Assembly: GCA_037951105.1 (NCBI GenBank)
Contig: JBAMJV010001398.1
Coordinates: 248,001-312,000 of the forward strand
From: Echinarachnius parma
Taxonomy: Eukaryota > Echinodermata > Echinoidea > Clypeasteroida > Echinarachniidae
Length of the DNA stretch: 64,000 nucleotides
Reading direction: 5' to 3'
Each line of letters starts with the position of its first letter. Within the stretch, counting starts at the first letter, position 1. A program made the translations under genes and the position numbers. This document shows positions 1 to 64,000 of the stretch, one piece after another. The notes under the pieces are model-generated. The model did no database searches. It saw nothing but the letters and a program-made list of their open reading frames with translations, and was not told the DNA's origin.

Positions 1-164
1 CTAAAAGGAGAAGTAAGTTTTACAATATTATGGAAGCTGACTAATCATGTAAATGTCAAATTATATATGAAGATTAATTTTGGCTTAAGTTTATAGTGAA
101 CATAGTAATGGTAGAAAAAGTATCAACAATAATGTATCATAGCTTTTAGTTCAAATTTTTCATT

Positions 165-215
165 TTTCTTTTATATTATATACTTTCTGGTCAGTTTCCC
201 CATGTTTGAAATAAT
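165..215 (+). mobile_element. 3' tail fragment of a tRNA-derived SINE
   Basis: Shares tatattatatactttctgg and then tcagtttc with the tails of the SINEs at 47050 and 53069. The tRNA head is absent, so it is a 5'-truncated or eroded copy. Confidence 0.5.
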
Positions 216-1194
216 AGCTTTTAGTTCATACACACTTTGATTAACCAATATGTCAATTTCAAAGTTCTAACATACTGTAATCAGCACTAATCAACGCTAA
301 TTTGTTAATCTCTAATGAATTATATATGATTGCATTGTGTTTTCTTCTCAGTTACTCTGATTTTCTATTTATTTGATTCTAATAACTGTATCCTATTTTT
401 TTATGTCATGAGTGAATATATAAAGAAGTTATTAACACCTACTTGTATAACTCACATAACTAATGATTACCTTAAAAATAATCAATACCACATGTTATCC
501 ACACATTATTAACATATATACAAGTGTACAGTACACATCAACTATCAACCTGTAACACTTTTGATACAGCTCTTTAATTATATGCAGAACTACATGTATA
601 TACAATTTTGCAGTTACACTCCGTGTTAACAGTTTTCAAATATTTAGTTATCTCACAACTAACATGTATGTAAATTACTGCCATTTAAACCTCACTCAGA
701 CCGCATATATATTATATCTACTAATATCTCTTACTTCTTATGCTTTATTGATATAATACATTTTCACTTCCGTTTGATAGGCTAAATTTAATTATGATTG
801 CAATTATTCCAATTTAATTATCATCGCAATTATTTCTTGTAAGAGGGATGTTTTTCTTGTTCTAGAGGCTTATTGTTTTCTGATTATCTATATGCCTTTA
901 ATATTTCCTTTTCCCTTTTAAACTCTACGGTTTGGCTTCATTTAAGGTTTTTGTAATGTAAAGATAACTATTTTCAAATTCTGATCAGTGCACTTTTCGA
1001 GGTTAACCATCAAACCATCAAAAAGTATTAACTATTTTGGGTTCTTTAGTATGCTCTTCTTTTTAGTAGCAGTTTTGCTCTTGTAACCTTATACAAGCAC
1101 TAGGGTTAATGATAGTTAATTCAAAAGGAATAATAACATTTTGGGCACTTCAAATTTGTTTTTGTTGGTTATCATAAAACTAAGTGTAGGAATG

Positions 1195-1489
1195 AGGGCA
1201 TTTCACAGTGATACAAAATTGAACTTGAGTTCCAAGGTGGACTCAAAATTATGGGAAGCTGTTGATATATACAATTTATGAAATAATTTTACGAGCAACA
1301 TAAATTTTGATTAAAATTCATCAACATTTTCTATTATGAAGGACATTTCAAGTTCTTGGTTGTAAAATATTCTTGAAAGTTTAAAATATTTGCAATTTTA
1401 CGTTATAATTATTTTAGTTAGGCTATAAATGGCCTACCATAATTTAAAGTCCAACTCAGGATTTTAGTTCATCTTTCTGAAACACCCCA
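1195..1489. mobile_element. MITE, GGGGTGTTTCACAAAG family, old copy
   Basis: It shares its internal sequence (caacattttctattatgaag, gtccaactcaggat) and a right end ctgaaacacccc with the better copy at 24484-24791. The left TIR is eroded. Confidence 0.6.
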
Positions 1490-1516
1490 GGTCTAACTGT
1501 TCCCCTTTTTATAAAT

Positions 1517-1582
1517 TTCTGATTGGCTGTTCTGTTTTTCTCCTCTTTGCAGAATAGTTCAGAGAATGAGGAGTCTGTTGGA
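1517..1582 (+). pseudogene. Decayed duplicate of intron end and first 28 bp of exon 1
   Basis: 66 bp match 1624-1689, including a polypyrimidine tract, a cag acceptor (1550-1552) and AGTTCAGAGAATGAGGAGTC. Translation from this acceptor meets a stop before the real acceptor, and no good donor follows. It reads as a tandem duplication of the exon edge. Confidence 0.75.
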
Positions 1583-1661
1583 ATATGTGTTTTGACATTT
1601 GAATTTCTCTTCCCCTATTCTATATTCTGATTGGTTGGTTTATGTCTTCTCCTCCATGCAG

Positions 1662-1795
1662 TAGCTCAGAGAATGAGGAATCTGTTGGATTAAACTCACT
1701 GAGCGCCGAGCATCGGAGGCAGGCCCGTCTCTCCCTCACCGAGTTCTTGGCCGACCCACGCAACTTTGCAGATGACAACTCGGGACAACAGTCCA
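1662..1795 (+). CDS. RhoGEF exon 1 of window (acidic/serine-rich segment)
   Basis: The acceptor is ctcctccatgcag and the donor is A/gtaagt. The exon enters with one base completing a codon and leaves in phase 1. It encodes SSENEESVGLNSLSAEHRRQ followed by ARLSLTEFLADPRNF. I infer an N-terminal linker; no domain is recognised. Since it starts in mid-codon, at least one earlier exon lies outside the window. Confidence 0.85.
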
Positions 1796-4700
1796 GTAAG
1801 TGTCCAATGCTCGTTGCCAGGTTTTGCCAGGTTTATTAGCTTCTAACTAGCGGAGCAATGACAAATGGCTTCTGGGAAGAACCATCGTTAGGTGCACTTA
1901 ATGTAATAGCTCAGTTGTAGAGCATCAGTCTACCTATCCAGGGGACTTTTGCAGAAAGAGATTGATTGTAAGTTACAATTGATAGTAAGTTGGGTCATGT
2001 GGTCTAAATGCGCAAATCTGATTGGTTGAAACACGCACATTTGTTCTGACTTACAATTAATTGTAACTTGCAATCGACTGCATCTCGGTATCATCACTAT
2101 CAGAGAAAAGGTTGGAAAAAGTGTGTAACCTTTGCATTTAAGTGAGAAATGATAACAATAAATGCTCCATAATGATGTTAGAGTGGAATCCTATTTCCTA
2201 GTATCCGTTTAGTTGGGGATTTATCAATTATGTTGGTTTGTTGGATTTCAGAACAAAGAAAAGCAAATAATTTTTGTAAGAATTGAACATGTTCTTGTTG
2301 TTGATGTAATGTTTCCCTGAAAGCTTTTGCCTTTTCCACGATGTACATTGACATGTTGTTGTTGTTATGCAATATTTCATAGTAGAAGATTTCATTTGAA
2401 GATTTTACCTATTCTGGACTACATTGAGCATGTTGTTGTTGATGCAATGTTTTCCTTGAAAGATTTACTTTTCCTGATTTACATTTTCTTTCCTATCTTA
2501 CATTGATTACATCGTTGATGTAATACTTCTACATATCACTGCATCATTTGTCTCTGATAAAGATCCTTCTCGGTTCGAAAGCTCTGGCTCATTTTGGCAT
2601 TTTATATAGTGGATAAGCAGCTCACAGCAGTTTGTGTCTATTTTCTAAACATGTTTGATTGTGATGTTCTTGTTGATGTAAAGCCCTCCGCACACAGAGC
2701 CGCCTTGACCCGATCCGACTGGTCTTCAGTCAGGCTAGAGTCGGTTTCGCTCAGTCGTAGCCGATTCAACATGTTGGATCGGCCTCGTATGATCTCCGAC
2801 TGGCTCTTGACCAGCATAACAGGAGTCCTGAGGCAACGTATACTGAGCTGAACCAACTGAAAACCAGTCGGATCGGGTCGAGTCGGCTCTGTGTGCAGAG
2901 GGCTTCCTAGTTTCTTCTCATCTCTGAAAATGATTTTGGTGTTATTGTTGTAATGTTTCCCATTATCTCTGATCACAATGTTGTTCTTGTTGATGTTATG
3001 TCTTTTCTTATCATGAAAGGAAATGATTTTGTTGTTGACCCCTTATCTTGTATCGTGCTGTGGTTCTTGTTGATGTTATTTTTTTCTTCTCATCACTGAT
3101 TTCGCTGTTGATGATGTAATGTTTCCCCTAATATTTGATTGCAATGTTGTACTTGCTGATGTTATGTTTGTCTTCTCATGCTTTAGTTGTTGATGATGTC
3201 TTGTTTCCCTTGACAGATAACCAGATGGAGCCTGTCAAAGGGTCTGTGCTGAGGAAACTCAGCTTCCTCAAAGTCGGGGGACAGCGGAGAGAAAAGAAGG
3301 TATGGTCCACTTTAACCCATTAGCGACTTATCGATTTGCATTTTAACTAGTGGGCTGGTACGTGTATTTAATATGTCACGCTTAAAGGGGTCTAATAACA
3401 TTGTCAAAATCCTCAAAACTTACTTGGTACTCTAGCAGTTCTCACATACCTTATTGTATTTGTATTACCAATAGAAGCATGGAACAGCTTTTGGTTTTCT
3501 AAAAGTCTATTCCGTTATAAAGATATGTATGATTGAAGTGTCCAGATATATAATTATCTCATGGATAATTATAGATGTCAGTCAATGAGTTAGCGAATGT
3601 CATTTTGCATTTTTTGCTACAATTACTACAGTCATTTACGGTTTACCATGGAATTTTTACACATCACTCACACTCAGTGGACATATCAGATCACATAAAT
3701 ACACATTTTATCAACTATTTGGCACTTGATACATGTATATGGACAAAGAAAATCGAATAAAATTGAATTGAATGTTATAACTATATGTATGTAGAAAATA
3801 AAATTATATGAAATGAAAAAGAATAACATTAAAATATTATGTTCTTCACCCCATTGTTAATCTTTGTCTCCTGCAGGAAAAGAAGGAGAGGGACAGGGAG
3901 AAGGAGGAGAAGAAGGAGCGGGAGAGGGAGAAGGAGAAGATTAAAGACAGCGTCAAGCAGCAGCAGCATCACTTCGTCAACTCATCGTTTTCTAACTCAA
4001 CAAAGTGCAACTACTGCGAGAAGCCGCTACAGAACAAACCCGCCCTACAGTGTCAAAGTCAGTTTAATAGTTAATCATTGTAATGATACATACATAGCAA
4101 TTTACTTGAATATTTGGCATCACATAGAGAAAGCTCAGACCTGAAATTAAATTAAATCATAGGCGCCCTGTTCAGGGGCGCATTATTACCCTTGGTCATC
4201 AGGAACAGCGCACCATCTCAACTCCCTGGAGAGCATAATATTCAAAGCTGCTCTACTATATATATCTAGGGAGCTACAGGCTAACTAACCCTTGACCAAG
4301 TATCCATTTATACTCCTGGGTAGAGAGCAGCAATGTGGATTGAATGTCTTGCAGAAGTACAAAAATGACGAGACATGGATTGGGTTTGAACTCGGGACCT
4401 CTATAGATTTGAAGTCAAGCGCCCATCCAATCGTGCACATCACCTCCATAAGTTTTACATCTACATGTAGTTACAGTTTTAAAAAGAAGTACCTTTATAT
4501 AGGGACAGTGGGAATCCTAATATTGACTCCCTCTCTTTTTTTGTTATTTGTTAATTTATTTATTGGCTTTCTTCTTTTGGTAATTGGTTAACTCCTTTGA
4601 GTGCTAAGGTCACATATTTACACTACACAAGACACGCAATTGCCATAGAGGTATAAAATATCTGGCATTCAGTTAATGCAAGTTTTTCTTTGTGCACCTT

Positions 4701-7700
4701 TCTCATTTTTTCTCTAGTATGTTATGCAAATGTCCACAACAGCTCATGTAAGGATAACCTAGCGCAATGTACGCGGCTCACCAAGCATCCAAAGTCGGTA
4801 AGTTTACCAATCTTCAAATCTTTCATTTTCATTCACATAGTTTTGTATTGATACCATATCTTTACTGTACACCTGACCCCGGTTACATCAAACTTTTCCT
4901 ATTGCTGTAAATGTCCAATTATTGTAACTACACTGCTGGGTTGGCTAGCAGCCAATCAGCATTGAGCATTGTATATAGATATTGCCATGGTAGTAACAAT
5001 AATTGGACGCTTGCACAAATTTGAAAAGTTTTATGAAATGGGGGCCAGGATTTTTGTTTTTGGAATTACTGCAATAATGTTTGAACATCGTTGCAATGAT
5101 TGAATGTGTTAGTGTGTGTATACATTGTATGTGCCTATTTTTCTTTTTCTTTGTGGGTAATGTCTAATTTCTATGGTTATCTGTAGAATAAAAGAAGTAT
5201 GTATGTTTGTGTTCATCCCTTGCCTACAGGTATCTAGTGGGCTTTGTAAAAAGTCTACCTGGATTTCAGAATCGTAAAGGGAATGGGTTAAAATGATATT
5301 GTCAAGAGGACTACAAAACACCTTGCATTGTGTCATCCCCAACATCCACGGCCCATTAGCGGAGGATGTACATGTATTAACTAATGCCAAGTCGCAAACG
5401 GTACCAAAACAGTTAATTAATGTAGAGCGGTATTATATAAGGCCGACAAATGTCAGATTAGTACTACATACATAAATGTCAATCGGGTTAGATAGAGGGA
5501 GAGAGAAAAGGAGATCTGTCTTTATAAAGGATTGTGAGAAGGAAGGAAAGTAATATGTAATGAAGAAAGGGGGTGGAAGACATATATGATAGAGAGAGAG
5601 AGGGGAAGATAAATGCTAGTTATTAAAGCAAAGAGAGACAAATTAAAACAAATGCAACGTACAGGAAGTGTTACATGTGAGAAAATGAACGAAAATAGAA
5701 ATATAATAGAAGGAGAGAGAGAGAGAGAGGGGGCAGAGAGGGAAAGGGAAATCTTATACGTTCATGATTTTTAGAGGGTTATGTATGACTATGAGGATTA
5801 GATAAGATACATATTATAACAAGAGGGGTAGATTAATGTCAGGAAGAGAGATATATAATATAAAAAGAGAGAGAGAGAGGGGGGGGGGGGGGAAGAGATA
5901 GGAAGTAGAGGGGGAGAAAAGGGTTGTCTAATTAGTGAGCGTGTTACCGTATTGTTATTTTATAGGATCTTGTAATTGTAGGTGGCGGTTTAATGGATTA
6001 ACAAAGGTTCAAATAAAAGAATCTCTAAATGTGCTTTAGTTTGTTCCTCCATCATTTTTGTTTCTTTCCAGATAGAATGTGTTATTTTTTAAAGTAAAAA
6101 ATAGATTATATTCAGGCTTTCTTTCTGAGAATGTATCATTTATCAATGATATATAAGTTGCAATTAATTGAAAGTCAGATCTGGGCCCCGTTGCGGAAAG
6201 AGATGCAATCGATTGTAAAGTTGCAATTAGTTGTGAGTCAGATTATGTGACTATATGCACAAATTAACAAGCTAGTGCATAACAAGCATGTTGCCATGTA
6301 TGGTACACAAGCAAGTTACTATTCTGTTAAAGATGCTGCCCTCTGAAGTGACGAGCCATGCTCTATAATATTTGTATAAAGGACTTCCTAGAAACATCCC
6401 CTTCTCTCTCTATCCATGCAGGTGTTTTGTTTTACCCCAAATCAAGTCATCCTAGTAAATTTACTATGTAGACAATGTGGTAATTGTTAACTAGAGCATA
6501 AACAGTATGGTACACTAGCATGCTATCATACATGTACATGTAGGTAGTGGGCAGTGGGTTAAAGATACTGCCCATTGAAGTGACGACCCCGCCTAGCTCT
6601 TTAATATTTGTAAGGACTTCCAAGAAAGATCCCATGCTTCTGTATACCCATGCAGGTTTTTTTTTTTTTTTTTTACCTCAAATCCAGTCATATATCTTAG
6701 TAAATACGGACTTTTCGATTTGTACGTTCACTAGTGGACTGGTACAGTGACGTCATTTTTTTAAGCAGTGCGCATGCGCATCTACGTGCCCGTCGTTCGT
6801 ACCAGATCTAATACGTGTACACCCCTGTTTTGCCGTCGGTCTAGATCTGTGACGACAAGCACTATTTGGCTACTAAAAACAGCGTCATATATAGCTGTAT
6901 ATTTCTTGTTTCTCTGCTGTGGTCTCTGTAAACAGGTTAACTGAACTATATGATTTAAATGAACTTGTCTATAAAGGTTACCTGTTTATAGCGTCCACTA
7001 TTCTTGTCTGCATTGGGTGGTCACTATACACAGGTTTGACTATATATCATTTTAATTCTATGGAGTCTGTCAATAATAAGTCACCTGATTATAGCGCCCA
7101 CTTCCATGCATTGTTTCATTTGGATGGTCACTATACACAGGTTTGACAGTACACTGTGTTATGAAATTTGTCTATAAAGGTCACCTGTTTATAGCGACCA
7201 CATGTCTTGTTGCACTTGGGTGGTCACCATACAAAGTTTACTGTTTATGATTTTATGGAACAGGTCTATAAAGGGCACCTGTTTATTGCGGCAAATGTTC
7301 TTATTTTCCTTTGGTGGTCGTTAAACACAGGTTTGACTGTAAACAATATGTTGGCACCTGTCTATAAAGGTCACTTGCAATTAAGTGTCAATTGTATTGT
7401 TTCCATTGAGTGGTCACTATACAGAGGTTTGTCTTAATAAGATTTTATAGAACCTGTCTATAAAGGTCACCTGTTTAGAGCGGCCATTTTTTTTTCATTC
7501 CATCTGGTGGTCATTATACACAAGTTTGACTGTAAACGGTATTTCAAAACCTGTCTACAAAGGTCACCTGATAATAGCGGCCAATTTTCTTGTTTTCCTT
7601 TGGTGGTCTTTCTACACAGGTTTGACTGTAAACGACTTTTCGGAACATGTATTTAAAGGTCACCTGATCATAGCGGCCAATTTTCTTGTTTTCCATTGGT

Positions 7701-10700
7701 GGTCATACACAGGTTTGACTGTAAACAATATTTCGTAACCTGTCTATAAAGGTCACCTGGTAATAGCTGCCAATTTTCTTGTTTTCATTTGGTGGTCTTT
7801 ACACACAGGTTTGACTGTAAACGGTATTTTTGAACTGTCTGCAATGGACACCAGTTTATAGCTGCCAATTATTCATATCCCTTTGGTGGTCATTATACAC
7901 AGGTTTGACTGTATGTTGGCACCGGTCTATAAAGGTCACTTGCAATCAAGTGTCAATTGTATTGTTTCAATTGAGTGGTCAATATACAGAGGTTTTATAG
8001 AACCTGTCTATAAAGGTCACCTGTTAAGAGCGGCCATTTTTCTTCTTTCAATCTGGTGGTCACTATACACAGGTTTGACTGTATTGGATATCAAAACCCT
8101 TTTTTTTACAAAACTAATCTTCTATTCTCTGCAAACTTCGCACGAGCAATGCATGGCGTAACTATCCCGAGACTTGAACGCGCGTCGTCGTATGAAATCG
8201 AAAAGGTAAATAGCAACAGTCAACGTGCCTAGTCAACTCAATGTGGTACTTCACTGGGACGACAGGTCAACGGTCCTCGTATCAGCGATCGAAAACTCCC
8301 TAATGACTGTTCCTATTTTGCCAGTGCACTAGTCTAATACCTTGACAATAATGGTAATTGTTAACTAGTGCATACACAGTATGTTACCATGTATAGTACA
8401 TGTATATTAGCCGGTTCTTGGTTAAAGATACTACTCTCTGTATTGACGACCCAGCCTCTTTAATATTTGTATAAAGGATTTCCAAGAAAGATCCCCATAA
8501 TGCCTCCCTACCCTTGCAGGGGTTTTACCTCAAATTAATTCTACAATAAGTAAATTACTGATCCTATTTTGCCAGTGCACTATACAACAATGTGGTAATT
8601 GTTAACGAGTACATGTACATAACCAGCAGGTACGTTGCTTGTATGTATGGTACATTAGCAGGTCCTGGGTTTAAGATACTGCCCTCTGAAGCAACGACCC
8701 AGCCTCCTTTAATATTTGTAAGGATTTCCAAGAAAGGTCCCCATGCCTCCCTACCTTTTCAGGGGTTTTTAGCCAAAATCCAGTCATATCTTTAATAGTG
8801 AATTACTGATCCTATTTTGCCAGTGCACTATACCTAGACAATGTGGTAATTGTTAAAGAGAGCATAAACAGCAGGTTACCATCCATTGTTCACCTGTCCA
8901 TGGGGTGTCATGCATGGCCAGCTCCTATAGACCACAAACAAAATACATCAAATAGGCTAGGTAGTATAGACCAGGAACTCCTTGGGATCATAGACATGTT
9001 GGGATAGACTCACTATTAGACCACGACTTGAAAATTAGTATAGACTCTCCTTGTATGATGGACCCTTTATTCTTGTTTTATTTGTACCCCTAAACTGCAA
9101 GCAAACATATGTAATATAGGCCAACTAGATAGACTGTATCTACGATTTGATGATACGCAACCTATAGACTGTCTTATAAACAAAGGTCTTAATTAGCAAA
9201 AACTTTTCATACAAATGTAATTTACTACCAACTAAACCAGTAAATGAAAACCTTGTAATTTCATTTAATCCATTTTCCACATTTTGCATAAAAAACAAGA
9301 ATTACAATTTGATAAAACTGGTATACTTTATTATGTCTACAACGGGAACAACACAAAACACACTTCTGTACATACATGTACTGTAGATTTACCTCTCCAC
9401 CCCTCCCTTGACACCATAACTACTTGAAACTTTAAACTACATGTAAGACTTTTTTTGTGGTGTAGGACTCGAGGTTTAAAAACTTATTGCATAGTTGCTC
9501 CCCCCCCCCCCCTCTCCCCTGTCCCCCTTTCCTCCTTTCCTACCTCCCTCCTCCCCTACGGCCCTCCTCCTCTACGGCCCTCCTCCTCCCCGGTCCCCCT
9601 TTCCTACCAATCATCCTTCTTTCTGATGATGAAGAGATGATCTTTGAAAGTTGCCTCACCATCACATGAGTTAACACCGGCTATTTGATTTCGGTGTAAC
9701 ATGCATTCTCCATGGAGACACCAGCTGTAGCACAGTATTTACAGGTGCAGTCCTGAAAGCGTTAACCCGTTTCCCCGCTAGATTTTGCAATTCTCAAATA
9801 TAGAGTTAAAGGGGCTTAGTAACATTGTCCAAATCCTCAAAATAGAATTTTAATTCTAGCGGTTCCCTTATACCTTGTTGTATTCGTATTAACAATAAAA
9901 TCATGGGACAGGTTTCAGTTTTTCAAATTTCCCTTTCGTTACAAAGATATGTATGATTGAAGTATTCAGATAAGAAAAACTCTGGGCGAGTTTTTCTTCC
10001 CTGTACAAAGTGAGTGCAGTGAGTTACTGAATATCACTTTGCATTTTCGCTCATTACTTGGCTATACAATGTCCATTTGACTTGAAATTTTCACACAATA
10101 CCCTGTGGACATATGAGATAACATCAATATACATTGTATCAACCACACATCACTTTTTGCACATGTCAACAAAGTTACTAGATCCCTTTAATGCTGGACC
10201 CACCATGTCCGTGGAAGCAATATTGGTCAAGAATTGCCAATTATATTTGGCTTACATGCACTTTGAACTGTGTGTCTGGCTAGCTAGGTGTTATTAAATG
10301 TTTATGGTTTGGATTAAGTATCGATTGTAACATACATGAAACTGTAGTGTGTATATGGTGAACAGTTGGGAAGGCTTTAAAACATACATGTATATCACCT
10401 CTCTTTGGGCTTAATATGTTGGTATATATATGTTTTTCGTTAATAAGCTGTCTATGTTAATTCTTGTGAATGATTGTGAGCTGTGAGCTAGTACTTGTAG
10501 TAGTTTTATCAAGAAAATATATTTTTAAGGGAATCATCTTTTTGCTGGTTTATTTAAATATATTAAAACTATAATAGCGATTGCTTACAGTTACAGTTTA
10601 GAGAAGGGAATGGAAATATGTTTCAATAAATATTTCAGTTTAAATTGTATTTCAGGTCACTCATTCTACCACATTTTTCAAGTGTGGCACCAGCGTGTTA

Positions 10701-13700
10701 ATTTGACAAAGTACATTAGTATTATTAGAATAAACAAGTTGGTAACCAAATACCTTTGAGTTATTTCATTCTTTTTTCAGTTCAAGAACCAAGAAAAGAG
10801 CATGTACGTGGGTAATATGTCCAGACAGAAATAGAAGTACATGATATTAGCTAGAGTTTAGATTCCAGGCAATTAAACCAGGCATTCCAATGGGCAATAT
10901 AAAACTTCATGTTGAAACTGTAGGGGCCGCCAGACCCCCATTGTGATAATTTTCAAATGAATAGTCAATACAGAAAAAGACTATTATATCCAGAGTGTGT
11001 AAGAGAGGGAGAGAGGGAGAGAGGGGGAGGGAGAGAAATAATATAAAGCTAAGGGGTAGAGAGAGAAAAATAATCAATAAGAGATTAGAACAACTCTGTT
11101 ACAAAGCAAGTGTCAGTGCATGGTCCACTGTAGCGATCAATGCATGTGTAATATGTACGTCTGTGTGCGGTTAGGCTTTGGGTCTCTCGGCACCCTATGT
11201 GTTCCCCTCTTCCACCCCCTCTCTCCCACTCTTTTTCCTTCTCTCCTTTTCTCTCTTGGTATCTCCTTTTACGTGTTGGTCTCTCCCTTTCTCTACTGGT
11301 CTCTCTTTCCTTGGTGGTAAACTCAGCGGTAGAGTCGGCCAGAGGGGAGCCCGTGTTCGGTTTAGCACAATAGAGAGTGGTTGCACTGGAATGCAGGCAG
11401 GCCCTCTCTCTCACCCTCGACAGAAAAAAAAAAATACAGAAAAGAAAAAAGGAGCGTGAAATTTTGGTGTAAACTGTACAATTCTCCCATGTGCACTAAC
11501 TACTTGTGCACGAGTCATGAATTTTGTATTGATAAAGGAACCATGCTGGAACAATTTGATGCAAGCCTACATCTGATGAGGAATTTTGTTATCTTGTGAG
11601 GATGATGATCACTGGAAAAACTTGTTGCATTCATTCAGTTTCAAGCGGTAAATTATAAACTTGTTGGGAGTCTTGCTCTATGGTTATAATCGTGTGATTA
11701 TCCTGCGACGTTGTTGGCCAATCTCCTCCAGCTCAGGTGGAGTTTGGAAATAGGATTACAACTCGGTATTATTGATTCTGTGTTGCCCGTTTTAACACCT
11801 TTTCTGCTTTGTCATGATAATGTTGAACAGTTAGGGTCGGGCTAAAAACTACTTAGGGTCATTCTGTGGACCTTAAAGACCCATTTAGTATAGTCATCTT
11901 TGATTAGTTGAACTTTGAAGACTCAATTACTATACTTATAGTTATTTTGATCGTTTGGACTCAATTATTGCAATTGTTCTCAAGATTGTTATCTATACTT
12001 TGAAGAATCAGTTATTATAGTTATTCAGATTTGTGTGACTTAAAGTTAAAGACACAATTACTAAGAATACTATAGCTTAATACATCTTGATTGTTTGGAC
12101 TCTGCAAAGACTCATTGATTGTGCAGTTGTTCTAGATGTTTGATAGGGGTCTGGTAAAAGTGCGGAAGTCGTGAAATGCATCATCTGGATTTACTTATCA
12201 AGTGTACGTGTGACTCGAAGTTGAACTAGCAAGCTGTGTGGCATTGGCCTAGCTTGGCTTGCTGGCTCGGCCTGTTCCTGTGTATCATGATGGAGCTACC
12301 ATTAGGCTATTACAAGCAGCCCCATGGGAAACTCATATCAAAATCAGTGAGTATATTGTATATATACAGGTATAGTAATAATAATAATAATACAAATCAA
12401 TTCTTATAAAGCACAATATATTACATTTTAAGTCTCAATGCGCATATAAAACTAACTTAGAGACCAATAGGATGAGTTTTTAAGCACAATTCAGTAGTTC
12501 AAATAAAAGGAGACAACATAACATTCAATTCCATGGGATGACTTTTGGTGGGCACTGTAAGCAGGTTGGCTGCTATAGACAGGTGGCCACTAAGACAGGT
12601 TTGACTGCAGATTGAGTCAGTGTTTTATTTTGTGCAATATACAATGTATGTTCCAATACCGCTCTGATATCCAGGCTGTTTTTCAACAGGACCCGTGGGA
12701 AAAATTCATACTGAAATTAATTAAGTGCTAGAATAATTGTACAAAACAAAGAGAGAAAAAAAAACAATCTGTAGGAACATTATGAGAGTAAACAAAATCA
12801 TTTAAGCAAATTTAAAACAAAAAAGTATATTTTGATTGTATACCCTGACCTATCTTCACCACAGGCATGTACAGGTGTGTATTTACTCGGCAACATTGTG
12901 TTGATGTGGTTATAATGGTATTGACATGGATTATTTTAGATTGAACCCAGTAACCCGTTCAGAACTGGTCCCAAAGTACATGTAACTCTGGCTGTGGAAT
13001 ATGCAATATACAGTTACGTACCATACCGTAATGAATAACTGGTTAAGGCTAAGGTTAAATGTTTGAGGGGAAAAAATGAAATATGAATTCAGTTATAATT
13101 GAATTGTATTCTTAATTCATTTATTGAATGTTATAGATTAGGTAATAAAAGTATACATGTATTTTGTTATGAAGAGAAATAAAACTGGCAACCATGCATT
13201 CCCATTAAACAATAATGCCAACAAGCTGCTGAGAATTTAATTAATGTAATTCGGATCATGACAGACTAACTGGTGCATATACATTGATGTACTGTGTATA
13301 ATAGAAATGTGATAATGATGGTGATATGGTCCATTAAGCCAGACAATATTGATATATTATTAACACAATGTATGGATACGCTATGGAATATGGAAATAGT
13401 TCATTCTTATACCTGCCCATGCACTGCTGGCTATGAATTAGTTGAATACTTGAATTACTTTATTTGTCAAAGTGATTATTTGTCAAAGTGATTATTTGTC
13501 AAAGTGATTATTTGTCAAAGTGAATGCGAACATGTGGAGCCAACTATAAAATGAAATGGTATCATAATTGGTTTATGCTTGGAATTGACAAACACTTTGT
13601 GATTAAAAGCGAACCCCACCACTTTAATACTGAAGTGGAGTTTGAAAGTCAGCATAAAGTCATGAATGTTAAATTGTGTGATAACTGCATGTGAGACTTG

Positions 13701-16700
13701 CTTCTAATATATAATTTTGTTTGGTTGCCTGCATGGTTTGAGTTGTTGCTGACATATATTCAATTAACTCTGATTATTCAATGTACAATGTACATTTGTA
13801 ATCTGGGATCTGGGATCTAGTAACTTTGTTGACATGTGCAAAAAGCGATGAGTGGTTGATACAATGTATATTGTTGTTATCTGATATGTCCATTGGGTGT
13901 TGTGTGAAAATGTCAAGTTAAATGGACTTTATATGGCCGAGTAATGAGCATAAATGCAAAGTGACATTCACTAACTCATTGCACTCACTTTGTACACAGT
14001 TCTGACGATCCATTGGATAATTTGACATCTGAACACTTCAATCGTAAATATCTTTTTAACGAAAGGGAAATTTGAAAAACCGAAACCGGTCCCATGCTTT
14101 TTTTGTTAATAAGAATACAACAAGGTATGAGGGAACCGCTAAAATTTCAATTGGATTTTGAGGATTTGGACAATGTTACTAAGTCCCTTTAAATAATCAT
14201 GACATTCCTATGGATTCAGCCCAGACTGGTCTTTTTCAATCCAGGCCATTTTGTTGTTGTTGTTGCAAAACTCACCTCTCTGTGATCAATCCATTTAATA
14301 GGAAGAATAAAACCCCTAAACTTGAAATTAGTAGGTATCTCTTTTTCCTGTTTTTTTTCTCATGTGTATAATTGTCATGGAGAAAGACAGAAATACATCC
14401 AAACATGAGACGTGAGTGATAAGTATTTTAAGGCATAGAAGAGAGAGATAGAGCAATCTTTATAATATCCCGTCATTGGGCCCCATAATTTGTTCTCCTT
14501 TTTCTGTTGATGTTCCAAAGAGTGGGAGTATGTTTAATAAAAATGTAATCCGTGTATTTAATAACAGTCTTGCCCACAAATTATCAAGACTTTTTAACCC
14601 ATTCGGGACAGGTCCCCAAAATACGGTCCCCAAAATACTTTGGCTCGAGTCTATAATTATATTATAGAAAGTGCATGATGTACCAAAATAAGATTGTCTT
14701 AAAAGGAGGAGTTAACACATTCAGGACAGGTCCTGAAAATTCTTTGTCTGGAAACTATGAAGTATGCATGATTTACCTATATATCAAAAACAAAAATATT
14801 GTCTCGAATGGGTTTAAGAAAACTCTTTATCTCTGCGCTTGTGTCGTCATACATGCCTGCAACCACCGATTAAGTGCAAGTTATCCAGGCCTGGCTTCGT
14901 CTATTTTTAGTCTCCCGCAAGATTATGAGGGGATTTCAGAATAGCGAATTGTGTCATGAATATTTTGAGCCTTGAAGTTGAATTGAGGGAGTATAAAACA
15001 CTCTCACGTGCCCCTGCCATAGCACCCATCTTTGAATAGAAACCAGGGAAAAATAATTATGATTGTTCTTTGAAGTTATTTTAAAGTAAGCTCCATGTTA
15101 ATTTTTCGGGGACCGTCTTGCGAATTTTTAGGGTTCAATAGGGCATTTTGGGGGCAAAATTGCCCTGAGCCTACATGTTTTGTTTTGCGTCGCCGACATA
15201 TTAACCAGAGAAATGGGAAAGTATCATAGAAATTTGAGCAGCTCGTGCGTTGGGAATGGACCCGGAGCAGAGCGTGCACGTGACGCGCTGAAATCTCGGC
15301 GAGCTTCCTGAGCAATCAGGGTCCTATTTGCAAAGAGGAAATGCACAATTTATTATTATCCCAAGAATAAAGGGAACACATTTTTGTGAAATTGAGAAAA
15401 GGCAGTTTTGATAATCCTTTTCTGCTCCCTTTTTAACCCATCGTGGACTGATCCCGAAAATACTCGGGCTTGGGTGATTGGGTCTATGGAGATTACATTT
15501 TAAAGCACAATCAATCAGTCTTGAACGGATTAAGACCTCTGTTTTGTGGGGGCATGCAGCGCCCTAATTTATAAAGCTGTAGCTCTATCTCATGATTCTA
15601 TCGTTAGCTGTCAATAGAGCTCTGCATTTATATTAGAGCAGTGTATTTTGAGTTTTTCAAGCAGGGTTTCCGTCTCTGCGTTGTTGTTATCGTTCTCCCC
15701 TTAGGCGTCACAGACGTTGCCGGGGTGTAACCTTTTTGCTGGAAGTTATTGTTTTTGTATTATGGGCATTGTCTGCGTAGGAATCTGATGTAATAGGATA
15801 TTTGCTCAAATTGTTGTTTTCATTGCAATAATTTGTCCAAAATGCATATAATTAATTTCTACCATATGTAGTTGGTGATTCGGTGATGAATATTTTTGTT
15901 TTGTTCATTTTAAAAATCCAATTTGCAAAGATTAATCTTGGTGAAGATTATTTTAGTACCATGATTATGTGCAGTTGACAACAGTTTTATTTAAGTACCA
16001 GATAATGACCAATTTAACCCAGGGCTTTCCTTCGAGATTCTGAAATCCCCATAGACTCTGTACATAGCCCACTCGGTTCCCGTAGGCAACGGGTTAAAAT
16101 CCAAACTGACATTGAGAAATTTTGCATACTTCTGACCCTAACACATTACAAAATGTTCAATAATCTTTTACCCTTAAAAATTGAACAAGAAAATAGATAC
16201 TGGCACAACTGCAATATAAAAAAGGGTTTGTGTAGAACCTGGCAACGGAGAGGACAATTTGAGATAGCTTGAGTTAAGTCTTCAAGTGGTTAAAATGGGG
16301 CTCGACACTTAGCGCTTGCCTGATTGCCCGGGACAAGTACAAAATGAATGTCAGGGCAAGTCAAATTTCATAAATGGTCTTGTTTGGTTGCCTAATTGGG
16401 CAACTAACATTAGTATTCAACTTCAAGAGAAAATGTTAATTCCCAAGGTGTGAATCTCATCTAGAATTATAAAGTGGACAAGTACATTTTCTGCTTGGGC
16501 AAGTACAAATTGAAAGTGTATGATTTGTTACTTGCCCAAATGGGCCAGTAGAGAAAAAAAAGGTTAGTGTGGAAGCTTGGTTAAAAGTTGGCAGAATTAC
16601 AGACCGGTGTGAAAGGGCTATAAGGTGTAATTAGCTAGAGATAGAGGAAATGTTTAATTACCTTTTCTAAGAAAAACGTATTAGGAAGGGACTAAAAGGA

Positions 16701-19700
16701 TGGTTGGCCATAATTATACATTTCGCCTCTATTGCCTGTCATGTGGGTTGATCACACAGGGCCAAACCTGTGTATTATAAACACCAACCAATTGATACAT
16801 GAAGAATGGGATTTATGAGCAGTTGGTCTTTATAGATCGATATGTTGGGGGTTTCATCAAATTGCTTGGGCAACCATCGGGCTGCTATCATTTTTTCTAA
16901 AACAACAAATATCTAAACAGTAACCCAAATCGAATTAGCTCTATCCCTTATTCTAAAAGGAACAGGCCATAGTAAACTCTTGGAGCAATTGTGATTGTGA
17001 CTGTGAGCAAATGTTTTAACTGTTCATTTAAATGCCAACTACAGATCACCATTTACAAGGGCAGGTTTGAATTTACAGATTTAAAAGTAGTCTGAATGTA
17101 CCTTTTAATGTTTAAATGCAGTATAGCCCAGTATGATAACAATGCTGTTAACATAAAACTTTAGTTGGGTCGAGGAGTTTAATAGTTGAGTGTGTTTTTC
17201 TCGGAAGGCATGAAAAAAACTCAAATCTTATCGTGAAAGGATACTTAACCCCCAGTGAACAAATTCTTTCTGGGACTTTCCAGGACTATTAAAACAACTT
17301 AAGATTGTTACTTCCCAGAAAAGACTGCATACCCAAGCTCCTTCTTCACATTGTGGATTGTACTGGTCATCATTAATCACCTTCTATGGATGAACAAGAA
17401 ATATTGTACTGACATCAGATTGATTTGAAACAATTACCGAGAATATCAACAATCTATTGAAGATGGACTAGCTACACGATGATTGCGGTTTATAGAAGAC
17501 TTGTCTCCCTCCGATCATTTAAATGTGAATGCTGACTGCTTCACATTCAGGTGACGTAATCTTACATAAGCCTACTGAATGGGGGCCCCCATCATGCAAT
17601 GCTGCTTAAAGTTTGTTGATGGTTTATTGATTTTTATCTTTGCCACAACAATGGGTGACTTTGAGCATTTTATTGATCTGGATAAGAACCCTGTCATGGC
17701 CTGTAAGAGTGTTGTGTTGTGAATGGAACTTACCTTCTTGTACTGTTCTCATATGTTGTAGAACTGTTGAAAATTCATATCAAATTAATTGCACTTTGCA
17801 TTAATCGTCATTCCTTAAAGGGACAGTAACATTGTCCAAATCCTCAAAATCCAATTGGAAATCTAGCGGTTCTCTCATACCTTGTTGTGTTTGTATCAAC
17901 GTTAAAAAGATATTTACGATTGAAGTGTTAAATTATCCATTGGATCGTTGAAACCGTGTACAAAGTCAGTGCAATGAGTTAGTGAACATCACTTTGCATT
18001 TTTGCCCATTACTCGGCCATATATTCGTCCATTTAACTTGAAATTTTCACACAATACCCAGTGGACATATCAGATAACAACAATATACATTAAATCAACC
18101 ACTCATCACTTTTTGCACATGTCAACAAAGTTACTAGTTCCCTTTAATACTACCAAAATAAATGGGGAGGGGGGGGGGGGGGGGCGGTTGATATATTAGG
18201 TGTTATGACAGGGTGTATATTTTGTGGCTTATAAATCTTGATATAAAATACTAAATAACATAATATGGACACATTGATGTGTGGAAAGGTGCAACCTCCA
18301 AATACTAAAGGGTATACAAAATAATGCCCCCCCAAAAAAGAAATTTGAGAACAGTCAATTTAGTGGTCAAACAGTCAAAAGTTATCAGTCTTTATAGAAA
18401 GGTGGTGGTCGCCAGAGCAGTTTTGACTGTATATGGGAATTGCAATATATCTCATAAGCGAAGAGTTAATGCTGATTTACGTTTTGGTTAACCCATAAAC
18501 AACGGGAACCGGGTGTACTCTCGCAGGCAAGGGGTTAATAAATAGTCAACTATTTGTTGTTTCATTCTTCACGTGAATAGAGATAATTCGCCCATGCGCA
18601 GAGGCTCGTAAAGAAAACTGCTTTGAATTGATGTTTAACCTGTTCAAGTAAATCCGGAACACGTTTCCAACCATTAATCAGTGCTGCAACTATTTTCGGC
18701 ATCAGTGACTCAGTCTTTTTGTCCTATTTCTAAAAAAGATCGTCATGTGCCGTTTTTTGTTTGTTGTCGGTTAGAAATGCGGTCTGGCAACACTCTCCTA
18801 AAAATAGGGCGGTAGCGCCGGAACGAGGAGAGGGAAGAAAAAATGATGAAAGAAGTTCTCGGTGAAGGGAGTAAATCGTGAAAGAAGTACTCAGCGAAAG
18901 GGAGTAAACCGTGCACCCCTTTGGCGTCGTTAGATTCGCGCTCGTAATGACCTTTGACAGGCTGGATATTCCCAATATCCTCCCTCCGCTGAGATGACAA
19001 TAACCGTTCACTCGCAGACTTGTACTAAATTTGGCAGCTGATGAGACTATTGGCCACTTGACAGTACCCATACGCTACCCCCTCCCCAGTGAAACAAATA
19101 TGTGGGGGCTCGGGGCGAATTCGCCCCCCGAAATGCCAAAAAGAGCCCCCTGAAAATTTGCATAGCGTTCAATGCAAATCAAAATTTGGGAGCGTTATTT
19201 TCATGCAGGCAAGCTTGAAAAGTCGCTGCCCCCGAGAGATGAGAATTAATTTTCCCCCTGCTGGACAGTACTGATATACACCCTGTCCCCCTCCCCAGCC
19301 TTAGCCTCCATTTTTATTTTGGGGGGATGACAACATTAATTCCAAGTTGTTCAACATACACAAATCCACTAACAAATTCACAAACTTCCTCATAAATAAT
19401 GAGTTTGCTGGAACAAGTGGATCAGGTTTAGTGGACTGAACCTAAATGTCCAGAGCAGAGGCTTCAAAACTCTCACATTAATTTCAAGTTTGCTATTATA
19501 AAATGAATTTAAAATATATTATTTGAGCTTGCTGAAACAAATGGTTCGAGTTTTGATAGTTGAACTGAACAAAAATGTACGGGGCAAAGCCCGTAAAAAC
19601 TCTCACTTTATTTGAGTGGATTTAAACATATTATTTACGAAGCAGAGCCCTCAAAACCTGTTCATAAAAATTGAGTTGACTTCGCTCTGAAAACGAGTTT

Positions 19701-22700
19701 ATTGATTGTAGCATCCAGGGACATTTATTAACCCATTGGCAACTAGGATTTTGTTGGTACTGTATTAAACCTCCATGGATGTGTTATAATCTAGTCAGGA
19801 ACATTCATAAACCAAGAGAGGGTCCAGAGAACTTTGAAATGTGATTCTAGTTTGCCAAACGGATATCTAAGATTACCGACTGCAAACTATTCAAACCGTT
19901 CAAATTGATTGAAATCTCTCTGCGGATTTACCTTTGCCCTTTTGACTCATCTTAAAACAAGACGAATTCTCAACGTGCAACTTTTTAAAGTAGTTTAAGT
20001 CGCAAGTTTGCAGTGCCGGATAAGTACGAGCTAAAGATAAGACCCGACTTGATATTTGATGCGTTTCCCAGGATTTACGTCTGTGTGTATATGTATTTCA
20101 TTTTGGAGTATCCTGTTTATCTGAGCGTAGAATGTCTCCACTGCCAGGCATTTCATATGGCGTGAATACTTACACATATTTGGCTATTTACTTTATGTGC
20201 TACTTACTTTATGTGTTTTGATTCTTGGATAACCGATTGACTCGTGATTTTTGGATAACTGATTGAATCAGCTGAACTAACAAACTTGATGAAAGTGCTT
20301 TAATATCATTTCTGTGTATGGAATCACTCTTCAATCTCTGTTTCATAACTATTTTCTGATGTATATATGTTTGGTATTATGGAATCGTAACATTGCGTTA
20401 AAAATAGTTATTCTAGAGCTTTTGCCTAGTGCTACGCGAGAATAAGCTGAGAATAAGCTATTTTTGACTTTAAAATTTTCCAGTCAACTTCTTGGATTAC
20501 AAAACTGGAAATTTACAAAATGAACTTGAAAATGCAAGGCATTAGATCTATCTTTTGTTTTTTATTTTCACTTGATTGTGAAATGGTTGGTTTATGAAAA
20601 TGAACATCACTTATGACTCTTGGACCAGTGATATTCGTTTCAGTGTAAGTCACCTGTATGTTCGGTTCCATGACATTTGTGCTAGTGACAATTGTTTTCG
20701 CTAATGATTTTTTAATGAAAATTGTTTCCTACCATCCTAACCCAAACCCAAAGGCCCGTATTCACAAAGGAGGTTAGTAGGAGGTTTGTACAAACCATGG
20801 TTTATCCATGGTCTACATCTATGGAGTGCTGCTCGTATACAAGTAAAACAATTTCTAATTTCTAATGTTATGACTGTTGGTGCTTGCTAACCAGCAAATT
20901 TCACCATGTGAGACATTTATTTGGTGCATTTTGTAAATGTGTACCATCAACATTGTTAACAAGTAAGGAGTTCACATTCTTTCTCCGTTTACAAATGGCA
21001 CTCCATAGATGTAGACCATGGATAAACCATGGTTTGTACAAACCTACTACAAACAACCTTTGTGAATACGGGCAAATAACGCTAACCCTTTACCATAACC
21101 CTAATCCGGAACAGGGCCAAGACTATGCAGTGTTGTGAGAGAGAATTTTTTTTTTAATGCATGAATGTGTGCAAGAAATTTTGAGAAGTGATTTTTAGCT
21201 GTTATTTTTTCAAATAGACTAGTTCATGATTTTAATCTTTATTATGTGAATGTTTGAATGAGGTGGGTTTTTTTTTTCCTGACCGATTAGCCAGTTGACC
21301 AATGTTAAAATGTTCTTTGTTTAGGAGCCCTACAAGTTTCTGATCTTGGATGGCCAAAATATCCCCGATCTTGATTTGACCTGCCCAATCAGGCCACTAG
21401 GAGAAAATGATTATTTCTTGTAATGGGAAATTTATTGTCATTAATGTGTTTCTTTTTTGTTTTTCTTTTCTTACAGCTGTCGAAGGTGACAGGCAATGCG
21501 ATGAGGGAGAAGTTAAAAGGAGGTGGTGGATGTGAGTATCAACTGATTTTCATTACTCTCTCCGTTGTCATGTTACTTTCATGTTTTCATGTTGTTTTAT
21601 GCTATCTACAAGATTCATAACATTTTCATGCTCATTTTTTGTTTACAAGGTATACAAAAGTAATCCACTAATGTAAATCAAATTATTCAAGTTGAATTTT
21701 TGTTTTCTATAAAAAATGACTAAATATTTACTTGTCCCCAAAAGGCTAACGTGAAAATGAAAGAAGAATCCAGCGTAGAAACAATACTTGTAAGGTTTCA
21801 AATCCCTGGCTTAGCTACTTTATGAATTATTATGAATTATTTTGATATTTGTCCATCCACTACAATAATATTGTATTATTATTTTTAGATTTTTATAATT
21901 CACAACAATAATATTGTATTATAATTTTGATATTTTTTTTAAATTCCCAACAATAATATTTTTTTGTTTTGTAAGAAATGATTTTCATTGAAATAATAAG
22001 ATTTGACTGAATTTGCCTGCCTATACCGTAGAACACCATCGTCAAGCACCCCCTAGCACCTATATGCATCTTGCTTTTAAAGACGTTTCCATGAGATTCA
22101 CCTCCATTATTATCCTCATGAATATTCCTCACCATTACTTGCATTCTTGATTAAAGTTTCCCGTTTGGACAGAGAGCGGGCGCTCTTTAAAAGCAAGATG
22201 CATATTGGTGCTTGGGGGTGCTTGACGATGGTGTTCTACGGTAGTTAATGATGTCTTGCCTGGGATTCCTTCAACAGAAATAGAGGATGAATTATTTTGA
22301 TATTTGTCCATCCACTACAATAATATTGTATTATTTTTTTTATATTTTTAAAATTCACAACAATAATATTGTATTATTATTTTTATATTTTTTTTAATTC
22401 CTTGTCTTGCCTGGGCTTCCTTCAACAGAAATAGATTAATCTACAAAGAAACCTTGTGATATTTCATCTTAAAACTGCTTGAAATTGTACTTGAAACTGT
22501 GCCCATAACTGTTATTTTACAATAATAGCTTTGAGATATTTCATCTTGAATCTCTACTTGAAATTGGTACTTGAAACTGAGCGTGTAACTGTTATTTTAG
22601 CTTTTTATAAGTACTGAATCTGATCAAAGTTTATTTTCTAATTGAGGATACGATACCTGGAATTTTACAGAAAGGTGAAGTACATGTATATATAGAGAAT

Positions 22701-25700
22701 CCATATATTTCATTACAAAATAGGACGAATTGGAAGATGTTTGCAATGTTTTTTTTAAAAATGAATACTAATACTTTTGATTATAAAAGGGACAGATAGC
22801 CATATATTTTTACAGATTTTGTATGGATTCTGATTCTTGACTCTGCTATATCATACATCAGAATACATAAAATAATGATAATGATAATAAAAAATAAAAA
22901 TAAAAATGAAAATAGAATAACAATTATAGTAATAATAATGCTAAAAATAATGGTAATGATAATAATAATAATACAAAATAAATAATAGAAAAATACAATC
23001 CAAAGAGGGGAGCAAAGGGGCTGGTTGGTAGCTGACTGGAGGCAGTTGGTAGCATCTTTAAAAGTCTCTGGTAGATGTAACATCCCAAAGGGGAACAAAC
23101 CCAGGACCTCTTTTGATGTCATTATTTGTAATATTTTCCCTCCATGTCTCTCTCTTTCTTTCGTTCAGTGGGGTACTCGCAGTCGATGCGGGAAAAGACG
23201 AGACCAAACACCATCATCAATTCCAGCAAGTCATTCCAACCGGTAAGTTAAAGATCTGTAGCCCATGCATTCTCACGAATGCTGTCTTAAAGGGATGGTT
23301 GAGTTTTGCAATGGTCAAACTAAATTTTATTAACCAAAACCTGCATCATTACAGTACAAACTAATAGTTATAACTCCACCATGCATGGTCGAAAGGTATA
23401 CAAAATTACAAGTAAAACCTGGTTATCATTAAAAAATGGCTGTTACAACTCAAGAGGGCGCTTTCTAAAAAATCATTGGTTTAAACCATTTTCCATACAA
23501 AATTGTGCATGTGATGTTTTGTTACAATAATGATTAAATAGAGATACAATGTATCATCAACAACTATTTTAAAACCTCTTTTGAATTTGTTTAAAAGAAG
23601 TGTATATGCATTTTATGTATTTTTTTTAAAAAGTCAAGATATCGTCTGGCTAGACGATATATAAATAAAATATTTTGAAATCAAATTTTGCAACTATGAG
23701 AGCATTTGAAAGGGATTGATTCTCATTTCACATGTTTCATTCAATGAACTTTCAAATGGAATTAAAACCAACCAATTTAGTTTCATGGGGCAATTCTGGA
23801 AGTACCAATACTAAAGTGTACCTTTGTAAGCTATTTAGCCCATTGACGATTTATTTTAGTAATTTCCATAGACCCCAGCCGCCAGCCGGAGTATTTTTGT
23901 GACAGGTTCTGAATGATGGTTAACTCGTTGAAGACATTTGGATTTCATGTAATATACAGTATAATATTAAAAACACACATTCTTTTAATATAGACCCAAT
24001 CTTTTCAGGACTTCCTTTCAGGACTGGCTGGCCCCATAAATGCTGGGGCTAGGGTCTATGAATAGTCATGTTATACCACAATCCAGTATTATGGGCTAAA
24101 TACCCGGAAGGATGGAACATAGTTCCTTTGAATTGTGTGCGCCCACAGGGTTGCCGTTGGCTGGAATGCACCCCCAGGGAGTGGAAAACATGCACTTTGT
24201 GTGCTGGATTGATTGCGGAATGTATCCGATGACCGGGGTTTTATTACAATTGTAAAGCGCTTAGAGATGATTATCAATCGTGATAGGCACTATATAAAGC
24301 GAGGATATTATATTATTATTATTATGATTAAACATTAATGATATATATGTAGAACAAAAATAGGGAGATATATTTTTGATTGCCTGTCCGTTTTCTTGTT
24401 TAACCCATTCAAAACGTTTTGATTTTGGTATAACATGCATTCTCCATAGACCACAGCCAGAGTATTTGGGGGACCAGTCATGAGGGGTGTTTCACAAAGA
24501 TCCTAAGTTGAACTTAACTCTAAGTTGGACTTAGAAACTATGGAAAGCCATTAGTTTCTTTGAAACAATTTTATAAAATTTCTTTTAAAAGGCATAAAAT
24601 GTTGATTCAAATCATTGATATTTTCTATTATCAAGGGGATTTCATGTTCTTGGTGTAGAATGTATGAAAAGTCTAAAATACTCGCATTTTTGCTTTTTAA
24701 TATATTTTATTCCAAGGATACAAATGGCTTTCCATAATGTTAAAATCCAACTTAGAGATAAGTTCAACTTGGGATCTTTGTGAAACACCCCCCTTATTGG
24801 AGCAGCAGCTGTGCTTCCTTTCAGTTCTCAGTCTAAATAGGGAATATTGTGTAAATATTGAAAACATTGAACATTGAAAACAATCAATAACCACATCTGT
24901 TATCAAAATGGATGGAGAAAAATATGTAACACCTAGATTTAAATTACTGTTTATTAACACATTCAAGACCCGTTCGGAAAATACTTGGGTTGGGTTTAAT
25001 ATTGAAAGCATGTCGTTCTATGGAGAATGCATGTTATACCAAAACTAAATAGTCTTCATTGTGTTAAATCTTTATGATGTATGCTAGATCATATATTGAA
25101 GAACTATGTCATCTGTATGGTTTGCAACTTGGCATCCATTTTTGTTATAATAGTTAATCGAGTGGTGTTGCCAAATTTGTTCACATGTCATATGCACAAC
25201 CACAGTTTCATCTACTAGGTAAATTGAGAGACCAAAATTGTTTCTATTTCGTGACCATTCCATTTTTGTATTCTGTGTATATCAACTGAGCTAAATTGCA
25301 TAGTTTCAGATGCCTTTTTTGCGTATACTTCATATGACAATCAACTGAGTGGAATCGTTATTGTTATTGGAACTCCCGTGTTTAATGGTGACTATTTGAT
25401 AAGTTAGACAGAGATGTTTTTACAAAGACTTAACTCCATACCGGAAGTTACTGAGTACTTCGACTGGCACGAAACACAGGTCAGTGCGCCATCGTTGATG
25501 GTTTATCTCCAATGAGCGATAGCGAGATTTTGTAGCAGAAGGAGACAACAAATTTACCTTTTCATAGATCTTGCATTGATGGATTTGTCCTTTGTGTGAT
25601 TTTAAAATAAGCTGTGAATGTTTTCCATTTGAGGATGTACAAATTTGTTCATATTGCTTTCATTTGAAAATGTGAACAAGTAAAACATTTTGTATTTGTA

Positions 25701-28700
25701 ATAAAAATCAATATATGTTTTAACTTATTAAATGTTTCTGCACATTTAAAAAAAATTGTAACAAGTGGGACACCTGGTAGTGCACAGAAAAGCTATTCAA
25801 GAACTGATAAATATGTCTTTAATCTGAATATTTAGTATAATTCATATTGTCTTTATAGTTTATATAAATATTGTTTTTGTTTCTTTGTAAGACATACATG
25901 TATCTAAATATTGATGTTGTTTCTTTGTAATTTGTTTTTTTAATATTTGTTTCTTTGTATAAACTATATCTAAATATTGTTGATGTTTCTTTGTTTTTCT
26001 AGATGCCATTCCAGCAACAGGGTAGCTCACCAGACGTCAGATCACCCCTCAGCACAGCTGGGTAATTATTCAAATCAGTTATATTAAACTAACAGACGTA
26101 CTGACAGACAGACATATTACAAATTATACACACATACATTTAAATACAAATTGCTGTAGATAATTATACAGATTACTACACCTCAGAGCAGCTAGGTAGG
26201 TATTCAAATTAGCTCACTAACATACCAACAGACAGACTGAAACATTACGTACACTCACAAGCTTACACATACATATGTGTCAAGCTGTATATTATTCAAA
26301 TTCTCACTAACGAACACACTGACAGTCAGAAACATAACATACATACTGTACCCACAAAAACACACATATCTTTGTACATCTAAGTATGTATTATACTTAT
26401 CTCTCACTAACGTACTGACATACACATGCACACACACATATATATATATACACACACACAGACAAACAAACATGCACAACTATAATCTCTTTTAATATAC
26501 ACTCCCAACCTCATTTCGTATTTATGTTCACACACACAAACAAATGATATATTTATTCTAAGTACTGCATTTTGTGTATGCCATTTCTGTCATGTTCAAA
26601 TTAATTCTAATTCAGTATAGAAATAAAAAACTTGTTCCCATTTTCATGTATCTAACTTTCAAGTATTCTTTACTTGTGTAGCTATAGCGATACATTCATG
26701 TAAATAATTTCCTAACTTGCATTTCAGCACAGAAATGTTAAACTATACACGTTCAATTAATGTAATTAATCATTATGTTCATAGATGTACTCTAATGCAG
26801 ATGCGCTAATAACAATTGTATATATAACATTTCACATGAGCATTTTATGTGTTGTTTATTAAGTATTTTAAAATAACTCCTAGTTATTAATTTGTATAGT
26901 TTAACATTTTTGCTACATTGGTATGTGTTGAATTAGGATTTTTAATTTGAGTGTACCATGTGTTATTTACGCCGTTTGAATCATTGATTATCTGTTACTG
27001 GTAGTTATTTCCTTTAAAAAAAATAAAAGTCTATAAAGGAAACAACTTAAAAACAATTGCATTTACTTTTAAAATGTGTACCATTCACTATTTTGAAATG
27101 ATATGTAGTTCCTTGTATTTCTTTTAAAATATTGTCATCTTAAATAATAGAATTCCTCATGCAATAAATTAGTTATGCAACCTTTGTAAACATCCTCAAC
27201 CTAATATAATAAAGTAGTAAAAGAATTAGGAGAAAAAACAATTGTCGGGATAATTATAGTAATTTGAAAATATATTTATATAGACATATAAACATGGAAT
27301 TTTTGGAAGTGAAGGATTGGAACAATGCAATTAATGCATTAAGTATTTCCTGATTGTCATTATTTGATGTCATAGGAAAGTTGCTGGTACATTTACAGAA
27401 TTTGTTAATTCATGCATAATAAAGCTTTCAGTAAAAATATCCATGCTCTTGTAATAGTCTTAAATAAAATTGAAATTGACAAGACAAACTATAAATATAA
27501 GTTGTTTTGAAAAGAGTTATTGCATCAGGAAAAAATAATAGAGCGATTTCCCCCTGTTAATGACAGAACAATATAAGGGTTCTATAAACTTTACTCTGAC
27601 TTGTTGTTTGAAGTTATATTTAAAGAAAATTTTTAACCAACGTCCTGGTCGCGATTTTTTTTTCCGTACCACTAACGCGTCAGATCGGCTAATTTTGATT
27701 TTTTCTGCGTCTTGCAGAGAGACTATCACTCGCGCATGCGCATAGCCAAACATACCGCATAGCCATTAATCTGACCTATAGCCACTAAATCTGACATATA
27801 GCCACTAAATCTGACCTATAGCCACTAAATCTGACCTATAGCCACTAATCTGACCTATAGCCACCAAATTAGGGTTAGGGTTAGGGTTTGGGTTAGGGTT
27901 ATATATCCCAAAAAACCGCTGCAAATCGAGTCAGTCTCTGTGGCGTAATGGATAGCGCTCTAGACTGACAACCTATAAGTCGCCTGGTTCGAGCCACGGT
28001 CTTGCCATCGCTTCTTTTGCGTAAATTCGTACTCGATGTTCGATATTATTAAAGTCAGAAATTTTGGCTATGCGCGAGTGATAGTCTCTCTCAAGTCGCA
28101 GAATTAGCCGATCTGACGCGTTAGTGGTACGGAAAAAAATATCGCGTCCTGGTCATAATCGTCACAGGATATTGCAACACTTTATATTTTTATTTATCGG
28201 GAATGTTTCATCGGGAAAGCATTTGATTTTCAAAGAATCATAAAAATAGGTCATTAAACTTAATAGACTTCAGCTAACTTCAAAGGTACTAAATACGTTG
28301 ACTATTTCTTTAAATTAGCCTAATTGGCTGACGTGCTAGAACTTGTGGATGTCACACACTGGGATTTAAATATGAATTATAATTCAATGACTTGCGGTCG
28401 CCAGGGGAAATGAAATTACAAAGCTGAAATTCATGCTCAATCATTTTATATAAAAGCGATAAAGACGTCGCATACTTGTCTGAGCGTGTTGTTTGAAATG
28501 TTATTCTGATTAAGATTTTCACTTCTGCATTAAGAAATATTTTGGTATTTAGTTGAAGACTTTCAATTTGATTTATTTCCATAAATACTACAGCTTTTAT
28601 ACCTTTATTAATCTACTGTATTTATGGGGCAAATAGTCCTAGTTGTATAAAAAAAAAAAGTTATTAATAATCCTATCACTAACATAGTTTATAATTATGT

Positions 28701-31700
28701 ATATTTTATATACTACAAGTTTAGGGAGGAATTTATTTCTTTGAATGTAGATAACACCATAGACTATTTTCCTATAGCGCTGTATCCTAGATGTAAATAA
28801 TTCAGTCGGTGTGCATTTCTAATTCCTCATATTGCTCTTCTCTCACTGAACTTGCCCCCCTTTTTCAATTGGCTCCTCCCACTTGCCTATCTGGCTCCTC
28901 CCATCTGACAATCTGGCCCCTCCCATCTGACAATCTGGCCCCACCCACCTGCCAATCTGGCCACACCCACAATCTGACAAGCCCCGCCCCTATTCAAAAT
29001 ACAACCTACATTATCTTCAAAACATGCTTTCAAATACCTTTCTCAATTTTTCAATACCCTTCTCTTTAATGATGCCTTATGCATTTTCCAACTTATCAAA
29101 ATGGTTCTTTCTCCCATCCTTTTGCTCCTCCCCCTCTCTCTCTTGACTCCGCCCCCCCCCCCCCTGTCCTAATTGGTTCACTTCCATTGCAATCCCCTCC
29201 CATCAGCTATGAGCTGGGCAAGTGGCACTGGAACAGGGTCGCCATTAAGTTAGGGGTGAAGTAAGTTGGCTGGGCATGTTTTTTTTTCCTTGTCGTTGTC
29301 GTGTTCTAGTTATTTTTTTTTTAAACGTGTCTTTGTTTGACTTTGGGCATTTTCTGCATGTTAATGTATATACTTAATATTTAAGGTAGCTTGAATGTTA
29401 CTTATTTTGTGAAACATTGATAAAAGGTTTTGAAGAAAAAAAAAACATTGAATATTTTCTTTTGATTGTTCTGCACTTACATCTGAAAATGTTTGCCTCA
29501 TTTGCATGATTGCGCACTTGTACACGTCACATATTTAAAAACAGTTTTACACCAAGTTACATATGTAAAGTATGTTTATGTGTGAGTTTGTATGTAAATG
29601 TACATACATTGTATTTAGCACTTTCTATGTTAATATAGTGCAGAAAGGGGCACTGTCGAATACAATTAAGCAAATTTAATATGTTTTTAATACCTCTTAC
29701 ATCCTGTTACATGTAATTTTAGGACAAAGTGCATCTTGTTTGTATATAATTACTAAAATACATGTATATTAGCTAATGCCTCTAACCTGTGTGCATGCCT
29801 CAAATTATCTTGTAAATTGTCTTTAATACATGCTTTGACTTGTTCTTTTACATATTTACCAAAGATCCGTATTCATAAAATTCTGCTTGAAATATATACA
29901 GACAAACATTGGTGTCTCCCATTAAAAGTCTTCTTAAATAAGGTTCAGCTAAATAGAAACAAAAAAGGAAAGTATCTTATTTGTATAGGTTCCTACATAC
30001 TTTTGAAAGTTCCCACTCGAAATCTGAATTTCAACACAACAAAATGTGCAACTTATTTTGTTAGTATCATAAGAGAGATTCTGTATGATGATGAATTCAT
30101 TCTTTTTCATTTTGTCCCCCTGGGTTTTTTTTAAAAAATAAATTATTGAAAAACAAATTGTTTCCATTTATTTATCTGTACATACCAACTTTGCGCTTGG
30201 AGCAGTGATATCTGAATATAGACGTACGCACGATGATATATACTGTAGGTCACAAATTAGCTGATTTTATATTAAATAAAGATTCCTTTTGATTCCCAAC
30301 AAATGTCCCAAAGAAATTGTGTAGAGAGGACTTCCGGGTTTGCATACTATAAACCTTTCAGGGGCAGAAAAAATACTGCTTTGTTTTTGTTTTCAATGCT
30401 ACTTGGTAACATAAAACAAAGCATTTAAAAAAGAAAAGGAGACTTTTCTTTTTCTGATGGATAGATTCATAGTACTATACAAAGAGTACACACCTACACA
30501 TACTTTGCCAAAGCAAATACGGAAGCTCTTATAAAAATCTGATTGTATTATTTGTATTTTATGATAAACACTCATATACATGTATATAAAGCAAATGAAT
30601 ATGGAATTCTTTGAATGCTTTCCACCTCCACAAGGATCTATAAATGCACTCGTGTGGTCATTTACTTTTTAAAATAATCAAGCGTTTTATCAGATTAATT
30701 GTCGTCAGCTATGCTTTTATTTTATTGAGACACGTATATACGCTCTGCAGGAGTTGTTTATTGGTTAAGTGAACTCCTGCAGGTAAACTTCAAAGTTTTA
30801 TCAGGGGCATAGCTACTGGGGGCTCTTAAACCTGCCCCCCGCCTCCCCCCTCCCCCCCCCCCCCCCCTCCCCAATGAACCATGAATAATAATTAATAATA
30901 ATAATAATTAATTAGATTAAACATAAAATAAATATTTCATTTGAAGAAACAAAGTAAGAATAAAAGTGTATATTAAAAAAAAAATATGTGGAGTGTGCCC
31001 CCAATGGGTACCATACCTCTAATAATTTACTTGCCCCCGCCCCCAACACTCTTCCAAGTGGCATGCCCCTAATCAATATTAGCCCATGCTGGGCCTCTGC
31101 TAGCCTTAAAAGTGGGTTGGTATAGTTAGGGTCAAAATGTGATGTCATAGCTATTTATTGCCTTTGTTAATGGTTCCAAACAATGTCAGGCAAGCCCACA
31201 TATAGCTTACGAATCAATAAGCATCATTTTTGTATTTTACTTAGAATATAATTATATGTGTCATTCAATGTATATGTCTGTTTCCTGTTTGTAACAAATC
31301 TTATCCCTGTCTTTGCCTACATGTATATAAACATGTTTAAACTGTGCTTCTTTGCAATGCCCGATTGTCTTTTGTAAAGCTTATGTAGGCTATAGAGAGT
31401 TATGTGAAAGTCGCCCTGTTATGGGTGCAACATTTTAAACATCACAGTTTGCATAATTGTTATATTCTCAAATATAGTACGTGTGTGTGGCATGAACTGC
31501 CATTAAGTTTAATTCCTCTTTAACTCCTCACAATCGCATTACACTTTGCATAATTTTATATTCACATATTTTTTTTGAGTGCTGCATGAAGTTTTATTGC
31601 ATTTAAAAACATCACACAAATTCATCGCATTATGCATAATTTGTATATTCTCACAGATTGTGAGTGTCCCATGAAGTTTAATTCCCCTTTAATAAAAACT

Positions 31701-34700
31701 TCTCACATGCACATCACATTATCCTTAAACTGTTATATTCTCGCATATTTTCTGTGTGCCACGTGAAGTTTTAGTCCCCATTAAAACTTCTCACAAACAC
31801 ATACATGTAATTGTTATATTCTCAAAGATTTTGATTGCCCCATGAAGTTAAATTGCCCTTAAAAACTTCTCACAAGCACAAAATTGTTATCATTCTCCGG
31901 ATTTTGAGTGTCGCATGAAGTTAAATTGCCCTTAAAAACTTCTCACAAGCACAAAATTGTTATCATTCTCCGGATTTTGAGTGTCGCATGAAGTTTAATT
32001 CACATAAAAACTTCTCACAGTCATTTTTTGTCCATCTTCATACCGCACTGACCATGCATGTCAATGTCGTGAGTGGCACATTGATGTTATTTTGATACAA
32101 ATATTTTCTGAAATATTCATTATTTCTATTGTATATATATATATATATATTGCTGACAAACGTGTTTAAATACAGTGCATATACATGTATGTTATTTAAT
32201 AATGTTTGTACAGTGTTTAATTGACTGCTCAATTGTTTGAATCTATAGACGTTTGCATGAGATAAAGCTAGTCAAATCATTGTCTTTTATCATCATATGT
32301 TGTGTTTGTGATGCATTTAATATCCTGATATAATTGTATTATTATTATTGTTATTGCAATAGTGATGCTTCAAAATTGTACACTCCTTGTGAAATATATT
32401 AACTTGCTATCTAATAATGTCAACAAATTGAGTTTCTGCCACTTTCCCAAATCCATATTTGAGTTTTGTAATCTTGTATTATTCTGCAGTATGAATCAAT
32501 ATAGAATAAAACAATGACATTCAACAAAGACAGTTTTGATATTTGCTAGAAAGTTCTGCCACTTTTCAAAATCCGACAGTCAGTTTTATAGTCAAATATA
32601 GAGTATTTATTTTGATGATGTAATTTTTTATAAAAGTTTCATTCTTTCTAACAAATCTATCCCCTTCTCCCAATTTTTGTTGTTGCTTTCTAATTATTTT
32701 CAATACGAACATTATGAATTCTGTATGAATTCCTAGTATTTCATCAATAAGGCTATTGTTCAGTGGTTACAAGAAAGAAGTGTCAATAATATATTATATT
32801 TTCCCCAAATTATGCTGTACAATCCTATAAAGGGACACACAGTCAAACAATATATCATCTTATTTGTCACTTTCATTTTGAGGTAGTGACGTAATTGATA
32901 TCCTTCCCTAATGTAAAGTGATCCAGCAATATTGTAATGTACAAATCATCCTGGTAGCTTTTGTGAGGAAATTTAGCTGCGTTTTTCCAGAGAAAGTCCA
33001 AAGGGAAAATGAGGAAGCTTTTGAAACAACTCCCCAAAAACCCTTACCGATTTCACCCTGCATTGTAACTTTAAACTTTAAAGACAGCCTTGGTTATCAA
33101 GTCTAGAATTTGTGAATAAATGGATGATTTAAGGGATTTCAGTTACTTATGTATTCATGTTATTTATAACCAGTTTTAAATCAAATTTGAGGACTTTAAG
33201 AACAGATACTGTAATTTATGAATACAAATTTTAAAAACGTATTAGTTCATGGGCGCTGATTTTTTTTTTAACCAACAAATTATCCCCCATTAAGAGCATT
33301 AAAGCATTAAATTGAATATTGAGAGTATAAGGCTGCTAGCTATTTGAGGGATTTATGATTTTTAATAATAACTTTTTAGTTTAATAGCAAATATTCCTTT
33401 TGACTATTAATTTTCCCCCGCATAAAAGCAATAAAGCATTGAATTTTATATTGAGAATATTAGGCTCACCATATAGGTTTGCCCTTAAAAAAGATAAGTT
33501 TATTTACAAGTGAAATAAACACTTATGAAGGGGTCATCTAAAGTGCAAAGGGAGGGAGTGATTGTGTTTAATTGTAACTTTAATTAAATGCTAATACTCA
33601 CAATGAGATAATTATTGCAGCTTGGGTAAACTGGACATCATACATAATTCAATTTTCACTGATTTGTTTATTCAAAATCCAAATGCATCTGCATCTTTCT
33701 ATCCTTTATACAAGATGTGGTATTGTATATATACAAGTGGTGGTATATTCAAACAGCAATTTGAAAGAACATTCCCTTTTCAGAGTGCTTTCATTTCGTA
33801 TCAGAATATCAGATGACATTTTGTTTGTTGGAAGTATTAGCATAAATGTAGAATAGGTCTAACTTTCCATGAAATGGGCAATTTATATAAACCAGGAACA
33901 GAGTTTACGGTCTGGCGAGTTTGGAAGAGAGGTTATATGTGGTAAAAACTGGTAGCTGAGTTACACAAACACCAGCAACTATAATGGAGTTTGCGACACC
34001 TGATCTGACGTCATCATGTTTCCCTTTATAAGTCCCACGGTCCCACTGGCATACAATATACTTGGACGAATCCTTCCAGTATACCGTTATTCAAACCGTT
34101 CCCTACTAGATTTTGCAGTCCTCATAGAGTTGATACAGGGCCAACCAAGCTCCCATAGGCAATGGGTTATAAACCTGTTCCCTACAAAACTGTAATCCCT
34201 AGTAAAGTTAATACAGGGCCCACCAGGTTCCTGTAGGCAATGGGTTAGTCAAGTATGACATGAAAAACTCCACCTACTTATGGAAGTAAACAACACTGTT
34301 TTTCCTTATTATACCCTTACCTCCACGGCAAACTAGAACTCACTTGACTAGGAACTCGCCCGAGAGTACTTAGACTAAGGACCCTCGCCTTAATACAACA
34401 GTCCATGGTTAGACCAACCAGATCATAATCATAGGAGTCCTGAGCTAGCTCATTCATACACTAGAGCCGTTTAAAAAGCTGAAAATTTGACATTCATCCA
34501 GTAAAACTTTCAAGCTGGTGGATGTATTCTGACGATGGGGACTCAATCGTAGTTTAGTGTTGTGACAATCTGCCGTTATTTTAGTTAAACATCTACAACA
34601 ACAAAAGTTGGATTTGTGTTTCGTTGTTGGGCTTGTGTGTCATTGTGAGTGCAAACAGAAGAGAGATCACACGGATCATGTCAGTGGACTTGAAACCCAT

Positions 34701-37700
34701 TTCTGGTGCTCCTAGAGACAGTCTGGGTCCATCCCCCTATGGATGTAGGATCGTAAACCTCTGAACCTTTGAAATAATTTGTGTGTGTTCTTGCCGAGTC
34801 CTCTGCAATATATACAAGTATTTGGTACCATTTAATTTATTTGCACTGTCTGAGTGGACTGTTGTAGGCAGAAGAGGAGTTGTTGCATATTTAAATAGAT
34901 TAGGAGAGGATACTCACTCCAAAAAAGTTTGCTTTTGAATGGACTATTTTTGGCAGTAACAAAGAGATGGCGTATTCAGACGGATTATGATAACATTTTG
35001 GACATGAACAAAGTTATTTTGGAGCAATGATCTTTTAATGATCTGTAAATACAAGTATGGTACCAGATCATCTCTTGAATCTCACATCAAATCGGTTTGC
35101 TTTTTCTGAGTAGACTGTTGTAGGTAGAAGTGGAATTGTTGCATATTTAAATGGATTAGTAGAGTATACTCTCGACTCCCACTCCAAAACAGTTTTTTGT
35201 TTGAATGGATTGCTATATTTGGCAGCATTGCAGTGGAGAGATTGCATATTTAGACAGATTATGACAACATTTTGGACATGACCAAAGTTATTTTGGATCT
35301 CGGCATCTTTTGAATTGTTGTTCGGGGGAGGGGGGAAAACCCACAATCCCGTTTTTTGTGGAAGGTTAGATAAGGTGATTCATAATAGGAGGAGATTCGG
35401 TTCGGCGGGCGAGCATAAAAAACGGCAGCACCGGGTGTCTACTGTCCCCTATCAAAGAATGTGTGCTCTGCAATTTGGGTGAAGAAAAGAGAAAATATTC
35501 TACATACTTCCACAAAGGATAATCCTTTACTCATGCTTACTGATCGGGTGTGTAAAGTTGACTATTCACAGGTTTGGCCTGCTTTTGGGAAGTGCCCTAG
35601 CTCTGGAATTCAAACAGCGGTCCTGAATTGTTGTGCAACGTAGGGTCTCTGACGCGACCATTTAACACAACCTATATGTACACAAGCTGAAACTTTCTTT
35701 TTGGGTCCTTCAACATGTAGTACTAGTAGGAGTGTATAGTGCCTCAACATTGAAACGATCATCTGCTTGTGGATTTATATTGCGGATATTATTACGAGGA
35801 TGTAACTTTCACGTGCAGATCGAGATCAGCTTCTGAAGGACATAATTTGTAGACATATTGTCAGAACTTTGTAAGGTATTATTTTTGCAGCCGGGAACCG
35901 AATGAACTGTGAGACTTTTATCCAATGACTATAACTTTAGGTGGGGAACTGAGGAGCAATTGGGTCCACCAATTGAACTGTTAAACCTTAATAATAACAA
36001 TGCAAATGTAAACAATAAGGTAGTTGAAAAGTGGCAGAAGCTGTCTAGGATCCTTTTACCAAAGGCAAACAAACATCCATGAACAGTTATTTATATCCAA
36101 TATTTTTTCTGTGATCTTTATCTCACATCATTGTGAGTTGTTCTATTCGTTAATTTTGGACCGTCTTGCGTCTGTCGTGAAGTTTTTACCCACCATTGTC
36201 GTTATGAGATTTGAAACGATGCTGTCGGTACCGAAACTTTCACACCGCCTCTCACGATCCTTTGAAAACCTTGTTTCTCTCGACCCTTTTCATTTGGGCA
36301 GGACCATCGATGAGAATGAGGAGAACGATGGAGGCCTCGGGAGCCCACCAAAGACAGGGTGAGTACAAAGTAACATTTTCACCTCAATTTTCATCATTTT
36401 TGTTAACCCTCTGGTGCTACATTAAATTATTAAATTGAGGCAATTTTCTGGCCGCAAGAATTTTAATGAGTCTGGACAAATATTTAAATCCCAACATTGT
36501 GTCACTAAATTTGATCTAGAACAAAAACTACCTTTTAAAACCAAAATGGCTGATCGTGATATAATTGTTCTCTGTGAAAAATTACCTAGAAAAATCTAGA
36601 GAAATCAGTTGTTTTGTTGGCATCATAAAATGGGAAGTATCCCGTTCTGTGCATGTGTGTTTTTTTTTTTTGGGGGGGGGGGGGAGGGGGAGGGGGCAAC
36701 TTGTATAACTGTTTGATCCCTTTTCTGAAATAAAAGTTAATTAATTGAAATGAGGATTACAATTATGTTTACTGGGCCTTTAAACGAATTGAACAGATCC
36801 AAAGCTCTTAAACTCACACTCACATAGTATATTAAAACAGATATAGGATACATTATAATCAATCGAACTTGAGTTTGCAAATGTATATAACTGTTGTTTC
36901 CCTTTTACTGAAATAAATACTGTACATACTAATTGATGAGTGTAACAATTGTGTTTACTGGGCCTAACGTATTGAACAGTTCCAAAGCTTTTTTTTGTCA
37001 CATTCCTCACATTCCATATCGCTGTGACTTTAGAAATTAATACAAATCGACTTTGCTCATTCCATTCTGTAAACATCAATTATTGCAACAAAATTTCTAT
37101 TTTCTATTTTTTAGAGACCAAAGTCTTTCTCTCTACTACCCGGTCTACTACATCCATTATTTCATTTCATTATCATTCTTTCATTTTCATTTTTGTTGTA
37201 TTATGTGTGCAAATTCTTTGATATACATGTACTAGAATACATTTCTAGATTAACAACCAACATACAAAGTAACATTGCAAATGAACTTCATTATTTTCAC
37301 ATTGAACTTGAACAAAAATTCTCAAAATAAATGAATACATTTAGTAGGAACATGATTTGTATTAGTCAACATTCTTTTGTGAATGAATAAGAACAAATGA
37401 AAATAGTAAAAAGTAAAAGTGGGGTGTCACGCAATGGGCATATAAGGAATATAGTATTAATAGTAAATAGTATAAATATTTTCCAGCCAGTATTAAAAAT
37501 AAGGATTAAAAATTTATCATACAAAACAATACTAGACAATGGACTAGTCTTTGTCTGCAGACCCATAAATAATTACATATACTATAGTATCGTGATGGGT
37601 TTTCAAATTATGCAATTTGGAAACGTCACCTTTTTGTGACCCATGTCGATGTCCTTCATTGAACAGATTCTTAGTTTTGGTTAATCTTCTGTTGCATAAT

Positions 37701-38461
37701 ACTTTTTTATGAAATACTGAACATATACTGGGAAAGATTTCATTGAAATGTCAAATATTGATATAGATATAGAATGTGATTTTATACAGCTTCCAATCAT
37801 ATTATGGGTAAGGAGCATCATGTACATGTATTTAGAGATTACTTTGAGAATTATCATAAAAGGGCATGTTGCCTTATATTTTGTTAGTGTAAGAAATTGT
37901 TTTAGAGTGAGTAACACTCTTTATTGATTACAGTATGGGGGTACAATCTAGCAGGTCAGGCTTCATTTTTGTTAGAATGACAATCAGTAGATTCATCATT
38001 ATCATCATCATCATCTTCATCATCAAAATCATTAGAATGACAATCAGTAGATTCATCATTATCATCATCATCATCTTCATCATCAAAATCATTAGAATGA
38101 CAATCAGTAGATTCATCATTATCATCATCATCATCTTCATCATCAAAATCATTAGAATGACAATCAGTAGATTCATCATTATCATCATCAACTTCATCAT
38201 CATCATCGACTTCATAATCATCGTCTTCATTATCGTCAGCATCTTGAGTATCATCACCATCGTCATCGTCATCATCATTAACATCATTATCCTCATCATA
38301 ATCATCATCATCATCATCATTATCTTCATCAAAATCATCAAATCATTATCATTATCATCATCATCATCATCATTATCATCATCAAAATCATTATCATTAT
38401 CAGCAAAATCATCATTATCATCATCTTGAGTATCATAACCACCGTCATCATTATCAACTTC

Positions 38462-38538
<77 letters not shown>

Positions 38539-41500
38539 GAGTATCATCAACATCATCATTTTCTTCTCTTGCTCCTCCCACTCCTTGACGTAATCTTCCT
38601 CATCACAGCAACATCATCATCATCATCATCACCAATGTCTTTCTCATCATTTGACTCTATTGACGACCGAACGTTATCACCATTTCTTATCTCTCCACTC
38701 TCGTTCAGGCCGGGGAACAACAACATCAACTTCTCTACGGAATCCCTTGATGAGGTGGGCGCCTCCGAGACGCTGGACTTCATGGAAGATGATGACCTGG
38801 TCACGCAGGGCCCCGAACCGGAGTCATGGAGCGTCACGGCCGAGAAAAAGGTACAGTACAATATCAATTATCACCTTTTGCAGAATACCATGAAGAAATG
38901 CGCCAATGGTAAAAGGGGTTAACCCTTTGAAATCCAGCCCTCAAAGTACTCTGGCAGGTGTCAGAGAAATAGTCTTCACCAAAATCTTATACCTTCAAAC
39001 CTGCAGTAGTGGCAACCTGTCTATAGTAACCAACCTCTTTACAGTGGCCATTAAAAGCGACCCCCTGCAGTGGAAAACAATATTATGGAACCTGTCTATT
39101 AGAGGCCACCTTAGGTGGTCACTATACACAAGTTTGACTGAAGTACATTGTAGTTTTCTTGAATGGGTTGAAACCAGTGTATAGGATATTTGTGTATATG
39201 TTAGTTTTGATTACGGATACTATATTATGAGTGTACAACATGAAAGTGTACTAGGGTAGGGGTGTAAACAGTAAAACCATGATGGGTGCATGAATAAGAT
39301 AAGGGCCGAGGATCGTTAATGAGCTCAGTATGAGTGAACTTGGGCCGTTGCCAGGCCATGCATACTATGCCTTAACCCATTCGTGATATTTCAATGCCTG
39401 TATCACATGCATTCCCCATAGACTTCCTATTGAGACATCTTTGACTTGGTTCTATATGGGTTAACCATCCATGCCGCAAGATGATCGAGATAGATAATGA
39501 AAGGATTTCAGCCCGAGAGACGGCTCAATGTTTAATATAGAGTAGCATAGGCCTACACATACACACGCACATTCAAATTTAAGGCTGTTTATTGCTATGA
39601 CATATATTTCATGTTAGCGCTGTTTTCATTCATTGACAGACACTTTGGCAAGACCTAGAATACTAACACGGTTGTGGGGTGATAGGAAAAAAAAGTTGTT
39701 TTATATATATAAACGAATACTCGATTTAGAGCTGTTTATTCCGGATTAGAACATGTCTTGAAAAGGATAGTATCTCTAAATACTGTATACAGTAATCGCT
39801 TGCGCTCCGAGACTTTTTGATGAATGTATTATCGCATAAATAAATGTCGCTCACAGTGCCTACAAACATATGCTCGATTGACTCATCAAACAATACTCCC
39901 ATGATTAGGATATGGAGCGCAATATTGATTTAGACGCCACAGAGATTGGAGATATATATATAAATATATAGATGATCTTGGTCTGTCTGTCTTTGACACG
40001 GCTACTGGTGTCAGTACTTGAACACAATAATTTAGAAACTTGATCTCAGGAGAAGCGAACGAACGAACAATACCCACACTTTGACTGGCCATCATTCATT
40101 ATGGAGGTACCTAGTGGATTTCGTTCTTCTTGGCTTCCGGATGCTGGAGAGCGGAGAAGTTATTCCATCCAGGTATACACATACAGTCGAACTTGTGTAT
40201 ATACAGTCGAACTTGTGTATATACAGGGTGGCCCACAAATAACGGAACGGGGTACTTGCCATACTAAAGACTCATGATGCCCGCCATACTGCATCGAGTA
40301 ACGATCAACCGTGCGCCATTGTGAGTGTGCGTTCAGCTGTGTATAGAGAAGAAGGGGTACTAACAATGGCGCACGCATTGAACGTTACTAGTTGCTATGA
40401 CGGGCATCATGTGTCTTCATTATAGCAAGCACCCCGTTCCGTTATTTCTGGGCCACCCTGTATAGTGACCGCCTACATGTATAAAGGGAAACAAGAATGT
40501 TTTGGAGATTAATTATGTTTGTTTTTTTTCTCTTTATGAATTGTATTATAATGTGCATGTAGGTATTAGGCTTAATTCCAAAGTTCATAAAAATGTTAAT
40601 ATTTCGGGGTCTCCTTTGCAGACTTTGAAGACAATTGTAATATTGTTTTGTTCTGTTTTTTAATGACTATGACGAAAATATGTTGTAAAAGAGTTTTTTC
40701 CTTTATAAATTCAATTAAAATGTTCATGTACTGTAGGTATAAGACTTGATTCCAAAGTTTAAAAAACAATCCAATATTTTGTCTCTTTTTTTTCCAGACT
40801 TTGAAGAAAATGAGCAGTAAAGAGATCAAGAGGCAAGACGTCATATTTGGTGAGTTAATTCACTCTTTAATTGGTTCCCTACTAGATTCCGCAATCCACA
40901 GAGAGTCAATATGAGAGCCACCAGGCTCTAGGCAATAGGTTTAAAATTGTTTGTGTACCTTTAAGGCACTTCAGGTGTTCCTATCAATGAAGTATGTTCT
41001 TATTTTTCTCGCTACCGTTCTGTTTTGGGTGTCTGTATGACTAAATGCCATATTTTGTATGGCGATTTATGTCAACTAACATCACAAAAATACATTACTT
41101 GTTGATTTGAACTTTTGTTTATGTCTAAAGAGTTTATTTTCAAAACTATAAATATTTTGTAAGGAAATGCTTTAAACCTACATGTTCTTTTAGATGTACT
41201 TTAAACCCACAAGTATCGTCATAGCTATAAAATACACACTTGTTGATGTGAGCTTCATTTTATGTCTTCAGAGTTTATTTTCCAAATGAAACCCTAAATT
41301 GACAATTAATTATTAAAACAAATTCATTTTCTTATTTTCCACAAGTTTGATAAATATTTTGCTCATGTGTATTATAAAATACTAGAATTCAGTTATATTT
41401 TTGAGATACATGTACAGTATGACGACTGTTTATACGTTAATTAGGAATGGAAGCTTTTGTAAGAGTTTCTTTATTAAGTGAATCTTATAATTACAATATT

Positions 41501-43432
41501 AATTTTCTAGTTTATAGATATGAAGGTGTGGTGACATTTTACCTTTTTTTAACATAAACAATCCCTGAATTTATCAGGGGGTGTTTCACAAAGATCGTAG
41601 AACTTAACTAAGTTGAACTTCACTTTAATTTGGACTTAAAAGGTATGGAAAGCCATTTGTAGCCTTGGAATAAAATATATTCAAAAGCAAAAATGCAAGT
41701 ATTTTAGACTTTTCATACATATTACATCAAATACATGAAATCCCCTTGATGATATTTTTAAGTCCAAATTAGAGTTAAGTTCAACTTAGTATCTTTGTGA
41801 AACACCCCCAGGACAGTAAGCACCATTACACTATATATATATATATACATACATGTATATGTTTAGTAGGAGTGGAAGCCTTCACAAGGGTTTCTTGTTA
41901 AGACATTACTATAAACTACACAAATATTGATCAATCTAGTTTATAAATATGAAGGTTTGGTGACACTATCTTTTTGACATTGAAAATCCCAGATTTGTTT
42001 ATATTTTTATAAAAGCACCATCTTACTATACATACAGTGTATATATAAACTGTTTATTGGTAATGGCAGCCTTTACCAAGGTTTCTTCATTAATTTAATC
42101 CTATAAACTACACAATTGATCATTCTAGTTTATAAATGTGAAGGTATGGTGACATTTTTTCATTGTTTTTTTTGTTGTGTGTTATCAAATTCCCAGAATT
42201 CATCAAGACGGAGAAGCACCATTTGAGGACGTTAAAGATTATGCAGAAGGTAGGATGATTGTTTGCTCATTTTTTTTCTTCTTCGGGTAAATTAATAGCT
42301 TAGTTTTACCTTCATGAAACAACACCATGTTTTCTTTATCTTGTATTGAAATGATTTTTTTTTCTCCTTCAGTTAAATTAATAGCTTAGTTACTTTTACC
42401 TTCATGAAACAACACCATTTTTTGTTTATCTTGTATTGAAATTATATTTTGTTGCCCATTTTTAAACTATAAATAGATTACAAAGGAAGCCTTCTATAAT
42501 TATGCAGTTTAATTTGTAAACAAAATAATATATTTTTTTAAATAAATGGTTTTATTTTGAGCAAAGAAAACTGATGATATAAACATGAAAAAGGAATTGG
42601 CTTAAATCTGTTCGTTTGATTGAACTCATTTTTACTAAACTTGATTAAGAAAATGCTTTACTCTCATTTGCAGAAAAAATTACAATTATGCAAGACTTTG
42701 AATTCTGCTACTTAGTTTATTTACAAGATAATTTGCTTTTTTTGTTTGGTTTTAATTGTTTGGTTTTAATTATAAACATAGAAACGTGCTTTTAATTGTT
42801 TGGTTTTAATTATAAACATAGAAAACTCATGAAATAAGCTGAATAAATGCAACAAAAAAAGAAAACGTCATACCTCTCTCTTATTAATTGAACTCATTTT
42901 ACTTACTAAAGAACCAATCATTCAAGTTAATAGAAAGATGTATTAAACCTTTTTGTATTGTTTTCTTGTCGCACTATTATCAAAAGTGCTATACTTCCAT
43001 TTGCAGAAAATTACAAGTTTTTGTAACAATACTTTCCCAACTTTTCAGATCTTCAGCTACGGGATGCAGAACGAGCTGCACATGGACCAGGGACTCATCA
43101 AGAAGGTCTTCCCCATGCTCGACGAGATCGTCGACATCGCCTCAAAGTTCAACGAAAACTTGCAGCGACGACAGAAGGAGGCCGAAGTCGTGGAGAGGAT
43201 AGGTGACATCCTGGTCGATCAGGTAAGGAGATGATGATGGATGATGATGGTGGTGTTGATAGTGATAATGATGGTTTTGTTGATGGCAATGGCGATGATT
43301 GAGAAGATGACAATGAAGATGGTGATGGTAGTAATGATGATGATGACAACAGCAGGCATGGCGAGGATGACAACACTGATGACAACGACTGGTGATGATG
43401 ATTTTCTTGATTTTGTTGATATGTTTATGTTT

Positions 43433-43488
<56 letters not shown>

Positions 43489-43500
43489 GATGAAGATGAA

Positions 43501-43566
<66 letters not shown>

Positions 43567-46500
43567 AGGGATGGTGTAATGGTGATTCCTTTCTCCATTC
43601 ATATACGAGTTTCCCTACAATTTGAATTCAGCTAATTTTCATATTCTAATGAATTATTTCATGTTTTTTACAAAAAAACAAAAGTAAAATTCTTCCAATA
43701 TCTCAGTAGCTTTTTTCCTCAAATGATACTTACAATCTGTTGATGGTTTGTCTCTCTCAGTTTGATGGTGACAATGGGTCCAGGATGGAGCTAGCCTACG
43801 GGTGTCTATGCAGTCAGCAGAACGAGGCCAAGGCAGTCTATAAAGACCTCACCAAGACCGACAAGAGGTTCCAAGCATTCATCAAGGTACAATCATTCTG
43901 CCATTCGCTACTTTAAGTACAGTCAAACTTGTGTAAAGTGACCAACCAAGGGAAACAAGAAAAATGGCCACTGTAGGCAGATAACCTCTATAAACAGGTT
44001 CAATTACATTTGGTATTCTCTGCAGTGGATCACATTTCAACAAAACATGCTTCTGTGTCATGATATGAAGCCAACAAGAAATGTGTTCATCTCTGTCTTG
44101 TTTTAACCTCACTCTAATGCAGAAATGCATGATGAAAGCATACAAACATTGCCATAGTGAAACACTTATCCGAGTTATGAATGCATGACTCTTCAAAGAA
44201 ACATATATATATTTCTTAAAGAAACATATATATATTTCTTAAAGAAACATATATATACTTCTTAAAGAAACATATATATTTCTTAAAGAAACATATATAT
44301 TCCTGAAAGAAAAAAATATATATATTCCTGAAAGAAACATATATATATATATTCCTTAAAGAAACATATATATTTCTTAAAGAAACATATATATGTTCCT
44401 TAAATAAACATACATATATTCCTTAAAGAAACATATATATATTCATAAAAGAAACATCTATATATATTCCTTTTCCTTCTGCTCACAGAAATGCAGCACG
44501 AATGCGCTATGCAGAAGGTGGACGATACCAGAGTGTATTCTGAGCGTGAGCTCCAGATTAACAAAGTATCAGCTACTCATAGAAGCCATTATCAAACCAT
44601 CCAAAGGTAAATTGATTGTTTTGGTTCAGATTAACATAATTCTATTGCACTTAAGTCATATTCAAATGTGATATGGAAATTAAAGATATGACATTTGTTT
44701 CTTTAAAGGGACCTAGTAACTTTGTTGGCCTGTGCAGAAAGTGATGAATGGTTGGTAAAATGTGTAGTTTTGTGATTTGATATGTCCTCTGAGCAATTGA
44801 TGTTATATGGCCAAGTAATGAGTGCAAATGCAAAGTGATATTCCCTAACTCATTGCACTGACTTTGTACATGGTTATGACTATCCAGTGGAGGAGAGTTA
44901 AATATGTGAACATTTTAATTGTAAATATCTTTTTAACGAAAGGGAAATTTGAAAGACCAAAACCTGTTCCATGCCTCTATTGGTAATATGGATACAACAC
45001 GGTATAAGAGAACCACTTTCTTATTAAGTTTTGTGGATTTGAACAATGTCACTAGATCCCTTCAGTAGTTTTACAACCTTTGTGAACTCATGAAGATATT
45101 CATACTTTAAAGTGTTTGCACTTACTTTATAAAGTTTGTACTGTCACTTATGTCGATGAATATGCATTTTATATGATTGTTGTATAATATAATTAATTTG
45201 TATCATTACGTGTTGTTTTTCCAGCAACGAAAGCTGACAAAGAAGATGTCCATGATTTGACCAAAGCCCTCAATTTAGTCAAGGTGAGTGCAAAGTTATA
45301 TGTGGATAATGTAGTAATTCTTTTAATGTTGTATAACTGGAACAAGAAATGTTATTCAATACTTTCAAAAATGTGACTGATTATTTTGCGGTAAAGACAA
45401 TATTTCTGAACAAGAACAAAACAATTGCCAGGAGAAAGTTTCTTGGTTGCTTTTTTAATTGTTATGATTTAATATTGATTAGTATTTGCAAATTTTAAGT
45501 TATGAGTTTCAAATTGTTGTCAACCCATCACAGTCCATCTGCCACAGTGTGAACCTGCAAGTACAGGAGAGGGAGCGATGGCAGAGGCTGATGGAGATCT
45601 ACAACAAGACCGACGCCAGGTCAACGGGGCAGCTCAAGAGCGGCAAGAAATTCAGGGTAAAGACATTATTATTATATAATTTGTTATGCTTTTTATGATT
45701 AATTGATTAATATGATTAATTGTAGATTAAAGGGATAGTTGAGTTCTGGTATAGAGGGCGCTACACAAAATAATTTTTTGTAAGATAAGGAAAAACGGAG
45801 TGTCAAATTCAAAAGAGCATACAATTTTAATGACAGAATAAACTTTATTTGATCAAAATCGGTTAGGAAATGGCTGAAATATCCATAAACATATTATTTG
45901 TAATAATTGTGGGGCCCCACAATTATGCGATAATTTTGAACCAGCCGTAAACATTTTTTTTTGAATGCTTCCTCTTTTCAAAAATTTACAAAAGAGATTT
46001 TTAATTAGTTGTTGATTATCTCTCTACCTAATCACTGTTTCAACAAAACATCACATGCACAATATTTTATTTTAAATGGTTGAAACCGAAATTTTTTTAA
46101 TAGAGAGTAGAGTGTCCTCTTGAGTTTTAACAGGCTTTTTACTTAGTCATTTGTAATTTTGTATTCCTTTCGAGCATGGTGGAGTTATAACTATTAGTTT
46201 GTAATGTAAGGGTGCAGGTTTGGGTTACTAAAATTCAGTTTGACCAAAAGTGTACTGTCTTTACCAGAACTCAACTTTAAGGGTTGTAGGTAAGGGGCTA
46301 AAGAACTCGCCCACGATAGATATGAAAATGAGAAAGAAGATATAATACGAAGGAATGGATGATATTTTTCCGGTAACACCACATAGTTTAGAGGGTGGGA
46401 GATGGGGTAGTCAAATAGAAGACTTGGTTCATGGGTTCTTTCTTGAATATATCCTAATTAATAACTGTGTTACATGTAGTTTTTGTAATGACTGGTGATA

Positions 46501-49500
46501 TGTTTAATGAAAATTTTCCCCATTTTTCTTGCAACCAACAGAAATCGGACCTGCTTCAGAACCGCAAGTTGTGTCACGAAGGGGAGCTGTACTGGAAGAA
46601 TGCCCGGGCTAAGCTGTGTGAGGTCCATGGGGTCTTACTCACAGACGTCCTTTTGTTACTGACAGAGAACAACGGCAAATACACCTTTGCCTCACAAGAT
46701 AACAAGGTATATAACACAGGAGTCCATTCATGTAGATACCCAGGTAACCGTAAACCCATATTTAACCCTAACCCTAACTCGGCCATTCAGAAAAGTCTTG
46801 ATCATAAGGCTTTGTTAAGTCCCTGATAACATACATCTTTCTGCTACTGATAGGAAACAAAAGCATATACAAAGATGATAATTAAGTATGTATAACGTTA
46901 GTCAATACTGCTTCATCCAGTCCTGGCTTCATCTATATATATATATATATATTTAAATGATGTCTTCAATATACTCTTGGCAAGGATGGAATATACTAAG
47001 AAGAAATAGTGAGCATTGAAATGGGTTTCAGGGAACGGCCACCATCAAAAGGGCATTGTGGCATAATGGTTAAAGCGTCCGTCTTGCAATCCAGAAGTCT
47101 TGAGTTAGCTTCCCAGTGAAGCCCAATATCAGTTTGCTCTTTTTCATGTACAGTATATTATATATTTCTGGTCAGTTTTCTCTATCTTTGAAGAAAAAAT
47201 TTCATTATGATTTCATTTTGTTCATTGTTTTCTACAGTTTTCTCTGTCTTTGAAGAAGAAATTTCATCATGATTTAATTTAATTCATTGTTTGCTACAGC
47301 CTGCCGTGATCCCCCTCCTCAAGCTGATGGTGCGAGAGGTTGCCGTGGACCAGAAGAACCTGTATCTGATCAGCCAGCACAAGGCGGGTCCCGAGATGTA
47401 CGAAGTGATGTGCATGACGGAGCACGCCCGCAAGGAATGGAAGAACAAACTGCTTGAAGCCATCGACAAGTGCCCGGCAGAAGGTAGGTTGTACTTGATT
47501 TAACAATTTGGATATAACATGTTACTCTGGTAGCAAATGCTTTGAGGGTCTATCACCATGTTATTGTTTAAATGAATATAAGGTTTAGGTTTGGGGTTAG
47601 GATTAGCTTTAAAATCTTAGTTGGTTTGTAAAATATTTAAAGTAGAGCAATTGTTACACTATTAAGAAAATTCTTATAGTAATTAAAGTGAGGGGACATG
47701 GTTAATGGAACCTGACCTTGGTTTGCTTTTGATGATTATATGTATGCTCATTCTTTTTCATTGTTTTAATTCACTTTAGTAATTTTAAAGATAAAGTATT
47801 ATTAAGGTGTTGGGATGGTTCTGATAATCTTTTGAATGTATAATTCAAATATAGTATGCTCATTACGGTAGAAATTAATAGAAAGGGTTGTCAAAATCAG
47901 CTAAATGCAGAATTATCGTTAGGAGAAATGGAGATGGTGAGAAACAAATTATTATGGTTTTGTGTTCTGTTGTGCTTGTTAGATGAAGGTGTGGAGGCGG
48001 ACGATGTCCCAGAAGTGGACAATGAGGAGGAGATGAGGAAGGAGGCTGAAGCCAGGGCGATCAAGATACAGACCCTGCTCCGTAAGTTACTTGATCTTAA
48101 TTATTTTAAAAAGTACAGTCATTAAATATCCATTTGTAAAGCTATCCTTGTCAATCTCCTAACCTACTGACTGGGACATGGTTTAAGTATATCATTAAAA
48201 TAATATCTGAAAACACACGCTATAAACTTTGTTTTTTAACTCCTTGAGTGGCAAGCTTGCATTTTTGCGAGTTACAATACACACAAATGCCATAGAGCAT
48301 TAAAATCCCTGGCACTTTAAGAGTTAAATACAAAATTAGTCAAATTAGTAAGTGGCAGTTAATATGATATGAACATTTTATCTCCATCTTTTGTGTCCAC
48401 AGAGTTGATGGATGAGAAGGACAAAGAGTTGAACAAGGTCATCTCAGACAAGCTGAAGCTGATGGGAGAGCTGACTGGCCTAGTCAGCAAGGAGGACTCA
48501 TTAGGATCGGTGAGTAGACAAACAAATATATATCATGACAATGATTCAATGGAGTCAAGGCCCAAACCAGCCCATGTTTCCATCAGCAAAGCACTTTATT
48601 ATAATTTGATACTTAATGGGCGTCTGGCTGGCATTTATTCCTTGTAATGCTAGTTAAAGTAGTTAAAACTAGTTAAAGATTCCCGGTTTATTTCAGAGCA
48701 GGAATCACATATTGATACAACATTATAAAAAAAACTTTTCTTTGTACATGATGGTTCAAAGACATTGTGTGAAATAAATTAGTGAATGTTTCTCTCTTCT
48801 TTTTCTCCATGTGTAATAAAATGCAATTGAAGATCCCAGTATTCAACATTCTTCTTCCATTCTGTATTTTTTCTTAAATCTAGTTAAAGATTCCTGTTAT
48901 TTCGGAGCAAGAAACACACCTTGATCAGACGAGAGACCTCATCCTAGCTGCAATGAAAGAAGGTAGGCATCCATACATTAAACATATCGCTACTTGTAGG
49001 CCACTTGAGTTATTGCACATACATGTATAATATCATTATAGGAGTGAGATGGACAATTATCCATACATTACTTTATCATACGTGACCGGCTATAGCAAAA
49101 CCCGGCACTTGTCGGTAATTCATGTTTTGAAGAAATTGGCATTTTAAGTTCACTCAATGTGTGTAAAAGACCTACATTGTATGATTGTAAAATTGAAACA
49201 ATCATATCTTCGCCAATTATTGACCAATTAGTTAGAACAAAGCATCAAATGAAAGCTTGTGATGAGGCCTTTCTAATGGTATGACAATCTACATTTTGAT
49301 TTTTACCGACAAGTGCAGGGTTTTGCTATAGCCAGTCACATATAGTCACTGTTATATTGCAGACAATTGTATTAATTTGGTATGAATTGAGATTTAATTT
49401 CAGTGTAGGTAAATGGGAGTTTTGTAGGTATTAGTTCCTGGACTGGTATGCTGTGACGTCACATGTAGGTTGCGCCTCCACACTCACTTTACGATCACTA

Positions 49501-52500
49501 CCCAACCTCTAGCGGAGGGCAACGTCATGTTGGTCAAATCCATGTCGTTCTCACTTGGAAAATGGGTAGTGATGCACTACAGGCATTTAGAATGACTACT
49601 GTCATGCATTTATAGATGAAAGGGTTATAACTGCACATTGCATGCACTGCAGTATACTTGTATTGAGTATAATTGAGAACTTTAGTTTGACTGTAGACAT
49701 TGGGTATTTGTTATTTTATTGTAAACTTTTGATTATTTGGGAAGCATGTGGATTTTCATTGGTACTTCTTTCTTCTTAGATGTATAAATTATGTAAATTT
49801 AGGCTGCACTTTTTTATTTTAATGACATCATCTTACATTCTGAATATTCATATGGATGTTTATTTGATTTAATATAGGTTATGATGTTACAGAGGTCCAT
49901 CTTAGAAACTTGAGACCGTAAACATTATACCTGTATTACCACTTTTATCACAAAGCACAGAGGTTTTTAAAATTTTATTCTATTTTCAGGAAGGGTTATT
50001 TAGAAAAATAGAGGATTCATATTTTAATCATTTATATCTTTTGCATGGGTATATTCTTCACAATACTATACTATTATGTAATCTATCCCTCACTTCTCAC
50101 ACCCCCCTCTCTATACCCCACCCCCAATGGTTACCAATATCTACACCCCATCTCACCCCTACTCCCCCTCTCCCCCCTCTCCTCCTGGTGTTGGTGAATG
50201 CAGCCCACCTATTGACGCGGTCTATGTATGCCAGTAGTACCGGGGGTCTGTCGCGGAGCGCGAGTAGTGTCGGAGAGCGGGTCAATCACGGGTCGGCGGC
50301 GTTACCGCGGAGAGCCGAAACCTTCAGCGGTTTCGATAGTTCGCAGAACGGTGAGAATTAACTGCGTGAAGGGAATTGCGATGGTAGCCTGTCGATGACG
50401 GCTCCAGAGATATCTTCGGCCAAATTTTAATAAATACTCAATTCAAATTGTCTTTTATGGGTAAAGGGAATTGCCTTTCTCCATACCAACTAAAATTATT
50501 TGGAACTTAAAAGTTTTTCTTGGTCCTTATTGTTTTCCTTCAACTAATTGATGCATGAATCAGGAGTTGGGTTTTCAAATTTCTCCTTTTACATTGAGAT
50601 ATTTAAGATTGAATTTGATTCAACTGTGTACAAATTCACTGTCATGATTTAGTTTGCATGATCCTTCATATCGTAATAAAAAAATACCATTATGATATCT
50701 TGGCTGTATGAATGGGTAGATGGCAGATGAATTTACCCACCCTGCACCAGTTATGGCAGGCTGTGGTAATGAAATGTAAAGTATCTTTAAATGAAATAAC
50801 TTTATACACTTAATTCTTAAAAAGCAATTATAGGTTTGAGAAGTTATTTATAATATCACAGCATAGCAAATATGTTCACCAATCATAATAGAAGATAATT
50901 CTGATCACAAAGTTGTATTACTCTGCACTTTAAAGACATAGTATTATTTGTCAAATATCCATGCATTATCCACACAATTATCTGTAATCCATGGTGCATT
51001 TTTAATATAGCCAATTTCTCACACAGTTCCCCACAATGATAATTTTAAGTGCTTTTGTTTGACCATTCACAATTTCTAGATTAGTCTCAGTTTGATGATC
51101 TGCATCTGTTTAAATAACAGTCAATTTATGATCAAATACAATTATGAAGCTAATTGATTTTTACATTATATTTTCGGACAGCGTTGTAATTTTCTTATAT
51201 ACAAATGACTGTATTGCAGATTAGCTGAAAAAACAAAAGTCACAATAACAATGTATTTAATTAAGAAGCTTGGCAATGCATGTACATGTAAGTCCTGAAT
51301 CTAGATTCTTGTGTAAGGGTCATGTTTTGCCAACTTATGACTACCCGACGGAAGGAAGTTTCCCAGTCCCTTTATCTGTAAACTTTCTTTTACTACTTCC
51401 ACTGGACCTAATGATAATATACATGTACAATGTACATCAACTGAAAGTCAAGGTGACTTGCAAAAGTGATGTTTAAGTTTTGATATAATTATTATCATTG
51501 TTTCTGATATTGCAGGTGTGTCCAACAAGAAGCGGCTAGTGGTGATCCAGTCGGACGCTGCGGCCCGCAGCAGCAGCTTCCCCAACCTGATGGGGTCGGC
51601 CTCCGAACAGCTGGCCGCCTTCACCCCACCCCTGGAGGCGCAGGAGGCCAGCTCAGAGGGGGATCTGGATACCCTTCCTACCCTACCCACCAGCCCCAAC
51701 TCCTCCACCACCACCACCACCATCACCGGCATATCCAGTCTGTCCACCACCCCTGCTCCGTCGGAGGGGGGTATGGAGGGTGTGATGTCACCGGGTCTTA
51801 GCCCCTCCCACCGGCCGACCAGGGAGAGGGACATGTCGCTCCCTGTGACGGGGAGGAGTCGGAACAGCGAGGCCAGCCGGAGGCGGGCGTTCACGCTGAC
51901 GGGAGGAGTGGTGAGTTTAGTTTGGTCATCAAGTGTAGACAGACTGATTTATTTCTCTTTGATCTAGGCGCCTAGGCATTAATTTAATGGACCTCATGAG
52001 ATTGTCTAAACTGATGTAGACAATTTTTCAATTAACCTCTAGAGATTTGTCTTAAATTTGATATAGAAATGTATTCAATGTATCTTTTCAGATTTGTCTA
52101 AACTGATGTAGACATTAATTTACTGAACCTCTAGATTAAATGTGCTAAATGAATCTAATGAGATTTATCTGTATGATTTGTCTAAACTGATATAGACAGT
52201 AATTTACTGAAACATGAGATCTGTCTAAGTTGATGAACTGATGTACACAGAAAGGGCAAAGCACCTATGTGGTCTAAATTGCTAGTGGCCTCGTAGAATG
52301 TTACAATTATTAGATAATATTAATTTTTTGTATCTGACCATCTGTTCTTTGTGTATTTTCCGTTGCTAGGAGCTTCCATCTGGGATCCCAGAGAGTGAGA
52401 TGTCAGACTTGCCTGAGGGACCTATCCCCGCTGACATGATCGAGAGAAGTGAGTTGTAGTTTGTATTGTCCACCTCATCTTGATAATCATGCTTTCTGTG

Positions 52501-55231: not shown

Positions 55232-56929
55232 AATGGGGAGAGGACCTTGGAATAATTAATATTTTCATAGAGTATTATGAGAGACTTAAACTCCAGTGCC
55301 CCTGGTGATCTGGTGTGCTGTTCATTAATTGTATGGAAATGAGAATATATTGCAGGCAGCGACTTGCCAGCTGAGGCTGTAATGAACATCAGTGTGTACG
55401 ATTTGCTAATCATGAGAGATGAACATTGGGATGCAGTTTGAACTCTGCAACGTGCATATATGTTGCAGCCAAGTCTGGCCATTATGAGCGCCAGAGATTC
55501 ATCTGATTTATCAGCTGCTGCGCAGCCTTATGTCAACAAAAAGTTTTGCAAGTCCAAGGAGGAACTTATTGTGTATTTTGTCAATTTCTATTAAATTTGT
55601 CCTTGGAAACTCATCCCCGGTAACAGACGCCATCCTGCATGATGGCTTCTGGCGTATGTGATCCCGAATTGGTGTTGCGACAGACGCGTATGAAATGATG
55701 TTATTCTAATTGTCACGTCTCTATACAAGTATTATCATGTAATATTCCCTGATATGTTGGTGTCATTCACTCTCACATTTTAGATATGGTTATAGAGATC
55801 AGATTAATGTCTCCCTCCCCCAAATTGGTATGGAAATTTAGAATTTTAATGATAGAAATAATATGAAATTTCATTTGATGCATTCTTGCAAAATATGTTC
55901 ACTAAGGCCACGGATACAGCCTTGAATATTAACTTATTTTAATCACAATGAAAGTGCAGGGAGCATCACAAGTGAAATATGTTGACATTGTATTAAGGAT
56001 TGATCTATTCAACATCTTTATTATGATAATTCTCAGTTAGATAACGTTCCAATTTACTATCACTATCTTTTTCCTCTCTCCATCTCTTTCTCCATTTCTC
56101 TGTCTCACTCTCTTCCTTCTTCCCTCCATTTCATTTCTCTTTCCCGTGTATGGGAGAACCAATCCTCATGCACGCTAAAGAACGCATCTCATTTTTTCGT
56201 AAAGAGCAGGGAGAAATCCCGGTGGGTGTTTACACATTTAAATAACAGTGCGGGAATAGGTAAATTGTTTTGACCCTTCGTGGTCCAGCTTAGTAAATAC
56301 TTTGTGTAGTTTGGAAAATTGTTATTTGGGCATTAATGCCTTACTCGAGAAATAGCTTTACTCTATTTGGGGTATAAGCTTACCTGATGACACTATATGA
56401 CACACTAGTGTTGCGTTGTCGTTAAAAATTATTTCCACTCCAATCCAATCAATTTCATTTCTCAACAAATATATTCATCCAATCCATTCGATTTGATTCT
56501 CAAATGCCAAAGATATATATTTACCAATTCCACTGTAATTCCCTCAAAACATATTTAAACACAGATTTCTCTTTGATCAGCATTTGTAAAGCTATTTATT
56601 GTCATATGAAATAGAAGGTATTCTTAATGTACACACCTTTTAAAGCTTTTGTATTCTCTTTACACCTCTATATAACATCATGTATAGCAATTATGAAAGA
56701 TACAAATGATAAATCAAACATTCAATATTTATGTGAACCTAAATTTGAATTAAATATCTGAAATCATTCTTTCTGATAATTTGAGACCAATATATCTTAC
56801 AAAGAAATATTCCTTGTATCGTCAATAGTTTGATCATGTAAGCTGTAAATCACATGACATCCTACATATTGAACCATTCCATGTGTAGACACTCCAAAAT
56901 TTCCAAATAGAAATCAAATGTGACCCTAT

Positions 56930-57171
56930 GCCGCAAAACCCTTATGTAGTTGCCAAAATGCACAGCTGTACAAAATGTACAACATTGAGCAAATACAGTG
57001 TCTATGTTGGTGCTGGATTTCGTACCCTTTTTTGTATATTAGGTTTTTGTTACTGAAGTATAACAAATTATACCTCATTGGAACGCTGAGATTTTTCTAG
57101 AATTCGAAAATACCAACATCAGGAAAATCTAAAAATTGCGACTTAATAGCGTTTTGCGGTAACGGGTCACA
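56930..57171. mobile_element. MITE in RhoGEF 3' flank (TGTGACCC)
   Basis: Ends tgtgaccctatgccgcaaaa and ttttgcggtaacgggtcaca are imperfect inverses; about 242 bp. Confidence 0.78.
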
Positions 57172-59004
57172 AATTAGAGCAACATTCCATGTTAAAAAAA
57201 TACCTGATGAACATGTAGATAACACTATATTATGCCCAGATAATTTGTGGTTAGTAATGATGTATGCCATTTTTAGATAACAGAAGGTCGTCTGATACTA
57301 TCAAAGAGTTGGTTGCACTTACATGTATGGCCTTTTGCTTTTCAACAGCCAGTATATATATTCTTCTGTTATTTACTTTTCTAGTTCTTCCTGTATGAAC
57401 TGTTTGATAAAGAAATCTCAAACAATTCTTAAACATTGATTTTAATATTAAAAAAAAAAATTCTATATAGAGGGTGGGAGCATTTACATGTATATTTGCA
57501 TTGGCTTCATAGAGGATATCTATTTTTTTAGGAAGTTGATTGAAAAGTTGTCCAGTACGATGAACATATCGATACTGGTTAGTTTATTTTTCAATGAAAT
57601 ATGGAAACAAATACTAAAATGCCAGTGAATAATACCAGGCGTTTTGAATGAAGAAATATCGGTCACCGTCATATATTTGTGATTGATGAAAAACTAAATG
57701 CACTTTTTATACCATGCAAATATTTTTGTCTCATATTATCAATGTGAAAAATGAGTATAATTTTTCCTTCTCTTTAATTATTGTTGTGTGTTTGTGATAT
57801 ACCCAAGCCATATAAATTGCCAATTTTCACATTGAAGAAGAAAAAAAGTGTACACAAATCATGTCACACATTAATTAACTCTGAAAAAGAGTTGTATAAA
57901 TACATTCTCGCCTAGTATGTGTATACTAGTTTTGATTGTCAATGGTTACAGGGAAATTTTTAAAAAGACATGTAGATTCTATAATATTTTGTATAAAAAA
58001 AACAACAAGAACAGAATGACACTGTGAATATTGCACATTTTCCTCTCCATCTTTGTAAAGTGTAAAGTTATTTAATGAGAGAGAGAGAGAGATGCAAGCC
58101 ATATTATATGTGTATAGCCTTGTATGAAGTACATATACGTGTAGATTATTTAATTTTTATTCACACGATTTGAGAGCTCAGCTGCCTACGATGAAACACT
58201 ATATTTTATCGGGTCGTTTTTTTCTTCAATAAGACGGTGAAAATCACATGAAGTGTGCTCTGTCCATAATGCATTATTCACTTCCTGTTTTGTCTCGTTT
58301 CTTCCTTTTGCTTATTAAAATGATGTCTCTACCTTTTCCATTGTTTTTTTTATTTGCCGTTGGCAAGTCACACCTATATTTATTGACATTTTACATCAAG
58401 AAGATACCGGTTACCCAAAGAAAAATGTGTAGGAACTGCACATAAATGCCATATTGATAGACAAATCTGGCAATTTATCATTGCCTCAAGACATAGCTCA
58501 GCAGTTTCCAATTTATTGTTCTTTTCAGCTCTTATCTCTAAGTTACCAGTGCCAAAATGTTTGGTCACAGAGATGCTCCATTTATATGCAGTTTGTTAGA
58601 AAACTGAACAAATTTAGATAAAAAATATCCTTATGTGAGAAGCAGAAGAATGTACCGATTATGCCTTCATTGTATTCACTCTCAAAATATTCCAACAGAA
58701 CATCATCTGTTTTATTGTGCCATATCTGTATTTAAAACAAAGACACTTGTCGCACTACCGAAGTGCGATGTCACAGCTATCTGTTGCCATGGGTAATAGT
58801 TCTAAACAATCTTGGTTGATCCCATCAAAAACCAATATCAAAGGACAACTTGTTTATAACTCTTCTTACATCCACGTTATATCAAAAAGAGGGTGATGTG
58901 ATCATTATTTTGGTACTCTTCTTGGTGGCAAGTGGTCATCTTTTACTGGACAGTTTGATGGCAACGGACAGTATGAACAAAGTACTAATGTACCTTTTAA
59001 TATT

Positions 59005-59216
59005 CAAGGGATCTAGTAACTGCTGACATGGGCCAAAACTGAAGAAGGATTGATCATTGCACTGACTTTGTACACTGTTTAGATTCCCCAGTGGAGAATG
59101 TCAAATCCGAGCACTTCAATCATATAAGAGAAATTCAGAAAACCGCTTGTTTTGGTAAGAATACGACGAGATAAGTAGGTTTTGTGGATGTTGACAATGT
59201 TACTAGATCCCTTTAA
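59005..59216 (-). mobile_element. TTAA MITE family A, copy 6 (deleted inside)
   Basis: Starts aagggatctagtaactgctg and ends tactagatccctttaa; about 210 bp, so about 160 bp shorter than the full copies. Confidence 0.75.
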
Positions 59217-60718
59217 AAATAGCTTCAAAACATTAATGGCAACACCTTTCCATCCATAAAAATGTGTTTTTGTATGTGTTTCCTCACATATATGCAGGTA
59301 TGTCTTTAATCTACCCTGAACTGCAACTTTTTATCAAAACCTATTCCTTCTCTTTTGTATTCCGGTTTGTATAAATTATTACCTAGTCTTCTTTTTATGT
59401 TTGCAAGCTCTTGTAAACCCCGATGTTTCTTTATATACGTAGCATCATTATTCCCATTTTGATTGTGTCTTTACTATGTTATTTTATTATTTAAGTGTCC
59501 CGTCACGAAAGCCTCCTGAGCAATAAAAAAACAAACAAAAGATAGATGAGAAAAAAATCTATATAAACTTGTGGGTGTCAGTTTTGTTTTTCTTGCGTTA
59601 ATACTTGTGAGAGACATGGTGATGATGATGATGATGATGATAAAGATTATGGTGATGCTTGACCCGTTTGATACTGTCATGAATAAATAGAGCTAAATAA
59701 CCCTAAATACAATTTCCACTCATTTTCAGAGCTACCAACATTGAAATGCAACAATCGGGTTGATTTAGGGGAATTTGATAAGAAAGCAGGGAGATATCTA
59801 TCAAATGCATTTATGATACAACCTAATGACAGGGAGATTGGCTGATGGGATGAAATCTTATGCAGATCTTGGTCTATTTTCAGGGAGTCTCCTGTGAAAT
59901 CAGGGATCTAAGATCCTCAAAGTAACCTCAAAATAGAGGATGCTCCTTACCCTTAGTATGATCAGAAGGTGTACAAAATCACATACCTCAAGATTCTATA
60001 TCTCTATAAATATTGTGCAATTTCAATTTTATTTTAAGTATTAAATATGCAACAAGAGATTCCTGTTTATAATCAAAATTAGGAATCCGTTCAATGAAGG
60101 ACATTGATGAACGTCACAAAATGTGATGTACATATATCATTCAACATCAGAATTATGCATGGTTTTATTTTGAGTCTACTTCCAATGTTTTCAATTAGCC
60201 ATAATTGATGATGGTGCCAATAATAAATGATAACGATGAATATGATGATGATGAGGACCGTGATGATTTAAAGAAAACAATTATTTCCATGAGTTGATTT
60301 TCAAAATGGAATGAATTTTTTGTTCCATTGCAACCCAATTGTGAAGTGGATATTACAGACAGTAAATCAAAATATACAGTGTATATGAACGTTTTATTTT
60401 ACACAAAATCGAGACATGGCGACCATTTCATGAACCGTACAATGCTCATTTGATTTGATAGATATTGCTTAAAACCTTTTCACAAAATTCATGATGCACA
60501 ACAACTTTTCTTAATAAATTAAATTTTAAACAAATGGAATTATACAGCAAAGATTTACAGCTACACATGTATGAAAGCATTTAAGAATGCATTGCATCAA
60601 AGTGTGATTACATCACAAGACAATATGAAGATCCTACAAACCCAATATTCATAAAATTCCACTAGCGTAGTTTTAACCTTCATCGGGCAATTAATATTTG
60701 CTAAAGCCATCAGAGTTA

Positions 60719-61258
60719 TTAAAGGGGTAGTACAGTTTTGGTAAGGCTGAACTTTAGTAACCAAAACCTGCACAGTAACGTTACAAACTAATATTGATAA
60801 CCCCACCGCGCTCAAAAGGTATACAAAAATACAAACGACTAAGTAAAAAGCCTGTTATCATTCAAAAAGCGCCATTAAAACACAAGAGGGTGCTCTCTAA
60901 TAAGGCATTGGTTTGAACCATTTTTCATACAAAATTATGCATGTGATGTTCTGTTGAAATACTGATTAAATAGAGAGATCATCAACAACTATTTAAAAAC
61001 CACTTTTGAAAATTTTTGAAAAAGTGTAAGCCTTTAAAAATTTTATTTTTTTTCAAAAAATAATCGTATTTATTTGGGGCCCAAATAAATACGATCGGAT
61101 ATATTTATTGATATTTCAGCCATTTCTGTACCGATTTTGACCAAATAAAGTTTATTCTGCCATTAAAATTGCACGTTCTTTCAAATTCGACACTCAGTTT
61201 TTCATTACCTCACGAAAAAATTGTGTTGTGCTCTACCAAAACTGAACTACCCCTTTAA
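60719..61258 (+). mobile_element. TTAA MITE family B, copy 3 (full length)
   Basis: TTAA at both ends, TIRs AGGGGTAGTACAGTTTTGGT and accaaaactgaactacccct. 540 bp. Its central hairpin is a perfect 16-bp pair ATCGTATTTATTTGGG / CCCAAATAAATACGAT (61063-61095). Confidence 0.93.
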
Positions 61259-61309
61259 ATTGAAATTCCCATGAAAGTCAATACATGGTAGGTACATGGT
61301 AAGCCAGGG

Positions 61310-61605
61310 CTGATATTCAATTCAATACTTAGATTAAGTAAGATATTTACTTAGCATTTAACTAGCCTAAGAACTTATCTTAGATTCAAATTGCATTTTA
61401 AACTTTTACTTTTAATAGAAAAACAAACAAAATTATGGTTTCAAAATTTTGGTAAGATTTTCAGTTGCTGAATTAATTGAATCCCAATTTGGGTTTATTA
61501 ATTGAATCCCAATTTGGGCTAAGTAAGTTACTTCAGCCAAATACTAAGTAAACTGCTTACATTTTTACCCAAGTATGGAATTGAATACTGACCCAGGTTT
61601 CCATC
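61310..61605. mobile_element. MITE with TIRs GGGCTGATATTCAATTCAAT
   Basis: Left gggctgatattcaattcaat; right tggaattgaatactgaccc. Arms also carry aagtaag/cttagc pieces. Inside, a 28-bp unit (aattgaatcccaatttgggt) is repeated twice. Confidence 0.75.
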
Positions 61606-61637
61606 AGGTAATGGGTTAAAAACCAAGAGTGGTGCAC

Positions 61638-61720
61638 TCAAGAGCATGCCTCCGTGCAGATAAGCACTAGACCAGGTGGGCCCTGCTGCTTGTCATCCGT
61701 CGAACCATCCCTGGTAGATT
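61638..61720 (-). CDS. CTC1: CTC1-like last coding exon
   Basis: Acceptor tgttttgttccgcag on the minus strand; two bases then 26 codons and TGA at 61640-61638. It encodes STRDGSTDDKQQGPPGLVLI and CTEACS. The phase fits exon C exactly. I do not recognise this short tail in other species. Confidence 0.66.
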
Positions 61721-63726
61721 CTGCGGAACAAAACATGAGACAAAAACAAAAGGAAGTGTAAGTGGTACTGTCTATTAACCAGTTCAGGACGGACTGATTT
61801 TACTACAACATGTATTCTCCATAAACCTAAGCCCAAATATTTTCGGGACCAGTCCTGAACAGGTTAAAGGGAACCTGATGGTCCATGTTCAAAGTCCATG
61901 GGGATTTCAGCATCTCAAAGAACAGGTTAATAGGACGATTTAAAAAAATAGATAACATAATGCAGGGCTCGATACTAGCACTTGCCCACTTGCCCAGGGC
62001 AAGTCAAAATTGATGTCGGGCAAGTGAAATTCTATAAATTGTCTAGTTTGCTTGCCTGACCGGGCAAATAAATAATTGATCAACTATAAGAGAACAATGT
62101 CATTTCAAACGTGTAAATCTCATCTAGAAGTAAGAGGGCAAGTACTTTTCAATTTGGGCAAGTCAAATTCCAAAATGTATGATTTAACTTGCCCAAACGA
62201 GTCAGTACAGAAAAAAGTGAATGTGGTGGCTTGCATAATGAGAAGAACAAATTGGCGGATCTGGGTAGCAGTTTACATCAATGCTTCACTGGCTTGGGTG
62301 TGTTTAATAGAGAAAACTTTGTTTACAATAAGCCTATTCATCAAAACCATTGTTCAATAAAAGTGGGCAAGAAAAAGATGCAAAGCCTGTTAATTTTCCT
62401 AGAAATGAGGAGGGGGGTAATAACATATTCAAATTTTACACAAACATTTTTAATGAAAGTTTTTATCTAAACAAGTTGATAATTTGTCCTATTTTTGTCC
62501 TGGGTACTAACAAACAACCAAGTATGTCGTCAAATGTGCAGCTATATATAAAAAAAAACTTCAATTACGAGCAACAGATTCACAAATAATGAAACTACTA
62601 TATCGGCAGGATTACGCCAAATACCTCTGAAATGTCTGCACTTGAACCACAATGGGCGCTGTAGACTGTGATGTTGGCAGTAGCGGGACAGGGCTGATCT
62701 GAGCAAGGCTTGGCTGGTTGATGTTGAACTAGCTGCCTCCCAGGCATACTGCAGAGAATAAGAGAGAGAGAGAGATATATGTAGATGAAGGTAGACTAGA
62801 CTTCAATCATTCAATCTAAGTAATTTATTTCCTATGAAAAGGTGTTTAATGTTTCATTTTTAATCCAATAAAATAGCCTTTGGATGGGGGACCTGGGGTA
62901 ACAGGTTCCTGTCTGTGAAGAGGTAGTCCCAAGAGTACATACCTCTTCCTTCTGTTTGTTGGCCCACATGTGAAAGACCAGTTCCTTGCCTGGTCCCGTG
63001 CACAAGTCCTCTACTTTGGTCCAGTCTCCCTGGGTGGGGCAGAAGACCGATGACACCACCCTGGGGCTGTCGCTCCATAGCAGACATTCTCCTGTCCCAT
63101 CCTCAACCACCACCCTAGACAATCAGCAAATACAAAATCATAATTACAAACAATTTCAAATTTTTTTTTTTTGCAGCAATAGGATTATCATCTTGAATTG
63201 TGCACTTTGAAATCAAGGTCAGGTCTACATGTATTGGTAAAAATTCTGCTTCTTTTTCTTTAAATATTCATGAGCACAAGCCCTCTACTGTGTTCCAGTC
63301 CCCCTTCATTATTCAGCTAAACTGATAAATATAGACAATCTACATAAACTTGCTATTTTTAGCAAATCAAAGCAACACACATATTAATTTGTACGCAGGA
63401 GCTAGGTTCATATACACTGGCAAGCTTTTGTACTTCTCCACCAAACTCTGTCGCATATGCGTTAGCAAAAGCCAGACACATACTGTAGTGGCTGCAAAAA
63501 TCTTCATTTTATAATTTCAAGCAAGCATCAGCGAGGAACCGGATAATTGCATCCGATATATACTGCCATGCCGTGGCTAGTACAACTCAGCTTCTCAATC
63601 AAGATATTCAATAATCTCAAAGAGTTAAGTACTTGTACTTACAAGATTTGCGTGATGATTTTCCCACTCTGCTTGTTTGTGGCTGGGCAGTGGCAGTCAT
63701 TCCTTCCACAGGTATTGCACAGCCAC
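61638..63726 (-). CDS. CTC1: C-terminal four exons of a CTC1-like gene (CST complex), 5' part outside window
   Basis: Four minus-strand exons (63726-63643, 63114-62943, 62748-62625, 61720-61638) join in phase with GT-AG sites and end in TGA. They give about 152 residues. A Cys-rich zinc-ribbon (WLCNTCGRNDCHC) is followed by an OB-fold core with VVVEDGTGECLLW and later LQRPLWFKC. A zinc ribbon inside the last OB-fold, a V(D/E)DGT(A/G)E strand and a RP-hydrophobic C-terminal strand fit CTC1, which with STN1 and TEN1 binds telomeric single-stranded DNA and assists polymerase alpha. An RPA70-type C-terminal OB-fold is the main alternative. The gene converges on the RhoGEF gene. Confidence 0.6.
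61775..61866. repeat. Short TTAA-ended TIR repeat (~90 bp)
   Basis: Begins ttaaccagttcaggacggac and ends gtcctgaacaggttaa. It is the clearest copy of a group seen near 14590, 14708, 15430, 23830, 24405 and 24955. Confidence 0.72.
61972..62240 (+). mobile_element. Dispersed repeat with cttgccc motifs, copy 2
   Basis: Matches 16296-16570 (gggctcgatactagcacttg, gtaaatctcatctagaagta, gtatgatttaacttgcccaa). It lies in the last intron of the CTC1-like gene. Confidence 0.78.
62625..62748 (-). CDS. CTC1: CTC1-like exon C
   Basis: Acceptor ttattctctgcag (minus strand) and donor G/gtattt; phase 0 in, phase 1 out, 41 codons. It encodes YAWEAASSTSTSQALLRSAL and then CQHHSLQRPLWFKCRHFR. The R-P-hydrophobic-strand pattern fits the last strand of the CTC1 OB-fold. 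Confidence 0.7.
62943..63114 (-). CDS. CTC1: CTC1-like exon B (OB-fold core)
   Basis: Acceptor ttgtctag and donor GAG/gtatgt on the minus strand; one base then 57 codons, out in phase 0. It encodes VVVEDGTGECLLWSDSPRVV and, further on, GDWTKVEDLCTGPGKELVFH. The DGTGE turn is typical of OB-fold proteins that bind single-stranded DNA. Confidence 0.75.
63115..63642. other. Intron of the CTC1-like gene
   Basis: AT-rich; a phrase near 63270 (gagcacaagccctctactgt + gttccagtccccctt) repeats part of exon B (caagtcctctactttggtcc, 63003-63022), so it may be a decayed exon copy. Nothing else seen. Confidence 0.5.
63643..63726 (-). CDS. CTC1: CTC1-like exon A (zinc ribbon)
   Basis: Reverse-strand acceptor cttttcag and donor CTT/gtaagt; enters with one base completing a codon, leaves in phase 2. 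It encodes WLCNTCGRNDCHCPATNKQS and GKIITQI. The four cysteines (CNTC, CHC) suggest a zinc ribbon. The preceding exon is outside the window. Confidence 0.72.
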
Positions 63727-64000
63727 CTGAAAAGCAATATTAAATCCATATAATTTTGTACAGAGATCAATAACAATAATTATATACAGGTACTCATGTA
63801 GCGCCTTGGTAATCTTCTTTAAGCACCTTGGGAACTAAAAATCTGCCAACCGAATTCCGTTGATTTTAAAATTTAACTTGCTTGATTTGGCAATCAAATA
63901 TAACATATTTTCTCTGTTTTGACCTTACAGCTTGTCTGATTAGGCCATGAGGAAAAATGAATTATTAGCATTTTGTCACAACAGTCAAGTATTTTTCGAG

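Follow-up and report, generated by a model that had tools for sequence, protein, structure and literature searches.

Partial exon copies spanning exon-intron junctions in Echinarachnius parma probably correspond to the mirages of amphioxus genes

Introduction

In tandem exon duplication and mutually exclusive exons, exon sequence is repeated in tandem. Introns are reportedly also gained by tandem genomic duplication, as in Rogers' proto-splice model, and potato RdRp is said to be a case of this.

Closer to the structures described here are the mirages of amphioxus, which passages of two published accounts place in Adh3, the globin genes BflGb6/BflGb9, troponin C and PGBD5 (PMC3087553, PMC3902484). 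The unit sizes given there are 10-72 bp in Adh3, 60 and 108 bp in PGBD5 and 150-160 bp in globin (PMC3087553, PMC3902484). The globin units lie at both exon boundaries with 81-100% identity, haplotypes with 6 and 3 units occur, and splicing is normal, according to one of these accounts (PMC3087553). Mirages have been described in a few lancelet genes, and among the open-access papers listed in literature searches no echinoderm report of them was found.

Here we describe partial exon copies in a window of 64,000 nucleotides from Echinarachnius parma and in control loci of the same genome. Judged from the sequence, the copies are probably mirages (roughly three chances in four), in other words sequence duplicated locally in tandem, with a unit that crosses from exon into intron, and ignored by splicing.

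Materials and methods

Each acceptor probe consisted of the final 60 nt of the intron and 30 nt of the exon and was compared with at most 1 kb of upstream sequence, and a z score was derived from 100 dinucleotide shuffles. Control exon rows came from RhoGEF, myosin, kinesin and SNF domain searches (370 rows, 362 taken); four myosin duplicates, one kinesin row and three SNF rows with several internal stops were omitted, and the sugar transporter family, with only 9 rows, was not used. The control loci were a non-random choice, which included the 20 with the most rows per 10 kb and four hand-picked from the next batch, and the usable loci contain 107 of the 362 rows. L019, L032 and a single exon of L035 were duplicates and were removed from the counts. 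A splice score above 1 was required of the 98 rows in retained loci, which removed 14 acceptors and 4 donors, and edges with less than 150 nt of target were also omitted. Control splice sites were positioned by a weight matrix trained on the RhoGEF gene of the window, not by transcripts. Self-BLAST with cheap gaps seemed to miss short periods beside the main diagonal, and its period counts were excluded.

Results

In the rebuilt model of the C1-RhoGEF-PH gene (Table 1; hereafter the RhoGEF gene), the 28 exons, numbered as in the first-pass annotation, join in a single frame that is open across 27/27 junctions. The protein from joined exons 1-19 gave Pfam matches to C1_1, RhoGEF (1-180 of 180) and PH_16 (3-127 of 128). 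The gene must have additional 5' exons beyond the window. A probe from 46542-48200 revealed no second haplotype of the window; apart from its own place in the window, it matched a dispersed repeat and nothing else. Mitochondrial gene order and genetic code identify the host as an echinoderm.

Table 1. Gene, arrays and copies in the window, in window coordinates.
Feature	Coordinates	Strand	Evidence
C1-RhoGEF-PH gene, AKAP13/ARHGEF2-like, 28 exons	1662..55231	+	rebuilt model, Pfam matches
Junction-spanning duplication (mirage), acceptor of exon 1; distance 110, ~30 nt of exon kept	1497..1692	+	shuffle test, alignment
Diverged tandem units, period about 45/86, up to exon 2 acceptor	2910..3209	+	z>4
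Short-period array (40/70), ending just upstream of exon 7	25837..25994	+	z>4
Junction-spanning duplication, donor of exon 7; distance 131, plus diverged third copy	26038..26343	+	shuffle test, alignment
22-bp minisatellite, intron 7, stopping 236 nt upstream of exon 8	28866..28970	+	sequence
TCA tract, intron 9, stopping ~150 nt upstream of exon 10	37993..38559	+	sequence
Junction-spanning duplication, acceptor of exon 11; distance 174, upstream copy TTTGCAG + 14 nt of exon start	40524..40811	+	shuffle test, alignment
Intron 11 end, three diverged copies, last ending at exon 12 acceptor; inserted repeat between copies 1 and 2	41446..42215	+	z 3.4, alignment
Two 86-90-bp units, donor side, from about 20 nt past exon 12	42270..42450	+	z>4
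Pair of intron-only copies at a spacing of 333 bp, close to exon 13 acceptor	42656..43035	+	z>4
GAT/ATG tract downstream of exon 13	43230..43566	+	z>4 at donor 13
23-bp minisatellite, 12 copies, stopping 23 nt upstream of exon 15	44190..44465	+	z>4
Intron 18 end, two 62-bp copies each ending CTACAG; second adjoins exon 19, without exon sequence	47173..47299	+	z>4
Junction-spanning duplication, acceptor of exon 22; distance 211, ~42 nt of exon upstream, with indel	48663..48926	+	shuffle test, alignment
Diverged 84-bp array, intron 24, ~150 nt short of exon 25, without edge match	52002..52220	+	sequence

Significant copies (z>4) within 1 kb were found at 9/28 acceptors of the RhoGEF gene (exons 1, 2, 7, 8, 11, 13, 15, 19 and 22) and at 3/27 donors (7, 12 and 13), and a rerun with a higher standard-deviation floor returned the identical nine and three. 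The acceptors of exons 12 (z 3.4) and 23 (z 3.7) were weaker, and both miss z>3 with the higher floor. Donor 9 reached z 3.3; donor 18 was significant in the exon-only test alone (z 4.0). The first-pass annotation had listed about ten duplicated acceptors, and the copies are real at the nine that passed, with exon 12 weak. Its entries for exons 10 (a tentative one) and 25 found no support at the acceptor: these acceptors gave no copy match in the 1-kb shuffle test (z -0.2 and -0.5), and the arrays end ~80 and ~150 nt before the exon, the former including an additional short tract at 38600-38631 between the TCA tract and exon 10. Of the four exons for which inclusion of exon sequence was claimed (1, 11, 12 and 22), exon 1 (exon-only z 11.2) and exon 22 (10.2) show it clearly. 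The alignment for exon 11 extends 14 nt into the exon, with an exon-only score short of significance (z 1.7); for exon 12, three copies of intron sequence align and the matching exon bases are few. The list mixes short-period intronic minisatellites (exons 2, 7, 8, 15 and 19), which are ordinary and form a separate class, with an intron-only copy (13) and junction-spanning duplications (1, 11, 22 and perhaps 12). The exon 8 acceptor region bears a weak likeness to the 22-bp minisatellite of intron 7.

On the donor side, the GAT tract after exon 13 had been named as the only feature, and the junction-spanning copy of donor 7, which lies 131 bp downstream and has a good GT, was overlooked. Donors do carry fewer copies in this gene, as had been claimed, but the difference from the acceptors gave p=0.10, and donors 7 and 12 also exceed z>4. 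Against the gene's own mid-intron baseline (16/144 upstream, 25/144 downstream), acceptors were enriched (p=0.008) and donors were not (p=0.58).

The first-pass annotation had left open that this gene was a chance case. In the 29 control loci, significant copies were found at 26/81 acceptors and 23/89 donors, compared with 44/329 and 51/329 mid-intron segments. Together, 49/170 edges against 95/658 mid-intron segments (p=3.5e-5) represent about a twofold enrichment on both sides, so the pattern is not confined to one gene by chance. An edge match was present in 27/29 control loci and a junction-spanning match in 24/29. A tandem unit spanned the exon-intron boundary at 39/170 control edges (24 acceptor, 15 donor) and at 4/55 edges of the RhoGEF gene (p=0.0098); either the rate varies between loci, or the choice of control loci with many domain rows inflated theirs. 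The enrichment survived removal of the three loci with a partial-copy exon row (acceptors 23/71, donors 20/77, mid-intron 38/285 and 43/285). The edge-to-mid ratio was 2.0-3.3 at scores of 45-70 (p 0.02-0.06), with no drop for the most similar copies, of which only 6 edges remain at score 70. Slower decay of exon sequence was rejected as the full cause of the excess: simulation yielded 1.11-1.17x, compared with the 2-3x seen.

Edge arrays in the control loci had a median period of 185.5 in the ungapped scan, with 21/26 within 140-230. Purely intronic arrays had a median of 81, with 20/72 in that range, and periods below 120 bp were found in 47/72 intron-only arrays versus 2/26 edge arrays. In the window the same scan returned 0/21 edge arrays. 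A 185-bp class linked exclusively to edges, as the ungapped scan had suggested, was rejected after the gapped scan also showed long-distance intronic copies, and only the proportions differ. A neutral account leaves the twofold edge excess unexplained. Tentatively, and with the odds against it, exon edges could be hot spots of a distinct duplication process that strikes both ends about twice as often as mid-intron sequence. Its unit of ~185 bp would be close in length to a nucleosome repeat or an Okazaki fragment, and it would maintain a reserve of half exons whose splice signals could serve new exons and introns.

The best copies are 72-96% identical. They contain a median of 50% of the exon, and more than 90% in only 2/55, and mutually exclusive tandem exons, which would duplicate the whole exon with both splice sites, were rejected on this count. 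Differences in the exonic parts fall 13.8/10.7/21.7% by codon position, the pattern of a free copy beside a constrained exon. Copies diverge nearly neutrally and usually comprise around half of the exon with a single splice site.

Selection might keep the copies, as decoys in the first-pass annotation or more broadly as alternative or back-up splice sites or alternative partial exons. The AG was retained in 24/30 junction-spanning copies versus 140/201 other AG of the same alignments (p=0.29), and the GT in 21/23 copies versus 132/205 other GT (p=0.009, uncorrected, with copies of one array not independent). The high GT retention is not predicted by plain neglect, and a copy of the L020 kinesin exon, at 92% identity across 127 nt, has a good donor (score 8.7). 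Set against this, the core dinucleotide is lost in 8/43 mapped best copies, the third-position bias above is only mild, as expected of exonic parts that change almost without constraint, and the copies mostly have no second splice site, the acceptor of the L020 copy being poor (score -3.4). The signal for decoys is thus weak and mixed, and selective retention appears unlikely. By weight matrix the authentic site beats its copy in only 17/35 pairs, so site strength alone cannot explain the choice.

We consider it equally doubtful that pyrimidine tracts or R-loops make acceptor regions especially liable to duplication. The RhoGEF gene, with acceptors above and donors at its mid-intron baseline, fits this proposal, and so does the strict junction-spanning class in controls and window together (27/109 acceptors versus 16/116 donors, p=0.042, uncorrected; 24/81 versus 15/89, p=0.067, in the control loci). 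A mild acceptor lean in this strict class is possible; it comes mostly from the kinesin loci (10/36 versus 4/38). In the control loci, however, acceptors and donors do not differ significantly (p=0.40; difference by locus bootstrap -0.07 to 0.19) and each exceeds mid-intron, and pyrimidine tracts leave the donor arrays, which are not located at them, unexplained. Special proneness of acceptors is therefore not established, and their clustering in the RhoGEF gene probably reflects, for the most part, a chance sample from a process acting on both exon edges.

An assembly artefact, in which heterozygous segments were laid in tandem, is very unlikely. Some haplotypes are kept apart in the assembly (L018/L019, L007/L008), which makes false tandem copies conceivable, but most of the best copies fall below the identity of the collinear L018/L019 blocks (93-96% for most, with one 735-nt block at 83%). 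A 284-bp donor duplication is common to these two apparent haplotypes, and a stretch of L019 missing from L018 contains an extra partial exon copy. The units of ~185 bp occur in several copies, and no N was found in the loci checked. L023 and L032, taken as alleles from their similarity, both have three units, of which the third has diverged far more in L023; a difference in their unit number was discarded on recount. Chance likeness of T-rich or C-rich sequence can practically be dismissed: scores are low at exons 8, 12, 13 and 23, but at exons 1, 2, 7, 8, 11, 12, 13, 15, 19 and 22 the score was matched by 0/100 dinucleotide shuffles, the mid-intron baseline is lower than the edge rates, and alignments already refute chance at exons 1, 11, 19 and 22.

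Discussion

If the copies are mirages, ordinary replication or recombination errors would yield tandem duplications, and a unit spanning a junction would repeat part of the exon and its splice site into the adjoining intron, which precedes the exon at an acceptor and follows it at a donor. Copies do occur at both 5' and 3' exon boundaries, in the window and in the control loci. They would be tolerated because a half exon with a single splice site lacks a partner at its other end, and exon definition may still join the complete exon. The copies apparently provide spare splice sites that the cell has to ignore.

If something like a quarter of the exon edges in one echinoderm carry mirages, as in the sampled control loci rather than the RhoGEF gene, the structure is far more widespread than described so far. 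Two questions could then be tested in one genome, namely how splicing tells the correct site from its near-identical neighbours, and whether junction tandem duplication continually gives rise to new introns and exons. Gene predictors may mistake partial copies for exons, which happened in at least three of the domain-search rows (L020, L023 and L024).

Several known systems share features with these copies. As in intron gain by tandem duplication, splice signals are duplicated within a gene, but the copies here lie in existing introns. As in tandem exon duplication, the exon is repeated, but here only about half of it, usually with one splice site. Ordinary intronic minisatellites explain the arrays by exons 2, 7, 8, 15 and 19 and those inside long introns, which are without exon sequence. 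The amphioxus mirages, as far as the published passages describe them, are the closest: units lie across the exon-intron boundary on the 5' or 3' side, AG or GT is preserved in many copies, and the globin and PGBD5 units are imperfect (PMC3087553, PMC3902484), as are the copies here. Haplotypes differ in unit number in the amphioxus account (PMC3087553); here L023 and L032 have three units each, and of the pair L018/L019 only L019 has the extra partial copy. Against those same passages, the copies described here differ in a mode of ~185 bp, in their presence at 24/29 sampled loci, in an excess over mid-intron that was measured, and in their echinoderm host, and they would extend mirages from amphioxus to another phylum.

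Gene model and edge test

The window (contig C1397, 248001-312000) contains a single large plus-strand gene, for which 28 exons were placed from sequence; 27/27 junctions are GT-AG, one frame runs throughout, and the stop is at 55231. Exon 1 opens at an acceptor, and the gene start therefore lies further upstream. The protein joined from exons 1-19 matched C1_1, PH_16 and RhoGEF (full length), and the part encoded by exon 13 resembles AKAP13 and ARHGEF2.

At each acceptor, the query was the final 60 nt of the intron joined to 30 nt of the exon, and it was compared with as much as 1 kb of upstream sequence. Donors were treated as the mirror image; significance was set at z > 4 against 100 dinucleotide-preserving shuffles. 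Nine of 28 acceptors passed (exons 1, 2, 7, 8, 11, 13, 15, 19 and 22), as did 3/27 donors (exons 7, 12 and 13), and a repeat of the test returned identical sets. Mid-intron segments passed in 16/144 (upstream) and 25/144 (downstream) cases. Compared with the gene's own introns, acceptors were higher (p = 0.008) and donors showed no excess (p = 0.58); acceptors versus donors gave p = 0.10. The first-pass annotation had listed about ten acceptors with duplicated or array-like intron ends, with exons 8 and 10 as less certain additions, and the nine that passed were among all these. The signal was weaker at exon 12, as at exon 23, and the acceptors of exons 10 and 25 themselves gave no signal.

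Arrays near exons 2, 7 (acceptor), 8, 15 and 19 have periods of 22 to 86, carry no exon sequence and are ordinary minisatellites; at exon 19 both copies of a 62-bp pair end in CTACAG. An ungapped scan of the window gave 0 edge arrays among 21; its junction-spanning copies are too diverged for that scan.

Copies at exon edges and other repeats in the window gene
Feature	Position	Description	Distance	Support
Exon 1 acceptor		Upstream copy, intron end + 31 nt exon	110 bp	Direct alignment; exon-only z 11.2
Exon 11 acceptor		Upstream copy, intron end + 14 nt exon	174 bp	Direct alignment; exon-only z 1.7, not significant
Exon 22 acceptor		Upstream copy, intron end + 42 nt exon	211 bp	Direct alignment; exon-only z 10.2
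Exon 7 donor		Downstream copy of donor + 24 nt exon	131 bp	Direct alignment
Exon 12 acceptor		Three intron-end copies, few exon bases		Direct alignment
Exon 13 acceptor		Copy with intron sequence only	333 bp
Intron 4	9806-10186 / 13812-14192	Long inverted repeat, arm pairs 166 and 185 nt		90% complementary
Minisatellite	27759-27901	20-bp units, then directly about five TTAGGG-like (telomere-type) units
Intron 9	38408-38553	TCA tract		86% over 146 nt to reverse complement of ATG tract
Intron 13	43421-43566	ATG tract
Dispersed repeat	47011-47192	tRNA-like		By eye; no ARAGORN call
Intron 25	53066-53141	tRNA-Ala (AGC)

Several other elements were seen. The TCA and ATG tracts flank exons 10-13, and their pairing in the pre-mRNA could loop these exons out, favouring skipping or circular RNA. 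The dispersed repeat has 90 further places in the genome, with tandem copies about 287 bp apart, for example on contigs C6623 and C9124. The 62-bp duplication preceding exon 19 begins within the last part of this repeat, whose tail matches by eye the short one following the tRNA-Ala. Also by eye, stretches related to the intron 4 inverted repeat seem present elsewhere in introns, and the minisatellite lies inside an inverted repeat at about 27690-28140.

Control loci

The 1.2-Gb assembly (14,790 contigs) was searched for exons of RhoGEF, myosin, kinesin and SNF transporter domains, and 362 of 370 rows were taken in. Control regions comprised 24 regions plus seven RhoGEF loci, 107 of the 362 rows in all, with splice sites placed by a weight matrix trained on the window gene; 29 loci were left after duplicate removal. 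In these loci, 26/81 acceptors and 23/89 donors had z > 4 (p = 0.40, no difference), as did 44/329 and 51/329 mid-intron segments. Edges exceeded mid-introns (49/170 versus 95/658, p = 3.5e-5), where the mid-intron samples may contain unrecognised exons. Locus bootstrapping gave 0.09 to 0.28 for acceptor minus mid and 0.04 to 0.18 for donor minus mid. Edge matches occurred in all four families; at least one was found in 27/29 loci, and a junction-spanning match in 24/29. Removing three loci whose listed rows included a partial exon copy altered the edge result little.

In the strict class (at least 10 nt aligned on either side of the junction), the controls had 24/81 acceptors and 15/89 donors (p = 0.067), and adding the window gave 27/109 and 16/116 (p = 0.042, uncorrected); this lean came mainly from kinesin loci (10/36 acceptors versus 4/38 donors). 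The first-pass annotation had seen a real feature, with minisatellites mixed in, and had read it as acceptor-specific; edge matches at large do not support that reading, and the strict class leans towards it. The window gene, which was not picked for exon density, had fewer strict edges than the controls (4/55 versus 39/170, p = 0.0098), which counts against generality; any-edge matches did not differ (12/55 versus 49/170, p = 0.38).

Slower decay of exon sequence could by itself make copies at edges easier to detect. Simulation with a constrained exon gave edge/mid ratios of 1.11-1.17, and the observed ratio was 2.0-3.3 from score 45 to score 70, the most similar copies (p = 0.02-0.06, few cases). 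Slower decay was therefore rejected as the sole cause; probably copies at edges either arise or survive somewhat more often.

Anatomy, decay and haplotypes

In the ungapped scan, control edge arrays had a median period of 185.5 bp (21/26 within 140-230), compared with 81 for arrays without a known exon edge (20/72 in that range). A copy held a median of half the exon, and more than 90% in 2/55. Exon-copy differences at codon positions 1, 2 and 3 were 13.8, 10.7 and 21.7%, as expected if one of the two sequences is constrained and the other nearly free. With up to five copies counted per array, AG was kept in 24/30 copies versus 140/201 AG elsewhere in the alignments (p = 0.29), and GT in 21/23 versus 132/205 (p = 0.009). 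Copies with the core kept scored about equal to authentic sites, the authentic being stronger in 17/35. In donor copies of the control loci, positions -1 and +5 matched in only 70%, as if decoy donors were weakened there; position -6 was equally low, and the cases are too few for a claim.

Loci L018 and L019 are apparent haplotypes, with main collinear blocks mostly at 93-96% and one 735-nt block at 83%. They have a 284-bp donor duplication in common; L019 also carries, 526 bp downstream, a copy of part of the exon that is absent from L018. In a second such pair (L023 and L032, 89% over 7.7 kb), each locus carries a 170-bp array with three units, of which the third is far more diverged in L023. 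Arrays common to both haplotypes speak against assembly errors, and the differences hint at array instability.

In another locus, L020, a kinesin exon (5691-5852) has a downstream copy (5924-6052; 92% identity over 127 nt) whose donor is good and whose acceptor is poor, and which is thus a half exon mistaken for an exon by the domain search.

Contig C14600, the only one with a COX1 match, carries COX1, tRNA-Arg (ARAGORN), ND4L and COX2, the last two named by eye; this is the echinoderm order. In COX1, TGA is tryptophan, and AAA falls at an Asn and AGA at a Ser of PRMNNMSFW (PDB chain 5j4z_BN), as in NCBI table 9. On this evidence the host is taken to be an echinoderm, and the absence of any second COX1 match in the assembly makes mitochondrial contamination unlikely.

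Proposed mechanism and known mirages

Tandem copies span the junction at both exon ends, contain partial exons, decay nearly neutrally and mostly keep the core dinucleotides. They may originate by ordinary errors of tandem duplication. Each would be a half exon lacking a partner splice site at a suitable distance; exon definition would then fail, and the copy would be ignored in splicing; a decoy 185 bp away would yield an exon of >300 nt. That the 185-bp mode stems from nucleosomes or Okazaki fragments is speculative.

Such duplications have been described in amphioxus as mirages. Adh3 units of 10-72 bp are cited in PMC3087553, and PMC3902484 gives PGBD5 and troponin C as further cases. No echinoderm report was recognised among the open-access papers found by searching. 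The anatomy found here agrees with the published features of amphioxus mirages as far as these could be compared. The feature is real in the window gene and in most sampled loci; its kind is known, its host group is new. Known mirages are thereby extended to a further phylum, and to them are added a rate, a mid-intron comparison and the observation that acceptors are not clearly special.
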